From Cohnella kolymensis (lineage in GTDB: Bacteria > Bacillota > Bacilli > Paenibacillales > Paenibacillaceae): DNA of 64,000 nt. The notes below the pieces were generated by a model. That model made no database searches. It saw nothing but the letters and a program-made list of their open reading frames with translations, and was not told where the DNA came from. The translations under genes were made by a program, and so were the position numbers. Below, piece after piece: positions 1 to 64,000 of this stretch. The stretch lies in assembly GCF_000829465.1 (NCBI RefSeq), contig NZ_JXAL01000014.1:1-64000 (forward strand). Reading direction: 5' to 3'. Each line of letters begins with the position of its first letter. Position 1 is the first letter of the stretch.

Positions 1-90
1 ATTAAGCCGCTGCGAGCGGCTTAATTCAGCTGAACCGGCCTCGAGCCGTGAATTAAGCCGTTGCAAGCGGCTTAAAATCAGCCGAACCGG
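1..90. repeat. Duplicated hairpin unit at the window start
   Basis: Two related units lie head to tail at about 1-40 and 52-90. Each starts with a hairpin (AAGCCGCT-GCG-AGCGGCTT in the first, AAGCCGTT-GCA-AGCGGCTT in the second) followed by a TCAGC(T)GAACCGG tail. The second stem keeps pairing through a G-U wobble. There is no long T-run, so these are not clear terminators. They lie upstream of the prfC promoter and their role is unknown. Confidence 0.6.
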
Positions 91-137
91 CAGCCACGCT
101 CATTCCGCTTTCTCTGTACCTCGGTATAGGCACAATG

Positions 138-146
138 TGCTATAAT
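138..146 (+). promoter_or_regulatory. Extended -10 promoter of prfC
   Basis: TGCTATAAT forms an extended -10 element about 38 bases before the prfC ATG. No good -35 hexamer is visible 17 bases upstream. Similar TGNTATAAT elements occur before trkA, lipA and the globin gene in this window. Confidence 0.5.
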
Positions 147-183
147 GAGAACTGTTATTTTATCTAGAAGGGAATTTACACGG

Positions 184-1767
184 ATGAGCCCAAAACCGGA
201 CGAACTGCGGCAGGAAGTAGCCAAGCGCCGTACGTTCGCTATTATATCTCACCCCGATGCGGGGAAAACGACATTGACGGAAAAGCTTCTATTGTACGGA
301 GGAGCCATTCATATCGCGGGATCGGTAAAAGCCCGCAAAGCGGCGCGTCATGCGACGAGTGACTGGATGGAGATCGAGAAACAGAGGGGAATCTCGGTTA
401 CTTCCTCAGTCATGCAATTCCAGTATGCCGGCAAGCAAGTGAATATTCTCGACACGCCCGGTCACCAGGATTTCAGTGAAGACACTTATCGTACGCTGAC
501 AGCCGCCGACAGCGCGGTCATGTTGATTGACGTGGCCAAAGGCGTCGAGGCCCAGACGATCAAGCTGTTCCAGGTATGCAGCAAACGCGGCATCCCGATT
601 TTTACGTTCATTAATAAACTGGACCGTGAAGGACAGAACCCGTTCGAGCTGCTTGAAGAGATCGAGCGCGTTCTCGGTATCCGCTCGGTGCCGATGAACT
701 GGCCGATCGGCATGGGCCGCGAACTGTGCGGCGTCTATGACCGCATGAAAAATCAGGTTGAACTGTTCCAGGGTAAAGATCATTCCGCGATCGAAGTCCG
801 CAAGACTGACGACTATCATGATCCGATCATCCGCGAGATGGCCGGCGATCATTTGGCCGATCAACTGGCACAAGACTTGGAGCTGCTTGATGTAGCCGGC
901 GATCCATTCGACTATGACAAAGTGCGCAAAGGCGAACTCACACCCGTGTTCTTCGGCAGTGCAGTGAACAATTTCGGTGTGCAGACGTTCCTTGAGAATT
1001 TTCTGCAGCTCGCTCCGGAACCGGCGCCTCGCAAGAGCACCGATGGACTTGTAGCGCCGGACGACGAGAAATTTTCGGGTTATATTTTCAAAATTCAAGC
1101 CAACATGAATCCCGCCCACCGCGACCGCATCGCCTTCCTGCGAATCTGCTCCGGAAAGTTCCAGCGCGGAATGAGCGTCCGCCATGTTCGTGCTCACAAG
1201 GACATTAAGCTCTCCCAGCCGCAGCAGTTTCTTGCGCAGGACCGGGACATTGTGGAAACGGCATATCCGGGCGATATTATCGGACTGTTCGATCCCGGTA
1301 TTTTCCGTATCGGCGACAGCTTGAGCGAAGGCAGCGAAATCATTTTCGATGAACTGCCTACGTTTTCTCCGGAGATTTTCTCGAAGGTGACCGTGAAGAA
1401 CGCGTTGAAGCAAAAACAATACCTGAAAGGGCTCGATCAACTGACCGAGGAAGGAATGGTTCAAGTCTTCCGGACAGTCGGGCCGTTCGAGGACACGATT
1501 CTCGGTGTTGTCGGGCAGCTACAGTTTGAGGTTTTCGAGTACCGGATGCGAAACGAATACGGTGTCGAGATCCAGCTGTTCCGCACTCCGTTCCAGTTTG
1601 CAAGATGGATTGTGGCCGATAAGGTGGATGCCTCGAAATTCCGGATTAATTCAACGCTTGTGAAAGACAAGAACGGCAACGATGTCGCGTTGTTCGAGAA
1701 CGAATACGCGATGAGAACGGCGATGGAAAGAATGCCGGACGTGAAATTTTTGGAGATGGCGCCTTAA
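184..1767 (+). CDS. prfC: Peptide chain release factor 3 (RF3)
   Basis: GTPase that recycles RF1/RF2 from the ribosome after peptide release. The protein has the P-loop SHPDAGKTTLTEKLL near the N-terminus, the DTPGHQDF G3 motif and the NKLD G4 motif, followed by the EF-G-like beta-barrel and C-terminal domains, and ends at the family's usual length (about 527 aa). An in-frame upstream ATG at 145 exists, but the ATG at 184 has an AAGGGAA ribosome binding site about 9 bases upstream and starts with the conserved region, so 184 is preferred. It appears monocistronic, with a promoter just upstream and a terminator downstream. Identification is very secure. Confidence 0.96.
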   Translation: MSPKPDELRQEVAKRRTFAIISHPDAGKTTLTEKLLLYGGAIHIAGSVKARKAARHATSDWMEIEKQRGISVTSSVMQFQYAGKQVNILDTPGHQDFSEDTYRTLTAADSAVMLIDVAKGVEAQTIKLFQVCSKRGIPIFTFINKLDREGQNPFELLEEIERVLGIRSVPMNWPIGMGRELCGVYDRMKNQVELFQGKDHSAIEVRKTDDYHDPIIREMAGDHLADQLAQDLELLDVAGDPFDYDKVRKGELTPVFFGSAVNNFGVQTFLENFLQLAPEPAPRKSTDGLVAPDDEKFSGYIFKIQANMNPAHRDRIAFLRICSGKFQRGMSVRHVRAHKDIKLSQPQQFLAQDRDIVETAYPGDIIGLFDPGIFRIGDSLSEGSEIIFDELPTFSPEIFSKVTVKNALKQKQYLKGLDQLTEEGMVQVFRTVGPFEDTILGVVGQLQFEVFEYRMRNEYGVEIQLFRTPFQFARWIVADKVDASKFRINSTLVKDKNGNDVALFENEYAMRTAMERMPDVKFLEMAP

Positions 1768-1782
1768 ATAGAAGACCAACGG

Positions 1783-1815
1783 AGCCTCCTGCGCACACAT
1801 CGGCGGGGGCTTTTA
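1783..1815 (+). terminator. Terminator after prfC
   Basis: AGCCTCC pairs with GGGGGCT (one G-U pair) around a roughly 15-base loop and is followed by TTTT. It lies 15 bases after the prfC stop. Confidence 0.65.
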
Positions 1816-1860
1816 CTGTAAAACAGGAACTAAAATTTGCCGGAAGAGGGCGGATAGCGG

Positions 1861-3022
1861 ATGGCCAGACGAATGATCCTAAAAGGTGGATCTGTGGTTC
1901 TGCCGCATAACGTAGTACAAGCGGATGTGATCGTTGAGGATGCGCTTATAACAGACATCGCTTACGATGTGGCCATACGGCCGGAGGATCAAGTCGTTGA
2001 TGCGAGAGATTCATGGGTGCTGCCCGGTTTAGTGGACATTCATTGCGATGCCATCGAGAAGGAAGCCGAGCCGCGGCCGAACACGCTTTTTCCCCTTGGC
2101 ATGGCGTTCCTGCAATTCGAGAAAAAGCTGGCGGGCCACGGGGATTACGACGATGCTTCATTCCTTGTCTCTCGGTGTGGGACTTAGTTTACGAGGCGAG
2201 TATCTTGTAGAGGAAATGGTGCATCTGATCGATTCTTTCCGTCAGGAAAGGGCTCTGATTCGTCATGGAATCCATCTCAGGTATGAGGTTTCTCATTTGA
2301 CGGGCTTCAACCTCGCACAAAGGTTCATTTCCGACGGATTGCTCGATTATTTATCTTTAATGGATCACTCCCCCGGACAAGGACAATATCATCGGCCGGG
2401 TGCCTTCGAACGTTACGTCATGAAAAATCAAGGTGTCGGCCTGGAAGAGGTGACACAGATCATTGAGGAGCTGCAGGAGCGAAGAAGCCTCGTCGATTGG
2501 AGCCGGCTCCGGTCGCTGATTGCGAAGGCCCGGGAACGGGGAATTGCCGTTGCCTCGCACGACGACGACAGTGAGGAGGCCGTTAACCGATCGTTGGCTT
2601 TCGGAGCAACAGTCACCGAGTTTCCTCTCAACCTTGAAACTGCCGTTTACGCCAAAAGAAAAGGTATGGGCGTTTGTGTGGGGGCTCCCAATATTGTACG
2701 CGGGGGATCGCATGACGGAAATTTGAAAGCGGCGGAAGCCGTCAAGCAAGGCGCGGCGGACATTTTGTGCTCCGATTACCACCCGGCTTCTCTACTGCAC
2801 GCTATTTTCTCATTGGAAGAGTACGGAGTACCGCTAAGCGAGGCGGCAGCATTGGCAAGTTATAATCCTGCAAAAGTAATCGGCCGTCACAAAGACATCG
2901 GATCTATCGAGCCAGGCAAGCGAGCTGACCTTCTGGTGGTGCGTAAGGTTAGGAAAATCCCGCTTGTCGGGACCACCATCGTGAACGGCACTGTTGTACA
3001 CACCAGCCAAGATTATATGTGA
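1861..3022 (+). pseudogene. phnM: PhnM-type amidohydrolase, frameshifted
   Basis: Two overlapping frames together give one PhnM-like protein of about 386 aa, close to the family length. PhnM is the C-P lyase pathway diphosphatase acting on ribose-1-methylphosphonate 5-triphosphate. The first frame (1861-2187) holds the N-terminal composite domain and the metal-site motif LPGLVDIHCDA. The second frame holds HSLSLGVG, the ASHDDDSEEAV motif, GAPNIVRGGSHDGN and LCSDYHPASLL, all typical of PhnM. The frames join cleanly if one G is removed from the GGGG run at 2140-2143, giving GHGITTMLHS. No other phn gene is in the window, so substrate and role are uncertain. It is either a recent pseudogene or a sequencing error. 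Confidence 0.8.
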
Positions 3023-3027
3023 TCGTA

Positions 3028-3036
3028 TGCTATAAT
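3028..3036 (+). promoter_or_regulatory. Extended -10 promoter of the RCK gene
   Basis: TGCTATAAT lies just after the phnM stop and about 38 bases before the RCK gene start. A GGGAGG ribosome binding site follows at about 3060. Confidence 0.5.
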
Positions 3037-3074
3037 GGTCGTTATGGGAAGCGGATACAAGGGAGGATACATAG

Positions 3075-3740
3075 ATGGCAAAAAAGCAATTTGCCGTGAT
3101 CGGATTAGGACGATTCGGTTCCAGTGTGGCCAAATACTTATCTGAAATGGGATATGAAGTTCTCGCCGTTGACGACAACTCCCAGCGTGTCCAGGATGTC
3201 GCGCATGCGGTGACGCACGCCGTTATCGCCGACTCCACGGATGAAGAGGCGATGAGCGCACTCGGCATTCGCAATTTCGATGTCGTTGTTGTGGCGATCG
3301 GACAAGATATACAGTCCAGCATTCTTACTACTTTAATACTGAAGGACCTCGGAGTGCCTTCTATTATCGTCAAAGCACAGAATGAACTGCACGGCAAAGT
3401 ACTGAGTAAAATCGGCGCGGATAAGGTGATCTACCCGGAACGGGATATGGGGCTGAGAGTCGCTCATCATCTGATTTCACCGAACATTCTGGAGCACATC
3501 GAGCTTTCTCCCGATTACAGTATCGTCGAGATGAAGGTTCCGTCGGCGATGGTCGGCAAAAATCTCATACAGCTTGATATCAGGCAGAAATATGAATGCA
3601 ATGTGCTCGCTGTCAAGAAGAACAATGATATGGATATTACACCGGCGCCGAATGTGCCCCTGCAGCCGGATGATGTGCTTGTAATCGTCGGCAGGAACGG
3701 GCAGCTCACGAAGTTGGAGCAAGCATATGCCGAACTTTGA
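3075..3740 (+). CDS. RCK-domain potassium uptake regulator (TrkA/KtrA type)
   Basis: Cytosolic gating subunit of a Ktr/Trk potassium transporter. The 221-residue protein begins with a Rossmann RCK_N domain carrying the nucleotide-binding GLGRFGSS motif and an acidic residue at the end of strand 2 (VDDN), followed by an RCK_C (TrkA_C) domain from about residue 135. Its size matches KtrA/KtrC of Bacillus. The partner membrane subunit (KtrB/D) is not in this window. It has its own promoter and an RBS (GGGAGG), and its 3' end overlaps the next gene by 14 bases, so the two are probably co-transcribed and translationally coupled. Confidence 0.92.
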   Translation: MAKKQFAVIGLGRFGSSVAKYLSEMGYEVLAVDDNSQRVQDVAHAVTHAVIADSTDEEAMSALGIRNFDVVVVAIGQDIQSSILTTLILKDLGVPSIIVKAQNELHGKVLSKIGADKVIYPERDMGLRVAHHLISPNILEHIELSPDYSIVEMKVPSAMVGKNLIQLDIRQKYECNVLAVKKNNDMDITPAPNVPLQPDDVLVIVGRNGQLTKLEQAYAEL

Positions 3741-4536
3741 GGGCTATATCAGCTCGGCCTCGAATCCCCGGGTCAAAGAATGGGCCAAGCTTCTCGATAG
3801 AAAGCACCGCCAGCGAGAAGGAAAGTTTCTGCTCGAAGGAGTGCATCTCGTTAAGGAAGCGCTGGATTCCGGCTGGCCGCTGGAACTGGTCGCTTTCGAT
3901 GAAGGCAGCGAGGTCGGGGCGTTGTTCGAGGAGTATGTGGTTGGGAATGAATCTGGAGGACCTTCCTGGATTCCGGTTTCTCCGGATGTCATCGCTAAAT
4001 GCACCGAAACGGAAACTCCCCAGCCCATCTTTGCAGTAGCAAAGAAACGGCCGCCAAACTCGAAGAGCCTCTTTGAAACGGAGCGCGCTCTCGTTGCCGT
4101 ACTTGACGGCGTTCAGGATCCGGGTAATGTAGGCACCATCGTAAGAAGCGCTGCGGCCTGCGGTGCTTCGGCAGTTGTATTAGGCAAAGGCACCGCCGAC
4201 TTGTATAACCCCAAGACCATTCGGGCGACGATGGGAGCTGTATTTCACGTGCCCGTTCTCGAAGCCGATTTAACGGAATTGCTGCCGGAAGCCAAATCGA
4301 GTGGAGCCGCGGTTGCGGGAACCAGCCTGCAAGCGACTCAATCTTGCTACGATTATGATTTTCGCAGAAACGTGTGGCTCGTATTCGGCAACGAGGGAAG
4401 CGGACTGTCGACTGAGGTGTCCCGATTGGTAGACCATCAGATGATTATTCCGATGACCGGGCGTGCGGAATCGCTGAATGTGGCAATGGCAGCGACGGTG
4501 CTGCTGTTCGAAGCACAGCGTCAACGGATGATTTAA
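3727..4536 (+). CDS. TrmH/SpoU-family RNA 2'-O-methyltransferase (YsgA-like)
   Basis: Predicted SAM-dependent ribose methyltransferase acting on rRNA or tRNA. An N-terminal substrate-binding domain (about residues 1-100) is followed by the SPOUT fold with the three family motifs: GNVGTIVRSAAACG, LVFGNEGSGLS and the C-terminal MTGRAESLNVAMAATVLLFE that forms the knotted SAM site. The length of 269 aa matches Bacillus YsgA. The start lies inside the end of the RCK gene, implying translational coupling. The exact target nucleotide cannot be told from sequence. Confidence 0.92.
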   Translation: MPNFEGYISSASNPRVKEWAKLLDRKHRQREGKFLLEGVHLVKEALDSGWPLELVAFDEGSEVGALFEEYVVGNESGGPSWIPVSPDVIAKCTETETPQPIFAVAKKRPPNSKSLFETERALVAVLDGVQDPGNVGTIVRSAAACGASAVVLGKGTADLYNPKTIRATMGAVFHVPVLEADLTELLPEAKSSGAAVAGTSLQATQSCYDYDFRRNVWLVFGNEGSGLSTEVSRLVDHQMIIPMTGRAESLNVAMAATVLLFEAQRQRMI

Positions 4537-4583
4537 AGACTGGAAACTGGTCGGGTATTCCCCGAGCAATCTCCAGTCTTTTT
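4535..4583 (+). terminator. Terminator after the RNA methyltransferase
   Basis: AAAGACTGGA pairs perfectly with TCCAGTCTTT, with an inner TCGGG/CCCGA stem, and ends in a T-rich run. It starts at the stop codon of the methyltransferase gene. Confidence 0.85.
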
Positions 4584-4620
4584 CGCGGTTGTACATATTA
4601 TTAAAAAGGAATGTGGGCTA

Positions 4621-5169
4621 ATGAATTATAAAAATCCAGAGGGTATAACATTAAGCGATGTCTACGGGTTTTGGAAGCTCATTGAAGATAGTTATAGTAT
4701 CGGTCAGCTGTACGAAACCTATAAAAATATACTGGTTACGCTATCTGATGAAAACAGAACTTGTCGATTCATTTATTTTAAATCTATGGATGGGAAAGGT
4801 ATTCGCATTTTAAAGGATGATAACACATATTTCGCAGTATTGTGGATGAAGAGTAATTCAATGGGAGGCACTGCGGAGGGTGTTGATGGTAAAGAGGCTT
4901 TTTATGAATGTCTTTACTTGTTCCGAACGTCACTTCAATACGGCGAGGTTTCATTAGAATCGGAACGCAGTCCCTTTGCACCGAGCGAACATGTTCCTCT
5001 GACTGAAAGAGAACGACAATTCCTTGAAATGAGAGAAGCAGGGCTTTCGCATGAGGAAATCCAATTATCCCTTCAACTTAATCACTCACAACTATCGAAG
5101 ATTCGAAGATCTTTAGAATTGAAGGGTCGTGCTCAAGATGACAATTATTGTATAAGATTTTTATTGTGA
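4621..5169 (+). CDS. Unknown protein with C-terminal helix-turn-helix
   Basis: A 182-residue soluble protein of unknown function. The last third (LTERERQFLEMREAGLS.EEI through SQLSKIRRSLELKG) looks like a sigma-70 region 4 or LuxR-type helix-turn-helix, so DNA binding is inferred. The N-terminal 120 residues match nothing I recognise. An RBS (AAGGAATG) sits 9 bases before the ATG. The gene is visibly richer in A+T than its neighbours, as is the broken HIT gene it overlaps, suggesting both arrived together. Confidence 0.6.
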   Translation: MNYKNPEGITLSDVYGFWKLIEDSYSIGQLYETYKNILVTLSDENRTCRFIYFKSMDGKGIRILKDDNTYFAVLWMKSNSMGGTAEGVDGKEAFYECLYLFRTSLQYGEVSLESERSPFAPSEHVPLTERERQFLEMREAGLSHEEIQLSLQLNHSQLSKIRRSLELKGRAQDDNYCIRFLL

Positions 5170-5498
5170 TGAAGTGTTAACTGGTAATACACCCGTGGAA
5201 AAAGTGATGGAAACTGAGAATACGTTAGCGTTTTACCATACCCGTCCTTTCTACGATGTGCATATTGTTGTCATACCAAAAAAAACATATTATTTCCCTA
5301 ATAGATATAAAACCGGATGATGCAGATGTGGTGAATGAACTATTCTCAACAATTCGGGAAGTGGCAAAACAGGTTTACGAACGATACGGTGCCTGCACCG
5401 TGTCCACTAATATTGGCGAATATCAGAGTAACAAGCATCTGCACTGGCACGTTCACTATGGAAACCGGATTAAAGATTTGGACGGTACTTGGTGTTAA
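5138..5498 (+). pseudogene. HIT-family hydrolase remnant (nonsense plus frameshift)
   Basis: Conceptual translation gives a HIT (histidine triad) nucleotide hydrolase-like protein: a DFYCDEVLTGNTPVEKV N-terminus, then FYHTRPFYDVHIVVIPKK, and the catalytic HLHWHVHYG triad near the end. Two lesions break it. A TAA at 5153 replaces the codon expected before DFYCDE. A one-base excess in the A8 run at 5278-5285 shifts the frame after IPKK, so the rest (HIISLIDIKPDD...) is read in another frame. Its 5' end overlaps the HTH gene. It is non-functional as written. A sequencing error could explain the A-run, but less easily the stop. Confidence 0.75.
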
Positions 5499-5500
5499 AC

Positions 5501-6256
5501 TCAAATTCTGCAAACTTCCTTAGGACAGGCCGGGCAAGCAGGACAATGGCAAATTCGTCTGAGGGCATTCAGATTTAATATGATGATGCGGCCTTTCCGT
5601 ATATCGATTGTCCCTTCGTCCTTCAATGCGTTAAGCATACGATTGACGCTTTCCCTCGTAGTGCCGATGAAATCAGCCAGCTCCGTATTGTTCAGCTTGA
5701 TGCTGATCCGGATACCGTCTGCACAAGCGATACCGTATGAATTCGCCAGCCGGATCAGCGTAGACGCCAGCGCGCCAGGTTTGCCGTACAGCAGCAGGTC
5801 GCGAAACTTTGACTCGGTTACCCGGTGCAGCAGCGCCATCCAGTTGAGGAATCTGACGGCGAATTCACCGTTACGGTACAGAAGAATTTCAAGGTCCTTC
5901 CACTGGATGACGCCGATATCCGCATCTTCCACCACTTCAGCGCTGAAGCTGTGAACTGCGCGCATGCCGTCCTCCGGCTCACACAGCATATCCCCCGCCT
6001 GTATAATAGACAGGATAAAGTCCTTGCCGTCCTCCGTCGACTTCCGCAGCTTTACTTTTCCAGATCGCAAATAGTAGAGCTTGCCGGTAGGGTCCCCCTC
6101 CCAGAACAGGTAACTACCCGCTTCCGCACGTTTCGGATACATAAGCTCCTCCAACCCTGCGAACTGTTCCTTCGAAAAGAAATTATCAATACTCAGAGGA
6201 TTTGCACATTGTTCCGTAACACCGTGTTTTTTGACAGCCGCTGCACTTATCGCCAT
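5501..6256 (-). CDS. fnr: Fnr, oxygen-sensing Crp/Fnr-family regulator
   Basis: Transcription factor that activates anaerobic genes when its Fe-S cluster is intact. The 251-residue protein has a cNMP-binding-like beta-roll (about 35-150), a dimer helix and a winged helix-turn-helix (TELADFIGTTRESVNRMLNALKDE). The C-terminus carries five cysteines, including C241-x2-C244-x4-C249, the same spacing as the cluster ligands of Bacillus subtilis Fnr. The start is the ATG at 6256 with AAGGAG 8 bases upstream; an in-frame GTG at 6265 overlaps that RBS and is unlikely. It is divergent from the GAF/RR/kinase operon, and the shared intergenic region holds an Fnr box and three GGG-N4-CCC dyads, suggesting autoregulation. 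Confidence 0.93.
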   Translation of the reverse strand: MAISAAAVKKHGVTEQCANPLSIDNFFSKEQFAGLEELMYPKRAEAGSYLFWEGDPTGKLYYLRSGKVKLRKSTEDGKDFILSIIQAGDMLCEPEDGMRAVHSFSAEVVEDADIGVIQWKDLEILLYRNGEFAVRFLNWMALLHRVTESKFRDLLLYGKPGALASTLIRLANSYGIACADGIRISIKLNNTELADFIGTTRESVNRMLNALKDEGTIDIRKGRIIILNLNALRRICHCPACPACPKEVCRI

Positions 6257-6317
6257 GTTTGCCACTCCTTTTTTTCTTGTGAATCAAGCATACCTGCTCT
6301 GCTGACAAAACGTTATC

Positions 6318-6427
6318 GGGGAATTTCCTGAAAGATGAAAAGGGATTTCCCTTATTTCACTGTGAGAAAAATCACACCGGGGACAGAAATCAGTATTTTC
6401 CCGAGTCTATTTTCAGGGAATTCCCCA
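6318..6427. promoter_or_regulatory. Three AGGG-N4-CCCT-type dyads in the fnr/GAF intergenic region
   Basis: Dyads are at 6318-6331 (GGGGAATTTCCTGA), 6340-6353 (AAGGGATTTCCCTT) and 6414-6427 (CAGGGAATTCCCCA). The central one fits the TAGGG-N4-CCCTA palindrome reported for NreC of Staphylococcus. The outer two form an inverted pair with each other. They flank the Fnr box at 6361. Binding by the adjacent response regulator is inferred. Confidence 0.5.
6361..6376. promoter_or_regulatory. Fnr box between fnr and the GAF/RR/HK operon
   Basis: TGTGAGAAAAATCACA is a perfect TGTGA-N6-TCACA palindrome, the Fnr consensus of Bacillus. It could control fnr itself, the divergent operon, or both. Confidence 0.8.
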
Positions 6428-6495
6428 ATATACTTCGGTTGCGGCAACCCCTACACTTATAAATAGAACGAGTAGGCAGGGAAGGGGTGCTAAGC

Positions 6496-6954
6496 ATGAA
6501 TAACCGTGATCATTTGCTTACGGAAGAATTGCAGCGACTTCGAACTCAGATCGGCAGTGATTTTTGCTCGCTAGGGTTGTTGGAAGGCTATGATCGGCTG
6601 CTGAAATGGAAGCTGGCTTCGGGGAACGTCAACGACAGGTTTCTATCGATCATTGAACGGCCGGGCAGGGGGCTCAGCGGATCCGTTGTGAAAGTCGGCA
6701 GAGCCATGCAGTTGAACGTGCCGGAGCTTGTTGCTGCAAGGCAGCTGCATGAATATGCCGTTCTGCTCGCTGAAAATTTGCGGTCTGCGTATGCGATCCC
6801 CCTATTTATAGGAAATCAGGTGACGGGTATATTGCTGGCGGGCGACCGTAAAAGGCGCATATACCGAACGGAAGAGCGAAATCAGATTGCGCTGGCGGGT
6901 GAACGAATCACACAGATCGTCGCGGAACAGGCTGTGGAGCCGAAATCATCCTGA
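6496..6954 (+). CDS. GAF-domain protein, NreA-like sensor
   Basis: A 152-residue cytosolic protein made of one GAF domain (SDFCSLGLLEGYDRLLKW... AIPLFIGNQVTGILLAGD). In staphylococci NreA is a small GAF protein that binds nitrate and controls the NreB kinase. Size, fold and position next to a LuxR-type response regulator and PAS kinase support an analogous role, but ligand and partner are inferred. The ATG at 6496 is chosen over the GTG at 6487 because AAGGGG lies 9 bases upstream of the ATG but abuts the GTG. It is the first gene of a three-gene operon divergent from fnr. Confidence 0.7.
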   Translation: MNNRDHLLTEELQRLRTQIGSDFCSLGLLEGYDRLLKWKLASGNVNDRFLSIIERPGRGLSGSVVKVGRAMQLNVPELVAARQLHEYAVLLAENLRSAYAIPLFIGNQVTGILLAGDRKRRIYRTEERNQIALAGERITQIVAEQAVEPKSS

Positions 6955-7001
6955 TTGATATGGTAAAATGGAAAACGATAGTTTCGCGAAGGAGTGACTT
7001 C

Positions 7002-7655
7002 ATGGTTCGGATATTGGTCGTAGATGATCATGTGGTGGTTCGGTCAGGGCTCATCATGCTGCTCCACGGTAAGAACGACATGCAGGTGGTAGGAGAGGCG
7101 GCTGAAGGAGACGAAGCGGTGTCGAAAGCCGAAGAACTGCATCCGGATGTTGTCCTCATGGATTTAAGCATGCCTCACGGCAAGGATGGGCTGACGGCTA
7201 CGGCGGAGCTTAAGAAGCGGCTGCCGGACACAGCGATCCTTATACTAACGATGCATGATGATGAAGAATATTTGTTCCGGGCCATACATGCCGGAGCTTC
7301 CGGATATATTTTGAAAAGCGCGCCTCATGAGGAATTGCTCACGGCGATTCGCCAAATCTCAGGCGGGAACGCCTATTTATCTCCCACAGCGACCAAGCGC
7401 CTGATGAGTGATTATCTCGACAAGATGAAGAACGGCGAGCACGCGGGCACCTATGAGTCGCTATCCGATCGGGAGAAAGAAATTCTTGCGAAAGTGGCTC
7501 AAGGATACTCCAACAAGGAAATCGCCGAGCAGCTGATCATCAGTGTCAAGACGGTCGAGTCACACAAGAGCAATCTGATGGAGAAGCTGGATTTGAGAAC
7601 AAGGCCCGCTCTTGTCAAATTCGCGATGAAGAAAGGATTGCTGAACTTTGAGTGA
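7002..7655 (+). CDS. NarL/FixJ-family response regulator (NreC-like)
   Basis: A 217-residue two-component regulator. The receiver domain has the acidic pair VDDH, the phospho-acceptor aspartate in VLMDLSMP and the conserved lysine in YILKSA. The C-terminal LuxR helix-turn-helix is LSDREKEILAKVAQGYSNKEIAEQL...KTVESHKSNLMEKL. The start at 7002 has AAGGAG 7 bases upstream; the longer reading from 6960 is unlikely. It is encoded between a GAF protein and a histidine kinase, and its stop overlaps the kinase start, so the two are translationally coupled. Likely targets are the GGG-N4-CCC dyads upstream of its own operon. Confidence 0.9.
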   Translation: MVRILVVDDHVVVRSGLIMLLHGKNDMQVVGEAAEGDEAVSKAEELHPDVVLMDLSMPHGKDGLTATAELKKRLPDTAILILTMHDDEEYLFRAIHAGASGYILKSAPHEELLTAIRQISGGNAYLSPTATKRLMSDYLDKMKNGEHAGTYESLSDREKEILAKVAQGYSNKEIAEQLIISVKTVESHKSNLMEKLDLRTRPALVKFAMKKGLLNFE

Positions 7656-8766
7656 ACGGAGCAGCCAGGAACGATATCCCTCGGAAAATATCGCGGAGAA
7701 TGTGGATTCTCTGTTGGAACGGCTGGACGGGCAGATCGCCGATCCGGCTTTTAGAGATGTTCTGAAACGATCTCTCAAGCAGCTTGCCGATGTTAAATTC
7801 GCTTTGGATGAAGCCTCCATCGTTGCGGTGACGGATCGCAAAGGAACAATCCAGTATGTGAACGATAAGTTCTGCAAGATTTCGGGTTACTCCAGGGAGG
7901 AGCTTATCGGACAGGATCACAGGCTTGTGAACTCCGGCTGCCACGGCAAGGCGTTCATGCGTGATTTGTGGAGCAGCATCTCATCCGGACACGTCTGGCA
8001 GGGAGAAATAAAAAACCGTTCCAAAAACGGCGGGGAATATTGGGTTGACACCACTATCGTTCCATTTGTAGATGCGGAGGGCCGCCCCTATCAGTATTTG
8101 GCGATTCGTCATGAAGTGACGCAGCTGAAGCAGACGGAAGAGCAGCTGCAGTCGATGATGGCCCAGATGATGCAAATCCAGGAAGAGGAGCGACGGCGCT
8201 TCTCGCGAGATTTGCATGACGGAATCGGGCAAAGCTTATTTTCGCTGAAAATAACGCTGGATCGGATGATTTCGGAAGGAGCAGACAAGGGGCTGGAGAA
8301 CCTTGGGCGTGAAGTATCGCAATTAATGGCCGAGGTTCGCGGGCTCGCTTGGGAGCTTCGTCCCTCCGTGCTTGATGATTTGGGCATCGTGCCCGCTCTT
8401 CGAACCTATATTGAAAATTATGAGCAGCATTATGGCATTCGCGTTCATTTCGACTGTAATCTACGCAAACGGCCGAACCTTTTGATAGAGACGACGATTT
8501 ACCGCGTTGTGCAGGAGGCGCTGACCAACGTCGCCAAATACGCAGACGTTTTCGAGGCCTGTGTGGCGGTACGCGATCATGGCGACCATTTGGAAGCAGT
8601 CGTCGAAGACCGGGGTATCGGCTTCAGCAGGGAAAAGAAAGGCCGCGGCGTCGGTTTATTCAGCATGGAGGAACGGGCAAGGGCGGTTGCAGGAGAGCTG
8701 CGAGTTCGCTCGCAGCCGGGCGAGGGTACCGCTGTGAAGTTAAAAGTGCCGATTAAAGCGGGCTAA
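7648..8766 (+). CDS. PAS-domain sensor histidine kinase (NreB-like, HisKA_3)
   Basis: A 372-residue kinase without membrane segments, so the signal is probably cytosolic. A PAS domain covers about 50-158 and resembles redox PAS domains (VNDKFCKISGYSREELIGQDH...GEYWVDTTI). The HisKA_3 box has the phospho-accepting His190 in SRDLHDGIGQ, the N-box is QEALTNVAKYA, and a GxGF/GVGL ATP lid follows. Unlike staphylococcal NreB it has no CxxC...CxxC cluster for Fe-S; only Cys76 and Cys98 lie in the PAS domain, so any oxygen sensing must use another cofactor. The TTG start overlaps the response regulator stop, with AAAGGA about 10 bases upstream. Confidence 0.88.
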   Translation: MSERSSQERYPSENIAENVDSLLERLDGQIADPAFRDVLKRSLKQLADVKFALDEASIVAVTDRKGTIQYVNDKFCKISGYSREELIGQDHRLVNSGCHGKAFMRDLWSSISSGHVWQGEIKNRSKNGGEYWVDTTIVPFVDAEGRPYQYLAIRHEVTQLKQTEEQLQSMMAQMMQIQEEERRRFSRDLHDGIGQSLFSLKITLDRMISEGADKGLENLGREVSQLMAEVRGLAWELRPSVLDDLGIVPALRTYIENYEQHYGIRVHFDCNLRKRPNLLIETTIYRVVQEALTNVAKYADVFEACVAVRDHGDHLEAVVEDRGIGFSREKKGRGVGLFSMEERARAVAGELRVRSQPGEGTAVKLKVPIKAG

Positions 8767-8779
8767 ACTGTAATCGTTG

Positions 8780-8812
8780 AGCCGTTCGGATTTGTCGCCG
8801 GACGGCTTTTTT
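8780..8812 (+). terminator. Terminator after the sensor kinase
   Basis: AGCCGTTCGG pairs with CCGGACGGCT (one mismatch) and is followed by a T6 run, 14 bases after the kinase stop codon. Confidence 0.8.
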
Positions 8813-8839
8813 GTGTCCATTTTGTGGTATTCGTGGAAC

Positions 8840-8855
8840 TGTGAAGTTTGTCACA
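8840..8855. promoter_or_regulatory. Fnr box upstream of the CuA lipoprotein
   Basis: TGTGAAGTTTGTCACA is a perfect TGTGA-N6-TCACA site about 60 bases before the lipoprotein start codon. Confidence 0.8.
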
Positions 8856-8915
8856 GTGTGAGCGCGATGCAGCGATGTATGATGAACGCGTATCAGAATC
8901 GAAGGAGGAGACGAC

Positions 8916-9317
8916 ATGAAGAAATCAATGTACACAATCGGCGTTGTATTGGCAGCCGCACTAATCGCTACCGGATGCGGCGGAGGCGGCGGCAACGAGA
9001 ATACAGCGGCTGCAGCACCGGAGGCGGCACAAGCTGCAAACGTAGATGCAAGCGGCGCCAAGGCGATCACGATCAACGCCAAGAATTTTGAGTTTGACCA
9101 AAAAGAAATCAAAGTGAAAAAAGGCGAGAAGCTCAGCATCACACTGAAAAACAGTCAAGGAAACCATGCCATCCAAATCGAAGGCTATGACCAACAGATC
9201 AAAGGAGGCAAAACGGTAACTTTTACTGCGGATAAGGCCGGAGAGTTCAGGTTTCTGTGCTCCGTCATGTGCGGTGCAGGCCACATAGATATGGTCGGCA
9301 AATTGATCGTGGAATGA
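8916..9317 (+). CDS. CuA-type cupredoxin lipoprotein
   Basis: A 133-residue exported lipoprotein with a signal peptide and lipobox ending at Cys21 (LIATGC), a short Gly/Ala-rich linker, and one cupredoxin domain. The domain keeps a histidine in GNHAIQI and the full CuA ligand set CSVMCGAGHIDM (C-x3-C-x3-H-x2-M), as in subunit II of cytochrome oxidases and in N2O reductase, but there is no oxidase transmembrane hairpin. It probably sits on the outer face of the membrane and passes electrons to or from a partner such as the ba3 oxidase encoded 6 kb downstream (inferred). It is monocistronic with a perfect Fnr box upstream and a strong RBS (AAGGAGG). Confidence 0.85.
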   Translation: MKKSMYTIGVVLAAALIATGCGGGGGNENTAAAAPEAAQAANVDASGAKAITINAKNFEFDQKEIKVKKGEKLSITLKNSQGNHAIQIEGYDQQIKGGKTVTFTADKAGEFRFLCSVMCGAGHIDMVGKLIVE

Positions 9318-9328
9318 ACAATGATTTT

Positions 9329-9356
9329 TCCACCTGGGGACGGGTGGATTTTTATT
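9329..9356 (+). terminator. Terminator after the CuA lipoprotein
   Basis: TCCACC pairs with GGTGGA around a short loop and is followed by a T-rich tract. Confidence 0.7.
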
Positions 9357-9365
9357 TTTTATGTT

Positions 9366-9381
9366 TGTGATTAATTTCACA
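9366..9381. promoter_or_regulatory. Fnr box upstream of the first hemerythrin-like gene
   Basis: TGTGATTAATTTCACA is a perfect TGTGA-N6-TCACA site about 100 bases before the start codon at 9484. Confidence 0.8.
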
Positions 9382-9483
9382 TTAATTGCTCCGTGACTTG
9401 TGTTAGATTAGAGGTCGCCTGTTACTATCTCGATTATGCACCGTTTATACATATGATAATAGGTGTATAGGGAGGTATGACAG

Positions 9484-10005
9484 ATGAATGCAAAATACTC
9501 GGTTCACAGTGCTTCCGACAATGGCGGCAGCGTGCGGGAGTTTCTGATACAGGATACCGTTCAGCGTGCCAAGCAAGAGCATGATTTGCTCAAAGAAGAA
9601 CTTCAGGACATTTACCAACAGGCCTGTATCGTACGCAGAGAACAGAATGAGATCCGGCTTAACCGAGAAATGCGTCAATTGAAGGACAGTGTTACGCATT
9701 TCATCAAGGAATGGAGTGCCCATACAAGATGGGAAGAATCAGAGCTGTTCCCATTCGCCGCAAACTATTGGGGAGAGGAGCCGGATCTCTTCGCACTCAT
9801 GGAGCAGGAGTTTGAGCTGGCCGAGCAATTCATTCGCGGATTTTTGCAAACCCTGGATCGTGCCGTTGTACTTCTTCCTCAAGAAGAAGCACGCAGAATG
9901 GCCTCTTATTTAATACAGGCTTATGCAATTTTGAAAAACCGTTTCTCCGAGGAGGAGGAAATTATACTGTTGCTGACGGACCGCTCCAACAGTTTCGCTT
10001 ACTAA
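9484..10005 (+). CDS. Hemerythrin-like (HHE) helical protein 1, partly degenerate
   Basis: A 173-residue all-helical protein. It keeps QEHDLLKEEL and HTRWEESELFPF (HxxxE) of the hemerythrin/HHE fold, which uses a di-iron site to bind O2 or NO. The third and fourth helices read EQEFELAEQF and NRFSEEEEI, where the usual histidines are replaced by Phe and Arg, so iron binding may be lost or altered. It is a single gene under its own perfect Fnr box, with an AGGGAGG RBS. A second HHE-like protein is encoded 0.7 kb downstream. The family assignment is by motif; function is inferred. Confidence 0.7.
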   Translation: MNAKYSVHSASDNGGSVREFLIQDTVQRAKQEHDLLKEELQDIYQQACIVRREQNEIRLNREMRQLKDSVTHFIKEWSAHTRWEESELFPFAANYWGEEPDLFALMEQEFELAEQFIRGFLQTLDRAVVLLPQEEARRMASYLIQAYAILKNRFSEEEEIILLLTDRSNSFAY

Positions 10006-10051
10006 AGGCTTAAATACGATTGTACTTTTTTTCACAAAAAAAGAACTTCAG

Positions 10052-10067
10052 TGTGATGAACTTCACA
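10052..10067. promoter_or_regulatory. Fnr box upstream of doxX-HHE-pflBA
   Basis: TGTGATGAACTTCACA is a perfect TGTGA-N6-TCACA site 80 bases before the preferred doxX start, placing the whole doxX-HHE-pflB-pflA operon under probable Fnr control. Confidence 0.85.
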
Positions 10068-10146
10068 TTCATCGAAACAATCATCCCTCATACTGAAGGT
10101 GCAAGGAAAACAAAACAATCCTAAATCCCGAAGGGAGATGGCCTTA

Positions 10147-10690
10147 ATGGTCATGAGATGGTTCAAACAAAATGTATGGGCGGCTGCAGTAGTCATGGTA
10201 TTACGGATTTACCTGGGTGTGCAATGGATCGAGGCGGGCTGGCACAAGCTGACGGACGGATTTGATGCTGCGGGTTTCTTGAAGGGCGCGGTAGCAAAGC
10301 CGATTGCCGATCATGCAACCCAAGCAGTTATATTCCCTAACTATACTTACTTCTTGGAGCACTTCGCTCTCCCCAACGTGAAGCTGATCAACTTCCTGAT
10401 TCCTGTCGGAGAATTTTTAATTGGTGTGGGACTCATCGTCGGCGGATTGACGCTCACGGCTGCATTCTTCGGTCTGATGTTGAACTTCATGTTCCTCCTG
10501 GCCGGAACCCTAAGCACGAACTTGGCTGCTGCTTATCGGATTCATTGTCATGGCGGCGGGTGCCAACGCAGGACGCTTCGGGATTGACGCTTACTTGATG
10601 CCTCTGCTTCGCAAAGGCTGGGCCAAATTGACCGGTAATCATCCTAAAAACAAGACCGGCGGCAAACTCGGCAAAACCTTGCCCCACTGA
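10147..10690 (+). pseudogene. DoxX-family membrane protein, frameshifted
   Basis: Read across one frame change, this is a four-helix DoxX-family membrane protein of about 180 aa, related to the small subunit of archaeal quinol oxidase and to MhqP/CatD-type proteins. The first frame carries RIYLGVQWIEAGWHKL and the central helices up to LAGTLSTN. The second frame continues WLLLIGFIVMAAGANAGRFGIDAYL and ends with a basic tail at 10690. The frames join at about 10522 (one extra base, or two missing). The ATG at 10147 has AAGGGAG 9 bases upstream; upstream ATG codons overlap the RBS. It lies first in the Fnr-controlled operon. A sequencing error is plausible because the downstream part is well conserved. 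Confidence 0.78.
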
Positions 10691-10713
10691 CGAAATAAAG
10701 GGAGGGTACGCTC

Positions 10714-11199
10714 ATGGATAACTCGAATTCAGCGCTGCTCGACTTGTATCTCACTTACGATCAATGGAAAGAAGAGCATGAGGCTCTGTATGCCAGGCTG
10801 CTTGAATTGTGCCGGCTTATGAAATGGAACCCGTCCAACTACGAGTACCCCGACTGGGATGCTCATCATCGCAAGGTCCGGAATTCCTTCATTCCATTCA
10901 TGCTCGATTGGCAAAGGCATTTGAGCAAGGAGAGGAGGACGATCTATCCGATCGCCAAATCTTTGACCTGCGGCGGCCGAATCGGCCCGGTCGCCGCACT
11001 CGAGCAGGATGACCGCATCGCCGCCCAGTTCTATGAGGAGTATCAGAAGGTTACGAAGGACGGCACATCACCGGAAGACGCTCTTTCCCGCTTGTTGCAG
11101 GTACTTATGATCATTGCAGAGCATTTCCGTGTTGAGGACGAGACGGTTGTCCCAGCGACGGATCGGCTGATGGAGCAATTAGAATACAGCAGTTGTTGA
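10714..11199 (+). CDS. Hemerythrin-like (HHE) helical protein 2
   Basis: A 161-residue helical protein with three of the expected metal-ligand helices: EEHEALYARLL, WQRHLSKERRTIYP (HxxxE) and AEHFRVEDETVVP (HxxxE/D). The third helix carries EQDDRIAAQFY, where an EH pair is usual. A di-iron O2- or NO-binding role is inferred from the family. It lies between doxX and pflB, 16 bases before pflB, so it may protect the oxygen-sensitive glycyl radical of PflB by binding residual oxygen (speculative). RBS is GGGAGG. Confidence 0.7.
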   Translation: MDNSNSALLDLYLTYDQWKEEHEALYARLLELCRLMKWNPSNYEYPDWDAHHRKVRNSFIPFMLDWQRHLSKERRTIYPIAKSLTCGGRIGPVAALEQDDRIAAQFYEEYQKVTKDGTSPEDALSRLLQVLMIIAEHFRVEDETVVPATDRLMEQLEYSSC

Positions 11200-11215
11200 G
11201 TGAGGAGAGAACACC

Positions 11216-13486
11216 ATGGCTATCACTGAAGAATACGGAATTGAACCTGCTCCGGCTCCTCTCGATGAATGGAGAGGTTTCCGGCAAGGACGCTGGCAGC
11301 AGCAGATTGACGTTAACGACTTTATCGGGCTTAACCTGACTCCTTACGAGGGTGATGAAAAATTCCTTGCCGAACCGACGGATGCTACCAAGCGGATGTG
11401 GGCAATGGTTCTGGAGCTGATGAAGCAGGAGCGCGAGAACGGCGGCGTCCTTGATGTCGACACGAACACGGTGTCAACGATCACATCACACAAGCCGGGT
11501 TATATCGACCGTAATTTGGAAAGAATCGTCGGTCTGCAGACGGATGCTCCGCTGAGACGCTCGGTTCAGCCTCTCGGCGGCATCCGGATGGTTATAGACG
11601 CTTGCGAAGCCTATGGATACAAGCTGCCGGACGAAATTGTCCGATTGTTCACAGATATACGCAAAACGCACAACCAAGGAGTATTTGATGTATATACCGA
11701 TGAGATGAAGCTGGCACGCAAAGCCGGGATTATCACCGGACTGCCGGACGCATACGGAAGGGGCCGTATTATAGGAGACTACCGGAGGGTGGCCCTGTAC
11801 GGAGTCAATCGGTTGATTCAAGCGAAAAAGGCCGATCTGGCTCTGGCAACGGATGTCATGTCGGAAGAGGTCATACGGCAGCGGGAAGAGCTGGCGGAGC
11901 AAATTCGCAGCTTGGGCGATTTGAAACAGATGGCCGGGTCCTACGGTTATGATATCTCCGTTCCGGCCAAGAACGCCGAGGAAGCAGTACAGTGGCTGTA
12001 CTTCGCTTACTTAGCGGCGATCAAGGAGCAGAATGGGGCGGCCATGAGTCTTGGACGCGTATCCAGCTTTCTTGACATCTACATCGAGCGCGACATTCGG
12101 GAAGGCAAGCTGACCGAGGCTCAGGCGCAGGAATTGATAGACCAGTTCGTCATGAAGCTGCGTCTCGTCAAGTTTCTCCGTACGCCGGATTACAATGAGC
12201 TGTTCAGCGGCGACCCGACATGGGTGACCGAATCGATCGGCGGCATGGCCAACGACGGCAAGACAAGGGTGTCGCGAAATTCATTCCGGTTTCTCCATAC
12301 CCTGTACAACCTAGGGCCGGCACCGGAGCCAAACCTGACCGTTCTGTGGTCGAAGAGGCTTCCTCAAGGCTTCAAGGACTATTGTGCGAAAGTATCCGTA
12401 GATACGAGTTCCATTCAGTATGAAAATGATGATCTGATGCGGCCCTTCTACGGAGATGATTACGGTATCGCCTGCTGTGTGTCGGCGATGCGCATCGGAA
12501 AACAAATGCAGTTTTTCGGAGCTCGGGCGAATCTCGCCAAAGCCTTATTGTACGCCATCAACGGCGGAATCGATGAAAAGCTCGGTATTCAAGCCGGCCC
12601 AACGCTGGCACCTCTCACCGGTGAAATACTCGAATACGATGAGGTCATGCAGCGTTACGATGATATGCTGGAATGGCTTGCCAAGCTCTACATGAATACA
12701 CTCAACGTCATTCATTACATGCACGACAAATACTGCTATGAACGAATCGAAATGGCGCTTCACGATACCGAAATTGTGCGTACGATGGCTTGCGGAATCG
12801 CCGGACTGTCGGTCGTTGCCGATTCGCTCAGCGCAATCAAATACGCTAAGGTTCGTCCGATACGCAACGAAAAAGGACTGGCCGTCGACTTCGACATCGA
12901 AGGGGAGTACCCGCAATATGGGAATAACGATTCCCGGGTTGACGATATCGCCGTGCAATTGACGGAGACGTTCATGAAAAAGCTTCGCAAGCACCGCACG
13001 TATCGCGACGCCATGGCGACGATGTCGGTACTAACGATTACCTCCAATGTGGTATACGGCAAAAAAACCGGCAGTACGCCTGACGGCCGCAAAGCGGGCG
13101 AACCATTCGCCCCGGGAGCGAACCCGATGCACGGCCGGGACCGGAAGGGCGCGCTCGCGTCCTTGAACTCCGTCGCCAAGCTGCCGTACGATAGCTGCCT
13201 GGATGGTATATCGAACACATTTTCCATCATACCGAAGGCGCTCGGACGCGATGCAGATACGCGGATCCGCAGCCTTGTATCGCTGCTCGACGGTTACGCT
13301 TCGAAGGGCGGGCATCACCTGAACATTAACGTATTCAACCGCGAGCAGCTGCTCGACGCGATGGAGCACCCGGAGGAATATCCTCAGCTCACCATACGTG
13401 TCTCGGGCTATGCGGTGAACTTTATCAAACTTACGAAAGAGCAGCAGCTCGACGTTATCAGTCGCACTTTCCACGGCCACGTGTAA
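11216..13486 (+). CDS. pflB: Pyruvate formate-lyase (formate C-acetyltransferase)
   Basis: Glycyl-radical enzyme converting pyruvate and CoA to acetyl-CoA and formate in anaerobic cells. The 756-residue length fits the family. The adjacent catalytic cysteines are Cys420-Cys421 in IACCVSAM, and the radical glycine is Gly731 in RVSGYAV near the C-terminus, at the positions expected from the E. coli enzyme. It is immediately followed by its activating enzyme and preceded by a hemerythrin-like gene in a probable Fnr-regulated operon. The downstream PduL-AckA fusion could convert its acetyl-CoA to acetate and ATP. Identification is secure. Confidence 0.97.
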
Positions 13487-13518
13487 ACAAGCGTATTCGA
13501 GAGAGGGGAGCGATCGCC

Positions 13519-14259
13519 ATGACAACCGGGAGAATTCACTCTCTCGAAACGTTCGGGACCGTAGACGGTCCGGGCATACGTTTCGTGCTTTTCCTGCAAG
13601 GCTGTGCGCTTCAATGCCGTTACTGCCACAACCCCGATTCATGGGATCCGCATGCCGGATCCACGAGGACGGTAGATAACATCCTCGCAGAAATCGAGCC
13701 GTATGCCGAATACTATTTGAGCTCCGGAGGCGGAATTACCGTTACCGGCGGCGAACCGACACTGCAAGCCCCCTTCGTCGCCGAGCTGTTCCGAAGGTGC
13801 AAAGAACGCTGGGGCCTGCATACCGCGCTGGATTCTTCCGGTTTCTGCGATTCGTCCCATGTAGAGGAACTGCTTGCTGTAACGGATCTGGTGCTGTTAG
13901 ACCTGAAATTTATGGATCGGGAAGGCCATATGGCTCTGACCGGCCAGCCGAACGACCGCATTCTTGCATTCGCAAGGCATCTGTCGCAGCGGGGAAAGAA
14001 AATGTGGATCCGCCGGGTGCTCGTACCCGGATTAACTGACGAAAAAGAAGAGCTGCTTGCTTTAGGGCGTTTCATGCAAGAACTTGACGGAGTGGACAAA
14101 ATCGAAGTACTGCCTTATCACCGAATGGGCGTTTATAAATGGCGGCAGCTCGGTATCCCTTACACTCTTGAGGATATCGCCGACCCGGACCCGGTGGATA
14201 TTCAGCGGGCATACCGGCTGATTGGGGAAGGCCGCATCATATCGAATGCCGTCCACTGA
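13519..14259 (+). CDS. pflA: Pyruvate formate-lyase activating enzyme
   Basis: Radical SAM enzyme that installs the glycyl radical on PflB. The 246-residue protein carries the cluster motif GCALQCRYCHNPDSW (C-x3-C-x2-C) and the SAM-binding VTGGEPTLQ segment. The start has a GAGGGGAGCG RBS and lies 32 bases after pflB. Its 3' end runs into a terminator, so the doxX-HHE-pflBA operon probably ends here. Length and motifs are typical. Confidence 0.96.
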   Translation: MTTGRIHSLETFGTVDGPGIRFVLFLQGCALQCRYCHNPDSWDPHAGSTRTVDNILAEIEPYAEYYLSSGGGITVTGGEPTLQAPFVAELFRRCKERWGLHTALDSSGFCDSSHVEELLAVTDLVLLDLKFMDREGHMALTGQPNDRILAFARHLSQRGKKMWIRRVLVPGLTDEKEELLALGRFMQELDGVDKIEVLPYHRMGVYKWRQLGIPYTLEDIADPDPVDIQRAYRLIGEGRIISNAVH

Positions 14260-14276
14260 GGAACGGCATTTTTTTC
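14245..14276 (+). terminator. Terminator overlapping the end of pflA
   Basis: AATGCCGT pairs with ACGGCATT around the pflA stop codon and is followed by a T-run. Confidence 0.8.
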
Positions 14277-14296
14277 ACCACTAAGGAGGGAGTACG

Positions 14297-14923
14297 ATGT
14301 CATCATCAACGATTACCGGTGCGATTCTGGCCGGAGGACCGAATAAATTCATGTCGGGTACCCTGAAGCCTTTGCTTCCCTTTGACGGTGGAACGCTGAT
14401 CGAGCACCAGATCCGGATCATGCGTGAGCTGTGCGGGGAGATCATCGTCGTTACGAACACTCCGAAACCTTTTTTTGACGTTCTCGACCGATCCGTCCGT
14501 CTGATCACAGACTATTTCCCTGACTGCGGTCCGCTCGGGGGCATTCACGCCGCGCTGCACCTTGCGAGAAATCCTCTCGTCTGGGTTGCCGGCTGCGACA
14601 TGCCTTTCCTATCAACTGAGGCGGCACGGCGTTTGGTAGAGAATCGCACAGAACACAACCGCGCGTTCGTCCCGACGATCGGGAACAGGCCCCTGCCGCT
14701 CCACGGAATCTACGACAAACGTTGTGCGGCAGATGCTGCGAATCTGTTGTCCACCGGAGAGAAGCGGCTTGAAGCATTCCTTAATAAGGCCGGTTACTTG
14801 GGTATATCGGCCGATTCGTGGAGAGAGGAACAATCCATCGGCGATTTTGCGTTCACCATCAGAAGCCAAGAGGATTACGAACGGGCCGAGGAGCGGTTGT
14901 CACGAATTCTACACACAAGATAA
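14297..14923 (+). CDS. mobA: Molybdenum cofactor guanylyltransferase (MobA-like)
   Basis: A 208-residue nucleotidyltransferase predicted to attach GMP to molybdopterin. It starts with a variant of the family signature (ILAGGPNKFMSGTLKPLLPF), and has GPLGGIHAAL and the metal-binding AGCDMPFL. MobA matures cofactor for enzymes such as formate dehydrogenase or nitrate reductase, neither of which is in the window. It follows the pflA terminator, with RBS AAGGAGGG. The signature lacks the usual arginine before Met-Gly, so a relative acting on another nucleotide product cannot be excluded. Confidence 0.8.
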   Translation: MSSSTITGAILAGGPNKFMSGTLKPLLPFDGGTLIEHQIRIMRELCGEIIVVTNTPKPFFDVLDRSVRLITDYFPDCGPLGGIHAALHLARNPLVWVAGCDMPFLSTEAARRLVENRTEHNRAFVPTIGNRPLPLHGIYDKRCAADAANLLSTGEKRLEAFLNKAGYLGISADSWREEQSIGDFAFTIRSQEDYERAEERLSRILHTR

Positions 14924-14931
14924 TGACAGGG

Positions 14932-14947
14932 TGTGATGAAAGTCACA
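14932..14947. promoter_or_regulatory. Fnr box upstream of the ba3 oxidase operon
   Basis: TGTGATGAAAGTCACA is a perfect TGTGA-N6-TCACA site about 60 bases before the first cox gene. Confidence 0.85.
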
Positions 14948-15005
14948 GTTGAAGGGCTGCAATGTTTCTACAATAAAGTCAACTCATAGACAGGAGGTAC
15001 ACCCT

Positions 15006-15182
15006 ATGCCGGACATTCGACCTTCCACCGGACAGCAGCCGAAGAGGGCGGGAAATACGGCACGGCGGCTGGCGAAAGAGGAGCCTGCCCTTAAAGGCAC
15101 ATTCGTCTCCGTTTTGCTGCTTGCCGCGTTCATCGCCATCACCTGGATCGGCGTATTCATTCTGTTCGCCGCTCGAAATTAG
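15006..15182 (+). CDS. Cytochrome oxidase subunit IIa-like small membrane protein
   Basis: A 58-residue protein with a charged N-terminal half and one C-terminal transmembrane helix (about 33-55). Position, size and topology match subunit IIa of ba3-type oxidases, which supplies the helix missing from their short subunit II. The ATG at 15006 has a perfect AGGAGG 7 bases upstream; the longer frame from 14949 runs through the Fnr-box promoter and is rejected. It is the first gene of the cox operon, 18 bases before subunit II. Family assignment rests mainly on context. Confidence 0.8.
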   Translation: MPDIRPSTGQQPKRAGNTARRLAKEEPALKGTFVSVLLLAAFIAITWIGVFILFAARN

Positions 15183-15200
15183 AAGGGAGCTGTTAGGTTC

Positions 15201-15671
15201 ATGCATCTTCATCGTCTCGAAAAAATATGGCTTACGATCGGCATCGGCATGCTGGCTGTTTTTCTGCTTGTGCTGGGCACGATGGCTTTCAGCATGGGAA
15301 CAACGACGCCGAGCCAGCACCACCATACGATTGACCCATCCGAGGTGTCGACGACAGCGCCTTTCGACAAGCCGGGGCTCACGAAGGCTGGCGATAAGCA
15401 TTTTGAAGCCGTCATGGTGGCCTATGCCTTCGGTTACGAGCCTCAAACGCTCGAGGTTCCGGCCGGCTCAACGGTAGATTTTAAAGTGACCAGTTCGGAC
15501 GTGGTACACGGCTTCTCGATTGTAGGCACCAACGTCAACATCATGGTGGTACCGGGCGAAGTGAGTCAGATCAGCCATACGTTTGACAAGCCCGGGGAGT
15601 ATTTGATTCTGTGCAACGAATATTGCGGCACAGGCCACGAGTATATGAAAACCACCATTGTCGTCAAGTAG
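15201..15671 (+). CDS. ba3-type cytochrome c oxidase subunit II
   Basis: A 156-residue membrane-anchored cupredoxin with a single N-terminal helix (about 10-33) and a CuA site: a histidine in VVHGFSIVG and the loop CNEYCGTGHEYM (C-x3-C-x3-H-x2-M). It accepts electrons from cytochrome c or a cupredoxin and passes them to subunit I. The short form with one helix is typical of ba3 (B-type) oxidases, in line with the separate subunit IIa gene upstream. It belongs to the operon with the perfect Fnr box, implying use at low oxygen. Confidence 0.92.
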   Translation: MHLHRLEKIWLTIGIGMLAVFLLVLGTMAFSMGTTTPSQHHHTIDPSEVSTTAPFDKPGLTKAGDKHFEAVMVAYAFGYEPQTLEVPAGSTVDFKVTSSDVVHGFSIVGTNVNIMVVPGEVSQISHTFDKPGEYLILCNEYCGTGHEYMKTTIVVK

Positions 15672-15683
15672 GAGGAGATTTGA

Positions 15684-17321
15684 GTGAAACAAACTTTTGA
15701 TAGAGGCGACGGCAAACTGGTGCTGGCCCACGTGATTTTCGCGTTTGCGGCGCTGTTGATCGGCGGTATCGCAGGGATGCTGCAAGGCATGGTGCGCAGC
15801 GGCATGGTCACACTGCCGGCCAATATCGGGTATTACGAACTGCTCACCGCGCACGGCGTACTTATGGCTCTCATTTTCACAACTTATTTTATCATCGGAT
15901 TTTTATATTCCGGCGTGTCCAATACTTTAGGCGGGCGGCTGTATCCGCTCACACGCAAGCTCGGATGGCTCGGATATTTGACAATGTCGGTCGGGACCAT
16001 CATCGGTGTCGTTGTCATCTTGCTGGGTAAGGCGACTGTGCTGTATACGTTCTATGCGCCAATGAAGGCCTCTCCCTGGTTCTATATCGCGCTGGCACTC
16101 GTTGTCATCGGCAGCTGGCTCAGCGGCTTCGGGATTTTCCATCAATACAGCAGATGGAGAGCAGAGAATCAGGGTAAATTATCACCCCTCTTCGCATTTA
16201 TGTCCGTCGTAACGATGCTCATGTGGCAGATTGCCACAATCGGTGTGGCGATCGAGGTGGTGGTGCAGCTCATACCTTGGTCGTTCGGCTGGGTGGATAC
16301 CATTAATGTCGTACTGAGCCGCACACTGTTCTGGTATTTCGGTCATCCGCTCGTGTACTTCTGGCTGTTGCCGGCTTATATCTGCTGGTATGTGGTTATA
16401 CCGAAAATCATCGGGGGACGTATTTTCAGCGATTCGCTCGCCAGGCTCTCGTTCATTCTCTTCCTGTTATTCTCCATCCCGGTCGGCTTCCACCACCAAT
16501 TGATGGAGCCGGGGATCAGCGGTTTCTGGAAATTCCTACAGGTCGTGTTGACCTTCATGGTTATCGTTCCATCGCTTATGACGGCGTTCTCCATGTTCGC
16601 AACGTTTGAAATGAACGGTCGGGCCAAAGGGGCGAAAGGACTTTTCGGCTGGCTGAAGGTGCTTCCTTGGAAGGATGTCAGGTTCTTCGCTCCTTTCATG
16701 GGCATGCTCGTGTTCATTCCGGCCGGGGCAGGCGGCATCATCAATGCCAGTAATCAGATGAATGCGGTTGTGCATAACACGCTTTGGGTGACCGGACACT
16801 TCCATCTAACTGTGGCTACCAGCGTGGCGTTGACTTTCTTCGGCATCATCTACTGGTTGATCCCGACGGTGACGGGCAGGGTGTTAACGCCCAAAATGAA
16901 CAAGCTGGGTATCATTCAAACGTTAATCTGGTGTGTCGGAATGCTGTTCATGTCGGGATCCATGCATACGGTCGGGTTGATGGGGGATCCGCGCAGAACC
17001 GCGTACACGACTTACGATGATCATCCGGACGCAGTTCTTTGGATGCCTTACCATGTTGCAATGGCTATCGGTGGTATGATCCTTTTTGTCGGCGTCATAT
17101 TGATCGTGTATAACATGTTTGCCTTAATGCGTGCTCCGAAAGGGGAAACCGAATATCCGATCGGCCAGGTATCTGAAGAGTCGGAACCGACACCGCGGTT
17201 TCTGGAGCGTTGGGGAATTTGGCTGGGCTTGGCCGTTGCGCTTATCTTGTTCGCCTACACGATCCCGTTGATCGACATGCTGAACAACACGGTCAACTCT
17301 CCGGGTTACGTCACCTGGTGA
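15684..17321 (+). CDS. ba3-type cytochrome c oxidase subunit I
   Basis: Catalytic subunit reducing O2 to water and pumping protons, in the cell membrane. The 545-residue multi-helix protein has the low-spin haem histidine in TAHGVLMALI, the CuB His-Tyr helix GHPLVYFWLLPAY, the CuB HH pair in GFHHQLMEPG, and the paired haem ligands in TGHFHLTV. These patterns fit B-type (ba3) haem-copper oxidases. The GTG start at 15684 follows GGAGGAG. Haem A supply and CuA assembly could come from ctaA, ctaB and sco in this window. The operon is under an Fnr box, suggesting a high-affinity, low-oxygen enzyme. Confidence 0.95.
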   Translation: MKQTFDRGDGKLVLAHVIFAFAALLIGGIAGMLQGMVRSGMVTLPANIGYYELLTAHGVLMALIFTTYFIIGFLYSGVSNTLGGRLYPLTRKLGWLGYLTMSVGTIIGVVVILLGKATVLYTFYAPMKASPWFYIALALVVIGSWLSGFGIFHQYSRWRAENQGKLSPLFAFMSVVTMLMWQIATIGVAIEVVVQLIPWSFGWVDTINVVLSRTLFWYFGHPLVYFWLLPAYICWYVVIPKIIGGRIFSDSLARLSFILFLLFSIPVGFHHQLMEPGISGFWKFLQVVLTFMVIVPSLMTAFSMFATFEMNGRAKGAKGLFGWLKVLPWKDVRFFAPFMGMLVFIPAGAGGIINASNQMNAVVHNTLWVTGHFHLTVATSVALTFFGIIYWLIPTVTGRVLTPKMNKLGIIQTLIWCVGMLFMSGSMHTVGLMGDPRRTAYTTYDDHPDAVLWMPYHVAMAIGGMILFVGVILIVYNMFALMRAPKGETEYPIGQVSEESEPTPRFLERWGIWLGLAVALILFAYTIPLIDMLNNTVNSPGYVTW

Positions 17322-17361
17322 GGTGATCCGAATGCAAACTGCAGTTAAGGGGCGACATGAA

Positions 17362-17895
17362 ATGAGAATTCTAGTTCACGGTAAGAATTTGGAAGTTACG
17401 GAACCGATGAAGGAATACGCCGAGCGCAAGCTGGAACGGTTACACAATATTGATGACGGTGAAATCCTAGTCACCTTCTCATTGCTGGGACACCGGCCTC
17501 TCCATAAAGTGGAGGTTACTCTGCGCGTCGAGGGTACGGTCATTAGAGCTGAAGAGGCGGCTGATGATATGTACGCGGCAATTGACCTGGTGACTGACAA
17601 ATTGACGGGCAAGTTCCGCAAATTTCGGGATAAGATCAGGCGAGGAATGAAGCGGGGCTTTGCTTCGGCAATGGCTTCCCCCCTTCAAGCCGATGAGCCG
17701 GCAGATGAGGAAAAGTTGGATGTCGCCCGGATCAAGACAGTGGATTTAAAACCGGTAGATCTGGAAGAGGCCATCTTGCAAATGAATCTATTGGATCATG
17801 CTTTTCATGTCTTTATCAATACGGAAACCGGCCGGACGGAAGTTGTGTATAGACGGCGTAACGGGACATACGGATTGATCCGGGATGTAATGTAG
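17362..17895 (+). CDS. hpf: Long-form ribosome hibernation promoting factor
   Basis: A 177-residue protein with the N-terminal S30AE ribosome-binding domain (EPMKEYAERKLERL...) and the C-terminal dimerisation domain (VDLEEAILQMNLLDHAFHVFIN), i.e. the long form that makes inactive 100S ribosomes. The ATG at 17362 has AAGGGG 9 bases upstream and begins the conserved domain; the reading from 17323 is longer but has no such support. It follows coxA by 40 bases with no terminator between, so it probably belongs to the Fnr-controlled oxidase operon, which would couple ribosome hibernation to oxygen limitation (inferred). Confidence 0.93.
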   Translation: MRILVHGKNLEVTEPMKEYAERKLERLHNIDDGEILVTFSLLGHRPLHKVEVTLRVEGTVIRAEEAADDMYAAIDLVTDKLTGKFRKFRDKIRRGMKRGFASAMASPLQADEPADEEKLDVARIKTVDLKPVDLEEAILQMNLLDHAFHVFINTETGRTEVVYRRRNGTYGLIRDVM

Positions 17896-17901
17896 CGACT
17901 G

Positions 17902-17931
17902 AAGCTTAGGCTGCAAAGCCTAAGCTTTTTG
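17902..17931 (+). terminator. Terminator after hpf
   Basis: AAGCTTAGGC pairs perfectly with GCCTAAGCTT around a TGCAAA loop, followed by TTT. It ends the cox-hpf operon. Confidence 0.88.
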
Positions 17932-18058
17932 TAAGCTGATAGTAATCAGTCTGAAGTGAAGGTGGAGCAGTGAAGCTAAGTCTAAGGCCGTTGAAGAGAG
18001 AGCTGCGAGCAAATTTGAATGCCAAAATCTATGTGTTCCGGTTGTAAGCGTAGGAGCC

Positions 18059-18236
18059 TAAGGGGGTTTATCCGTTTTACAGAATGCGGAAGCGGGGAAC
18101 TTTTTGCTGTAAGGCGGTTTTGCCGCCTTACAGGCTGAGAGAGCACAGAATTTTTGCTGTAAGGCGGTTTTACCGTCTTACAGGCTGAAGAAACGCAGAA
18201 TTTTTGCTGTAAGGAGGTTTTGCCGCCTTACAGGCA
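18059..18236. repeat. Tandem 50-base hairpin repeats
   Basis: Copies begin at 18101, 18151 and 18201 (exact 50-base period), each TTTTTGCTGTAAGGCGG, a TTTTG-type loop, then CCGCCTTACAG. The stem is 11 bp. Copy 2 keeps pairing through a G-U wobble and copy 3 has one mismatch. A decayed fourth copy lies at about 18059-18100. There are no distinct spacers, so this is not a CRISPR array. Confidence 0.75.
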
Positions 18237-18244
18237 CTAACGGG

Positions 18245-18297
18245 AAAAAAGGCTGCCCGACAACTCATTCTCATGAGCTGTCGGGCAGCCTTTTCCT
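18245..18297. terminator. Bidirectional terminator between hpf and uspA
   Basis: GGCTGCCCGACA pairs perfectly with TGTCGGGCAGCC, extended by an inner CTCAT/ATGAG pairing, with A-run and T-run on the two sides. It serves uspA and the repeat region. Confidence 0.85.
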
Positions 18298-18303
18298 ATC
18301 TAT

Positions 18304-18735
18304 TCACTTCACGATAAGGACGGGAATCTTCGAATGTTGAGTTACGTAATGACTGACGCTTCCGAGGAAAAATTCCTTTACTCCGCTTAATCCTCTGCTG
18401 CCCATCACTATAAGATCGGCATTTAATTTTTCGCCTTGCTGAAGAATAGCCTTATCAGGTCTTTCTTCCACAATGTACAAAGTCCAGCGGTTGGGAATCG
18501 AGGCCAGTATCTTTTCGGCTTTAACTTTAATGTATTCCCCTTGTTTTTTGGCGTCTTCAATCCGACTTAAAATCGCAAAACCCGAATATTCGGATAACGA
18601 AGCAACGGATTCGATCGCATGGAGCACAACAATCTCGGTCGCCGGCTGACTTTTGGCCAATTCAATACTCATCTGCAAAGCGCGGTCCGCCAGTTCGGAT
18701 CCGTCATAACCGACAACAATTTTCGAATATAACAT
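18304..18735 (-). CDS. Universal stress protein (UspA family)
   Basis: A 143-residue cytosolic protein with the Usp fold: KIVVGYDGSELADRAL at the N-terminus and the ATP-binding signature GSRGLSGVKEFFLGSVSHYV near the C-terminus, so it is an ATP-binding type. The start is the ATG at 18735 with GGGAG about 9 bases upstream; the upstream in-frame start at 18762 lacks an RBS. It is divergent from the PduL-AckA gene, and two Fnr-like boxes lie between them, so it may be induced under low oxygen. Confidence 0.9.
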   Translation of the reverse strand: MLYSKIVVGYDGSELADRALQMSIELAKSQPATEIVVLHAIESVASLSEYSGFAILSRIEDAKKQGEYIKVKAEKILASIPNRWTLYIVEERPDKAILQQGEKLNADLIVMGSRGLSGVKEFFLGSVSHYVTQHSKIPVLIVK

Positions 18736-18788
18736 ACTCTCCACTCCCTTCATTTGTCTCAATTGTATCGAGTGAACAGGGAAAGAGC

Positions 18789-18804
18789 TGTGATGGATAT
18801 CACT
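18789..18804. promoter_or_regulatory. Near-perfect Fnr box (uspA / pduL-ackA)
   Basis: TGTGATGGATATCACT matches TGTGA-N6-TCACA in nine of ten positions. It lies between the divergent uspA and pduL-ackA genes. Confidence 0.65.
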
Positions 18805-18814
18805 ATCGACGCAC

Positions 18815-18830
18815 TGTGACGAAATTCATA
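18815..18830. promoter_or_regulatory. Second near-perfect Fnr box (uspA / pduL-ackA)
   Basis: TGTGACGAAATTCATA matches TGTGA-N6-TCACA in nine of ten positions and is centred 26 bases from the previous box. Confidence 0.55.
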
Positions 18831-18900
18831 GTCGGGAAATTACCTATGCCCTATTATAGGTAACAGATATCGATTATTTTCATATGAGGAGCTATTGCCC

Positions 18901-20607
18901 ATGAAAGCTGCCGTAGGGGTTTCCAATCGACATATTCATTTGAATCGTGAGCACGCGGATCTATTATTCGGCAAAGACTATCACTTTGTACAATTAAAAC
19001 CTCTCATTCAACCCCGTCAATTTGCATGCGAGGAGACAGTCAGCGTAAGAGGCCCAAAAGGTATCATCCACAACGTGAGAGTGTTAGGACCTCTTCGTTC
19101 GTATACACAGCTGGAAGTGTCCAAAACAGACTGCTGCCTGCTCGGTGTGGACGCACCAGTCAGAGATTCCGGGGATATAGAAGATTCGCCTGGTATTGAA
19201 GTGATCGGTCCCAAAGGAAATTTGTCCTTGAACAAGGGGGTTATTATCCCTTTCCGACATTTGCATCTGCATCCGGAGGACGCAGGACGGCTGGGCGTGC
19301 AGGACAAACAATTGGTAGCCGTCAAAACCAACGGGGACAGGATGCTGATTCTGGAAAATGTCCTCTGCCGCGTTAACCCTCAGTACAGTCTTGAATTTCA
19401 TATCGATACGGACGAAGCGAATGCATCGGGGCTGCGAAACGGGGATCAAGTCCAAATTGTGGCCGTCGACGGCTACCATGAGCTCACAACCTATCAGAAA
19501 AAGAAGATGCTCGTTTTGAATTGCGGCAGCAGCACGATCAAATTCAAATTATTTGAAATGCCCTCTGAAAAACTGCTTATGCAAGGAAACACACCGCGCG
19601 CCTCTGATCGCACGCTGGGAGACGCGCTTGCGGATATTTTCGAACAGGTCGGGCGGGACGTCGATGTCGTGGCGCATCGCGTTGTACATGGAGCCGACCT
19701 TTTCAGCTCCTCGGTACTGGTGACGGACGAGGTCATGCGGCAAATCGAATCGATTTCCTATCTCGCACCTTTACACAATCCGATCAATTTGGAAGGGGTA
19801 CGGCTGTGCCAGATGCGATATGAGGGAGTTCCGCAAGTCGTCGTGTTCGATACAAGCTTTCATCAAACAATGCCGCCCACCTCTTATCTGTACTCCATTC
19901 CTTATGAATACTACGAAAAACATAAGATTCGCAAATACGGGTTTCACGGAAGCAGTCATCGTTATGTTGCGGCCCGAGCCGCGGAGATTATGGGCAAACC
20001 TATTGAAAACCTCCGCTTGATCAGCTGCCATATTGGGAACGGAGTAAGTGTGACCGCGATTCGAAACGAAGAATCGTACGATACATCTATGGGGCTTACG
20101 CCGCTTGCAGGTGTGACCATGGGAACGCGAAGCGGAAATATCGATCCGGCGATTATTCCTTATTTGGAGCGACTCGAAGGACTGCAAGCCGACGAAGTCA
20201 TTCATGTTCTGAATCACCGCAGCGGTCTGCTGGGGATATCGGGAGTGAGCAACGATCTTCGCGAGCTGCTGCTTCACGCGAAAGAAGGGCATAAGAGATC
20301 CCAGCTGGCTCTCGATTTGTTCGTGAGCAAGCTGCACCAATATATCGGGCTTTATTTCGCGCGTCTGAACGGCGCCGACGGGATCATATTTACGGCTGGG
20401 GTCGGTGAAAACAGTGCGGAGATTCGGGACATGGTGTGCCAGGGACTTGAGTTTGCAGGGGTGTATCTCGATGCTCAATCGAACTGGAACGGGCAAGGTG
20501 AAAGACTGATCTCCAGCCAATATTCGCCGATCAAGGTGATGGTTATACCCACCAATGAGGAAATCGTGATGGCCCGCGACGCCTATCAAATTGTGGTCAA
20601 AGTGTGA
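18901..20607 (+). CDS. PduL phosphotransacylase - acetate kinase fusion
   Basis: One 568-residue open frame joins two enzymes. Residues 1 to about 195 are a PduL-type phosphate acyltransferase with its two-part metal-binding signature (SNRHIHLNREHADLLFG and FRHLHLHPEDA). From about 203 a complete acetate kinase follows: LNCGSSTIKFK, AHRVVHGAD, APLHNP, VVFDTSFHQTMP, YGFHGSSH, CHIGNG, MGTRSGNIDPA, TAGVGEN and IPTNEE. Together they would turn acetyl-CoA and phosphate into acetate and ATP in one polypeptide. The linker is short (about 10 residues). The ATG at 18901 lies 9 bases after AGGAG and is preferred to the TTG at 18895. Two Fnr-like boxes lie upstream. It is the natural partner of the PFL genes 5 kb away. 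Confidence 0.93.
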   Translation: MKAAVGVSNRHIHLNREHADLLFGKDYHFVQLKPLIQPRQFACEETVSVRGPKGIIHNVRVLGPLRSYTQLEVSKTDCCLLGVDAPVRDSGDIEDSPGIEVIGPKGNLSLNKGVIIPFRHLHLHPEDAGRLGVQDKQLVAVKTNGDRMLILENVLCRVNPQYSLEFHIDTDEANASGLRNGDQVQIVAVDGYHELTTYQKKKMLVLNCGSSTIKFKLFEMPSEKLLMQGNTPRASDRTLGDALADIFEQVGRDVDVVAHRVVHGADLFSSSVLVTDEVMRQIESISYLAPLHNPINLEGVRLCQMRYEGVPQVVVFDTSFHQTMPPTSYLYSIPYEYYEKHKIRKYGFHGSSHRYVAARAAEIMGKPIENLRLISCHIGNGVSVTAIRNEESYDTSMGLTPLAGVTMGTRSGNIDPAIIPYLERLEGLQADEVIHVLNHRSGLLGISGVSNDLRELLLHAKEGHKRSQLALDLFVSKLHQYIGLYFARLNGADGIIFTAGVGENSAEIRDMVCQGLEFAGVYLDAQSNWNGQGERLISSQYSPIKVMVIPTNEEIVMARDAYQIVVKV

Positions 20608-20692
20608 TGAACATGCATGGTATCAACCGCATAAATTTTCTTCCCGTGGCAAATACTGATTGCCACTATAGGAAGGAAATGAGTTGATCATC

Positions 20693-21358
20693 ATGTGTGA
20701 CCGCTTCTCCTTAACGGCGGATCTCGACCGATTGACGCAAGATTTCGGCATCGAACACGTTCATATTCCGTACCAGAGAAGATATAATATCGCTCCGACA
20801 CAAGAGATCCCGGTGATTCAGCAAATCGGAGAGGAACGCTGCTTGAATCAGCAAAGATGGGGCTTGATGCCATACTGGGGCAAATGCTCCGTCAATACCG
20901 ACAGGGGATCGGTTGCGGATAAACCGTATCTGAGGTCGATGCTGGCGAAAAGAAGATGCGTCGTTCCGTGCAGCGGATTTTATATATGGCAGGGGGATGG
21001 GAGAACAAAGCGCGCGTGGCATGCCGTACATCCGAAGAAACCGGTTTTCGCGATGGCGGGTATGTTCGATAACTGGATCGATTCGGAAAGAAAGGAATAC
21101 CCGATGTGTACGGTAATAACGGCAGAGTCGGCCAATGGGCTTAACCGCAGCGCACCGTTATTGTTGGACGAGGCATCTGTCGAAGTATGGCTGGATGGGG
21201 ATGTTACGGACACGGAAGTTCTTCGGGAAATGCTGCACTCGCTGCCGTTAACCGAGTTTTATGTCTATCCCGTATCGCCCCGTGTCGAGGACATCTCCAT
21301 GCAAGATCCTGAGTGTGTTGCTGAGGTCGCGGTGACTTTTTCACGGATGAAAAGCTGA
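20693..21358 (+). CDS. SRAP-family (YedK/HMCES-like) protein with divergent active site
   Basis: A 221-residue SOS-response-associated peptidase-like protein. The family forms a thiazolidine crosslink between Cys2 and abasic sites in single-stranded DNA. Here the start MCDRFSLT gives Cys2, YNIAPTQ supplies the conserved Asn, and PCSGFYIW is present. The region usually reading AGLWExW is AGMFDNW, and the segment around the usual HDRMPV motif is shortened to NRSAPLLLD, so the catalytic Glu and His seem absent. An in-frame TTG at 20684 fits the RBS better, but ATG at 20693 is needed to expose Cys2. Activity is uncertain. Confidence 0.82.
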   Translation: MCDRFSLTADLDRLTQDFGIEHVHIPYQRRYNIAPTQEIPVIQQIGEERCLNQQRWGLMPYWGKCSVNTDRGSVADKPYLRSMLAKRRCVVPCSGFYIWQGDGRTKRAWHAVHPKKPVFAMAGMFDNWIDSERKEYPMCTVITAESANGLNRSAPLLLDEASVEVWLDGDVTDTEVLREMLHSLPLTEFYVYPVSPRVEDISMQDPECVAEVAVTFSRMKS

Positions 21359-21361
21359 TGC

Positions 21362-21386
21362 AGCCGTCTTAATAGGCGGCTTTTTC
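21362..21386 (+). terminator. Terminator after the SRAP gene
   Basis: AGCCGTC pairs with GGCGGCT (one G-U) around TTAATA, followed by TTTTT. It overlaps the 3' end of the convergent fecE-like gene. Confidence 0.8.
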
Positions 21387-22208
21387 TTTTTCATTCCGCA
21401 AACTGAGCAGGCTTGGCGCACCGTCCCGGGCTTTGCTGAGCGGAATGCATAGCGGAGTCCCGTAAAAAGGATCGGGAATGATTCGGCATTCCATAGAGAA
21501 CACGGATTCGATCAGTTTCGCTTCAATGATGTCTTCCGGTCTTCCTTGCGCTTCGATCTTGCCGCTGCATATCGCAACGACATTGTCGGCGTATCGGCAG
21601 GCAAGATTAATATCGTGCAGGACCATCACAATGGTGCGATGTTCCTCAGCGTTCAAACGATACAGTAAATCAAGCACCTCTATTTGGTGGGCCATGTCCA
21701 GATAAGTCGTTGGTTCGTCGAGTAAAATGACAGGCGTTTCCTGAGCGAGTGTCATTGCGATCCATGCACGTTGTCTTTGCCCGCCGGATAATGAATCGAC
21801 GGTACGGTCGACAAATGAATCCATACCGGTGGACAACAACGCTTTTTTAACGGCTGCGTCATCTTCTCGGGACCACTGTCTCAGCCAACTTTGGTAAGGA
21901 TAGCGCCCTTGTTTGACCAGCTGCAGCACAGTCAAGCCTTCAGGCGCAGCCGGACCTTGCGGAAGAATGGAAAGCTTGCGCGCCAAATGCTTGGTCTTCA
22001 TACCCGAAATATCCGCGCCGTCCAGAATGACGGATCCGCGCTGCGGCTTCAGTAAACGCGATATCGAGCGAACAAGCGTTGATTTCCCGCAGCCGTTGCT
22101 TCCGATGAAAACCGTTATTTTCCCCTTAGGAATCGCGAGATTCAAATCTTCGAAGACGTAACAATCCCCATAGGACAATCCCAGGTTTCTGACTTCCAGC
22201 TGGCTCAT
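21369..22208 (-). CDS. Iron-siderophore ABC transporter ATP-binding protein (FecE type)
   Basis: A 279-residue ATPase driving siderophore import. It carries Walker A GSNGCGKST, a Q-loop (LPQG), signature LSGGQRQRAW, Walker B VILLDEPTTYLD and the switch HD. It is the last gene of a three-gene operon with two permeases, 20 bases downstream of the FecD-like gene, and should be controlled from the Fur boxes near 24.4 kb. The siderophore type cannot be read from sequence. Confidence 0.94.
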   Translation of the reverse strand: MSQLEVRNLGLSYGDCYVFEDLNLAIPKGKITVFIGSNGCGKSTLVRSISRLLKPQRGSVILDGADISGMKTKHLARKLSILPQGPAAPEGLTVLQLVKQGRYPYQSWLRQWSREDDAAVKKALLSTGMDSFVDRTVDSLSGGQRQRAWIAMTLAQETPVILLDEPTTYLDMAHQIEVLDLLYRLNAEEHRTIVMVLHDINLACRYADNVVAICSGKIEAQGRPEDIIEAKLIESVFSMECRIIPDPFYGTPLCIPLSKARDGAPSLLSLRNEKEKAAY

Positions 22209-22228
22209 GGTTAATATTCCTCCAGTGA

Positions 22229-23275
22229 TTAGAAACGATCTCGGCTGCGGTACAGCAAAAACATGAAGAAGGGCGCCCCGATGGCTGCAGTGAAAACGCC
22301 GGCAGGAACATCGCGGGGCAAGAACGCGGTTCGTGCGATGAGGTCCGCACCGACAAGGATAATGGCTCCAAGCAACGCACTGACCGGCAGCACGTTGCCG
22401 AAAGATGGACCCGTCAATTTTCGCGCCATGTGAGGGGCCATCAGGCCTATGAAAGAAATGGCGCCTCCGATGGCAACCGCCGATCCCGCCAAAGAAACGC
22501 TGAGCATAAGAAGCAGCAGGCGGCCTTTTTGAACTCGAGCTCCTGCGCTCCCCGCGACATCGTCACCGAGCATCTGAATATTGACCTTCCGTGCCTGCAG
22601 CCAGGCGATTGGAAGCAGGACCGCCACCCATGGGAGCAAGGTGATGACATCTTTGTCCCACGAGGCGCCGTATATACTTCCGGTCATGAAGGTCAACGAC
22701 CTTTCCGCAAGTTGAAGAGGGCCGGAGATGATCAGCATGTAAGAGATCGATTTGACGGCTGCCGATATACCTATGCCTATAAGCACCAGACGGAGAGGGG
22801 ATACACCCTTTTTCCAAGCAAGCAGATAAAGCAGCGCAGTGACCGCAAACGCACCGAGGATCGCAGCGATCGGCATCCAATGGATCGAAACCGTGTCCAT
22901 GAAAACAAAAATGAACAATACCGCTCCGAACGACGCACCTTCCGTAATGCCGGCCACATCAGGCGACGCAAGGGGATTGCGGATGATTCCCTGGAGTATT
23001 GCCCCTGAAACCGCAAGGGAAGCCCCGACAAGCAGCCCGATAATGATACGCGGCAGTCTAAGCTTTTCCACGATAAGCTGATCCGCAGGGTCGGCCATAC
23101 CGACAAGAGCTTTGACCACAGAGACGGGGGCAATGTACCGGCTGCCGAGTGCTGTGCTGATGACGATGAGTCCCGCGCATAGGACGAACAGGAGCGTGCT
23201 GATCCGGACCGTTCTCTTATCGAGCAGCAACGACACTCCAAAACGGCCCGAGCGAATCGTCTTCAATTTGCTCAT
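22229..23275 (-). CDS. Iron-siderophore ABC transporter permease (FecD type)
   Basis: A 348-residue permease of the FecCD family with about ten predicted membrane helices. The conserved GAILQGIIRNPLASPDVAG and GAISFIGLMAPHMAR segments (the latter contacts the ATPase) are present. The start ATG at 23275 overlaps the stop of the upstream permease (ATGA), giving translational coupling. A longer upstream reading to 23425 lies inside that gene and is rejected. Confidence 0.94.
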   Translation of the reverse strand: MSKLKTIRSGRFGVSLLLDKRTVRISTLLFVLCAGLIVISTALGSRYIAPVSVVKALVGMADPADQLIVEKLRLPRIIIGLLVGASLAVSGAILQGIIRNPLASPDVAGITEGASFGAVLFIFVFMDTVSIHWMPIAAILGAFAVTALLYLLAWKKGVSPLRLVLIGIGISAAVKSISYMLIISGPLQLAERSLTFMTGSIYGASWDKDVITLLPWVAVLLPIAWLQARKVNIQMLGDDVAGSAGARVQKGRLLLLMLSVSLAGSAVAIGGAISFIGLMAPHMARKLTGPSFGNVLPVSALLGAIILVGADLIARTAFLPRDVPAGVFTAAIGAPFFMFLLYRSRDRF

Positions 23276-24285
23276 GATGTCCGCCCCCCTTTTCTTGCGA
23301 TATAGATGAAGAACGGTACGCCGAGCAGCGCGGTCATGACGCCGACCGGCACTTCCTTGGGCATAGCGATGTAGCGGGATCCCAAATCGGCGGATATAAG
23401 CAGAAACGCTCCTAGAACCGCGCAATAGGGCACAATCCAGCGGTAATCCGTCCCGACGAAGAACCGGACGACATGAGGAATGATGATACCGATAAAGGCG
23501 ATCGGTCCCGCGACTGCTACCGAAGCGCCGGCAAGAAGAATAACGGCCGCCGCCGCCGATATTTTGATATAAACGATGTTCTGCCCAAGGCTGCGGGCAA
23601 TATCATCACCCATGGACAGCACACTCAATTTCCTCGACAGAAACAGGGCGATTAGCATACCTGCGCCCATGTACGGCCAGACCGCTTCGAGTTGGTTCAT
23701 GTCTCTTCCAGCCACCGAGCCGACCAGCCATACCAGTACCTGGTCGAACATTTTTCCGTCGGACAACATCATACCTTGCGTTAAAGAGTAGAAAAATGCA
23801 GCCATTGAGGCCCCGGCCAGCGTGATCTTTACCGGCGTCATCCCGTCCCTTCCTATGCTTCCGAGCGCAAAGACAATACAGCCGCTTATTGCGGCACCCA
23901 GAAGTGCGACCCAGGTAAGTGCCTGCAATCCCGATAAATCCAGCCAGCCTGCTGCCAGAACAATGAAGAAGACGGCGCCTGAATTCACGCCGAGAGTGCT
24001 CGGCGATGCGATGGGGTTGCTTGTAATGACTTGCATCAACGCTCCGGCAACGGCCAGAGAAGCTCCTGCGGAAGCAGCGATGAATGCGCGGGGGACCCGT
24101 GTCGTCTGAATAACCAGATGATCGTTGCTGCCATTGCCGCCTGCGAACGATTCCCATACGGCAGACAAGGGAATATCCGTTACTCCGAATGCGATGCTCG
24201 CTGCAACTGCCAGCATTACTGAAATAAGCGATATGATCAGCCTAATAATTTCATAATAGCGGAGCTGCCTACTTTCCATACCCAT
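23272..24285 (-). CDS. Iron-siderophore ABC transporter permease (FecC type)
   Basis: A 337-residue FecCD-family permease with about nine to ten membrane helices, carrying GALMQVITSNPIASPSTLGV and AGPIAFIGIIIPHVVRF. It forms a heterodimer with the next gene product. It is the first gene of the leftward operon. No clear Shine-Dalgarno sequence precedes ATGGGTATGG. The 160-base gap to the divergent binding-protein gene carries two perfect Fur boxes. Confidence 0.93.
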   Translation of the reverse strand: MGMESRQLRYYEIIRLIISLISVMLAVAASIAFGVTDIPLSAVWESFAGGNGSNDHLVIQTTRVPRAFIAASAGASLAVAGALMQVITSNPIASPSTLGVNSGAVFFIVLAAGWLDLSGLQALTWVALLGAAISGCIVFALGSIGRDGMTPVKITLAGASMAAFFYSLTQGMMLSDGKMFDQVLVWLVGSVAGRDMNQLEAVWPYMGAGMLIALFLSRKLSVLSMGDDIARSLGQNIVYIKISAAAAVILLAGASVAVAGPIAFIGIIIPHVVRFFVGTDYRWIVPYCAVLGAFLLISADLGSRYIAMPKEVPVGVMTALLGVPFFIYIARKGGRTS

Positions 24286-24334
24286 ACTGATAGTTACTAG
24301 TTTAGAAGAAGGGGCTTTGCAATGTCAACGATTT

Positions 24335-24349
24335 TGATAATCATTATCA
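24335..24349. promoter_or_regulatory. Fur box 1
   Basis: TGATAATCATTATCA is a perfect 7-1-7 inverted repeat (TGATAAT-N-ATTATCA), the Fur consensus of Bacillus, 50 bases upstream of the permease start. Confidence 0.9.
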
Positions 24350-24399
24350 ATGTATGATTGACAATCATTTCGTGTCTCCGGTATAGTTCTCGGTGTGAA

Positions 24400-24414
24400 T
24401 GATAATCATTATCA
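24400..24414. promoter_or_regulatory. Fur box 2
   Basis: A second perfect TGATAAT-N-ATTATCA repeat, 31 bases before the binding-protein start codon. The two boxes lie 65 bases apart and probably serve the two divergent promoters. Confidence 0.9.
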
Positions 24415-24444
24415 ATTATAAACCGTTTATCATGGAGGGAAATT

Positions 24445-25419
24445 ATGGTTTCGATTCGTTCATCAAAAAGAAGTTTGTTATTAGGACTCATCTTTGTGTG
24501 CGTGGTCAGTCTGTCTTTGACGGGATGCGGCAAAAAGGAGGCGCCGGCTGCGGGCATCGCCCCCGACAATGACGAAACGAGGACGGTTGAGCATGCAATG
24601 GGTAAAACGGAGATTAAAGGGAAGCCCCAAAAGGTTGTTATTTTGACGAATGAAGGAACGGAAGCATTGCTTGCATTGGGAGTTAAACCGGTTGGTGCGG
24701 TGAAATCATGGACAGGAGACCCTTGGTATGATCATATTGCGGCCGATATGAAGGGAGTTACCGAGCTCGGTGAGGAAAGCCAGCCGAATATCGAACTTAT
24801 AGCCGGTCTCCAGCCGGATTTGATTATAGGCAACAAAATGCGGCAGGAGAAAATTTATGAGCAGCTGCAAGCGATCGCGCCTACCGTAATGTCGGCAGAC
24901 CTGCGCGGAAATTGGAAGACAAACTTCAAGCTTTATGCCGAGGCGCTGGGCCTGACAGCTGAAGGAGACCAACAATTGGCGGCATTCGATTCACGGATCG
25001 ACAATTTCAAAAGCAAAGCCGGCGAAAAATTGAAAGAAACTGTGTCCGTCGTTCGTTTCATGGACGGGAAAACCCGTGTATACCATACGAATACTTTCAC
25101 GGGGATTATTTTCGATGAAATCGGGCTGGCCCGGAATGACATGACGAAGAACGCGAAAGACACATTTGTCGATGAAATCACAAAAGAGCGCCTTCCTGAA
25201 GCGGATGCGGATCGATTATTTTACTTTACTTACGAGACAGGCGACGGCAAAGCCAGCAACACCGAGCAAGAATGGACCGGTGATCCGCTGTGGAAAAACC
25301 TGACTGCTGTGAAAAACGGAAAAGCATACAAAGTCGACGATGTTATTTGGAACACGGCGGGCGGGATCAAAGCGGCGAATTTACTGCTTGATGAGCTCTA
25401 CCAGATATATGAAGTTTAA
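24445..25419 (+). CDS. Iron-siderophore substrate-binding lipoprotein
   Basis: A 324-residue periplasmic-binding-type lipoprotein (FepB/FhuD family) that captures ferric siderophore outside the membrane. It has a signal peptide with lipobox SLTGC, then the binding fold with VVILTNEGTEALLALGVKPVGAV and PNIELIAGLQPDLIIG. RBS is GGAGGG, and a perfect Fur box lies just upstream. Its stop overlaps the start of the following FhuF-like gene (ATGAAGTTTAA). Confidence 0.94.
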   Translation: MVSIRSSKRSLLLGLIFVCVVSLSLTGCGKKEAPAAGIAPDNDETRTVEHAMGKTEIKGKPQKVVILTNEGTEALLALGVKPVGAVKSWTGDPWYDHIAADMKGVTELGEESQPNIELIAGLQPDLIIGNKMRQEKIYEQLQAIAPTVMSADLRGNWKTNFKLYAEALGLTAEGDQQLAAFDSRIDNFKSKAGEKLKETVSVVRFMDGKTRVYHTNTFTGIIFDEIGLARNDMTKNAKDTFVDEITKERLPEADADRLFYFTYETGDGKASNTEQEWTGDPLWKNLTAVKNGKAYKVDDVIWNTAGGIKAANLLLDELYQIYEV

Positions 25420-26163
25420 TTCGGATTTGCTGTTCAATCAATATCGTATCGTGATTGATGAACAAGGAAAGCAGCGTTCTTCTTCTGTTCAGCGTTCCTC
25501 ACTTTCGTCTGAATCCGATATCCGAATTCTCGTGGATCGTATCGGAGACGTCTTCGGAAGCCGGGATTTAAGGGTTTCGGGCTCGATTTTCATGAAAAGA
25601 TACAGTGCATTAATTGCAGGAGCTCTTTACTTGTGGAGCCGCTATGGTTTTGCCGCCGATTTGGGCCTGGATCGTGTGAGTTGCTATGTAAAGGACAACG
25701 AATTGGTTTTGCAATTTCGAGATACCCGGCGCTGGTCGACGGGGGATATTTGCGGCATCTGTTTGCCGACAATGCGTGCCGTGTTATCGATACGGTCAGG
25801 AAATATACGAAAGTTTCGGAAGCCACGTTGTGGGCCAATCTGTCCTTTTTGTTGGTATACCGATTTGAAGAATGGATTCAGCATGCTGACACAGCGGAAC
25901 TGCAAACGCGCATCCAGGCAGTATACCGACAAATCATGAATGAACCGTCGGCCGACTGGTTTCCGGAGAAAGCATGCATTCCGCTGACGGGACGTTTTCG
26001 ATCGATCAAAGATCCTATGTGCCAGAGCCGCAGTATCCTGATCCGCAATAAATGTTGTCTTAGTTACCGGCTGCCCGGCGATGATCGGTATTGCTACACC
26101 TGTCCGATGATATCGGATGCTTGCCGTATCGATAAATACAAGGCATTGCACGGTAATCACTAA
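25409..26163 (+). pseudogene. FhuF-like ferric-siderophore reductase, frameshifted
   Basis: Two frames together give a protein of about 250 aa that resembles FhuF, the 2Fe-2S protein that releases iron from imported siderophores. The first frame runs from MKFNSDLLFNQYR to about VLQFRDT. The second continues ALVDGGYLRHLFADN and ends with the cysteine motif CCLSYRLPGDDRYCYTC (C-C-x11-C-x2-C). A single missing base at about 25715-25745 explains the break. The start overlaps the binding-protein stop, so it is translationally coupled and Fur-regulated. Given the intact motif, a sequencing error is as likely as true inactivation. Confidence 0.72.
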
Positions 26164-26270
26164 ATTCAGCTTCGAGGGAACGGCTTCTTTTTCACCGCCT
26201 GCATGCATAAGCTTCAAGCAAGGATCGAGGACGACCCCGCTTGCGGTCTTGTGCGCTGGGAGGTAAGGTG

Positions 26271-27188
26271 ATGCGGCGAAAATGGGGAAAAGGGTTTAAT
26301 TTTTGGCAGGGCGGCGCGCCGATGAACAGAGCCCCGCGACGTTGGGGCAACAGAGGTTTTCGATGGTTCGGCAGCAGTACGCCTCCGAAGGCGGTGCCAA
26401 GGAAGTGGGGAACGCAGAAATGGTCCCAAAGCTCCAGCGCGCCAGGTTATACGACTACTTCACGAAGGTGGGGCGGTCCGCGGCGCAAGCGGCTGAAACG
26501 TAAACATCTCTGGCTCATCACGCTGCTGCTGATCGTTTTTTTGAGTATGCAAACCGTCCTTTTTCTAGACCGCGAGCTGCGCGAGCCCCTAATGTTTCTG
26601 GCCAAGCTGCGTATTACGCAGATGGCGACGGAAGCGATCAACACGGCGATTACCCAGGAAATTGCCCGGGACGCCGATACGGATAAGCTTATTCAATGGA
26701 GAACCGACCCGAACGGGAAGGTGACCGGATTTCTCATTGACTACAAAGAACAAATGAGGCTCACCGCCAAAACGATCCAGGTCGTCGACCAAGTCCTTAA
26801 ACAGCGGGAGGACGTAGCGGAGCGCATTCCGATCGGTCACGCTTTGAAAAGCCCGTTTCTTTCTTCGTTCGGACCCAGCGTCGGGGTAACCTTCCACCCG
26901 GTAAGTGCATTGAAAGTAGACGTCGATACAAGGCAGACGGATGCGGGCATTAACATGGTGCTGATTGAAGTGCTGATCCGGATCCGCACGGAGATCGCCG
27001 TTGTCATTCCGTTCGATCAGGCACCCGAAATGTTGGAATCCGAAATTCCGTTGTCCTATGTAATGGTTGTCGGCGATGTGCCGACCTATTACTATGACAA
27101 CAACGGGCAGCCGGTAGGCAGCGGGGCCGCCCAAGCACCTTCCATCGCATTGCCGGGATCGCCGAAATCTCCTGAGGAGCCGCATTAA
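26271..27188 (+). CDS. yunB: Sporulation protein YunB
   Basis: A 305-residue membrane protein of the YunB family, needed for normal sporulation in Bacillus and expressed in the mother cell. One membrane helix lies near residues 80-100 (LWLITLLLIVFLSMQ), followed by the conserved outer domain (IGHALKSPFLSSFGPSVGVTF). The first 75 residues are unusual: an R-[KR]-W-G motif recurs four times in a Gly/Arg/Trp-rich, basic segment. Start ATG at 26271 has GGAGG 7 bases upstream. It is convergent with lytH, the ends overlapping by 4 bases; B. subtilis has yunB next to lytH. Confidence 0.9.
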   Translation: MRRKWGKGFNFWQGGAPMNRAPRRWGNRGFRWFGSSTPPKAVPRKWGTQKWSQSSSAPGYTTTSRRWGGPRRKRLKRKHLWLITLLLIVFLSMQTVLFLDRELREPLMFLAKLRITQMATEAINTAITQEIARDADTDKLIQWRTDPNGKVTGFLIDYKEQMRLTAKTIQVVDQVLKQREDVAERIPIGHALKSPFLSSFGPSVGVTFHPVSALKVDVDTRQTDAGINMVLIEVLIRIRTEIAVVIPFDQAPEMLESEIPLSYVMVVGDVPTYYYDNNGQPVGSGAAQAPSIALPGSPKSPEEPH

Positions 27189-28237
27189 GATTTCCGGGAT
27201 CTGAGTGCCTTCTTTTCCTCGCGTTCCCAATGCTTGAGCATCGGATACGGATCGAAAGCCCATTCCACCAGCCCTCTGTCGCGGTAAACACCGTAATGCA
27301 AGTGCGGAGGGAACTTACCTTGTGTGCCTGGGCGCCCATATCCTGAGCTGCCTACCCATCCGATGACCTGGCCGGGGCGAACGATGTCTCCGGCCTTTAC
27401 CTTTTTATCGTATCCCGATAAATGTGCGTAGTAATGGTACAGATTATTGAGGTCGCGAATGCCGATCCGCCAACCCCCGAAAGCGTTCCACCCTTTTATT
27501 TCCACCACGCCGTAGCACGTGCTCCTTACCGGAACCCCATGTCCTGCGAATATATCGGTGCCTTCATGGATTCGGTATCCGCCCCAGCTTCGACTAGTGC
27601 CCCACGTACTGCGAAAAGAGTAGGTGCTTCTTACAGGAAGGGGAAAAGCATGATCGGACAAGTCCAACCGGTCGAACGTTCCATAAATCTTCGTAAACTG
27701 CATGATGCGTTGAACAGCGCGCGTATTGTGGTAATACTCCCATAAGCCGATCGGAAAATCCTCCTCGCTGCTTCCATGCCGAACGACTTTCAAAGCAACG
27801 GTGTAGAGGAGATCCTGATCGTTTCCGGCGTCGGCTAAGCCGTCTCCTGAACCGTCAAGTCCGATACCGCGAAAAAAACGGATGGAGACCGGATTCGTAT
27901 CGTTCTTGTCCGGATTTAATACGCCGCTCCACCGATCTCCCGGGATGTATATTCCTGCTATGGCGTCATTGCGTAGGGGGCGGGTTTTCGGATGGGCGCG
28001 CGCCAAAGTGCGCTCATATTGATCGATGGCGGCAATTTGCACCCAGCTGAGTCCGGTTTTCAGGCTGATTTGCTCATACAGCTCGCGGCGCAGCTTTATC
28101 TGGTCGGGCTGAGCTTGTGCCGCCCCGTGAACTGGTGAACTTGACCAGCCTATAAAGAGCAGGATCAAGAAGGCGGCAATCTTGCGCCGGAATGGAATAC
28201 GACTTGTATTGGAACCTCCCGATCGGTGACGCAGCAT
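27185..28237 (-). CDS. lytH: M23 peptidase LytH/YunA (spore cortex)
   Basis: A 350-residue exported peptidase with an N-terminal signal/anchor (about 20-38), a middle domain, and a C-terminal M23 LytM domain with the zinc ligands in HEGTDIF and HLHYG. Bacillus LytH trims peptide side chains to single L-Ala in spore cortex. The position, convergent to yunB and divergent from lipA, follows the B. subtilis gene order and supports the name. The start has an AAGGGGGA RBS. Confidence 0.85.
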   Translation of the reverse strand: MLRHRSGGSNTSRIPFRRKIAAFLILLFIGWSSSPVHGAAQAQPDQIKLRRELYEQISLKTGLSWVQIAAIDQYERTLARAHPKTRPLRNDAIAGIYIPGDRWSGVLNPDKNDTNPVSIRFFRGIGLDGSGDGLADAGNDQDLLYTVALKVVRHGSSEEDFPIGLWEYYHNTRAVQRIMQFTKIYGTFDRLDLSDHAFPLPVRSTYSFRSTWGTSRSWGGYRIHEGTDIFAGHGVPVRSTCYGVVEIKGWNAFGGWRIGIRDLNNLYHYYAHLSGYDKKVKAGDIVRPGQVIGWVGSSGYGRPGTQGKFPPHLHYGVYRDRGLVEWAFDPYPMLKHWEREEKKALRSRKS

Positions 28238-28313
28238 GACAATCCCCCTTACAGGCAGCTGAATGGACCAAGTAGGTGTAGGGTTTACAGATCATTGGTT
28301 TTTATCCGAATCG

Positions 28314-28322
28314 TGCTATAAT
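28314..28322 (+). promoter_or_regulatory. Extended -10 promoter of lipA
   Basis: TGCTATAAT with a weak TTGGTT -35 hexamer 16 bases upstream, 26 bases before the lipA start. Confidence 0.5.
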
Positions 28323-28347
28323 AAGGGGACAGAAAGAGGGGAAGAGC

Positions 28348-29253
28348 ATGACGACTAGCGCCAGAGAGCGCAAGCCTGACTGGCTGCGGATCAAGCTGAC
28401 TACGGGCGAGCCATACCGCGAGATCAAAGACATGATGCGGACCAAAACGCTTCACACAGTATGTGAAGAGGCGCGTTGTCCGAATATATATGAATGCTGG
28501 GCCAACCGGACGGCCACGTTTATGATTTTGGGAGACATCTGCACACGAGCTTGCCGGTTTTGCGCGGTTAAGACCGGACTGCCGACGGAATTGGATTTGC
28601 AGGAGCCGGAACGGGTGGCTGAAGCGGCCGAGCAAATGAATTTACGCCATTGTGTCGTCACGTCCGTAGCGAGAGATGACTTACAGGATGGCGGAGCGTC
28701 TATATTCGCCGCTACGATTGCAGCCGTCAGAAAGAAGCTCCCGCTGTGCAGTGTCGAAGTGCTTATTCCCGACTTTATGGGGAAGAAGGAATCCTTACAG
28801 ATCGTTATGGATGCCAAACCGGACATCCTTAATCATAATATTGAAACCGTTGAACGCCTTTCCGACCGTGTAAGAGCCAAAGCAAAGTACAAGCGGTCAT
28901 TGGAGCTGTTGCAGCGGGCAAAAGAAATGTATCCCGACATACCGACGAAATCCAGCATCATGCTCGGAGTCGGCGAGAGGACGGAAGAAATTTTACAGGC
29001 GATGGATGATCTCCGCGCCGTGGATTGCAACATTCTCACGCTCGGCCAGTACTTGCAGCCATCCCCGGCCCACCTGGAGGTTGCCCGTTACGTACATCCT
29101 GATGAATTTGCATCGTTGAAAGAGGAAGGTTTGAAACGCGGATTCTCCCATGTGGAGTCCGGGCCGTTCGTCCGCAGCTCATATCACGCGCATGAGCAGG
29201 TGAAATCTGCGGAAGCAAGGACTACGAGTGTTCGGGAGGAGAGCAGAGTATGA
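28348..29253 (+). CDS. lipA: Lipoyl synthase
   Basis: Radical SAM enzyme inserting two sulfurs into octanoyl groups to make lipoate on dehydrogenase and glycine-cleavage proteins. The 301-residue protein has both cluster motifs: [12 protein letters not shown] (C-x4-C-x5-C, auxiliary cluster) and CTRACRFC (C-x3-C-x2-C, SAM cluster), and the C-terminal [11 protein letters not shown]. Length and order are typical. It overlaps the yutD-like gene by 4 bases (ATGA), giving a two-gene operon as in B. subtilis. Confidence 0.97.
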
Positions 29254-30143
29254 ATTTCATGGCAGGAGGGAATGCTTATTCGCTTTTGCATGAACATAAA
29301 AACGGATGGAATCCGGAAGCCTTTCACGAACGTTACAGCGAGGTGCTGGAACGGTTCGATTACGTTGTAGGGGACTGGGGTTACAGCCAGCTTCGGCTCC
29401 GGGGCTTTTACCGGGACGGACATCCTAAAGCGACCAAAGACAGCACGATTTCCAGCTTGGTCGATTATATTAATGAATATTGTAATTTCGGATGTGCTTA
29501 CTTCGTTCTTGGAAAGTTGGACAGCGCGAATCTTTCCGATGAGCAGAAGTCCGCTCTCCAGGTATTGCCTGAAATCAGCGCGGCTCTGAATGAGGCCGGC
29601 GAACAGGCTGCCGAGACGGCAGCGGCATTAAGCGGACCTCTGATGCGCTGGCCTTTGAAGGAACGCGCAGGAGGACCTGCACGAGTACCGAACGTTACGG
29701 TATCCGCCGTTGCAAGGGCGGCCGCGGAGAGTGCTGAACGCCGCAACGCGGCCAACCAGAACGTGAATGCCTCCGGCTCTACTAACAGAGGCGGAGGTTC
29801 CAGTTCGCGGCCGGGGCAAGACGGCGGGAATTCTAACAAGGGACGTTCATACGGCGGTCCATCCGGGGCGGATCGCCGGCAGGGACAGGCTGGCGCTCAA
29901 TCCGCCGGCAAATCTCCCGTGCAGCAGCGCGGCTCCCGCGTTCAAGCGAGCGGAGAAGCCGGCCGCCCGAATAATGAGGACACGCGTTTCTCCGAAGGCG
30001 GCAATATCCGTCCCGATAGCTCCAAGAACGGCAGCCGTTGGCCTGGAAAGAACAGGCGCCGCAAAACCTTCGGCGGCAAGCCGAACCATCGCGCAGAAGG
30101 CGGGCCGCGGCCGGACAACGGTTCGACGCGCTCCGGAGAATAA
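29250..30143 (+). CDS. yutD: YutD-family protein with long basic disordered tail
   Basis: The first 90 residues match the YutD (DUF1027) family: [27 protein letters not shown] and the [16 protein letters not shown] segment. Bacillus YutD is about 100 residues long, so the remaining 200 residues here are an extension. That tail is rich in Gly, Ser, Asn, Arg and Pro with few hydrophobic residues (e.g. [15 protein letters not shown] near the end) and should be disordered and basic, as in RNA-binding tails. The function of YutD is unknown. It is translationally coupled to lipA and followed by a terminator. Confidence 0.88.
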
Positions 30144-30146
30144 CAG

Positions 30147-30186
30147 AAAGCCGTTATCGACAAATCCGTCGGTAACGGCTTTCTTT
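30147..30186 (+). terminator. Terminator after yutD
   Basis: AAAGCCGTTA pairs perfectly with TAACGGCTTT around a 16-base loop, followed by CTTT. Confidence 0.75.
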
Positions 30187-30985
30187 AGCTTTTGCCTGAG
30201 CCGATGAAGGCTTCCCTTACGCGGTTCCAGAACGGGTAAGGCCTGTAGCGTGCGAAGGAGACTTTCTCTTCCGCGACTTTGCACACGATCGAGCGTACGC
30301 CGGACATCTCCAGAACGAGATGATCAATGCCGATGGCCAGTTCGTCCTCCGGATCGGGAGTGATGTCGCAGTGATGATGCTTCGGTAAAATGACCGGCGA
30401 TCCGAGCGTCCGGTATACGCGATTGTTAATGGAAGCCATTTCTGTGATCTGCAGCGCTTCTAACGATGGGTGAATGACGGCGCCTCCCAGGCTTTTGTTA
30501 TATCCGGTGCTTCCTGAAGGAGTCGAAATCACGATGCCGTCGCCGCGAAATGTCTCAAACGGTTCGTCGTTAATATGGATGCCGGCTACAAAGGTACTGC
30601 CGTCTTCACTTTTGAGGCTGAATTCGTTTAACGCGATATAAACGGCAGAGCTGGAGTGTGTCTGGATTTCTACCCGCAGCAGAGGATATTGAATTTTGCG
30701 CGGCTCCGTCGTTTTCATCAGCTCCAGCAGATCGGCGATCTCGTCCTTCTTCCAATCGGCGTAGAAACCGAGATGTCCCGTATGGATTCCAATGAAAGAT
30801 ACCTCTTCCACCCGGTGCTTAAACCGATGGAACGCCTGGAGAAGGGTGCCGTCTCCGCCGATTGAGATGACGACATCCGGCGAATTGTCGTCGGCGGTGA
30901 AGCCCTTGTCTTTCGCCAGTGTATGGAATTGTTCGCATAATTGCCGGGACAGGCGGTCGCCCCGATCGAGCAGCGCATACTTCAA
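30185..30985 (-). CDS. nadK: NAD kinase
   Basis: A 266-residue cytosolic kinase making NADP from NAD and ATP. It has the GGDGTLLQAF catalytic motif (with the general-base Asp) and the TPSGSTGYNKSLGGA motif typical of the family. The length matches Bacillus PpnK. It is transcribed leftward, convergent with yutD. Identification is secure. Confidence 0.96.
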   Translation of the reverse strand: MKYALLDRGDRLSRQLCEQFHTLAKDKGFTADDNSPDVVISIGGDGTLLQAFHRFKHRVEEVSFIGIHTGHLGFYADWKKDEIADLLELMKTTEPRKIQYPLLRVEIQTHSSSAVYIALNEFSLKSEDGSTFVAGIHINDEPFETFRGDGIVISTPSGSTGYNKSLGGAVIHPSLEALQITEMASINNRVYRTLGSPVILPKHHHCDITPDPEDELAIGIDHLVLEMSGVRSIVCKVAEEKVSFARYRPYPFWNRVREAFIGSGKS

Positions 30986-31063
30986 AACCTTGACGCTCCT
31001 TCCGCAGACAAGCGTTATTCTCCTACGATCATAAACAATAACCGAGGTGAATACAATGCCGGA

Positions 31064-32161
31064 TCAGAAGAATAAAGGCCATATCAAATAGACGATAAAC
31101 ATCGCGATCGCCCCGTGCAATAAGCGGAAAAGCGCGAACGGCGCATAGCGCCAGCGGGTGCGGCTCATCAAACCTGCCACCTGGGCATGGACGGACAGCC
31201 CTGCCCAGGAGAGGACGAAAGCCGCGGCCGCGATTCTGTCGACCATCGGCAGCGGCATCCCGGAGGCCGCTGCCGATGCCGCAGCTTTTGCCCCAAGCGT
31301 AACTTCAAAGATGCCTTTAACGAGGGAAGGCCCCATGTCCGGCGGTAAACCGAATACGTGAAGCATACCGGATGTCAACTGATTCACAAAAGACAATGAA
31401 CCGCTGTTCACGAAAAGGTCGAGAGCAGCGGAGAAAAATACGACTAAGCCGCCGACAATCATCATGAGCGCGAGTGAGGATTGCACGGACTGCTGCAGCA
31501 TGAGCCCGAAAGGCCGGCCGTCAGCCGTTCTGGCCCGGTGCATGGCGGCTAAAGCGGCACGCAGCCTGCCTCTGCCGGCGGCCGCGTCATCTTCGGAAGA
31601 CATGACGGCGGAACGATCAAGGAAACCGGTCAGTATACCGAGTGTCAAAGCCCCTCCATAGTGCGCGATAGCCAGCACCGGAGCGGCCTCCGAGCTTCCA
31701 AAGAAGCCGATGCATACGGCTCCGATGAGAAAGATAGGATCGGAAGTCGTGGTCATGAACACTAGCCGTTCCCCTTGTCTACCATTGAGCAGGCCCTGCT
31801 CCATTAACCGTGACGTCAAACGAGCTCCCACAGGATATCCCGAGGCGAAGCCCATCGCAACAACAAAGCCGCCCACACCGGGGAGGCGGAACAAAGGGCG
31901 CATAAGCGGATCAAGCAAAGTGCCGGTCATATGTACAATGCCGAAACCGAGCAGCAATTCCGATAATACAAAAAAAGGGAATAAGGCGGGGAACAGCACA
32001 TCCCACCATACCGCAACGCCTCGCAGAGACGCATGAAGCGCCGTTTCGGGCATCGCCAGAGCCAAGCCTCCGATAAAAAACGCAGCACCGCCTGCACCCA
32101 GCATTCCCGCAGCCCTTGTCCAACGAGAGAAGCCCGGCCGCTTGTTTTGCTTTATTTTCAA
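31064..32161 (-). CDS. ylbJ: Sporulation integral membrane protein YlbJ
   Basis: A 365-residue polytopic membrane protein with nucleoside-recognition (Gate-type) domains: AVWWDVLFPALFPFFVLSEL, MGFASGYPVGARLTSRL and TTTSDPIFLIGAV. YlbJ of Bacillus is made under SigE and needed for spore heat resistance. The TTG at 32161 is chosen because GGAGG lies 9 bases upstream; the reading from 32215 has no RBS. It lies 78 bases upstream of nadK in the same direction. Transported substrate unknown. Confidence 0.88.
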   Translation of the reverse strand: MKIKQNKRPGFSRWTRAAGMLGAGGAAFFIGGLALAMPETALHASLRGVAVWWDVLFPALFPFFVLSELLLGFGIVHMTGTLLDPLMRPLFRLPGVGGFVVAMGFASGYPVGARLTSRLMEQGLLNGRQGERLVFMTTTSDPIFLIGAVCIGFFGSSEAAPVLAIAHYGGALTLGILTGFLDRSAVMSSEDDAAAGRGRLRAALAAMHRARTADGRPFGLMLQQSVQSSLALMMIVGGLVVFFSAALDLFVNSGSLSFVNQLTSGMLHVFGLPPDMGPSLVKGIFEVTLGAKAAASAAASGMPLPMVDRIAAAAFVLSWAGLSVHAQVAGLMSRTRWRYAPFALFRLLHGAIAMFIVYLIWPLFF

Positions 32162-32367
32162 TGCGATTCCTCCAGTCGACCTTTCTTGTCCCAATATATG
32201 TAGACAGGCGTCCAATCTTTACATGAGACTAGGGATGCAGGATTTCAATTAATTGTAATCGTTTACAAAAAACACGTGAAATATGGTCCGCAATGTGATA
32301 CGATTGAACTAATAAAATAGATGGAATGGTCGTCTCACAAAATACGATTAATGACGGAGTGATGAGG

Positions 32368-32454
32368 ATGGCAGGAATCGTTGCAGGGTTGCTTGTATGC
32401 GCTTTCGTCTATGTCATTCGGGAATCCTTGCTCAGTCCTGAAGAGGAAATATAA
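32368..32454 (+). CDS. 28-residue single-span membrane peptide
   Basis: An ATG (32368; an alternative is 32362) preceded by GGAG opens a 28-residue frame starting MAGIVAGLLVCAFVYVI and ending in the acidic SPEEEI. It is one hydrophobic helix with a short charged tail. A terminator follows 36 bases after its stop, which supports real expression. I recognise no family. Confidence 0.45.
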   Translation: MAGIVAGLLVCAFVYVIRESLLSPEEEI

Positions 32455-32489
32455 ACAAATACCGAACAGATTGATGGATACAAGCGCAA

Positions 32490-32516
32490 TCGCCCGCTTA
32501 GGGCGGTTTTTGTTTT
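32490..32516 (+). terminator. Terminator upstream of the IS element
   Basis: CGCCC pairs with GGGCG around GCTTA and is followed by a T-rich run. It belongs to the small membrane peptide gene. Confidence 0.7.
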
Positions 32517-32603
32517 TGTTAAGGGATTTTTTACAGAATATAGCCGACAAAGCCCTCGACTTTAGGCATGGGATGAATCGGTTGAGGACAAGGGGGTGAA
32601 CAC

Positions 32604-33660
32604 ATGCAAACCGTAACCGTTCAAATACGTATATTCCCAGGCGCCCAAGCCCTATTGAAAGAGATGGGAAACGAAATATATAAAAACTGTCAATCATTTA
32701 ACCGAACAATCTGAAGCATCGGGCGCATTTCCAAAGCTGACATCCAAGGATGTGCTAGCCAATCTTCCGTCCGCAGTAAGGAACCAAGCCATTCGAGATG
32801 CACGAAGTATTCATAAGAAGACGAAGAAGAAAGGGAAACGTCCCATACTGCGAAGAAGAGCCTACTACGTGAACAATCAAAACTATTCGATTAGGGACGA
32901 CGCAGTTTCATTTCCAGTCATGGTGGACGGAAAGATACAGCGGCTGACTGTCTCAGCTCGTATAACAGAACGAGAGCAAGTCCTTCTGTCAAGCGGCAAG
33001 CTTGGGCTATTGAAAGTGGTAGAGAAGTCGGGTAAGTGGTACGTTCAAATATCCGCGTTATTGCCGACAGAACAAGCGACCGGAGACGTAAAGATGGGAA
33101 TTGACTTGGGATTGAAAGTACCCGCGGTCGTTGTCACTTCAACAGGGAAGACAAAGTTTATCGGCAACGGCAGATATATTAAGTACATCCGCCGTAAATA
33201 CAAAGCGCGTAGACGGAAGATGGGCAAGCTCAAAAAACTATGTGCAATCCGTAAGCAAGAAAGAAAGGAACACAGTTACATAAAAGATCAGAACCACAAG
33301 ATCAGCCGGAAGATCGTGAATATGGCGATAGAAGAACACGTATCGGTCATCAAGATCGAGAAACTGACAAACATTCGCCAGACGACAAGAACAAGTCGTA
33401 AAAACGCTAAAAACCTGCACAACTGGTCTTTCTATCAATTGCAAATGTTTATTGCGTACAAAGCTGCGTTGGCGGGTATCAAAGTTGTTGAAGTGAACCC
33501 TGCATACACTTCACAAACATGCCCAACGTGCGGTGAACGCAACACAGCAGCGGACCGAACGTATCAGTGTGCTTGCGGCTTCCGAGGACACCGCGACAGA
33601 GTTGGAGCAATCAACATCATGCGTCAACCTGAGGCAGATGGTAAAAGTCTGTCAGCCTAA
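32604..33660 (+). pseudogene. tnpB: TnpB RNA-guided nuclease, frameshifted near the N-terminus
   Basis: TnpB is the accessory nuclease of IS605-type elements and ancestor of Cas12. The main frame (from 32752) has the RuvC residues in MGIDLGLKVPAVV (Asp), IKIEKL (Glu) and GHRDRVGAINI (Asp), and a zinc finger CPTCGERNTAADRTYQCAC. The true N-terminus, MQTVTVQIRIFPGAQALLK, starts at 32604 in another frame. Removing one A from the A5 run at 32682-32686 restores a continuous protein of about 351 aa (IYKTVNHLTEQSEASG). The catalytic part is intact, so the break is either recent or a sequencing error. Confidence 0.85.
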
Positions 33661-33791
33661 GATGCTATATGCACAGTCTTAGGATGGGCTGATGACACAG
33701 CCCCGAACTTAGCAGTTGTCCAAACCAGAAACGGACTGCGGACGCACCAACTAGCTAAGAATCCCACGGCATTAGCCGTGTGGGGTGTCAA
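33600..33791 (+). ncRNA. Predicted omega RNA scaffold of TnpB
   Basis: In IS605-type elements the guide RNA is made from the tnpB 3' end through the right end, with the guide just beyond the element. Here the GC-rich non-coding 130 bases after the tnpB stop end in a hairpin and GTGTCAA. The predicted guide is the flanking DNA at 33792-33811. The 5' boundary is approximate; expression is inferred from the family. Confidence 0.5.
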
Positions 33792-33796
33792 TTTTG

Positions 33797-33805
33797 TGGT
33801 ATAAT
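33797..33805 (+). promoter_or_regulatory. Extended -10 promoter of the globin gene
   Basis: TGGTATAAT lies only six bases beyond the right end of the IS element, so any -35 region is now supplied by the IS. It is about 90 bases upstream of the globin start. Confidence 0.5.
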
Positions 33806-33895
33806 ACGCGTACATGATTAGACTCCTTGAAGAGCCGGACGACCACAATTTATTAATTCCTATTCGAATATGAATTCGGGAAAAGGAGGAACGAT

Positions 33896-34279
33896 TTGTC
33901 CGATTACGCGACCATCTATGAAGCCATTGGCGGAGCCCCTGTTATACGCGAAATCGTTGAGAAGTTTTACCCCAAGGTTCAGGCTCATCCCCTGTTATCG
34001 CCGCTGTTCCCGGAAGATATTATGCCGGTGATGGAGAAGCAGTATTTATTTCTAACCCAGTTTCTTGGCGGACCGAATTTGTTCTCCGATGAATATGGGC
34101 ACCCGATGATGCGCGCACGGCATCTGCCGTTCCCGATAACGCCGGAAAGGGCGGAGGCCTGGCTGGACTGTATGTCGCGGGCTCTTGCCGAAACCGAAAT
34201 TCCCATGCCTTTGCAGCAGCTTGTGCTGGAGAGACTGTCGGGCCCTGCGCACCATTTCGTCAACACCGACCCATCTTAA
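33896..34279 (+). CDS. Group II truncated haemoglobin
   Basis: A 127-residue single-domain globin of the YjbI/trHbO type that binds O2 or NO through haem. It has YEAIGGAPVIREIVEKFYPKV, the FLGGPNLFSDEYGHPMMRARH segment (with the proximal histidine in MRARHLPF) and the tryptophan in AEAWLDCM. The TTG start follows a strong AAAGGAGG. It lies 105 bases beyond the TnpB element, whose insertion abuts its promoter, and 14 bases before the DUF2225 gene. Confidence 0.92.
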   Translation: MSDYATIYEAIGGAPVIREIVEKFYPKVQAHPLLSPLFPEDIMPVMEKQYLFLTQFLGGPNLFSDEYGHPMMRARHLPFPITPERAEAWLDCMSRALAETEIPMPLQQLVLERLSGPAHHFVNTDPS

Positions 34280-34293
34280 AAGGAGGATCTGCG

Positions 34294-34995
34294 TTGGAAC
34301 CGCTTTATCAGATTAAAGTCACCTGCAGCTGCTGTGAAACCGTCTTCCATACATCCCGCGTACGTCCAAGCTTCAAAAAGCCGGTGAACACGGATACTGA
34401 CTTCTGCGCTTACTACACAACGGTGAATCCGGACTATTACGTTGTGAGGGTCTGTCCGTCCTGCGGGTTTGCTTCCACCGAGAATTTCGCCGAGCGGCTA
34501 ACGGACCGTCAGAAGCAAGCCTACAACGACAAGATCGGGAAACAATGGCAGAAACGGGATTACGGCGGTGAGCGTGGAGCGGCCGATGCCATGTTGAGCT
34601 ATAAGCTCGCGCTTTTATCGGCTCAAGCGATCGGGGAGAAGGACCGCGTCATTGCCGCAGTGCTCCACCATATTGCCTGGTTGTACCGGTATGAGGGGGA
34701 AGTCGAGCAGGAAAACCGCTTCCTGAACTTTGCATTGGATGCATATGTGCGGGTGTTCGAAACGGAGAGGGATTCCGTAAGCAATGCGCGGATGATGTAC
34801 CTGATCGGTGAGCTGAACCGGCGTCTCGGACAATACAATGAGGCTGTCCGTTGGTTCGGGCGCGTCATTCAGGACAAGAACATCACCGACGCCGCGATGA
34901 TCCGGTCATGCCGGGAACAATGGCAGAACATGCGTGAAGAGATGAACGGCAAGGGGATAGAACTGCCGGAAGAAATGCTTCAGAGCGGTACATAA
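34294..34995 (+). CDS. DUF2225 family protein
   Basis: A 233-residue cytosolic protein of unknown function. The N-terminus has two cysteine pairs likely to bind zinc (CSCCETVFHTSRVRP and VCPSCGFAST), followed by a helical, TPR-like region (about 90-225). DUF2225 proteins are common in spore formers. TTG start with RBS AAAAGGAGG, directly after the globin gene, so they are probably co-transcribed. Confidence 0.8.
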   Translation: MEPLYQIKVTCSCCETVFHTSRVRPSFKKPVNTDTDFCAYYTTVNPDYYVVRVCPSCGFASTENFAERLTDRQKQAYNDKIGKQWQKRDYGGERGAADAMLSYKLALLSAQAIGEKDRVIAAVLHHIAWLYRYEGEVEQENRFLNFALDAYVRVFETERDSVSNARMMYLIGELNRRLGQYNEAVRWFGRVIQDKNITDAAMIRSCREQWQNMREEMNGKGIELPEEMLQSGT

Positions 34996-35002
34996 CTTAT
35001 GT

Positions 35003-35242
35003 TTACAACTCCCTGAGCGGACGATTTGACAGCAGATAATCTTGATCCGCATCGATAAGCTTGAGCGCGGAGTGGCAGCACGGAAGGATCACCGTACGTT
35101 TGCGGGCGCCGCCATAGATGCTTTTGACTTCAGCCGGTTTTATAGGGAGCAGCACGTGGGTGCTCTTGCAGAACGGGCATTCCTGCACGTACACGTCATT
35201 TATCACTATATCGTAGGGTACACTGTTGCGAAATGGTATCAT
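35003..35242 (-). CDS. Small cysteine-pair protein of unknown function
   Basis: A 79-residue protein with two cysteine pairs (QECPFCKSTHV and ILPCCHSAL) that could bind a zinc ion. No membrane segment. The ATG at 35242 follows AAGGGG at a long spacing; an in-frame GTG 12 bases upstream is possible. It is convergent with the DUF2225 gene and divergent from the oligoendopeptidase. Family unknown to me. Confidence 0.6.
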   Translation of the reverse strand: MIPFRNSVPYDIVINDVYVQECPFCKSTHVLLPIKPAEVKSIYGGARKRTVILPCCHSALKLIDADQDYLLSNRPLREL

Positions 35243-35317
35243 TTTGAGGCACACCCCTTTCAGTATCTAAACATACAACAGGGGAACGTACAGTGCAACG
35301 GAAAGGTAGAGAAGACA

Positions 35318-37102
35318 ATGGCCAATCACTATTCCCAAACCTGGAACCTCGATTCGATATTTCCAGGAGGCTCATCATCCCCTCAGTTCGCTTCATTCAT
35401 GGAGGAGACCGAATCGACGGTAGCCCGGTTACACAAGGCTCTTCAGGATCGGGGACAAGAAACCGCAGGCAACGAGAAGTTGACGGAATGGACGCACACC
35501 CTTCAGGATGTATTGTCCAGATTCACTCAAGCGGAAGCGTTCGTCTCCTGTCTAAGCGCTCAGGAGATGGGCGATAAGCGCGCCGTTGCATGGACGGAGC
35601 GGGTTCAGACATTATCCGCCCGCTTTAACCAGGTGCTTGATTTATATGATGCCCAGCTTGCTGCCGTCCCTCAGGATCGTTGGGAGCAGTGGATCGCTGA
35701 TCCTGCGCGCTCCATAATCGCATTCCCGCTCAGCGAGCGGCGTGAAGCGGTAAAGGACAAGATGCCGCCTGCGCTTGAAGCGGTGGCAGGCGAGCTTGCC
35801 GTTAACGGTTATCACGGCTGGGGTGAACACTATAACACCATTGTCGGGCGTGTTTCGATCCCATGGGAGAAAGACGGAGCAAAGGTATCATTGTCGGCCG
35901 GTCAGGCCTTCAATAAATTGGAAGATCCCGATCCGGCTGTCCGCCGGTTGATGTCCGCCCGATGGGAAGAAGCGTGGGCCGGCCAAGCCGATCTTTGTTC
36001 CGATACTTTGAATCGATTGGCCGGTTTCCGCTTAAAGCTGTACGGCATGAGACAATGGGATGATCCGTTGCGAGAACCGCTTAAGATCAACCGGATGAGC
36101 CGTGAAACCCTGGACGCGATGTGGACTGCTGTCGCAGAGGGACTTGCGCCGCTCAAGCGCTATTTGGATCTCAAAGCCCGGCGAATGGGCAAGGACCGTT
36201 TGGCGTGGCATGACGTGGATGCGCCTATAGCCTCAACCCAATCGAAAATACCGTTCGACGAAGCTGCTCAATTGATCATCGATGCATTCGGTCAATTTTC
36301 ACCGGAGATGGCGCAATTTGCCCAGCGAGCGTTCGAGGAACGCTGGATTGAAGCCGAGGACCGCGCAGGCAAAAGACCCGGCGGCTTTTGCACGAGCTTG
36401 CCCCGCACCGGAGAAAGCCGCATTTTCATGACGTACTCGGGAACACCGGGAAATGTGTCCACGCTGGCGCATGAGCTGGGGCACGCGTACCATAGCTCGC
36501 AGGTTATGGATTTGCCGCCTTTTGCGCAGGCATATGCGATGAATGTTGCCGAGACAGCATCTACGTTCGCGGAGGCGCTTGTGAATGAAGCGCTGCTGCG
36601 CCGTTCCACGAGCGATGAGGAGAAGCTTGCGCTCCTTGATGACAACTTGCAGCGGGCAGTGGCATTCTGTATGAACATTCGTGCGAGGTTTATTTTCGAG
36701 AACCGTTTCTATGAACGCCGTGCGTCCGGAATCGTGGAAGCGGCGGAGCTGAACGAAATGATGACAGCCGCGCAGAAAGAAGCTTACGGTGATGTGCTGG
36801 GTAACTGGCATCCTCATTTCTGGGCGTCCAAGATGCATTTCTACTTGACCGATGTGCCGTTCTATAATTTCCCATACACATTCGGGTACCTATTCAGTAC
36901 CGGACTTGTGGCAGTCGCTGAAAAGGAAGGCGATTCCTTCCGGGACCGCTATGACCGGCTGCTGCGGGATACCGGTGTTATGAGGGTAGAGGGGCTGGCT
37001 TCAAGCCATCTCGGCGTGTCTTTGGAACGCCCTGATTTCTGGAAGCAGGCTATGTCACGAGTGGCTGCGCATGTGGATGCTTTCGAGCAGCTTTGCAAGT
37101 AA
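35318..37102 (+). CDS. M3-family oligoendopeptidase F
   Basis: A 594-residue cytosolic zinc metallopeptidase that degrades short peptides. The zinc motif is HELGHAYHS (HExxH), followed by the downstream glutamate in NVAETASTFAEAL, and the M3B fold is complete to the C-terminus. The ATG at 35318 begins the conserved N-terminus (MANHYSQTWNLDSIF); the longer frame from 35042 runs through the divergent small gene. A terminator follows. Substrate specificity is not visible in the sequence. Confidence 0.93.
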   Translation: MANHYSQTWNLDSIFPGGSSSPQFASFMEETESTVARLHKALQDRGQETAGNEKLTEWTHTLQDVLSRFTQAEAFVSCLSAQEMGDKRAVAWTERVQTLSARFNQVLDLYDAQLAAVPQDRWEQWIADPARSIIAFPLSERREAVKDKMPPALEAVAGELAVNGYHGWGEHYNTIVGRVSIPWEKDGAKVSLSAGQAFNKLEDPDPAVRRLMSARWEEAWAGQADLCSDTLNRLAGFRLKLYGMRQWDDPLREPLKINRMSRETLDAMWTAVAEGLAPLKRYLDLKARRMGKDRLAWHDVDAPIASTQSKIPFDEAAQLIIDAFGQFSPEMAQFAQRAFEERWIEAEDRAGKRPGGFCTSLPRTGESRIFMTYSGTPGNVSTLAHELGHAYHSSQVMDLPPFAQAYAMNVAETASTFAEALVNEALLRRSTSDEEKLALLDDNLQRAVAFCMNIRARFIFENRFYERRASGIVEAAELNEMMTAAQKEAYGDVLGNWHPHFWASKMHFYLTDVPFYNFPYTFGYLFSTGLVAVAEKEGDSFRDRYDRLLRDTGVMRVEGLASSHLGVSLERPDFWKQAMSRVAAHVDAFEQLCK

Positions 37103-37118
37103 TTTAAGCAGTTCACTG

Positions 37119-37155
37119 AGCACCTTCGGCCGTAATACAGGCTGAGGGTGCTTTT
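37119..37155 (+). terminator. Terminator after oligoendopeptidase
   Basis: AGCACC pairs with GGGTGCT, extended by GGCC/GGC pairing inside, followed by TTTT. Confidence 0.7.
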
Positions 37156-37289
37156 ACATGTATGAAGTGACATTTTTCCCCATATATAGACAAAATCATT
37201 GAATAATTCAAAATATTCTTTTATAATGAGGCTGAAGTCGCAGTTGGTAATACCTAGAAGAATTAGATTTATAAGTACAAAGGAGGAGA

Positions 37290-37793
37290 ATGACGAAATT
37301 GGAGCAAAATCCTTTAGCTAGGCAGATCGGCATCGCGCTGGAGCAATTGGAAGGAGAATTGAAGGGACTGACGGCGGGAACGATCGTCCTGCAAATCCGC
37401 AACGACACAGTCGGCAAGTTTGGGATCCGGCATCTTCCTGTAGACTGCGGCTCCGCGAACAAAGGCGGTTCGGGAATGTCCGCCGCGCACGTTCAATTGC
37501 TCCGCCGATTGGCACTGGAAGCTCTTCAGCACAAGAACAGCTGGACGCATGGTGAAATCAGCTATGACTTTGTACTCAAACAAGACCAAGTCTATGTCAG
37601 CATGCAGATTGAATCCAATTACAACATGGCGAATCATATGTTCCAGCTCAAGCGGCGAGACCGCAGGGAAGCTCGAACGAATAGCTTTTTTATACATAAT
37701 GGCAATACCCGTCAGTTGACCGCTTACGAAGCAAGAAGTAAAACAATCTTAGCCTGGATATCGTCCGGCTGGGATTGTTTTTATTTTGGGTGA
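37290..37793 (+). CDS. Unknown protein, 3' end uncertain
   Basis: A 167-residue soluble protein I do not recognise. The conserved-looking part is residues 1-135 (PLARQIGIALEQLEGELKGL, GKFGIRHLPVDCG, HGEISYDFVLKQ). The last 15 residues are coded inside a good rho-independent hairpin (37741-37786), which is unusual. An indel in the T6 run at 37686-37691 would end the protein earlier, so the natural C-terminus may be at about residue 135-142. RBS AAAGGAGG precedes the start. Confidence 0.65.
   Translation: MTKLEQNPLARQIGIALEQLEGELKGLTAGTIVLQIRNDTVGKFGIRHLPVDCGSANKGGSGMSAAHVQLLRRLALEALQHKNSWTHGEISYDFVLKQDQVYVSMQIESNYNMANHMFQLKRRDRREARTNSFFIHNGNTRQLTAYEARSKTILAWISSGWDCFYFG
37741..37786 (+). terminator. 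Terminator at the end of the 37.3 kb gene
   Basis: AAAACAATC pairs with GATTGTTTT, with an inner AGCC/GGCT stem, followed by a T-run. It lies inside the last codons of the annotated frame. Confidence 0.8.
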
Positions 37794-37820
37794 AAACTTT
37801 TTGCTGATGCTGACAGGTAT
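37791..37820 (+). promoter_or_regulatory. Possible ECF-type promoter of the sigma operon
   Basis: TGAAAAC followed by TTTTT and, 18 bases on, GGTAT resembles TGAAAC...CGTAT promoters of ECF sigma factors such as SigW. This would fit autoregulation. The match is imperfect. Confidence 0.3.
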
Positions 37821-37852
37821 ATACATTGAACAGAGGCAAGGAAGGGGTGTCG

Positions 37853-38398
37853 GTGGTGGAGAATGAGCTTATACAGAGAATGAAGGCAGGCGACCGCCAA
37901 GAAGCCTTTGAGCAGTTATATAGGCTGTATGCGGATCAGGCGATACGAACAGCGGCCGCGATCACCTTGAACCAAGCGAGCGCTGCAGATGTCGTGCAGG
38001 AGACTTTCATCCGGGTGTACCGGAATATTGAGAATTATGATATCGGAAAACCTTTCAAACCCTGGTTCAACAGAATCCTCATGAATGAGTGCAACCGGTA
38101 TCTCAAGAAACATTCTCGGGTGATTCCTTCCGAAATTGACGAGGAAAGGGATCTTCCTTCCGACACCGATACTTATGATTTTGACCGGCATGGAGAGATT
38201 TACGAACTTGTACAGCAGCTCGACGACATCCATAGGGTACCTGTCATTCTGAAGTATTTGAACGATCTTGCGGATCAGGATATAGCGGATATTCTCGGGC
38301 TTAACTTAAACACCGTGAAATCCAGATTGTTCAAGGCGAGAAACAAGCTGAGAGGCTGGATGACAACGAGCAAAGGAGGAAGCATTCATGGCGCTTGA
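37853..38398 (+). CDS. ECF-type RNA polymerase sigma factor
   Basis: A 181-residue sigma-70 factor of the extracytoplasmic function group. Region 2 contains DVVQETFIRVYRNIENYD and region 4 is VPVILKYLNDLADQDIADILGLNLNTVKSRLFKARNKL. GTG starts at 37853 or 37856 fit the AAGGAAGG RBS better than the TTG at 37826. It overlaps the next gene by 11 bases, which encodes a likely membrane-bound anti-sigma factor, the usual arrangement. The inducing signal is unknown. Confidence 0.9.
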   Translation: MVENELIQRMKAGDRQEAFEQLYRLYADQAIRTAAAITLNQASAADVVQETFIRVYRNIENYDIGKPFKPWFNRILMNECNRYLKKHSRVIPSEIDEERDLPSDTDTYDFDRHGEIYELVQQLDDIHRVPVILKYLNDLADQDIADILGLNLNTVKSRLFKARNKLRGWMTTSKGGSIHGA

Positions 38399-39188
38399 TC
38401 GATTCGAAGAAAAGCTGCGAGACGGTCTCGGCAAGGGAACGGAAGCATCGCTTATGATGAAGGAAGAGATTTGGCGCAATATCCGCAGCACAATAGAATC
38501 GGAGCCGCTTGAGATGAACCTGGGCAAGCCCGAAGTAAACCGTCGAACCGAACGCCGCCGCAAAACAGCCCTGTATGCCGGTTCCATTGCTGCAGCTGTG
38601 TTGATCATGTTCGTAATTGCCCCCGCACAGCCCACACAAGCGTTAATCAGTCAGATTAAAGATTGGTTTGCTCCGTCGAAGGTTGTTGAACAGCAGATTG
38701 AAGGGATTCCATCAAAGTCGAATGCGACTCTTCACGAAGGGAAGTCGGGATATGTTATCTATTTTGATAAAAAAATGTACAAGATGACTACGGTCGACGG
38801 CAAAGACCGGATTGTTCCGACGCGGCACACGGATGAGAGATATCCCGAGGTTTACATGGAGATCACGCAGCAAACTCAATCACCAGACAAGGCGGCCGAG
38901 GGAATTCACACTCAGCTGAAGCATTATCCGACAGTGTCGGAAGTACGGGAAGTGCAGCTTCCGATACCTGCGCGCGAGATCCATGCGGTCGGTGGAAAAG
39001 GCGGGAAAGCCTGGAACGACGAGGTGGTCCGGTTCTATGTGTTCGACAATAACAAGGGAGGTAGCTTTGTCATCAGGCAGCAGTACTTTCTGGAAGCTGA
39101 GGAAGGGCACGGCGAGCGATTCAAACAGATGCTTAAAGAATTCCATATCACGGATGAGAAAAATGGAACAGGAGAAAAACAACGATGA
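38388..39188 (+). CDS. Membrane-anchored probable anti-sigma factor
   Basis: A 266-residue protein with a cytosolic N-terminal 60 residues, one membrane helix (about 62-80, LYAGSIAAAVLIMFVIAP) and an extracellular domain of about 180 residues. Position directly after, and overlapping, an ECF sigma gene indicates an anti-sigma role (inferred). The N-terminal part lacks a clear zinc HxxxCxxC motif. The start has GGAGG upstream and the end overlaps the next lipoprotein gene. Confidence 0.75.
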   Translation: MALDRFEEKLRDGLGKGTEASLMMKEEIWRNIRSTIESEPLEMNLGKPEVNRRTERRRKTALYAGSIAAAVLIMFVIAPAQPTQALISQIKDWFAPSKVVEQQIEGIPSKSNATLHEGKSGYVIYFDKKMYKMTTVDGKDRIVPTRHTDERYPEVYMEITQQTQSPDKAAEGIHTQLKHYPTVSEVREVQLPIPAREIHAVGGKGGKAWNDEVVRFYVFDNNKGGSFVIRQQYFLEAEEGHGERFKQMLKEFHITDEKNGTGEKQR

Positions 39189-39682
39189 AAAAGATAATTA
39201 CCATTCTCATATTGAGTCTAATGATGCTGCCGGTCGCAGCGTGCGGAAATTCTGAGCCGTCTGCAGGGTCTGCCGGGACCGGCACAGCGGTTGACAACGC
39301 AGGCCCGCAAGCAAACAAACAGCCCGAGGACCAGCCGATAATTGATGATCCCGCCGACTCCTTGAAACGGGAACAAATTATCGGATTAAGCAGTGATGAA
39401 GTGTCGGCAAAGTACGGTGAACCGGAAGCGGTGACGGACGCCAATCATTTTCTGATCATGAGATATGACTTCCCGGCGGAAGGGTATCAATATCCGGAGA
39501 AGGTGATCTCGATCGACGTCAAGGGGTTGACGGACAGCAAGATGCTGGCACAGCTCGTCGTCGATTACGGAGAAGATAAAACTGCCGATTCCTATTCGAT
39601 TTTTTATATGACCGGCAGCGAAGTCATGCAGTACCGTGTGACCAAAGACGGAGCGGAGGAATATCCGGCGGGCGCGGATTAA
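39185..39682 (+). CDS. Lipoprotein of the ECF sigma operon
   Basis: A 165-residue exported lipoprotein with lipobox PVAAC, a Gly/Ser/Pro-rich linker, and a small globular domain resembling SmpA/OmlA-type folds (GLSSDEVSAKYGEPEAVTD). It overlaps the anti-sigma gene by 4 bases, so the three genes form one coupled operon. A role in sensing envelope stress is possible but not shown. Confidence 0.75.
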   Translation: MKKIITILILSLMMLPVAACGNSEPSAGSAGTGTAVDNAGPQANKQPEDQPIIDDPADSLKREQIIGLSSDEVSAKYGEPEAVTDANHFLIMRYDFPAEGYQYPEKVISIDVKGLTDSKMLAQLVVDYGEDKTADSYSIFYMTGSEVMQYRVTKDGAEEYPAGAD

Positions 39683-39688
39683 ATGCGG

Positions 39689-39716
39689 TTGACAATCGTA
39701 TTGCGCGGGGTATAAT
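39689..39716 (+). promoter_or_regulatory. Promoter of the T-box-trpS transcript
   Basis: TTGACA and TATAAT separated by 16 bases, a near-consensus SigA promoter. Confidence 0.85.
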
Positions 39717-39721
39717 GATTA

Positions 39722-40012
39722 ACAATCAAGCATATTCCTCGGCGATGAAGAGAATAAGTAAGCAAGGCTGGAGCGTTCACAGAGAGCCGGTAGAGCTGGA
39801 AGCCGGTACGCCGCCCTTGCCGAATGGATCTCGGAGCCGAAAGTGCAAAGACGGACAAACGCGGCCTTCGCCGTGTCTTTGGCCCGCTCCCATACTTTCC
39901 GGCTGTTCTCCGTTAACGGAACTTAAGGTTTCGCATGCCGACGTGCTGCGAGACGAATAAGGGTGGTACCACGGCTTCTCGTCCCTTGCGGAGGAGGGCT
40001 TTTTTTATTTTC
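39722..40012 (+). ncRNA. tRNA-Trp T-box leader (riboswitch)
   Basis: The leader has the landmarks of a T-box: stem I with AGAGAGCCGG and GCTGGAAGCCGGT, a specifier loop containing TGG (39825-39827, the Trp codon, in CGAATGGATC), and the T-box AAGGGTGGTACCACGG at 39959-39974. A terminator stem with a T7 run follows. Uncharged tRNA-Trp should pair with the specifier and T-box and stabilise the antiterminator, raising trpS expression. The frame 39715-39960 on this strand is not a gene. Confidence 0.95.
39980..40012 (+). terminator. Regulated terminator of the T-box leader
   Basis: GTCCCT pairs with AGGGC just before a T7 run. It is mutually exclusive with the antiterminator formed by the T-box sequence. 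Confidence 0.75.
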
Positions 40013-40032
40013 CAAAAAAGGGGTCCGATTTT

Positions 40033-41028
40033 ATGTCCAAATTACGTGTATTGTCCGGTATTCAGCCCAGTGGTCAACTGACGCTCGGGAATTACATCGG
40101 GGCGATCCTGAATTACGTTAAGCTTCAGCATGAACACGAATGCTTCTTCATGGTGGTGGATCTTCATGCCGTTACCGTACCCCAGGACCCTGCGGCTCTG
40201 CGGGAGCAAAGCGAATCGGTCGCCGCATTATATTTGGCCGCCGGAATCGACCCGTCGCATGCGGCCGTCTTTTTGCAGTCGCATGTTCCGGCCCACGCTG
40301 AGCTGGGCTGGTTGATGACGACTATGGCGTACATGGGCGAACTCGAGCGGATGACCCAATTTAAAGATAAAGCGGAAGGCAAAGACGCCGTAGGCGCAGG
40401 CTTGTTCGTATATCCCGCTCTTATGGCCGCCGATATTCTGCTGTATAACGCCAACCTCGTTCCTGTCGGCGACGATCAGAAGCAGCATCTGGAGCTGACG
40501 CGTGATTTGGCCGGCCGATTCAATCACCGGTTCGGTGACACGTTCGTCATGCCGGAGCCTTATATTCCTAAAGTAGGCGCCCGGATTATGTCTCTGGACG
40601 ACGGCACGAAAAAGATGAGCAAAAGCAATCCCAACGCGGGAAGCTACATTGCGCTGCTCGACAGCCCTGACGAAATCCGCAAAAAAATATCCCGAGCCAA
40701 GACCGACTTGGGGCGGGAAATTGTTTTCGATCCGCAAAACAAACCTGAGATCAGCAACTTGATGACCATCTACGCTCAACTGTCGGGGCAGACTTTGGAG
40801 CAAATCCAAGCATCTTACGACGGGCAGGGATACGGCGCATTCAAAAAGGATTTGGCGGAAGTGGCGGCAGGCGCCTTGGAGCCGCTGCAACGCAAGTATG
40901 CGGAAATCCGGTCTTCCGGAGAAATTGGCCGTATCCTGCGCGACGGCGCGGAACGCGCGAATGCCGTTGCGGAAGTGACACTGCGCCGGGTGAAGGAGTC
41001 GATGGGCTTCTTACCGCCCATGCGATAA
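40033..41028 (+). CDS. trpS: Tryptophanyl-tRNA synthetase
   Basis: Class I aminoacyl-tRNA synthetase of 331 residues, charging tRNA-Trp. It has the HIGH-type motif in IQPSGQLTLGNYIGA and the KMSKS motif in KKMSKSNPNAG. It is preceded by a T-box leader with a TGG specifier, which independently confirms the amino acid. Complete and typical. Confidence 0.98.
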   Translation: MSKLRVLSGIQPSGQLTLGNYIGAILNYVKLQHEHECFFMVVDLHAVTVPQDPAALREQSESVAALYLAAGIDPSHAAVFLQSHVPAHAELGWLMTTMAYMGELERMTQFKDKAEGKDAVGAGLFVYPALMAADILLYNANLVPVGDDQKQHLELTRDLAGRFNHRFGDTFVMPEPYIPKVGARIMSLDDGTKKMSKSNPNAGSYIALLDSPDEIRKKISRAKTDLGREIVFDPQNKPEISNLMTIYAQLSGQTLEQIQASYDGQGYGAFKKDLAEVAAGALEPLQRKYAEIRSSGEIGRILRDGAERANAVAEVTLRRVKESMGFLPPMR

Positions 41029-41031
41029 CGG

Positions 41032-41196
41032 TTATTTCGTACGCCGTGCTTTCACGACAAACCCGAGACCGATGTTCGCAACAGTCAGAATGCCGAATAA
41101 TAAGACCAACCATGCATTGTAACTTATGGAGACCGCCGTCGCGATCATTAACAGCACCGAACTAACGGCAAACATGAGGGACAATCTTTTACTCAA
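41032..41196 (-). CDS. 54-residue two-helix membrane protein
   Basis: A short frame convergent with trpS, encoding a basic N-terminus (LSKRLSL), two hydrophobic helices (MFAVSSVLLMIATAVSI and WLVLLFGILTVANIGLGFVV) and a basic tail (KARRTK). AGGAG lies 9 bases before the TTG at 41196; an in-frame ATG at 41205 abuts the RBS. Hydrophobic pattern and RBS support a real gene. Family unknown. Confidence 0.55.
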   Translation of the reverse strand: MSKRLSLMFAVSSVLLMIATAVSISYNAWLVLLFGILTVANIGLGFVVKARRTK

Positions 41197-41290
41197 CAGG
41201 GTCATCTCCTAAGCATATTTTTCTCAGCAACCCGCATACTAACGAGGCAAGCTTGCAAACCATTCATCAAAACGAAAGGAGAGTGTACTC

Positions 41291-41548
41291 ATGCCAGGAG
41301 GAGGCGGAGGCGGTTCAAGACGAGGCCGTCGTAACCGTGTTCTTGTTCCACAAGCAAGAGTGGGACTTGACAGCTTGAAAATGGAAGCCGCTCAAGCATT
41401 GGGCGTGCAAACGCCGGCTGATGGATACTATGGCTTTATAGCTGCTCGTGAGACAGGTGCTCTCGGTGGTTATATGGTCAAAAACATGATCGCTAGCGCT
41501 GAAGCGCAATTGTCGAGCCAACTGGGCGGCCAAATGAGCGGACGCTAA
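41291..41548 (+). CDS. Alpha/beta-type small acid-soluble spore protein
   Basis: An 85-residue DNA-binding protein that coats and protects spore DNA. The SASP core is present (LDSLKMEAAQALGV and ETGALGGYMVKNMIASAE). The start is unusual: MPGGGGGGSRRGRRNR, a poly-Gly and Arg-rich leader longer and more basic than in typical SASPs. RBS AAAGGAGAG. A perfect terminator follows. Monocistronic, probably expressed in the forespore. Confidence 0.9.
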   Translation: MPGGGGGGSRRGRRNRVLVPQARVGLDSLKMEAAQALGVQTPADGYYGFIAARETGALGGYMVKNMIASAEAQLSSQLGGQMSGR

Positions 41549-41570
41549 GGACTGCGATAGTCCGGCACCG

Positions 41571-41599
41571 AAAGCCCGAGGTTAACCTCGGGCTTTTAC
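41571..41599 (+). terminator. Terminator after the SASP gene
   Basis: AAAGCCCGAGG pairs with CCTCGGGCTTT around TTAA, a perfect stem with T-run. Confidence 0.92.
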
Positions 41600-41705
41600 A
41601 TTGTGCGCTTTGGCCTGCCAAACGTCAAGCGTACGCAGCAATCGTTCATCCGCTTTCAGGTATGAACGACTGTTGAAAAATTTATAAAAGGGCAGGGATA
41701 TTGCC

Positions 41706-42062
41706 ATGATCCTATTTTGCGAATATGTTATACCGGACGAGCATCGAGCCGCTTTTGAAGCTTGGATTCAAGACGACCCCTCCCGCTTCTCGGACGCTCA
41801 ATTGTTGGAGAACACCGCACAGCCGGGAGTTTATGTGGAAATATGGCCGATCAGGACGTTTGAAGATGGGGCCAGGAAAGAAAAAGAACGCCGCGAAGGG
41901 CGTTCCTGGACAGCTATGGAACAATGGGTGAAAGCGGCCGGGACGGCCTGCGTATTTGGACATTCCGGCCGGTTATTCATCCCGCGTAGGTCCGCCCCCG
42001 CCTGCGCCGAACGGAAGAGTATAAACAAGAGGCTCATCGAACGTTACATAATCAAGATTTAA
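41706..42062 (+). CDS. Unknown protein, probable 3' frameshift
   Basis: An unrecognised soluble protein, starting MILFCEYVIPDEHRAAFEAW. The first 80 residues look natural. The last part (from about 41950) reads SGRLFIPRRSAPAC and overlaps the convergent gerQ. In another frame the same DNA reads IWTFRPVIHPA and stops at 41990, before most of gerQ, which looks more natural. A one- or two-base indel near 41950 is suspected. The N-terminal pattern recalls small ferredoxin-like (ABM-type) proteins, but this is weak. Confidence 0.5.
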   Translation: MILFCEYVIPDEHRAAFEAWIQDDPSRFSDAQLLENTAQPGVYVEIWPIRTFEDGARKEKERREGRSWTAMEQWVKAAGTACVFGHSGRLFIPRRSAPACAERKSINKRLIERYIIKI

Positions 42063-42577
42063 CATAAGCAGCAAATATCGTCTGCCGGTAGTGGGGTCGC
42101 TGATAATAATGTGATCGCGTCCGGCGGCCTCCAGCATACCTTTAAAGATTTTGGCGTTCCACTCGCTGTTATTTTCGTATGTCATGTAAAAGGTGCCGAC
42201 CTTGCCTAAGTTCATACGAAGAATATTTTCAACATAGGACTCTTCACCGTTTGTAGACGGAAGAACCGAGCCGTCAGGCAGAATTTGGGCGCCGCTTGGG
42301 GCAGGCGGGGGCGCTGTAGTCGTCCCTCCGCCGACGGAGAATCCGCCGACACCCGGAAAGGATCCGCCGCCCGGGAATCCGCCGCCACCGCCGGGAAGGC
42401 CACCACCGCCGCCGGGGAATCCGCCGCCGCCCGGAAGCCCGCCCCGGGAAACCCACCGACACCCGGAAAGCCGCCGCCCGAAGGCGCGCCGCCGGGCATA
42501 CCGCCCGTTAAACCGCCGCTAGGCGAACCCGGTGTCTGCGTCTGCGGAGACATCGGCCAAGGCATTTGACTGTACAT
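41973..42577 (-). pseudogene. gerQ: Spore coat/germination protein GerQ, frameshifted
   Basis: Read across one missing base, this is GerQ: a Gly/Pro-rich N-terminal half (repeated GGGFPGG/GGLPGG) and the conserved C-terminal domain (EESYVENILRMNLGKV, FYMTYENNSEW, GRDHIIISDPTTG). GerQ is crosslinked in the coat and is needed for CwlJ to act in germination. The break lies in the run CCCCGGG at 42442-42448 within the Gly repeats; adding one base restores a 201-residue protein. It follows cwlJ in the same orientation, as in B. subtilis. GC-rich repeats make a sequencing error likely. Confidence 0.85.
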
Positions 42578-42642
42578 TGAGAGAATCCTCCTTTAATTTA
42601 TGATCGCACGGCCGCAGCAAGTTGCGAACGCCGACCGACTGA

Positions 42643-43065
42643 TCAGTAGACCGTCGGGCAATCCTGAGGGTCCGGCGCATAGAAGCAATGCGCTTTGTAC
42701 CTGCCTGTGTTCCGTTGATCGTACCAGGTGGCCGGGCACGCCCCTGCCGGCCGGAAAAACCACAATGAGTTCGAGGCCGGATGCTGACGCTCCCCGTTGA
42801 CAATCCTTCTCGCCAATCGAACGTCCTTCTGTCTTGCCCTTTGATAAAAATAAGGTTTCTGCACAGCTTCGAACCCGCCCGGTGACTGGTACACCATGTT
42901 TGGAATGGAGCGGATATTCTTGAAGTCAAGGCAATCTCCCCGAACGCGATTCACACCCACATTGCCCACCATGAGCATGCCTAACTCGCCTTCGCCCTCC
43001 GCTTCAGCCCGCATCAACCGAGCCAACATTTGCACGTGTTCATTGTTCGTTTTGATGACGGCCAT
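42643..43065 (-). CDS. cwlJ: Cell wall hydrolase CwlJ (SleB family)
   Basis: A 140-residue spore cortex-lytic enzyme of the Hydrolase_2 (SleB) family. It has LARLMRAEAEGEGELGMLMVG with the catalytic glutamate, and GGFEAVQKP and NGERQHPASNSLWFF. Like Bacillus CwlJ it has no signal peptide. The ATG at 43065 starts the conserved region with an AGGGTGG RBS; the frame from 43131 is longer without support. It lies 66 bases upstream of gerQ, whose product it requires in Bacillus. Confidence 0.92.
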   Translation of the reverse strand: MAVIKTNNEHVQMLARLMRAEAEGEGELGMLMVGNVGVNRVRGDCLDFKNIRSIPNMVYQSPGGFEAVQKPYFYQRARQKDVRLARRIVNGERQHPASNSLWFFRPAGACPATWYDQRNTGRYKAHCFYAPDPQDCPTVY

Positions 43066-43242
43066 CCGTTGCCACCCTTCTTTCATCAAGCTGCCTAAGC
43101 CCATGTCAAATGATTTGGGCGACTGTCGCAATACAGTTTATTTCGCCCATATGAATTGTGTGACTGGTTCCCTGCAGACATTTGGCATCGTCGCACCTTG
43201 TTCACAGGCGGTGGCGATTTGATGAACACCGAGGTGCGAACG

Positions 43243-43272
43243 TTGTCATTGCTTGAAGATTTAGGGTATCAT
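43243..43272 (+). promoter_or_regulatory. Probable promoter of ctaB
   Basis: TTGTCA and TATCAT with 18-base spacing, about 50 bases before the ctaB start. Confidence 0.5.
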
Positions 43273-43322
43273 TGAACCAATGTTTATTGTCGCCGTTTTG
43301 TTGGAATTAAAGGAGGTACTTC

Positions 43323-44183
43323 GTGCTTAAAGATCTTGTGGCCCTCACCAAGCCGCGCATCATCCGTCTGAATCTGTTTGCGGCTTTCGGCGGTTTTTGG
43401 GTTGCTGCCCAAGGGGCTGTCACTAACCATATTTGGCTTTTGATCTGGACGATGCTCGGCTCCGCACTGACTATGGCTTCCGCTTGCGTATTCAACAATT
43501 ATCTGGACCGGGACTTTGATACGAAAATGGCCCGTACCCGCAATCGCGCGCTCCCGCAAGGCCGCCTAACCCCGCAGGGTGTACTTATCTATGCTGTCAT
43601 TCTAGGAATCGCGGGACTAGCCATTTTATTCGGACTCGTTAATGCCCGGGTCGGCTGGCTCGGCCTGCTTGGAATGTTCGTGTATGTCGTTATCTATACG
43701 ATGTGGCTGAAACGCAGTTCCACCTGGAGCACTTCAATCGGAGGAGTTTCCGGCGCTATGCCTCCTGTCATCGGTTACTGTGCGATTAATGACATTGACG
43801 CCGGTGCATGGATACTGTTCGCTCTATTGTTCCTGTGGCAGCCGCCGCATTTTTGGTCGCTGGCCATCAGACGACGCGACGAATACCGTGACGCCGGATT
43901 TCCTCTATTACCGGTGGTCAAAGGGGTTGCCCGCACCAAATGGCAGATGCTTCCTTATATCCTGCTTCTCATTCCGGCGTCCATTTTGTTCTACACCTAC
44001 GGTTATGTAGGCAGATATTTTTTGATTTTATCACTTGGCATAGCCGTAGTTTGGCTCATTCATGCGGTGAGCGGATTGCGCGCTAAGGACGATGAGAAAT
44101 GGGCGAAAGCCGATTTTATGATTTCAATTAATTATCTGATGATCGTGTTTTTAGCGATGATACTGAATACGAACGGGGTGTAA
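43323..44183 (+). CDS. ctaB: Protohaem IX farnesyltransferase (haem O synthase)
   Basis: A 286-residue UbiA-family membrane prenyltransferase that converts haem B to haem O. It has the Mg-binding motif NNYLDRDFDTKMART (NxxxDxxxD) and about eight to nine membrane helices. GTG start with a perfect AAAGGAGG RBS. It is followed after 6 bases by a Sco gene, forming an oxidase-maturation operon; ctaA lies at 58.3 kb. Together they can supply haem A. Confidence 0.95.
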   Translation: MLKDLVALTKPRIIRLNLFAAFGGFWVAAQGAVTNHIWLLIWTMLGSALTMASACVFNNYLDRDFDTKMARTRNRALPQGRLTPQGVLIYAVILGIAGLAILFGLVNARVGWLGLLGMFVYVVIYTMWLKRSSTWSTSIGGVSGAMPPVIGYCAINDIDAGAWILFALLFLWQPPHFWSLAIRRRDEYRDAGFPLLPVVKGVARTKWQMLPYILLLIPASILFYTYGYVGRYFLILSLGIAVVWLIHAVSGLRAKDDEKWAKADFMISINYLMIVFLAMILNTNGV

Positions 44184-44189
44184 GGCAGT

Positions 44190-44843
44190 ATGGAACAGTC
44201 CGGGGATGAACAAATGCAGCCGAAGAAACACAATCTGCAGCGATACGCATTTCCTCTAATTGTACTCGCATTATGTGCAGGCATGGGCGCTTACTTGCTG
44301 CTAAGTCAGATGAAAAAGCCGGAGCTTCCTGTGTTGGCGCAGGGAACGGAGTTTTCTTATGCGGATATGAATGGGGAGACCGTCACCTTAAGCGGAACGA
44401 ACGGTAAAGTGCGTCTGCTGTATTTCTTTTTCGCCAACTGTCCCGATGTGTGTCCGCCTACGACATTCCTCATGTCGCAAGTGCAGGAGGAATTGAAGCA
44501 AGACGGTCTGTTCGGTGACAAGGTTCAATTTCTGTCCGTCACCATCGACCCTGATCATGATACGCCTGCGGTTCTGAAGGAGTACGCGCAGCGCTTTCAT
44601 GCCGACCGGCAAGGATGGAAATTTCTTTGGGGCGACGAGAAAGCGACGGCAGAGCTCGCCCGCAAGTATCTGACCGATGTAGGAAAAGACAAGGACGGCA
44701 ATTATTGGCATATGAATCTCATCATTCTGCTCGATGAGGATGGACAGATCCGCGATTTGATTTCAGCCCAAAATTACATCGAGCCGGGACCGAAACAGTT
44801 GAAGCCAAGCGCCATGGCGGACAAAATCAAAAGTCTGCTGTAG
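44190..44843 (+). CDS. SCO1/SenC copper chaperone
   Basis: A 217-residue membrane-anchored thioredoxin-fold protein that loads copper into CuA sites. It has an N-terminal helix (about 20-37), the metal motif CPDVCPP (C-x3-C) and the third ligand histidine in YWHMNLI. It probably serves the ba3 oxidase subunit II and possibly the CuA lipoprotein encoded near 8.9 kb. It is co-transcribed with ctaB and followed by a terminator. Confidence 0.94.
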   Translation: MEQSGDEQMQPKKHNLQRYAFPLIVLALCAGMGAYLLLSQMKKPELPVLAQGTEFSYADMNGETVTLSGTNGKVRLLYFFFANCPDVCPPTTFLMSQVQEELKQDGLFGDKVQFLSVTIDPDHDTPAVLKEYAQRFHADRQGWKFLWGDEKATAELARKYLTDVGKDKDGNYWHMNLIILLDEDGQIRDLISAQNYIEPGPKQLKPSAMADKIKSLL

Positions 44844-44851
44844 GGAAGGCC

Positions 44852-44877
44852 AAGCGCACATGTTGTGCGCTTTTTTT
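44852..44877 (+). terminator. Terminator after sco
   Basis: AAGCGCAC pairs with GTGCGCTT around a short loop, followed by a T7 run. Confidence 0.88.
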
Positions 44878-44894
44878 GTTGTCTTAAAGCCACG

Positions 44895-45082
44895 TTGAAA
44901 CGCCCATTTTGTCCGTATCGACTTCCCATTTGCTTGTCTCACAGCCGTTTGCGGACGTTTTGGGCGTATCATCAGTTATTTCTCTCGCTGAACGTTGAAA
45001 ATGCCTGCTGTTACGCCCAAATTGTCCTTATGTCAACGAGCGCCAGGCGAAAAACTCAGCTGTTGCGGACGTTTTGGGCTTA
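44895..45082. repeat. Duplicated imperfect inverted repeat
   Basis: ACGCCCATTTTGTCC (about 44900) faces GCGGACGTTTTGGGCGT (about 44950), and the pattern recurs with ACGCCCAAATTGTCC (about 45014) facing GCGGACGTTTTGGGC (about 45064). The two units are spaced about 114 bases apart, with diverged middles and GTTGAAA/GTTGCGG similarity. There is no coding sequence here. Function unknown. Confidence 0.6.
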
Positions 45083-45107
45083 ACCGTATCAATTATCGCA
45101 ATATAAT

Positions 45108-45467
45108 TCACTGCATTTCCCAGACGGATTGCGGCGGGGGGTAAAGGATGAACTCTTCAAGTCCGGCTTTCTCCAGCTGTTGGATAAGGTACTCCTCCGG
45201 AGTACCTTCGACGCCTTTATACCCTTTTCGGGTGTAAATATGATCCGCGTCGGGGAACACATCCCGAAGCATGCCTCTGATGCGGCTGCCGGAAGAATCG
45301 TGATCGGTGAATAAATAGACGTGCCGCTCACCTATTTCTTTTCTTAGCGACTCGATGCGTTTCGAATTCAGGGTGCCGAACGTGCAGTAAATGGGGACGT
45401 CCGACGACAGGACACGGGCGAGGCGGCTTTTGTCATTTTTTCCTTCGACGATGATTGCAACATCCAT
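45108..45467 (-). CDS. Small toprim-domain protein (YusF-like)
   Basis: A 119-residue protein consisting of a toprim domain: IIVEGKNDKSRL (conserved Glu) and YLFTDHDSSGSRIRG (DxD-type motif). Such small toprim proteins (Bacillus YusF, relatives of RNase M5) are predicted to act on nucleic acids. The start follows GGGGGAG. The target is unknown. Confidence 0.82.
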   Translation of the reverse strand: MDVAIIVEGKNDKSRLARVLSSDVPIYCTFGTLNSKRIESLRKEIGERHVYLFTDHDSSGSRIRGMLRDVFPDADHIYTRKGYKGVEGTPEEYLIQQLEKAGLEEFILYPPPQSVWEMQ

Positions 45468-45621
45468 GAGAGCTCCCCCGTTTCAACAGTGAAGTGATTA
45501 CTATTGTACCACGGCTGCAGAATTTCCCTCACGCTTGTCCGGCGTGCGGCCGCTCCCGTTCCAACAAAAAGAGACCGCAGCTAACACGGCCCTCTCGGAA
45601 GCGCACCATATGGGATTCGCG

Positions 45622-45708
45622 TCACCAGGCGCGCAATATGATGACCAACAAAATGAACAAAACGAGAATCAAGGTCGCGGTAGCTGCGAACCCGAAATGA
45701 TGGGACAT
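45622..45708 (-). CDS. YjcZ-like 28-residue hydrophobic sporulation peptide
   Basis: A 28-residue frame beginning MSHHFGFAATATLILVLFILLVII and ending RAW. It matches the YjcZ/small sporulation-protein pattern of a Gly/Phe-containing start followed by an LVLFILLVI helix. GGGGTGAACGGAAC lies upstream as a possible RBS. It sits in the otherwise gene-free 395-base gap between the toprim and MFS genes. Confidence 0.6.
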   Translation of the reverse strand: MSHHFGFAATATLILVLFILLVIILRAW

Positions 45709-45862
45709 GTTCCGTTCACCCCGCTTTTGCAGCCGCAGATTTTGCCTTTCACCGTCACCATTTCAGGCTTAGGCTACAGTGCATCATATGTTCTTTATCG
45801 GCGGTTGAAGTGTGCGGGTACCCATATGAACCAGAAACTCACAATGCGGCATCACCGGAGAA

Positions 45863-47086
45863 TTAATGGCCGGATGCGCGCGGTGTCGAGGCGCTGCCGT
45901 ACCAATTCGCGCGATACGTAGGACGGGGAAACAGGAAGATGAGGGAAATCATCAACGCGACAAAGGACAAGAAGTACGGGGAGAAATAATCCCTGGCCGC
46001 ACCGGCCGCAACGGGACCGATGAACGAGCCGATCGACAGCGAAATGGAGAGTATGGAAAAGGTCCGGCCGTATCTTGAGGGTCCGCTTAACTGCAGCAGC
46101 AGAGACGACATAGCCGGGAAGATCACTCCTTTCGCCATCCCGATTATAAACAGCAGCAAGAACAACGGGATCGGCCAATTCGAGGCCAGCCCGTAGTAAG
46201 CCGCCGCTAAAAGCATGACACCGGACACCGTCCGGCTGTAGGGCAGATAGCGGTTAAGAAACAGCAGGCCCAGCGTGGCGAGCGCGCCTAAGCTGACAAC
46301 AGAAAATAACAAGCCCGTTGTCATGAGCTCGGCGCTCTCATTCCCCCGCAGCGGCAGTTCAAATGACAAAATGCCCTGTGCGCAGGCAAGCCCGAGCGGG
46401 AGTGAAAATACGTACCAAGGAAAGGCGTTTGCCGTTTCACTGCCCGTCGGCGCGGCCGCGCTTTCCGGCATTGGACTTTCCCCGGCGGAGTTTCTATCTG
46501 AACTGTTGTCGGCTAAGCTTTGGGTACCGTCATTCGCTGCGGCAGGTTCGCGAACAAACCATATGGATGTGATTCCCGTTACTAACAAGATCCAGCCCAA
46601 GATTGCGAACGAGCGGCTGAACCCGATCGTGGCCGCAAGCCAGGCGCCCGCCGCCGGTGACACAACGGATGCAATCGTATGGACCAGTCCATTGCCGGCC
46701 ATAAGCTTCCCTTGTTGAAAATGATCACGGGCCAGCCTTGCCAGCAGTGACATACAAGCGGGGGATAAGAACGCCAGCACAAAGCCGCTGATCGAACGGA
46801 TATAGAGAAGCTGCCAGGGGTCGGTCACCTGCGATTGAAAAAGCAGCAGCAAGCCCGCACCGGTTAAGCTTCCGGCTATAAACAGCTTGCTGCCGAAGCG
46901 GTCCACACCGTACCCGGCTATCAAATTCCCGGGTAGATGCGTAAGAGAATACATTCCCATTACAAGTCCTATAAATGAGGGAGCCGCGCCTAAAGACACG
47001 GCAAACGGGGTGAGCATCGGATATTGCGCATGCAGGTCAAAAAACGCCACGAACAGAAACAGATACAGCCAGACGGCGGTTTTCAT
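45863..47086 (-). CDS. MFS transporter
   Basis: A 407-residue major facilitator superfamily permease with about 12 membrane helices in two halves separated by a hydrophilic loop (about residues 185-220, rich in Ala, Ser and Asn). The GYGVDRFGSKLFIAGSLTGAG segment fits the loop 2-3 signature. Substrate unknown; efflux is common in this type. Transcribed leftward, divergent from the next operon. Confidence 0.85.
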   Translation of the reverse strand: MKTAVWLYLFLFVAFFDLHAQYPMLTPFAVSLGAAPSFIGLVMGMYSLTHLPGNLIAGYGVDRFGSKLFIAGSLTGAGLLLLFQSQVTDPWQLLYIRSISGFVLAFLSPACMSLLARLARDHFQQGKLMAGNGLVHTIASVVSPAAGAWLAATIGFSRSFAILGWILLVTGITSIWFVREPAAANDGTQSLADNSSDRNSAGESPMPESAAAPTGSETANAFPWYVFSLPLGLACAQGILSFELPLRGNESAELMTTGLLFSVVSLGALATLGLLFLNRYLPYSRTVSGVMLLAAAYYGLASNWPIPLFLLLFIIGMAKGVIFPAMSSLLLQLSGPSRYGRTFSILSISLSIGSFIGPVAAGAARDYFSPYFLSFVALMISLIFLFPRPTYRANWYGSASTPRASGH

Positions 47087-47181
47087 CAGCTATAAGCCTC
47101 CCTTGTACGGGGAATCACCCCTTGTCCGCAACCGCGGCCTATCCTACTTGTACGTTCCGAAAGTGTCGGTTATGCCGATCG

Positions 47182-47211
47182 TTTACGGGGTGTCGTTTTG
47201 TGCGGTATAAT
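47182..47211 (+). promoter_or_regulatory. Promoter of the 47.3-48.9 kb operon
   Basis: TTTACG and TATAAT with 18-base spacing, about 45 bases before the first gene. Confidence 0.55.
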
Positions 47212-47256
47212 GAAAAGGATGCAAATCAATGCAATTCTCTCAGTGGAGGAGATAGA

Positions 47257-47712
47257 ATGAGTTTTAACTCCGAGGCATGGATTCAGTTTTTGCAAGACCG
47301 TTGGCTGATCGTCGCGGTTGCAATTGTGGCGATTTTCGTCATCATGAACCTGGTCAAAACGGTGCTCAAGTGGGTGCTTGTCATTGCGATCATCATCGGG
47401 ATCGTAGCATACGCCGGTTACAGTATAGATGATATTCAAGCATTAGGTACGAAAGTTTCCGAGGTTTCGGATGCGGCGGCTCAAGAAGCCAAAGATCAAG
47501 CCATCAAAGCGATGGCGGGAGAAGCGAGCCAGGCCGTTTATGTAAATAACCCCGATGGATCCTATTCCATCACGACAACCAATCTGGCATTAACGGGTAT
47601 ACCTAATTCAGGGGAAGTAACAGTCAAGTTCCGGGGGATCTCACTCGGTACTTGGGATATGGAAGGCGCAGTCCGTGATTTTGTCTTGCAAGCACGGGCT
47701 TCGAAGAAATAA
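47257..47712 (+). CDS. Unknown membrane protein preceding the transglutaminase
   Basis: A 151-residue protein with a strongly hydrophobic stretch (about 14-50, probably two helices) and a soluble C-terminal domain of about 100 residues with a heptad-like Ala-rich part (VSEVSDAAAQEAKDQAIKAMAGEASQAV). I recognise no family. The ATG at 47257 has GGAGGAG upstream. It abuts the next gene with no gap (stop 47712, start 47713), implying tight coupling and shared function. Confidence 0.75.
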   Translation: MSFNSEAWIQFLQDRWLIVAVAIVAIFVIMNLVKTVLKWVLVIAIIIGIVAYAGYSIDDIQALGTKVSEVSDAAAQEAKDQAIKAMAGEASQAVYVNNPDGSYSITTTNLALTGIPNSGEVTVKFRGISLGTWDMEGAVRDFVLQARASKK

Positions 47713-48852
47713 ATGGACATGGGCATTTTATTGCCGTTTATAGACTCTAACCTGGTTACCTGGATTTTATTGGTTGTTGTCATCGTCTCACTGTATCAGG
47801 GGATACGCAGAGGAGCTTCCGGTTCTGCCAAACAGCTGCTCTATTTTTTGATAAGCGCGCTGCTGGCCGTCGCGGGCATTGTTGTGTCCGCATGGGCGGC
47901 ATCGGCACTCTCACCTCATTTGCAGCAATGGCTGATGGAGAGACATATGGAGAGGCCGGCCGCGGATGCAAATTTCTTCGTGCAATTCGGGTACACGGCA
48001 GTTTCGGGGCTCCGTGATTTGCCGCTTTTCCGGTTTGCAGCATTGTTTCTTGTCGTCTACACGGTCATGCGACTGATCACTGGCTTCATCTTCGGAGCGC
48101 TGGCGACGGTTGTTTCATTACCGTTTGCGCTATTCCCGTCCGGCGGAGCCGCCAGCCGTTCTGTAGGCGGCGTGATCGGGCTTGCTTTGGGAGCCGGCCG
48201 GGCGTTATTGTTCACGGCTGTGCTGTTTGCCTACTGCGCTCTACTTCCTCAAGGTCCGATGACGGACTACATCCAGCATTCAAGCTTATATCGCGAAGCA
48301 TCCGCCCAAATTATTCGTCCGGCAGCGGGAACTCTGCTCGAAGAGAAGCTTCCCGTATTCGCGGAAGCGATGACCGCCGAGCTGGAGCAGCTTTGGCAGC
48401 GCCGTTACGACGTCATTGACGCCGAGCTGCCTCAAGATATCGTGGCTGCAGCGGTCAAGGTGACGGAAGGCAAGACCGGCGACGAGGCTAAGGCTCGCGC
48501 TCTGTATGAATGGGTGGGCAGCCGGGTCGCATATGATTGGGATAAGGTCAAGGCATATGAGGAACGCGGCGAATGGCGGGAGCAGAACCCGCAGCAGACC
48601 TTTGCGACGCGTAAAGGGGTATGCATCGATTATGCCCGGTTATACGCCGCCATGGCGCGCGCAGTCGATCTGGACGTAAAGGTCGTAACCGGTTTAGGTT
48701 ATGACGGCCGGGGAGGCTACGGGCCGCATGCCTGGAACGAAGTGTATCTGACCGAGCACAAACGGTGGGTGCCTTTGGATCCTACCTGGGCCCAAGCCGG
48801 GGATTGGTTCGATCCCGACGGCTTTTCCAATACGCATATTCGGCAATCTTAA
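47713..48852 (+). CDS. Membrane protein with CvpA-like region and transglutaminase domain
   Basis: A 379-residue protein. The first about 185 residues have four hydrophobic helices and resemble CvpA-type proteins (ILLVVVIVSLYQGIRRG). The C-terminal region is a transglutaminase-like thiol domain with the triad Cys in RKGVCIDYARLYAAM, His in GPHAWNEVYL and Asp in WVPLDPTWA. The catalytic domain probably lies outside the membrane. Substrate unknown; peptidase or crosslinking activity are both possible. Coupled to the upstream membrane protein gene. Confidence 0.82.
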   Translation: MDMGILLPFIDSNLVTWILLVVVIVSLYQGIRRGASGSAKQLLYFLISALLAVAGIVVSAWAASALSPHLQQWLMERHMERPAADANFFVQFGYTAVSGLRDLPLFRFAALFLVVYTVMRLITGFIFGALATVVSLPFALFPSGGAASRSVGGVIGLALGAGRALLFTAVLFAYCALLPQGPMTDYIQHSSLYREASAQIIRPAAGTLLEEKLPVFAEAMTAELEQLWQRRYDVIDAELPQDIVAAAVKVTEGKTGDEAKARALYEWVGSRVAYDWDKVKAYEERGEWREQNPQQTFATRKGVCIDYARLYAAMARAVDLDVKVVTGLGYDGRGGYGPHAWNEVYLTEHKRWVPLDPTWAQAGDWFDPDGFSNTHIRQS

Positions 48853-48962
48853 CTGTGGGTAACTAATTTGAAGACGGTCTTTGTGCATCGCTCCAAGATG
48901 CCGCATATCGCAACGCAGGCGCTCGTATCATTTGCGACATAAAGGCTAGGAGGTTTATTCGA

Positions 48963-51071
48963 GTGGGCAATCATTCTACTGAAGAAGCGCAGAAGCGCGA
49001 GATAAGAAACAGACGGCATTTCAGCTTCCGGCTGAACGTGTTTTTCTTTGTCACATTTTTTGTTTTTTCCATGCTGATCGTCCGTCTGGCTTATCTTCAA
49101 TTCGTTGAAGGGCCTACGCTGAAAGCACAAGAGCACAAGCTCGGGACACGCCCGGTGTATGTGCCGCCGATTCGCGGCAATATTTATGATTCCAGCGGAC
49201 TTCCGATCGCCTACTCGACTTCTACACAATCTCTGTACTATACGAAGGAACCGGGCACGACCGAGGAAGAAGCCATGGCGCTGGCGCAAGAGCTGGTGAG
49301 AGTTTTTAACCTATACGGAGTCAAAACAGACAAGTACGGCGACTCAAAAGAAAAGCCGCTCACTGCGGCAGACGTCTTCGCCGACATGGACTTCGGTGGT
49401 GTGGTGCATTATCCGTACCAGCCTCGCCGCATTAAATCCGGATTGACGAAGGAAGAGATCGCTTACTTTGCCGAACACAGCAAACAGTTCAAAGGCATCG
49501 ATGTCGTCGAGGAGAGCATCCGTCAGTACAGCCCGGACAAGGTAGCCGTACAGCTTGTCGGTTATTTGAAGAAAATGAAGGGTGCAAGCACTCTCGCCAA
49601 ATATAAAGATGTCAGCAAAACCCAAACCGATCCGACGTTGAAATATTTACCTTCGGAAGAAGTCGGATATGACGGGCTGGAGCTGATGTATCAGGATGAG
49701 CTTCGCGGCCGCAACGGCGTGAAGGAATATCCGGTGAATAAAGACAGCCAGATCGTAGGACCAATGAAGCTCACCAAGCCCGTTAAAGGGAACAACCTCT
49801 ATTTGACCATTAATAAACATATACAATTGGCCACGCAAAAAGCGATTACGGAACATTTGGCTAAAATACGCACGTCGACGAACAAAGCGGAGAGAGCTCA
49901 GTATGCCCGGACCGCTTACGCCGTTGCTATGGAAGTGGACACAGGTAAAGTCGTGGCGATGGCCAGCATGCCGGATTATGATCCGAGTGTCTGGGAGGGC
50001 GGCAGCATCAGCGATAAGGATTTGAAGCAAGTCCAATTTTTCCAGTACAACGGGACGATTAAGGATGTTCCGCCGCCTTACGAAAAATATGAGGAGCGCA
50101 AAGAACATCCCTCCTCGCTGGTGTATTTGGGGTCCACTCAAAAACCGTTGTCCATACTGCTAGGGTTAAACGAGAAATTGTTCACCGTCAACTCCAGGTG
50201 GTATGATCCGGGCTATTTTGAATTCGGTCGCAAAGGATATGAAACCAAGATACGCAATGCGAATGATACGGCAAACGGATGGCTGACTCCGTCTATGGGA
50301 ATTGCGAAGTCTTCCAATGCGTTCATGTCCAAAATGGTGGGAAATGCCCTTTATATGAAATTCAAAGGCGATAGCGGCGTTCAGATCTGGGATCGCTACA
50401 TGAAACAGTTCGGTCTTGGAGTGACAACGGGCAGCGGTTTGCCGAACGAATCCGCCGGCGTTATCGACTACTTCAACGAGGCCGAGAAAGCCAGTGTTCA
50501 ATCGGCACTTATTCGAGCCTCGTGGGGGCAGCAGGGAAGGTATACCACTTTGCAGCTGGCTCAATATGCTTCTATGCTGGCGAACCGCGGTAAAAGAATG
50601 AAGCCTCAGTTCGTAAACGAGATCAGAGACGCTGACAATCATGTCGTACAGCCGTATCAAGCGGAAATTTTGAATACCGTTGATTTCCCGGACTCGTACT
50701 GGAAGACGATCGAGACCGGTATGTCGAAAGTTCCGGTCCAAGGCTTTGAAGGCTTCCCATACAACTTCAACCGGAAAACCGGTACTTCACAGCAGGATGT
50801 AGGCAGTCGTCCCAGAGTAGAGAACGCAGTATTTATCGCATATGCTCCCGCCGAGAAACCGAAGCTGGCTGTAGCTGTGGTAGTGCCGGACGGCGGCTAC
50901 GGCGGGTGGGGCGCCGCGCCGATCGCTCGCCAAATTTTTGACGCATACGATGCTGAGGTCGGATTAACAGGGACCCCGCGCAAGCCGACGCAGGCACCAG
51001 GCACCGCGGGTTCGGCGGGCAGCTCCGTAACGAACGATGCCGCTCCCTCCGACCAGGGAACAGCGCCGTAA
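48963..51071 (+). CDS. Class B penicillin-binding protein (transpeptidase)
   Basis: A 702-residue monofunctional PBP: cytosolic tail, one membrane helix (about 25-47), PBP dimerisation domain with RGNIYDSSGLPIA, and a transpeptidase domain with the SxxK motif in LGSTQKPLS, SxN in KSSNAF and KTG in NRKTGTSQQ. It crosslinks peptidoglycan outside the membrane. The C-terminal 40 residues are Ala/Pro/Ser/Thr-rich. GTG start after AGGAGG. Which Bacillus PBP it equals cannot be settled here. Confidence 0.92.
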   Translation: MGNHSTEEAQKREIRNRRHFSFRLNVFFFVTFFVFSMLIVRLAYLQFVEGPTLKAQEHKLGTRPVYVPPIRGNIYDSSGLPIAYSTSTQSLYYTKEPGTTEEEAMALAQELVRVFNLYGVKTDKYGDSKEKPLTAADVFADMDFGGVVHYPYQPRRIKSGLTKEEIAYFAEHSKQFKGIDVVEESIRQYSPDKVAVQLVGYLKKMKGASTLAKYKDVSKTQTDPTLKYLPSEEVGYDGLELMYQDELRGRNGVKEYPVNKDSQIVGPMKLTKPVKGNNLYLTINKHIQLATQKAITEHLAKIRTSTNKAERAQYARTAYAVAMEVDTGKVVAMASMPDYDPSVWEGGSISDKDLKQVQFFQYNGTIKDVPPPYEKYEERKEHPSSLVYLGSTQKPLSILLGLNEKLFTVNSRWYDPGYFEFGRKGYETKIRNANDTANGWLTPSMGIAKSSNAFMSKMVGNALYMKFKGDSGVQIWDRYMKQFGLGVTTGSGLPNESAGVIDYFNEAEKASVQSALIRASWGQQGRYTTLQLAQYASMLANRGKRMKPQFVNEIRDADNHVVQPYQAEILNTVDFPDSYWKTIETGMSKVPVQGFEGFPYNFNRKTGTSQQDVGSRPRVENAVFIAYAPAEKPKLAVAVVVPDGGYGGWGAAPIARQIFDAYDAEVGLTGTPRKPTQAPGTAGSAGSSVTNDAAPSDQGTAP

Positions 51072-51082
51072 AAAGTGTAGAC

Positions 51083-51111
51083 TCCGCCCTGGAGAAAGGG
51101 CGGATTTTTTT
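51083..51111 (+). terminator. Terminator after the PBP gene
   Basis: TCCGCCC pairs with GGGCGGA, followed by a T7 run. Confidence 0.9.
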
Positions 51112-51201
51112 CGCGCATGCTGTTCTCCATTTCAATTGACGTATCAAAATATGTTAGAATGACGTTGAATTGTCGACGGCAAGAAGGAGTGAAGCAGCGA
51201 A

Positions 51202-51954
51202 TTGGCATATGAGAAAGGGCAATACCGGCTCCTGGCTTTGGATCTGGACGGAACGCTCCTGAACGATCGCAGCGAAATAAGCGACACGAACGCGGAATGG
51301 GTGAGACACGCAGTTCGTGCAGGCGTGACCGTCTGCGTATCGACCGGTCGCGGCTTCCCCAGCGCGCTTCCTTATGCGGAGCAGCTCGGGCTGGATACGC
51401 CGATGATCACCGTGAACGGCGGGGAAATCTGGACGAAGCCTCATTCCCTGCACCGCAGAACGCTGCTCGACGCCGAGAAAGTAATGAAGCTTCATGCGCT
51501 GGCGGAAAAATACGATATCTGGTTCTGGGGCTATACCACCGAGAGTATTTACAACAAAGAACGGTGGACAGGCGACACGATTTCCAGCAAGTGGTTAAAA
51601 TTCGGCTACTACACCGAGGATGTTCCGATACTTGACGCCATTCTGGCAGAAATCCGCACTTGGGACGGGCTTGAGATCAGCAACTCCTCCCCTTACAATA
51701 TCGAGATCAACGCCGCAGGTGTGTCCAAGGCGACCGCACTTATGGAAGTTTGCCGGATGCTGGGTTACGACATGTCTGAAGTCGTGGCGGTCGGGGACAG
51801 CTTGAACGATATCGCCGCCATACGCGCATCAGGCTTAGGTGTGGCGATGGGCAACGCCCAAGACGAGGTCAAGGCTGCAGCGGATGTCATTACAGATACT
51901 GAAAATGAACATGGTGTAGCGAAAGTCATTCAAAATTATGTACTAAGGACGTGA
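51202..51954 (+). CDS. Cof-type HAD-IIB phosphatase
   Basis: A 250-residue cytosolic haloacid dehalogenase-type hydrolase. Motif I is LALDLDGTLL, motif II CVSTGRG, motif III a lysine in AGVSKATAL, and motif IV VAVGDSLNDIAAI, with a type IIB cap (about 85-180). Family members dephosphorylate sugar phosphates or FMN; the substrate is unknown. TTG start after AAGGAG. It is followed at 6 bases by the DUF456 gene. Confidence 0.92.
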   Translation: MAYEKGQYRLLALDLDGTLLNDRSEISDTNAEWVRHAVRAGVTVCVSTGRGFPSALPYAEQLGLDTPMITVNGGEIWTKPHSLHRRTLLDAEKVMKLHALAEKYDIWFWGYTTESIYNKERWTGDTISSKWLKFGYYTEDVPILDAILAEIRTWDGLEISNSSPYNIEINAAGVSKATALMEVCRMLGYDMSEVVAVGDSLNDIAAIRASGLGVAMGNAQDEVKAAADVITDTENEHGVAKVIQNYVLRT

Positions 51955-51960
51955 TGTCCG

Positions 51961-52446
51961 ATGGCAGTGCTGGGCTGGCTGATTATCGTCGCCTTATTTG
52001 CAGTGGGAATGGCAGGTGCCGTATTCCCCATACTGCCTGGGGCGCTCGCGATCTATGCGGCATTTTTCGTCTACGGCTGGTTTTTCGGCTTTGACCCGTT
52101 CGGCGCCTGGTTTTGGATCTTCCAAACGCTCATTGTCGTCGTTTTGTTTGCCGCGGATTATATGGTAAACGCATGGGGCGTCAAAAGGTTCGGCGGGTCG
52201 CGAGCATCCGTGATCGGAAGCACGATCGGCATTGTGATAGGGCCTTTCGTCATCCCCGGCTTCGGTCTCATCATCGGGCCGCTCGCAGGCGCTATTATCG
52301 GGGAAATCCTTCACGGTTCATCGCTCGATCGTGCCGTGAAAGTCGGTTGGGGTGCCCTCGTCGGCCTTTTCACCAGCACGGTCGTTAAACTCATTTTGCA
52401 AGCGGCAATGATCGTCATTTTTATTATATGGCTTGTTGCCTATTAA
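51961..52446 (+). CDS. DUF456 membrane protein
   Basis: A 161-residue integral membrane protein of the DUF456 family, with repeated Gly-rich helices ([19 protein letters not shown] and [27 protein letters not shown]). Function unknown. Overlapping spacing suggests co-transcription with the HAD phosphatase and the following ThuA-like gene. Confidence 0.85.
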
Positions 52447-52462
52447 TCCTAAGGAGAGATGC

Positions 52463-53187
52463 ATGATGGTTCGAGTAACGGTCTGGAATGAATTCAAGCA
52501 TGAGCAAATACATGAAGAGGTGCGGGGAGTTTATCCGAACGGCATTCACAGCGCGATCGCAGAAGGATTGCAGGCCGCCGAGCAAGGTTTTAACGTTCGT
52601 ACGGCTACCCAGCCGGAGCCGGAGCACGGACTGACTCAGGCAGTGCTCGACAGCACGGATGTGCTCATCTGGTGGGGACATATGGCTCATGAGGAGGTGC
52701 AAGATGAAATCGTGAGCCGGGTTCACGAACGCGTACTTAACGGGATGGGACTTATCGTCCTTCATTCGGGACATTTTTCGAAAATATTCAAAAAACTGAT
52801 GGGAACCGGCTGCGATCTGAAATGGCGGGAAGCAACGAGAAAGAGCGGATCTGGACCGTGGATCCGTCGCACCCGATCGCGGAAGGTGTGCCGGAGCACT
52901 TCGAATTGAAGCCGGAGGAAATGTATGGCGAGCACTTCGACATTCCTGCGCCGGACGAGCTTATTTTCGTCAGCTGGTTCGAAGGCGGGGAAGTGTTCCG
53001 CAGCGGCTGCACGTTCCGCCGCGGACAGGGCAAAATCTTCTACTTCCGTCCGGGACATGAGACTTACCCGACGTACTATAATCCGCTGGTGCGGCGAGTG
53101 ATCGCCAATGCGGTGAAATGGGCGGCTCCGTCAGCCGTTGCCAAGCCGGTTCGCGGAAATCATCAGCCGCTCGAACCGATCAAGTGA
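52463..53187 (+). pseudogene. ThuA-like trehalose utilisation protein, frameshifted
   Basis: Two frames join into a ThuA-family protein (glutamine amidotransferase-like fold, linked to sugar use) of about 241 aa. The first frame has [24 protein letters not shown] and [14 protein letters not shown] up to CDLKWREA. The second has [35 protein letters not shown] and GQGKIFYFRPGHETYPTYY. A single missing base near 52830-52836 explains the break. RBS AAGGAG precedes ATGATG at 52463. The conservation on both sides argues for a recent change or sequencing error. Confidence 0.82.
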
Positions 53188-53205
53188 ATCGAGGCTTAGA
53201 ATCCA

Positions 53206-54831
53206 GTGAAAAAAGATACACTGCTTAAAGGTACGCTTATCCTGGCGGCCGCGGCGCTTGTCGCCCGGGCGCTGGGTGTGTTTCAGCGGGTACCGCTGGA
53301 GTATTTGCTTGGCAACAAAGGGGATGGCTACTACAGCGTTGCGAATAACGTGTATCTGCTGCTCCTTGTCATTGCAACGGCTGGAATACCGAGTGCTATC
53401 AGCAAAATGGTCTCCGAGCGACATGCGCTTGGCCGGGAAGAGGAAGCGAGGCAGGTGTATCGCGCAGCGTTGTTGTTCGGAGGCGCTGCAGGAATCGTCA
53501 TCACGTTGGCGCTCTACGCAATGGCTCCGTGGCTGGCTGAAAGCATAATTGGACGTCCGGGTGCAGCGTCCGCCATTCGTGCAATCGCACCCGCTTTGCT
53601 GCTGTTTCCGACGATCGCCATGATGCGCGGTTACTTCCAAGGACGGCAGTATATGATGGCCGGGGGCTTATCTCAAATCGTAGAGCAGATACTTCGGGTC
53701 GCAGCAGCCGTCGCCATTGCGTTCACTCTGTACAGCTGGAATAAAAACGACGAGTGGATTGCGGCAGGCGCTTCATTCGGCAGCGTGCTCGGCAGCATCG
53801 GAGCATTTGCGGTAATGCTTTATTACGCAAAAAAGCTCCGGAATGCGGACAGGCAGGATCAGCCGAATCTCAAGCCTGCCGTACCACTGGCGCGGTCTCT
53901 CATCTACCGTGAAATGTTACGCTTGTCCGTTCCCATTGTCTTGACTGCAGTCACGGTACAGTTGATGTATACGCTTGACTCGCTGCTCGTTGTGCCGCTG
54001 ACAGAGCATCGCTGGGGCGCTGTGACCGCGGAACAATGGTGGGGCATACTCGGCAACCGGGCGCAGTCCGTAGCGGGTATTCCCGTCATTCTAGCCATAG
54101 CGCTTAGCCAGTCCATTATCCCTGTGATATCTTCTGCCCACGCAGTAGGAGATAACAGCCGCGTGGGCCGGCAATCCTCGCTGGCCATTCGGCTCGCATT
54201 ATACAGCGGTTTGCCGATCGTTCTATTGTTAACGATAGGCGCCTATAGTGTGAACGGAGCACTGTTCAGCTCCGCGGAGGGCAGTGGAATCGTGGCGATG
54301 CTCACCTTCGGCACACTTTTCCAAATCACCATGATGGTTACGAATTCAATCCTGCTGGGTTTGGGTCAGCCGAAGAAAGCAATGATGCATGCTTTTGCAG
54401 GAATTATTCTAAAAGTCATTTTGAGCTTTGCGTTGGCGCCGTGGTTCGGTGTATACGGTATTGTGGCCGCCACGACGATCTGTTTCCTGTCTGCTATGAT
54501 CTTTAATATCATGAGCATTCAGCGTTTGACCGAGCTTCGCATTGTCGGCGATCGCTGGCCTGGATTCATTGCGACAACCGCGTCCTTAGGCGCTGCCGTG
54601 GGACTGATTCAGTGGCTTATGCTCACCGTGAGCGTAGGGTTGCCTGACAAGTTGTCTTTCCTTCTGACTTCCGCTGTGCTGGGTATCGTCGTCGCCGGCT
54701 TCTATCCCGTGTTGTTGGTCATGCTTAAAGTCGTCACAGCTGAAGAGGTAGCTATCTACCCGCGGCCTGTACGGCGTCTTCTTGCGCCGGTGCTGAAGCT
54801 TCGTGCCAAGACCTTCGAGCGCGGAATGTAA
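53206..54831 (+). CDS. MurJ/SpoVB-type polysaccharide flippase
   Basis: A 541-residue MATE-like (MVF) membrane protein with about 14 helices, related to YtgP (MurJ) and SpoVB of Bacillus, which flip lipid II across the membrane. The N-terminus KGTLILAAAALVARALGVFQRVPL and the MMRGYFQGRQYM and SQIVEQILR segments are typical. GTG start 18 bases after the ThuA-like stop. Distinguishing the vegetative from the sporulation paralogue needs a phylogeny. Confidence 0.88.
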   Translation: MKKDTLLKGTLILAAAALVARALGVFQRVPLEYLLGNKGDGYYSVANNVYLLLLVIATAGIPSAISKMVSERHALGREEEARQVYRAALLFGGAAGIVITLALYAMAPWLAESIIGRPGAASAIRAIAPALLLFPTIAMMRGYFQGRQYMMAGGLSQIVEQILRVAAAVAIAFTLYSWNKNDEWIAAGASFGSVLGSIGAFAVMLYYAKKLRNADRQDQPNLKPAVPLARSLIYREMLRLSVPIVLTAVTVQLMYTLDSLLVVPLTEHRWGAVTAEQWWGILGNRAQSVAGIPVILAIALSQSIIPVISSAHAVGDNSRVGRQSSLAIRLALYSGLPIVLLLTIGAYSVNGALFSSAEGSGIVAMLTFGTLFQITMMVTNSILLGLGQPKKAMMHAFAGIILKVILSFALAPWFGVYGIVAATTICFLSAMIFNIMSIQRLTELRIVGDRWPGFIATTASLGAAVGLIQWLMLTVSVGLPDKLSFLLTSAVLGIVVAGFYPVLLVMLKVVTAEEVAIYPRPVRRLLAPVLKLRAKTFERGM

Positions 54832-54843
54832 GTTTCCTGACCT

Positions 54844-56064
54844 TTATTTATTTCTCAGCGACAATACCGCGGTCTGCATTTTATACTGTCCGAACAGGTG
54901 CTCATGAGTCATGTCTATGACCAGAGGCATGTCTATTCGCTGCAGATGTGAAAGAATATCCAAGCTGTCAAACCAATCGCCTTCACTTACCGGGCTGAGC
55001 GGTCGATCCGGCCAAGCTTCGGCGAGAGGCGGGCTGAACCACAGCTTATCAAGGGCGGCATGCTCCGTAGCGGGGCTGCCGTCTTTTTGCTGTCTCCGCA
55101 CTTTAGAAAAACGGCTCGGCCAGTAATCCGCACGGGATCCGGTGTGCGGAACTTGCAATGCAAAAGCGTGCGCGGATTGGAGTACGGCGGGGTAACCGAA
55201 CAACATTGCATATAAACTTTTGCCGAATTCGATTCGCTCCGATAAATTTGTAAAGTCTTCGAGCACTCGCCCCGCTAAACGCCTGCTGCTTCTATTTCCG
55301 GAATCGCCGCCGCCCCGCAGAGGAACAACGACTTGATTCAGCTGCAAAATGGGCTGGCTTCGAAAAGATACGGTGTCAAAAACCCGATTCCGGTAATAGG
55401 GATCTGCTACGACTCTCCCTTGAATGACATTTTGCTCATTGATGATAAGAGCCACTGTTAACGGTACCGGGTTGCGATCGATCCAAAACCGGTTCCAGAA
55501 AGGCTGCATGAAGCGCGAAACGCCGAATTGGGGCAGCAGATGCCACAGCGGCCGGCCCGTTCGCCGGCTTTCGGAATACAGGAGGAGCTGCGGATATGCA
55601 TCGCCAAAAATGAGAGCGTTGCAAGCTTCGAGAAGCTTGAAAATGGACTCTAGGGATGGGCCATCCATCACCTGAGGCGTCCACTGTCCTTTCAAATCCG
55701 TCATGTTCCAACCGCCGTTGCGTGATACCATGTGAGCCAGAAACGACCAGTGCAGCTCAAGATGCGCTTCATAAAAGCGCCAATATGCACTCGTGCGCGT
55801 CACATTATTGCGATTGAACTCAGCCGTTTCTGCGAGGATTCTAGTGCACAGCTCTTTCTCGTGAGCCGACAATGTGCCGTTCCGATTCCGCTCACTTCTC
55901 GAGACGGAAATGAGCTGGCGCCTGAAGTGTTCGACGCCCTCCGGATTGATATGTAGATCGTTTCTCCTCCGCGTCAGCAGGAACGAACCCCAAAGAGCGG
56001 ACCCTTTTCCCGCCAAACCGAGCGCCAAATGCTTGAACACCTCTACCAGCGGCAACACAATCAC
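54844..56064 (-). CDS. DUF2515 family protein (YppC-like)
   Basis: A 406-residue protein resembling Bacillus YppC (DUF2515), of unknown function. Recognisable stretches are NNVTRTSAYWRFYEAHLELHW, AHMVSRNGGWNMTDL and LLEACNALIFGDAYPQLLLY. A hydrophobic N-terminal start (MIVLPLVEVFKHLAL) may be a weak membrane anchor. The start codon is unsure: the GTG at 56064 and another two codons in both fit an AGGGG. Convergent with the flippase gene. Confidence 0.75.
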   Translation of the reverse strand: MIVLPLVEVFKHLALGLAGKGSALWGSFLLTRRRNDLHINPEGVEHFRRQLISVSRSERNRNGTLSAHEKELCTRILAETAEFNRNNVTRTSAYWRFYEAHLELHWSFLAHMVSRNGGWNMTDLKGQWTPQVMDGPSLESIFKLLEACNALIFGDAYPQLLLYSESRRTGRPLWHLLPQFGVSRFMQPFWNRFWIDRNPVPLTVALIINEQNVIQGRVVADPYYRNRVFDTVSFRSQPILQLNQVVVPLRGGGDSGNRSSRRLAGRVLEDFTNLSERIEFGKSLYAMLFGYPAVLQSAHAFALQVPHTGSRADYWPSRFSKVRRQQKDGSPATEHAALDKLWFSPPLAEAWPDRPLSPVSEGDWFDSLDILSHLQRIDMPLVIDMTHEHLFGQYKMQTAVLSLRNK

Positions 56065-56161
56065 CCCTATCGCAGGATTTCCAAATCACACGTCGAAATA
56101 TGTAAATTGCAGTTAAAATGTTCCACCAAGAACACTCATGATCAGGGGAGAGATTACATTA

Positions 56162-57715
56162 ATGGGGAAATATTCGCTGAAAAAAATGGCTTTAATCGCT
56201 TGTGCGCTGCTGTTGATCTTTATTGTCGGATGCGAGTCGGTCGGGGGACGTAATATAAATCAATTGATTTTGAAGCAATTGGAAGTTGAGAAGCTGGAGC
56301 AGTCTCAATTCATAGAGGTGGACATCGATTATAACGAGAATCAGCTCAATGAAGAAGATGCAAAAACGGCTCAAATGATGAAATGGTTCGAAAAGACTTC
56401 GCTTGAAATCACTCACTCCAAAATTGACGGCAAAGGCAGTATGTGGGTAAAAGGGGTATTCACCTTCAGCAAAGGCTCCATCCCTTTCACGTTGCATGCG
56501 GATAGCAAGACGGTTCGACTGGACGTCGAGGGCGTTTCGCGTCCGCTTATTTTGGACATCCATTCTGTCATGCGTTCGCCTCTTCCGGGGTTGATGCCTC
56601 CGGTGCATAATGCGGGCGCGCAAGATGCGCTTGTGAAATCGGCCCGCCAGCTGATCCGGAATGTGGCTCCCTATTTTGTAAACGCACTGCCTAATCCTCC
56701 GGTGATCAGCGTTGAACCGGCGACGGAGAACGTGAACGGCGTGTCCACATCATTGACCAAGGTTCATGCCGAACTGAATGGAGAACAGCTGGGTGAATTG
56801 ATTCCCATCTACCTGGATCGGTTGATACAGGACAAAGAGGGATTCCGCAGCATGCTGCGTACTGTCGTACAGTGGGCGATGGATCTACCGCCTGAAATGA
56901 AAGAGATTTTCGACACGGGCTTTGAAGAGGAGAAGAATATCGAAGCCTATGTCGATGAAGGAATGGCTGAGCTATGGCCGATGCTGGAAGATGCGCAAAA
57001 AGAACTGAAGGACATGCGGCAGGACGATGAGTGGAAAGAGATTTTCGACAAAGGCATCACGCTGACTACCGACTTATATTTCGATGATCAGATGTATTTG
57101 CGAAAGTCCGCCATGCAGCTGAAGATTGCGCCTGCAGCTTTTGCGCGCGAGGATTTTCCGGTCCGCCAAATCACCGTCCGCACCCGCGGCGAAATGTGGA
57201 ATGTGAACGGGGATGTTGCAGTGCCGGCCGTTGACGTTCCTGCCAATGCTCTCAATTTTGAAGAAATGGGCAGCATGCAACCTTTCAAAATACTCGGAAT
57301 GATGGATAAGCAATCGGTAATCTATAATATTTTAAAAAATGATTTGCAGGTGGACGATCAATCTTTCACGCTGAGCAGCGAGTGGGGTGTCCCGTTCTAT
57401 CAGGATAAAAAAGGTGTCGCCTATGTACCGATCCGCTCAACCATGGATGAATTTGGCGTCGCGCTCAGCACATCTGCCCGCAAGGGAGAAATTCGCTTCT
57501 ACGATGAAGCCACGGGCCAGAAGTTTCTGTTCCTCATCGGTTCACAGAAGGCATTCGTTGACGGCAAAGCTGTCAAGCTGTCGTATAAAGTTACGGTTGA
57601 CAAACACTTCACCTATATCGCTGCGCCCGATTTGTTCCGCCTTCTGAAGGCTGAATATAAAGTGACCAAGTCTGCGGACGGCGGGCTGCGGATGACGGTT
57701 ACAAGGGATTTGTAA
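56162..57715 (+). CDS. Large lipoprotein with C-terminal stalk (Cu amine oxidase N) domain
   Basis: A 517-residue exported lipoprotein with lipobox LIFIVGC. The long middle region is mixed helical/strand of unknown fold. The C-terminal about 100 residues resemble the copper amine oxidase N-terminal-type domain common on Paenibacillus surface proteins (GVAYVPIRSTMDEFGV, DGKAVKLSYKVTV, TYIAAPDLFRLL). This domain binds no copper and usually mediates wall attachment. The ATG at 56162 has GGGGAGAG upstream. Role unknown. Confidence 0.78.
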   Translation: MGKYSLKKMALIACALLLIFIVGCESVGGRNINQLILKQLEVEKLEQSQFIEVDIDYNENQLNEEDAKTAQMMKWFEKTSLEITHSKIDGKGSMWVKGVFTFSKGSIPFTLHADSKTVRLDVEGVSRPLILDIHSVMRSPLPGLMPPVHNAGAQDALVKSARQLIRNVAPYFVNALPNPPVISVEPATENVNGVSTSLTKVHAELNGEQLGELIPIYLDRLIQDKEGFRSMLRTVVQWAMDLPPEMKEIFDTGFEEEKNIEAYVDEGMAELWPMLEDAQKELKDMRQDDEWKEIFDKGITLTTDLYFDDQMYLRKSAMQLKIAPAAFAREDFPVRQITVRTRGEMWNVNGDVAVPAVDVPANALNFEEMGSMQPFKILGMMDKQSVIYNILKNDLQVDDQSFTLSSEWGVPFYQDKKGVAYVPIRSTMDEFGVALSTSARKGEIRFYDEATGQKFLFLIGSQKAFVDGKAVKLSYKVTVDKHFTYIAAPDLFRLLKAEYKVTKSADGGLRMTVTRDL

Positions 57716-57760
57716 AAAGGTTATAATAACTCCTATAGAGAGAAAGAGGAGGAATGTACG

Positions 57761-58111
57761 ATGCAGCGCATTACGCAAGAAGCGGATTTTCGGAAAATGA
57801 TCGCTGACGACCGGTTAACGGTGGTGGTGTTTAAAACAACCTGGTGTAAAGACTGTCATTTTATGGAACCTTTTATTGCCGACGTTGAAGCGGACTATGC
57901 AGATCGGTTAACAATGATCGAGATTGACCGCGACGATATGGCGGATTTGTGCGCGGAGCTTAATATTCTTGGAATTCCAAGCTTCATCGCTTTCCGGAGC
58001 GGGCAAGAGTTAGTCCGTTTTGTAAGCAAGCTGAGGAAAACCCGGGAGGAAATCGAACAGTTCCTGGATCGTGCGGTTGCGGTCTCGAACGCGCTGCCCG
58101 CAGCGAAGTAA
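57761..58111 (+). CDS. Thioredoxin-like protein
   Basis: A 116-residue cytosolic thioredoxin-fold protein with redox motif TTWCKDCHFM (C-x2-C) and cis-proline in NILGIPSFIAF. The active site WCKDC differs from thioredoxin's WCGPC, so the potential and partner probably differ. RBS AAGAGGAGG. It is followed by a strong terminator. Confidence 0.88.
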   Translation: MQRITQEADFRKMIADDRLTVVVFKTTWCKDCHFMEPFIADVEADYADRLTMIEIDRDDMADLCAELNILGIPSFIAFRSGQELVRFVSKLRKTREEIEQFLDRAVAVSNALPAAK

Positions 58112-58126
58112 CCGTTTCACAGATTC

Positions 58127-58170
58127 GCACCTCTTTCCCCGTTACAACGGGTGAAAGGGGTGCTTTTTTT
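58127..58170 (+). terminator. Terminator after the thioredoxin-like gene
   Basis: GCACCTCTTTCCCCGTT pairs with AACGGGTGAAAGGGGTGC with one mismatch, followed by a T7 run. Confidence 0.92.
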
Positions 58171-58274
58171 ATACCGTTAGTGTCACATTTTGAACATGGC
58201 ATTGGGGGATGGGCTTGGGTATAATTAGATTTGGCTGGCTTTGCGCCTACTTTCACAAGAAATCGGGGATGGGC

Positions 58275-59228
58275 ATGACCGTACAAAGATATCGGATACT
58301 GACCCTGTTAAGCTGTATCGGCATGTTTCTCGTGTTGATTGCCGGCGTACTCGTTACGAATACGGAATCCGGCGAAGGATGCGGAACGGACTGGCCTTTG
58401 TGCAACGGCCGCTTCGTACCGGCATATACGCTGCCGTCCATCGTTGAATATTCACACCGCGCAATAACAGGAATTGTCGGACTGTTGATCGGCGCTTCAT
58501 TCATCGTCACATGGCGATGGAAGCCCGCTCGAAATAAAGAATCTCTTACGTACGCCGGCGGAGCGCTGTTTTTCACGTTCCTGCAGGCGATCCTTGGAAT
58601 GATGGCGGTAAAATGGCAGCAATCGTCGCTTGTTATGGCACTGCATTTCGGGATATCGTTGTTCGCCTTCAGCTGTACTTGGCTGCTCTATTCTTTGGCG
58701 AAGCGGGATACGATGTGGGATAACACGGACGGCCGCACTGCGGCTGGCGCATCTGGAATGACCGTCAAAGCCCTGACGGTTCCCAGGACACTGTACCGAA
58801 GCGTCGTAGCTGTCCTGGCGTATTGTTATGTCGTCGTCTATCTAGGCGCGTATATACGCCATACGAGCTCCGGCGGCGGCTGCACAGGCTGGCCGCTCTG
58901 TAACGGTGAAGTTGTGCCTGAGCTTGGCGGCGTAACCGGCATTGCATTCGCTCACCGGGTTGCCGCGCTTCTCTTGCTGCTGCTGGTCGGCTTACTGGCC
59001 TGGAACGTGCGTAAAGCCGCAGGCGCCAAATCCGAGCTGACCTCGATCGCGTCGGGCACTTTGCTGCTTGTCATTCTGCAGGTGTTCAGCGGCGGCCTGC
59101 TTGCGATGACACTAGACAATGAGGATGTCTATGTCTTCACGAGTCTTCTTCATACGATTATTATTGCCGCGCTTTTCAGCATGCTTTGTTTGCTCGCCGT
59201 CAGGGTGCGGCAAATGTCTCGTTCATAG
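58275..59228 (+). CDS. ctaA: Haem A synthase
   Basis: A 317-residue membrane protein with eight helices that oxidises haem O to haem A. The two halves each contain a C-x6-C pair (GCGTDWPLCNG and GCTGWPLCNG) and haem-ligand histidines (EYSHRAITG, ALHFG, FAHRVAAL, LLHTI). Start ATG at 58275 has GGGG about 7 bases upstream; a longer frame from 58209 is less likely. With ctaB it would supply haem A to the ba3 oxidase. UbiD follows after 17 bases. Confidence 0.95.
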   Translation: MTVQRYRILTLLSCIGMFLVLIAGVLVTNTESGEGCGTDWPLCNGRFVPAYTLPSIVEYSHRAITGIVGLLIGASFIVTWRWKPARNKESLTYAGGALFFTFLQAILGMMAVKWQQSSLVMALHFGISLFAFSCTWLLYSLAKRDTMWDNTDGRTAAGASGMTVKALTVPRTLYRSVVAVLAYCYVVVYLGAYIRHTSSGGGCTGWPLCNGEVVPELGGVTGIAFAHRVAALLLLLLVGLLAWNVRKAAGAKSELTSIASGTLLLVILQVFSGGLLAMTLDNEDVYVFTSLLHTIIIAALFSMLCLLAVRVRQMSRS

Positions 59229-59245
59229 CGACCGGAGGTTAACAT

Positions 59246-61027
59246 ATGAGCTTTGATTCGCTTCGTCCATTTCTAGAGGAATTGCGCCGGAATGAAGAGT
59301 TGGCTGTTATTGATGCGCCGGTTGATCCGGTGCTGGAGATCGCTGAAATTCACCGTCGTGTCATCGACACGGAAGGGCCTGCGCTGCTCTTTACGAACGT
59401 CAAGGGAAGCAGCTTCCCCGTCGTCACCAATTTGTTCGGGACAAGCAGACGTGTGGATTTGGCTTTCGGTCCGCGCCCGGAGCAATTGGTCAATCGGTTA
59501 GTCGGTTCATTGGACAGTCTGCTGCCTCCATCTTTGCCCGCTTTGTGGCGCGAGAAGGATATGCTGTTCGATCTTCTCAAAGTGGGAATGAGGAATGTAC
59601 CCAAGGAGCGCGCTCCGGTACTGCAATCCTCACGCCGGGAGCGGCCTCTTGCCGGACTTCCGGTCATCACCTCGTGGCAGGAGGACGGCGGACCTTTCGT
59701 GACGCTTCCTCTTGTGTACACCGAGCATCCACAGCATCCGAAGCAGCATAATCTCGGCATGTACCGAATGCAGGTGTTCGACGAGTCGACTACCGGCATG
59801 CATTGGCAAATACATAAAGGCGGCGGCTTCCATTATCACGAGGCGCAGCTGCAGGGCGAGGCGCTTCCGGTATCCGTGTTCCTCGGCGGACCTCCTGCGC
59901 TTATAGCGTCCGCGATCGCCCCGGTGCCTGAGAACGTGCCCGAGCTGCTTCTTGCCTCTCTGGTGATGGGTGGAAAGCTGCCGATGACGGACAATCCGCT
60001 TGGCGGTCACCGGATACCGGCGGAAGCGGAATTCGCCATCGTCGGCAAAGTGCCGCCGCATGAACGGCGCGCGGAAGGGCCGTTCGGCGATCATTTCGGC
60101 TATTATTCTCTGACGCATGATTTTCCGGTTTTTCATATTGATCATATGTGGCACCGCAAAGATGCCATTTATCCGGCAACCGTCGTCGGTAAGCCTCGCC
60201 AGGAGGACTATTATCTCGGAGAATTCCTGCAGCGTTTGCTATCGCCTGCGTTCCCGATGGTCATGTCCGGTGTTCGAAGCTTGTGGACATATGCCGAAAC
60301 CGGGTTTCATCCGCTTGCGGCTGCGGTGGTGAGAGAAAGCTATTCGCGGGAAGCGCTGGGAACGGCATTCCGCATTCTCGGCGAAGGCCAGTTAACACTG
60401 ACGAAATTTCTGATCCTGACCGACACGCCGATGGATTTAGGGAATTTCCCGCTGCTGCTGGAGACCGTTCTCGAACGGTTTGACCCGTTACGGGACTTAT
60501 TCGTTTTTGATCATACGTCGCACGACACTTTGGACTATACCGGACCGCGGCTGAACCACGGCAGCAAAGCGGTACTGCTTGGGGTTGGAGATCCGGTACG
60601 GCAGCTGCCCGGTGAATATGATGGCGGCCCGCTGCCGGGTATCAACCGGGTAAAGCCGTACTGCCGGGGATGTCTTGTCGTCGAGGGCGCAGCTTATACT
60701 GCGGATCCGGAGCTTGGAGCAAGACTCGCGGAGCGGCTGTCGGCGGATAACTGCGACTGGCCGCTGATCATTCTGGCGGACAATGCCGACATTGCCGATG
60801 CCCAGACGCCGTTCTTGTGGACGACGTTCACGCGCTTCAATCCGGCAGCGGATATGTACGCGGCGAGCGAAGCGGGACGACATCATATCGGTTACCGGCT
60901 GCCGATCGTTATCGATGCCCGTATGAAGCCCGGCTACCCGGACGAGCTGTTTCCCCGCGAAGATATCGTCAAGCTGGTGGACAATCGTTGGAAGGAATAT
61001 TTCAAATCGGCGAATGGGATCGGCTAA
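59246..61027 (+). CDS. UbiD-family decarboxylase
   Basis: A 593-residue member of the UbiD family of prenylated-FMN-dependent decarboxylases, often tied to quinone biosynthesis. It has GMHWQIHKGGGFHYH and the catalytic region RRAEGPFGDHFGYY with the conserved acidic residues. No UbiX flavin prenyltransferase gene is in the window. Next to ctaA it may serve respiration (menaquinone), but the substrate is unproven. A terminator follows. Confidence 0.88.
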   Translation: MSFDSLRPFLEELRRNEELAVIDAPVDPVLEIAEIHRRVIDTEGPALLFTNVKGSSFPVVTNLFGTSRRVDLAFGPRPEQLVNRLVGSLDSLLPPSLPALWREKDMLFDLLKVGMRNVPKERAPVLQSSRRERPLAGLPVITSWQEDGGPFVTLPLVYTEHPQHPKQHNLGMYRMQVFDESTTGMHWQIHKGGGFHYHEAQLQGEALPVSVFLGGPPALIASAIAPVPENVPELLLASLVMGGKLPMTDNPLGGHRIPAEAEFAIVGKVPPHERRAEGPFGDHFGYYSLTHDFPVFHIDHMWHRKDAIYPATVVGKPRQEDYYLGEFLQRLLSPAFPMVMSGVRSLWTYAETGFHPLAAAVVRESYSREALGTAFRILGEGQLTLTKFLILTDTPMDLGNFPLLLETVLERFDPLRDLFVFDHTSHDTLDYTGPRLNHGSKAVLLGVGDPVRQLPGEYDGGPLPGINRVKPYCRGCLVVEGAAYTADPELGARLAERLSADNCDWPLIILADNADIADAQTPFLWTTFTRFNPAADMYAASEAGRHHIGYRLPIVIDARMKPGYPDELFPREDIVKLVDNRWKEYFKSANGIG

Positions 61028-61034
61028 AATGAGA

Positions 61035-61081
61035 GAGAGACGGCGCAACTCACCGGACCGGTTGAGTGCTCCGTCTCTTTT
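61035..61081 (+). terminator. Terminator after ubiD-like gene
   Basis: AGAGACGG pairs with CCGTCTCT, with a long inner CAACTC/TTGAGTG stem around ACCGG, followed by TTTT. Confidence 0.85.
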
Positions 61082-61130
61082 GCGTTACAATGAAAGCAGC
61101 AGGTATTGGAATTTGGCGGGAGGAAGCAGC

Positions 61131-61871
61131 TTGCTGAGAATCATGTTCGGAGAGGAACCGAGAGAGTGGAAAGGTTCATCTCTCAATACGGTACAGGCAA
61201 TAGAGCAATTCATTCGGCGTTGTTCGGAGGAGGCGGAACGGCGGCCGGAACAGGCGGTACGGCGGCCGGAACAGGCCTCTCAATTTCACACCTATCAATA
61301 CTGGGCGGAAGGCCTTCTTCGTTCTATGGATGAGCTGGAGCAAGGCATTTACGCGGCGAAGCAATTCGCCAGCCGGATCAATCACACGGAAGTGGACGAG
61401 CTCTCAGCCAAGGAGAGGCTGAATTATTACCGCCATGTCTACTTTGACAAAAATTCTTATATTCGAATATTCGCTGTTCTCGATAAACTGGGTACATTTC
61501 TTAACTCGCTGCTAAAGCTGGAGACGGAGCGGTTGAAGGCGCACTATTCGTATTTCACCGTACTCCGGAACATGCGCATGAACGGCGTGCACCCTGAACT
61601 GGCGGGGCCGCTTGACGAATTGAAGGAGCAGCATCAGGAAGCTTTGAGCAGGCTTCGCAGACGCCGAAATACGGAAATTCACTATATGAATGCGGAACTT
61701 GAGGATGATCTCGAACAAACATTGATCCAGAAAGACCGTATAAGTCTGGAAAATATAAAAGCAAATATAGCGGATTTGGAGCAAGCATGGCTGCTCGCCG
61801 AAAGTTCCATTGGCGGCACGTTTCGTTTTGCAAACAAACGATTCGCGAAGTCGACTGAAGGATTCGGCTGA
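61131..61871 (+). CDS. Cthe_2314-type HEPN-domain protein
   Basis: A 246-residue helical protein. The C-terminal part carries the HEPN signature R-x4-H in RRRNTEIHYMN, preceded by YRHVYFDKNSYIRIFAVLDKLGTF, which resembles the Cthe_2314-like HEPN family. HEPN domains are often RNases or partners of toxin systems, but no antitoxin-type neighbour is obvious. A short RRPEQA repeat occurs near residues 38-50. The TTG at 61131 is preferred (GGGAGG 7 bases upstream); a frame from 61014 would start inside ubiD. Confidence 0.7.
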   Translation: MLRIMFGEEPREWKGSSLNTVQAIEQFIRRCSEEAERRPEQAVRRPEQASQFHTYQYWAEGLLRSMDELEQGIYAAKQFASRINHTEVDELSAKERLNYYRHVYFDKNSYIRIFAVLDKLGTFLNSLLKLETERLKAHYSYFTVLRNMRMNGVHPELAGPLDELKEQHQEALSRLRRRRNTEIHYMNAELEDDLEQTLIQKDRISLENIKANIADLEQAWLLAESSIGGTFRFANKRFAKSTEGFG

Positions 61872-61901
61872 GAAATTCGACGCGATGGAGGGGAGTGCCG
61901 C

Positions 61902-62677
61902 GTGACGCTTAAAGGCAGGAACGCGCTGATCACGGGCAGCGCCAAAGGATTGGGGCGTCGAACGGCCTTGGAGCTTGCCGGACGGGGTTGTAACGTCGCG
62001 ATTAATTATGTAACCAGCCGCGAAGAGGCCGAGAAGCTTGCCGGTGAAATTGAGGCAATGGGATGCCGGGCATACGCGGTGAAAGCCGATATCGCAGAGG
62101 CTGCACAGACGGAACGTCTCGTATCGCAAGTGGAGGAGCAGCTCGGCGGTATCGATATACTCGTCAACAATGCGGGACCGTTCATTCGTGAGCGGCGCCT
62201 GTTCGCGGACTATAAACCGGAAGAAATTCACTATCTGATGAACGGCAATCTGCTCGGCACCATGCTGCTCGATCACCGGGTGCTCCCGGGAATGAGAAGC
62301 CGCCAATGGGGGAGAATCTTTCATTTCGGTTTCGGGCACGCCGCGGAAGCCCGTTCCTGGCCGCATCGCGCGGTTTATGCCGCAGCGAAGGTAGGGCTGG
62401 TGTCTTTCACCAAAACTTTAGCGGTGGAAGAAGCGGCTAACGGCATTACCGTAAATATGATCTGCCCCGGAGATATCCGCGGCGGCAACAAAGAAAAGGG
62501 AATTGCCGATGTTGAGGGCATAATAGATGAAGAATCTCCGCGCGGGCGCCCGGAACGGGCGAAGATGTGGCGAGGATCATTGCTTTTCTCTGTTTGCCCG
62601 AATCGGACTTTCTAACCGGAAATACGATAGACGTATCCGGCGGGCTCGATCCGATCCGATCGAACCTGAAAAAATGA
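61902..62677 (+). pseudogene. Short-chain dehydrogenase/reductase, frameshifted near the C-terminus
   Basis: An SDR (FabG-like) protein of about 258 aa when one missing base near 62551 is restored. The first frame has the NAD(P) motif TGSAKGLGRR, the NNAG motif in ILVNNAGPF, and YAAAK as the catalytic Tyr-Lys. The second frame adds GTGEDVARIIAFLCLPES and ends DVSGGLDPI, the typical SDR end. The usual catalytic serine region reads HFGFGHAAEA, so that serine seems absent. GTG start after GGAGGGGAG. A terminator follows the restored stop. Confidence 0.82.
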
Positions 62678-62679
62678 CG

Positions 62680-62711
62680 AAAGGTCCCGCCGCACGGGCA
62701 GGACCTTCTTT
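62680..62711 (+). terminator. Terminator after the SDR gene
   Basis: AAGGTCC pairs with GGACCTT around a GC-rich loop, followed by CTTT. It is shared with the convergent nfu gene. Confidence 0.75.
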
Positions 62712-62729
62712 ACTGTCATAAGAAGAAAA

Positions 62730-62975
62730 TCAGAACACTTGAACGACTTCTTCGATACCTTCGACTTCTTCCAGCAACGCGCGTTCGATACCCGCTTTAA
62801 GCGTGATTGTCGAGCTCGGGCAGCTGCCGCATGCACCCATCAGGCGCAGCTTCACGATTCCGTCTTCAACGTCGACCAGTTCAACGTCGCCGCCGTCGCG
62901 CTGCAGGAACGGACGCAATTTATCGAGCACCTCGAGCACTTCATCATACTGTGTGCTTGGAGCATTTGCACTCAT
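62730..62975 (-). CDS. NifU C-terminal-type Fe-S scaffold (YutI)
   Basis: An 81-residue NifU_C domain protein that binds and transfers Fe-S clusters through the motif GACGSCPSS (C-x2-C). The preceding [14 protein letters not shown] segment is typical. The ATG at 62975 lies 9 bases after AAGGAG; the ATG two codons earlier is too close. The order nfu/yuzB/yutJ matches Bacillus. Confidence 0.93.
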
Positions 62976-63072
62976 GTTCATCCACTCCTTTCAATTTATA
63001 TTATAGTACAAAACGCGAACTTTTCAAACAGACGCTTGAACATGATTCAAAGTAAGGAAAGGACTTGAAATT

Positions 63073-63338
63073 ATGCACATCGTGGAATTCTGCGTTAGCA
63101 TATGCATCATGGCACGGATAAGGTTCTGAAAAAACTCGAACAGCGGCCGGATATTGAAGTCATCGAATACGGCTGCTTGGGAAACTGCGGCGAGTGCTTC
63201 CTGTCACCGTTCGCTCTTGTGAACGGGGAGACGGTTCCCGCCGAAACGGCGGACCAGCTGTACGAGCTCGTTCTGGCCGCCATTGCCGAGCAGGAAGAAC
63301 ACAATTCCGCGTTAGACAAGCTTCTGGACGACCTTTAA
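63073..63338 (+). pseudogene. yuzB: YuzB (DUF1450) protein, frameshifted near the N-terminus
   Basis: The main frame (from 63102) gives the conserved YuzB core VIEYGCLGNCGECFLSPFALVNGE. The true start is the ATG at 63073, giving MHIVEFCVS in another frame. Inserting one base at about 63098-63100 (AGCATATG to AGCAATATG) joins them as FCVSNMHHGTDKVL, close to the Bacillus sequence. The reconstructed length is about 88 residues. The protein is cysteine-rich and of unknown function. Its stop overlaps the end of yutJ. Confidence 0.85.
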
Positions 63339-64000
63339 CCGAAGTGGCGTTTGCTTCTCCAGAGTACGCCGCTTTTCAGCATACGAGGAATTCGGCCGAG
63401 CAGAGGCGTTGTTCCCATCAATCCGAAGCCGGCTTTTTTGCCTAGAGAACCGAGGACTCCCTTAAGCTTGATGCGGGAGAGCTTCGGTTCTTTATTTTGC
63501 CACCGGGCAAGGATCACTTCCGCGACTTGCTCACCCAATGCTCCGGCCAGCTGTGCGCTTGGCGAGTGAGGCTGGCTTGAGCAGTCCCCCACCACATATA
63601 CTTGAGGCGCGTTAGGCATTTCGTGCCACTCATTCACGATCAAACGGCCCTGTTGATCTTTGGGCTGGTTCATACGCTGTACAATGTCCACCGGTTGAAT
63701 GCCTGCCGTCCACACCGTTACATCGGTGAAGATCGGTTGTACGCCGTTGTGTATAACACCCGGCTCCAGAGAGGTGATGCTGATGTGCGAGAACATCTCC
63801 ACATCGTGCAGGCGGAACCAGGACGCCACATACTCCTGAAGCTTGCCCGGAAACGCGGACAGAATGCTGCCTCCGCGGTCAAGAATCCGAATATTGACGT
63901 CCGGACGGCTTTCACGCAATTCGGCAGCCACTTCCACGCCGCTCAATCCTCCGCCGACGATCGTCAGTTGACCATACGGGCGAATATCGTTCAGCTTCTG
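63335..64000 (-). CDS. yutJ: NADH dehydrogenase-like flavoprotein YutJ (partial)
   Basis: The C-terminal 221 codons of a type II NADH dehydrogenase-like protein; the 5' end lies beyond the window. Visible motifs are the second dinucleotide-binding site VGGGLSGVEVAAEL, DVTVWTAGIQP, and the FAD-contact segment VYVVGDCSSQPHSPSAQLAGALG. A basic, membrane-associating tail ends the protein. Convergent with yuzB, as in B. subtilis. It probably feeds electrons from NADH or another donor to menaquinone. Confidence 0.88.
   Translation of the reverse strand, partial: QKLNDIRPYGQLTIVGGGLSGVEVAAELRESRPDVNIRILDRGGSILSAFPGKLQEYVASWFRLHDVEMFSHISITSLEPGVIHNGVQPIFTDVTVWTAGIQPVDIVQRMNQPKDQQGRLIVNEWHEMPNAPQVYVVGDCSSQPHSPSAQLAGALGEQVAEVILARWQNKEPKLSRIKLKGVLGSLGKKAGFGLMGTTPLLGRIPRMLKSGVLWRSKRHFG

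Follow-up and report, generated by a model that had tools for sequence, protein, structure and literature searches.

A 15-kb block (positions 5501 to 20607) of the 64,000-nucleotide stretch of Cohnella kolymensis DNA analysed here, hereafter the window, is probably organized as a local two-tier switch, in which an NreABC-like system turns on fnr and Fnr turns on the genes of the block; we place the probability of this reading at about 0.73. In the upper tier, a kinase with a flavin-type PAS domain would phosphorylate an NreC-like response regulator, which would then bind the palindrome TCRGGGAATTCCCYGA (operator E) at -43.5 of fnr and of its own operon and activate both. In the lower tier, which is well supported by position, Fnr would bind TGTGA-N6-TCACA at -41.5 (-42.5 for the box at 8840) at low oxygen and act by class II activation on six promoters, those of cuA, the hemerythrin gene, doxX-HHE-pflBA-mobA, oxidase-hpf, uspA and pduL-ackA. 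Feedback on the upper tier, of either sign, may come from the Fnr box at 6361. The binder of each site, the signals, the sign of each effect and the transcript starts are predictions from sequence. The components are known and their arrangement is new: an Nre-type sensor and Fnr appear to be wired in series through precisely placed operators, with the regulators and many targets in one block. This makes the block a defined, testable case of an oxygen sensor acquiring a second input, and its promoters (-41.5 and -43.5) a clean set for work on Gram-positive Fnr and NreC. The features are listed in Table 1.

Table 1. Genes, operators and putative promoter elements of the block, in order of position
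Feature	Position	Strand	Remarks
fnr, Bacillus-type Crp/Fnr regulator, C-terminal Cys cluster	5501-6265	-	Pfam HTH_Crp_2 and cNMP_binding
Putative -10 of fnr, TATGCT	6287-6292	-	Offset 39 from E1 start
Operator E1, TCGGGGAATTTCCTGA	6316-6331		Centred at -43.5 of putative fnr start
Operator E2, AGGGATTTCCCT	6341-6352		Between E1 and Fnr box; conserved block among alignment parts listed
Fnr box	6361-6376		Perfect; off the -41.5 position for both flanking genes
Operator E3, TCAGGGAATTCCCCAA	6413-6428		Centred at -43.5 of putative nreA start
Putative -10 of nreA-nreC-HK operon, TACACT	6452-6457	+	Offset 39 from E3
nreA-like GAF protein, nitrate-receptor family	6487-6954	+	phmmer to NreA structures 4pau (E 1.2e-19) and 4iuh (E 7.5e-16)
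nreC-like LuxR-type response regulator	6960-7655	+	Response_reg and GerE
Histidine kinase laid out like NreB, with an MmoS/Aer/NifL-type PAS	7648-8766	+	HisKA_3, HATPase_c, PAS
Fnr box of cuA	8840-8855	+	Perfect; -10 TATGAT 8878-8883; centre -42.5, one base beyond others
CuA/cupredoxin lipoprotein	8916-9317	+	Cupredoxin_1
Fnr box before hemerythrin gene	9366-9381	+	Perfect; -10 TTAGAT 9403-9408; centre -41.5
Hemerythrin HHE-domain protein	9484-10005	+	Pfam/NCBIfam
Degenerate second Fnr box	10021-10036	+	Two mismatches; 31 bp before box 10052
Fnr box of doxX-HHE-pflBA-mobA	10052-10067	+	Perfect; -10 CATACT 10089-10094; centre -41.5
doxX	10099-10587	+	DoxX; C-terminal part in another frame
Second hemerythrin HHE-domain protein	10714-11199	+	Pfam/NCBIfam
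pflB, pyruvate formate-lyase	11216-13486	+	TIGR01255, 1211.6 bits, over cut-off
pflA, activating enzyme	13519-14259	+	TIGR02493, over cut-off
mobA-like NTP transferase	14297-14923	+	NTP_transf_3; below MobA cut-offs
Fnr box of oxidase operon	14932-14947	+	Perfect; -10 TACAAT 14969-14974; centre -41.5; box plus -10 pattern with 0 mismatches
58-aa protein, one likely membrane helix	15006-15182	+	Read from sequence
Oxidase subunits II (15201-15671) and I (15684-17321)	15201-17321	+	COX2, COX1
hpf, ribosome hibernation factor	17323-17895	+	Pfam/NCBIfam
uspA	18304-18762	-	Usp
Fnr box of uspA	18789-18804	-	One mismatch; -10 TACAAT (minus strand) 18767-18762; centre -41.5
Fnr box of pduL-ackA	18815-18830	+	One mismatch; -10 TATTAT 18852-18857; centre -41.5
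PduL-type phosphotransacylase fused to acetate kinase	18895-20607	+	PTAC 7-180, Acetate_kinase 250-561

Fnr and the placement of its boxes

The sites, their spacing and their conservation are direct observations. Scanning the window recovered all seven sites named in the initial annotation, perfect at 6361, 8840, 9366, 10052 and 14932 and with one mismatch at 18789 and 18815; a further one-mismatch site, at 31373, lies outside the block. The genome-wide scan that the annotation had proposed extends its statement that the window holds no other perfect site to the whole genome, whose 4,344,717 bases contain five perfect sites, all in the block (p ~8e-11 for five random genome points falling within a span of 8,587 bp). 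When the same half-sites were paired at spacings of 0-20, 47 pairs were found genome-wide; the five N6 pairs are all in the block, which contains none of the 42 with other spacings. By hand count, N6 pairs (5) are not more numerous than N0 (5) or N7 (7), so that their number by itself is unremarkable and it is their placement that stands out. That count is what favours the reading that ordinary anaerobic genes are neighbours here by chance and that the boxes are noise, a reading made scarcely credible by the placement, by the spacing to the -10 and by conservation in relatives.

With two mismatches allowed, the box is not enriched over the window (26 found, 21.9 expected). One-mismatch boxes number 74 genome-wide versus 40 for a reversed-pattern control, leaving room for weaker boxes outside the block. 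The E. coli-type motif TTGAT-N4-ATCAA has no perfect site in the window and, at up to two mismatches, 55 sites (34 expected) dispersed across it. Relatives share much of the block's layout and carry boxes before the same genes, with altered spacers; in some, another box stands 29 or 32 bp further upstream, comparable to that at 10021. Perfect-site exclusivity, class II spacing and these shared boxes agree with the proposal of an Fnr regulon concentrated in the block. Its description as self-contained applies to the perfect sites and to the box plus -10 pattern at up to one mismatch, but not to eight same-genus relatives, in which perfect boxes are scattered more widely than in C. kolymensis.

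The C-terminus of the encoded Fnr, CHCPACPACPKEVCRI, contains C-x2-C-x4-C and two further Cys residues, so that the cluster ligands are retained, as had been noted. The full C-x2-C-x4-C motif is present in 41 of 44 Fnr-type matches (some genomes counted twice) and absent from three, the recognition-helix motif RE[ST]VNR occurs in 36 of the 44 (RESVNR here), and the RDL stretch was scored in 44/44 by script, one row reading RDM. The Asp of this stretch is presumably the fourth ligand of a predicted oxygen-labile [4Fe-4S] cluster; proteins of the Fnr family are active with an intact cluster at low oxygen. Some match to the Fnr query was obtained at E<=0.001 in 39 of 40 genomes, this one included, many of them to other Crp-family proteins. 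C. kolymensis itself has a single close Fnr, the next Crp-like match being encoded at C1:188829. Since Crp of other bacteria recognizes the same TGTGA-N6-TCACA motif, the boxes could be used by this or another Crp-family protein in place of the block's Fnr. This is quite improbable: the C1:188829 product is only 21% identical and encoded on a different contig, the boxes group round fnr here and partly in relatives, and we take the RESVNR helix to fit TGTGA recognition.

A further candidate is the NADH-sensing repressor Rex, whose boxes include TGTGA-N6-TCACA; the Rex sequence given in PMC2883068, TTGTGAAW4TTCACAA, shares ten fixed bases with the box. Rex needs an A after TGTGA and a T before TCACA, but these occur in only 10 and 28, respectively, of 92 box rows (sites with up to one mismatch, those between divergent genes being entered twice), the outer T and A occur in 31/92 and 25/92, and -41.5 is an activator position. 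Rex was rejected as the box-binding protein on the spacer bases, and is most improbable.

Target promoters and genes

The distance from box centre to the start implied by the -10 hexamer is exactly 41.5 bp at five of the seven sites and 42.5 bp at the sixth. At orthologous promoters, the -10 hexamer stands at one fixed offset from the box in 35 of 43 cases, the next best offset accounting for 10/43; these sequences are related and hence dependent, and the 43 do not include promoters of fnr or nreA. In these counts, matches below 40% identity were dropped, as were L059 and L060 (distant Crp proteins) and L046 (a duplicate of L124), and the nearer of two boxes before a gene was taken. Across the whole genome, the box plus -10 pattern has seven matches at up to one mismatch, five in the block and the other two copies of one sequence. 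At up to two mismatches there are 61, versus 37 for the reversed control, and genuine targets outside the block are therefore possible. The picture resembles class II activation by an Fnr of the Bacillus type and is conserved in Cohnella and Paenibacillus. Every box had been placed before a unit with an oxygen or fermentation role; six stand at -41.5 or -42.5 of a promoter, and the box at 6361 is off that position for both flanking genes.

The gene identities proposed initially agree with Pfam and NCBIfam, although the mobA-like gene and the 58-aa protein, perhaps a small oxidase subunit, had been overlooked. COX1 and COX2 matches bear out the oxidase, but its ba3 label is that of the initial annotation, and no NCBIfam subunit I model scored over cut-off. 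The CuA lipoprotein shows weak matches to the NosZ and CoxB C-terminal models, all below cut-offs. The listed TTG start of uspA overlaps the -10, so translation probably begins further inside the gene.

Operator E and the NreABC-like system

The intergenic region between fnr and the GAF-RR-HK genes contains, besides its Fnr box, another conserved palindrome, TCRGGGAATTCCCYGA, centred at -43.5 of each of the two divergent putative starts. The initial annotation had named the box at 6361 as the Fnr site of this region; the perfect box is there, but some 88 and 96 bp upstream of the two putative starts. Operator E is better placed, so that the two-component system, besides adjoining fnr, probably also acts upstream of it, an upper tier that was overlooked. 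A -10-like hexamer at offset 37 from the box of this region was found in 3/26 fnr rows and 0/11 nreA rows.

E1 is one of the two sites in the genome that best match TCRGGGAATTCCCYGA. In the 26 loci compared, the 8,580 bp of sequence before fnr hold 57 matches, versus 9 in the 554,893 bp elsewhere in these loci; 24 of the 26 upstream regions contain the operator, L055 and L058 lacking it. When each gene was scored by the E site closest to its start codon, at no more than 260 bp, a -10 stands at offset 39 in 21/30 fnr promoters (L055, without such a site, is outside the 30) and 28/29 nreA-type promoters. Operator E also lies upstream of all seven nreA-type genes found apart from fnr and of five of six further separate fnr-type genes (44-50% identical); in some relatives it likewise precedes narK and nirB-like genes. 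Over 40 genomes, E sites with up to one mismatch number 42, versus 9 for the reversed-pattern control, and 29 of the 42 were assigned by manual reading to fnr, nreA-type, narK, nirB-like or doxX genes, several by coordinates alone and one (the second site of G039) by analogy. Six of the other 13 were inspected (L148, L152, L154, L156, L166 and L167) and had no relevant gene by eye and none matching the window's genes. The E2-type motif AGGGN4CCCT is not enriched over the window at one mismatch (16 found, 17.3 expected). Within C. kolymensis, the three two-mismatch E matches, at C1:82602, C1:222894 and C1:674012, and a three-mismatch match beside an Fnr-like site at C1:103333, were rejected as operators, all being inside open reading frames.

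The adjacent genes encode a GAF protein, a LuxR-type regulator and a HisKA_3 kinase side by side, as in NreABC, and the regulator is the sole match in the genome at E<=1e-60. The kinase matches structures 3ewk (E 1.2e-53), 8dik (E 6.7e-22) and 2gj3 (E 1.1e-12), its PAS domain being nearest MmoS/Aer. The PAS domain of NreB carries a [4Fe-4S] cluster on four Cys residues; the kinase here has no CxxC and four Cys in the whole protein, and the system is therefore named NreABC-like. No narG match exceeded the curated cut-off in this genome (best 50.5 bits; 3/14 control genomes over cut-off), leaving a nitrate signal without obvious use here.

NreC response regulators presumably bind palindromes of the GGG-N4-CCC type, with TAGGGN4CCCTA taken as consensus. 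Operator E is most likely the site of the NreC-like regulator, since it accompanies the distant nreA-type genes and precedes narK and nirB-like genes. It might instead serve another regulator, for example a ResD-like protein or a global factor, given that it is kept at fnr in L049, L111 and L118 without adjacent nre genes, and that G007, in which no nreC-like match was found at E<=1e-60 with 150 of 182 candidates scored, has it at an fnr-type gene (L034). Set against this, G003, one of the genomes lacking adjacent nre genes, has a distant nreC-like gene with an E of its own, and together with the separate nreA-type, narK and nirB-like genes this makes another regulator unlikely. Assignment to the NreC-like regulator also allows a wider proposal, for which we see even odds: a portable module in which an NreABC-like system that swapped its iron-sulfur PAS for a redox-sensing flavin PAS commands fnr directly, such that Fnr would be made only as flavin or nitrate input permits and would work only at low oxygen, with both sets of operators at one locus here, and in which the NreC-type operator at fnr would replace ResDE control across many Paenibacillaceae.

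Relation to known systems

In common with the B. subtilis Fnr regulon, the block uses the consensus TGTGANNNNNNTCACA (PMC8151001, Table 1) and an Fnr with its cluster at the C-terminus (PMC8139620). B. subtilis fnr is described as being under ResDE and co-transcribed with narK, with a regulon of more than 100 genes (PMC8139620), whereas here the perfect boxes are in one block and fnr has a putative NreC-type operator. A literature search, with most subscription papers out of reach, found no earlier report of NreC-type control of fnr.

Staphylococcal NreABC likewise combines a GAF nitrate receptor, a LuxR-type regulator, a HisKA_3 kinase and GC-rich palindromes, the last bound by phosphorylated NreC at narGHJI, nir and narT (PMC8139620), and its NreB is described there as a functional equivalent of Fnr. 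The present system differs in its A-C-B gene order, in a flavin-type PAS without CxxC where staphylococcal NreB has a [4Fe-4S] cluster (PMC8139620), and in its apparent target, fnr, no narG being found over cut-off. Bacillus licheniformis NreBC resembles it in an NreC with a staphylococcal-like site and an NreB PAS apart from the known Fe-S and heme PAS groups, for which its authors considered bound heme; however, that system is without NreA, senses sulfide and drives sqr/pdo (PMC9918477).

A match spanning both halves of the PduL-acetate kinase fusion was found in 0/39 other genomes. Novelty of the fusion itself was dropped as a claim, as PMC4784909 mentions fusions of the same pair and suggests that they aid channelling. 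The fusion here differs in being preceded by an Fnr box with class II spacing and in its acetate-kinase N-terminal region, which by eye is shortened, the Pfam match beginning at profile position 77.

Fnr boxes in the block and at its promoters

The five perfect and two one-mismatch TGTGA-N6-TCACA palindromes (Fnr boxes) reported in the initial annotation are reproduced at their positions (see table), and the genome-wide scan that it proposed (4,344,717 bases) finds perfect sites only as those five, in the ~15-kb block. When the same half-sites are paired at spacings of 0–20, 47 pairs occur genome-wide, five of them with N6; all five lie inside the block, whereas the remaining 42 all fall outside it. 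By hand count there are five N0 and seven N7 pairs. The genomic total of N6 pairs is therefore ordinary and their concentration in the block unusual (p ~8e-11 for five random points falling in 8,587 bp). One-mismatch boxes number 74 over the whole genome, versus 40 for a control of the same bases in reverse.

Features of the fnr region (positions in the window; centre, distance of the box centre upstream of the implied start)
Feature	Position	Strand	Mismatches	Centre (bp)
Putative remnant ORFs	4621-5498			
fnr	5501..6265	-		
Operator E1	6316		1	
Operator E2	6341			
Fnr box	6361		0	
Operator E3	6413		1	
nreA-nreC-kinase operon	6487..8766	+		
Fnr box	8840		0	42.5
Fnr box	9366		0	41.5
Degenerate box, doxX	10021			
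Fnr box	10052		0	41.5
doxX	10099-10700			
Fnr box	14932		0	41.5
GC-rich inverted units	18100-18240			
Fnr box	18789	-	1	41.5
Fnr box	18815		1	41.5
PduL-AckA fusion	18895-20607			

In Cohnella and Paenibacillus loci and in further relatives the same genes are preceded by Fnr boxes whose spacer bases differ. Eight same-genus genomes carry 6–12 perfect sites each, of which 1 to 4 lie within 25 kb of fnr (hand count), and one of the genomes compared, G003, has a further cluster, with five of its 12 perfect sites at a displaced block. As the perfect sites of the relatives are more dispersed, tight clustering is strongest, among the genomes compared, in C. kolymensis. Pairs of perfect boxes 66–100 bp apart also occur far from fnr in G005, G011, G012, G017 and G021 (L125 and L126 being such loci in G012 and G021). 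In several relatives doxX has an additional box lying 29 or 32 bp further upstream; the window has a degenerate copy at 31 bp.

The genome encodes one close Fnr; a second, Crp-like match (C1:188829, 21% identical) lies on another contig. The C-x2-C-x4-C ligands claimed for Fnr are present, at the C-terminus, with two more cysteines before them, and 41 of 44 Fnr-type hits have the full motif, a count that includes paralogues and a few genomes twice. Rex, considered as an alternative binder, is excluded by the spacer bases (A in 10 and T in 28 of 92 rows).

Activation of six promoters by Fnr from -41.5 or -42.5 is well supported by position. Given class II spacing (box centre at -41.5), the near-perfect sites suit the divergent genes separately, 18789 uspA and 18815 pduL-ackA. 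Searching the genome for a box followed after 21 bases by TANNNT, with at most one mismatch, gives seven matches, five in the block; the other two are a single sequence present twice, on other contigs (G000:C18:4214 and G000:C34:171874), and pair a one-mismatch box with a class II-spaced -10. Allowing two mismatches raises the number to 61, versus 37 for the reversed pattern. Across 43 cuA, hemerythrin, doxX, oxidase, uspA and pduL-ackA promoters from the window and relatives, a hexamer with at least 4/6 matches to TATAAT stands at offset 37, counted from the start of the box, in 35 (next best offset, 10/43), a figure that reflects conservation rather than 43 independent events, since these promoters share descent and include the window.

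A second palindrome between fnr and nreA

The box assigned to both fnr and the divergent GAF-RR-HK operon (here nreA-nreC-kinase) is confirmed as a site, but has no -10 at class II distance on either side. A -10-like hexamer (4/6) occupies that offset in three of 26 fnr rows (L048, L055, L058) and in none of the 11 nreA rows checked. Alignment of 19 fnr upstream regions yields a second palindrome, operator E, with the consensus TCRGGGAATTCCCYGA. At up to three mismatches it matches 57 times in the 8,580 bp that precede fnr across 26 loci, and nine times in the remaining 554,893 bp of the same loci; 24 of the 26 upstream regions have at least one match, with none at this threshold in L055 and L058. 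The two best matches in C. kolymensis, E1 and E3, flank the Fnr box; its three two-mismatch matches all fall within open reading frames, and allowing three mismatches gives 75 in total, versus 36 for the reversed pattern.

Among fnr promoters, 21 of 30 have a -10 that starts 39 bases after the start of operator E (next best offset, 11), and among nreA-type promoters 28 of 29 do (next best, 10), which places the operator centre at -43.5 for each of the two divergent promoters. Since those sequences supplied the consensus, finding operator E in them is to some extent built in; this does not apply to its fixed distance to the -10 or to the test at separate loci.

A candidate regulator and its sensors

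Where nreA-C-B-like genes stand apart from fnr (seven loci, L137–L143), operator E precedes nreA in all seven, once with three mismatches; it also precedes five of six separate fnr-type genes (L034, L035, L037, L038, L041, L043; 44–50% identical). At most one mismatch gives 42 sites in 40 genomes, versus nine for the reversed pattern, and 15 genomes have none. Sorted by reading of the surrounding loci, 16 sites fall at fnr itself or in the region that fnr shares with nre, six at nreA alone, four in G032 and G039 at nreA-like or narK genes (one by positional analogy), two at a nirB-like gene and one at doxX; among the other 13, six loci were read and no relevant gene was seen. The narK assignments (L150, L151) exceed the TIGR00886 cut-off; the nirB-like part in L163 matches TIGR02374 below cut-off (residues 6–467, the frame being ended by the locus end), and a Pfam scan of L165 gives the same domains. 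Two one-mismatch Fnr boxes lie close to the nirB-like sites of G016 and G020.

This placement at separate nreA, narK and nirB-like genes makes an NreC-like response regulator the likely binder of operator E. Counted against it are G007 (the genome of L034), with no nreC-like match at E<=1e-60 among the 150 of 182 candidates scored, and G018, where none was found at that threshold. Staphylococcal NreC is reported to bind at nar, nir and narT (PMC8139620). In several relatives (L138–L143, L160, L168–L171) doxX and nreA diverge from a region that holds operator E, and in L171 the operator stands before doxX alone; doxX may thus be an NreC-type target in those relatives.

The GAF protein matches NreA structures, and the kinase PAS domain matches 3ewk (E 1.2e-53), which we take to be MmoS, the entry itself being titled sensor protein, as well as Aer and NifL. 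The PAS families of MmoS, Aer and NifL bind FAD. The kinase has cysteines at 76, 98, 270 and 305 and no CxxC, and so lacks the pattern expected of an iron-sulfur PAS, in contrast to staphylococcal NreB, which has such a domain. A search of the genome for narG gave nothing over cut-off.

In the proposed order of events, a redox or nitrate signal would reach the kinase and the NreA-like protein, and the response regulator, positioned on E1, E3 and perhaps E2, would activate fnr and its own operon. Fnr, which from family knowledge would be active at low oxygen, would in turn activate the six promoters and exert feedback at 6361. By family assignment the gene products fit a low-oxygen scheme: formate lyase and its activase, PduL-AckA for ATP, the oxidase and CuA protein, and hemerythrins, with Hpf and UspA suggesting quiescence. 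The component parts are all of known kinds; the proposed wiring in series, with a flavin-type kinase, and their local confinement are undescribed, as far as literature searches reach.

Further observations on the block and its flanks

Between a SpoU-type methylase gene and fnr lie ORFs that appear to be remnants; no Pfam family matches the first, and the second resembles, by eye, part of a histidine-triad protein. Repeated GC-rich inverted units are visible between hpf and uspA. The conserved C-terminal part of doxX lies in another frame than the listed ORF, which may be genuine damage or a sequencing error; the doxX of L049 is one longer frame. No other match in the 40 genomes spans both halves of the PduL-AckA fusion, and the N-terminal region of its AckA part is shortened. 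In G003 a short acetate kinase (76% identical) stands as a separate gene, and a perfect Fnr box lies ~90 bp before the start of the match.
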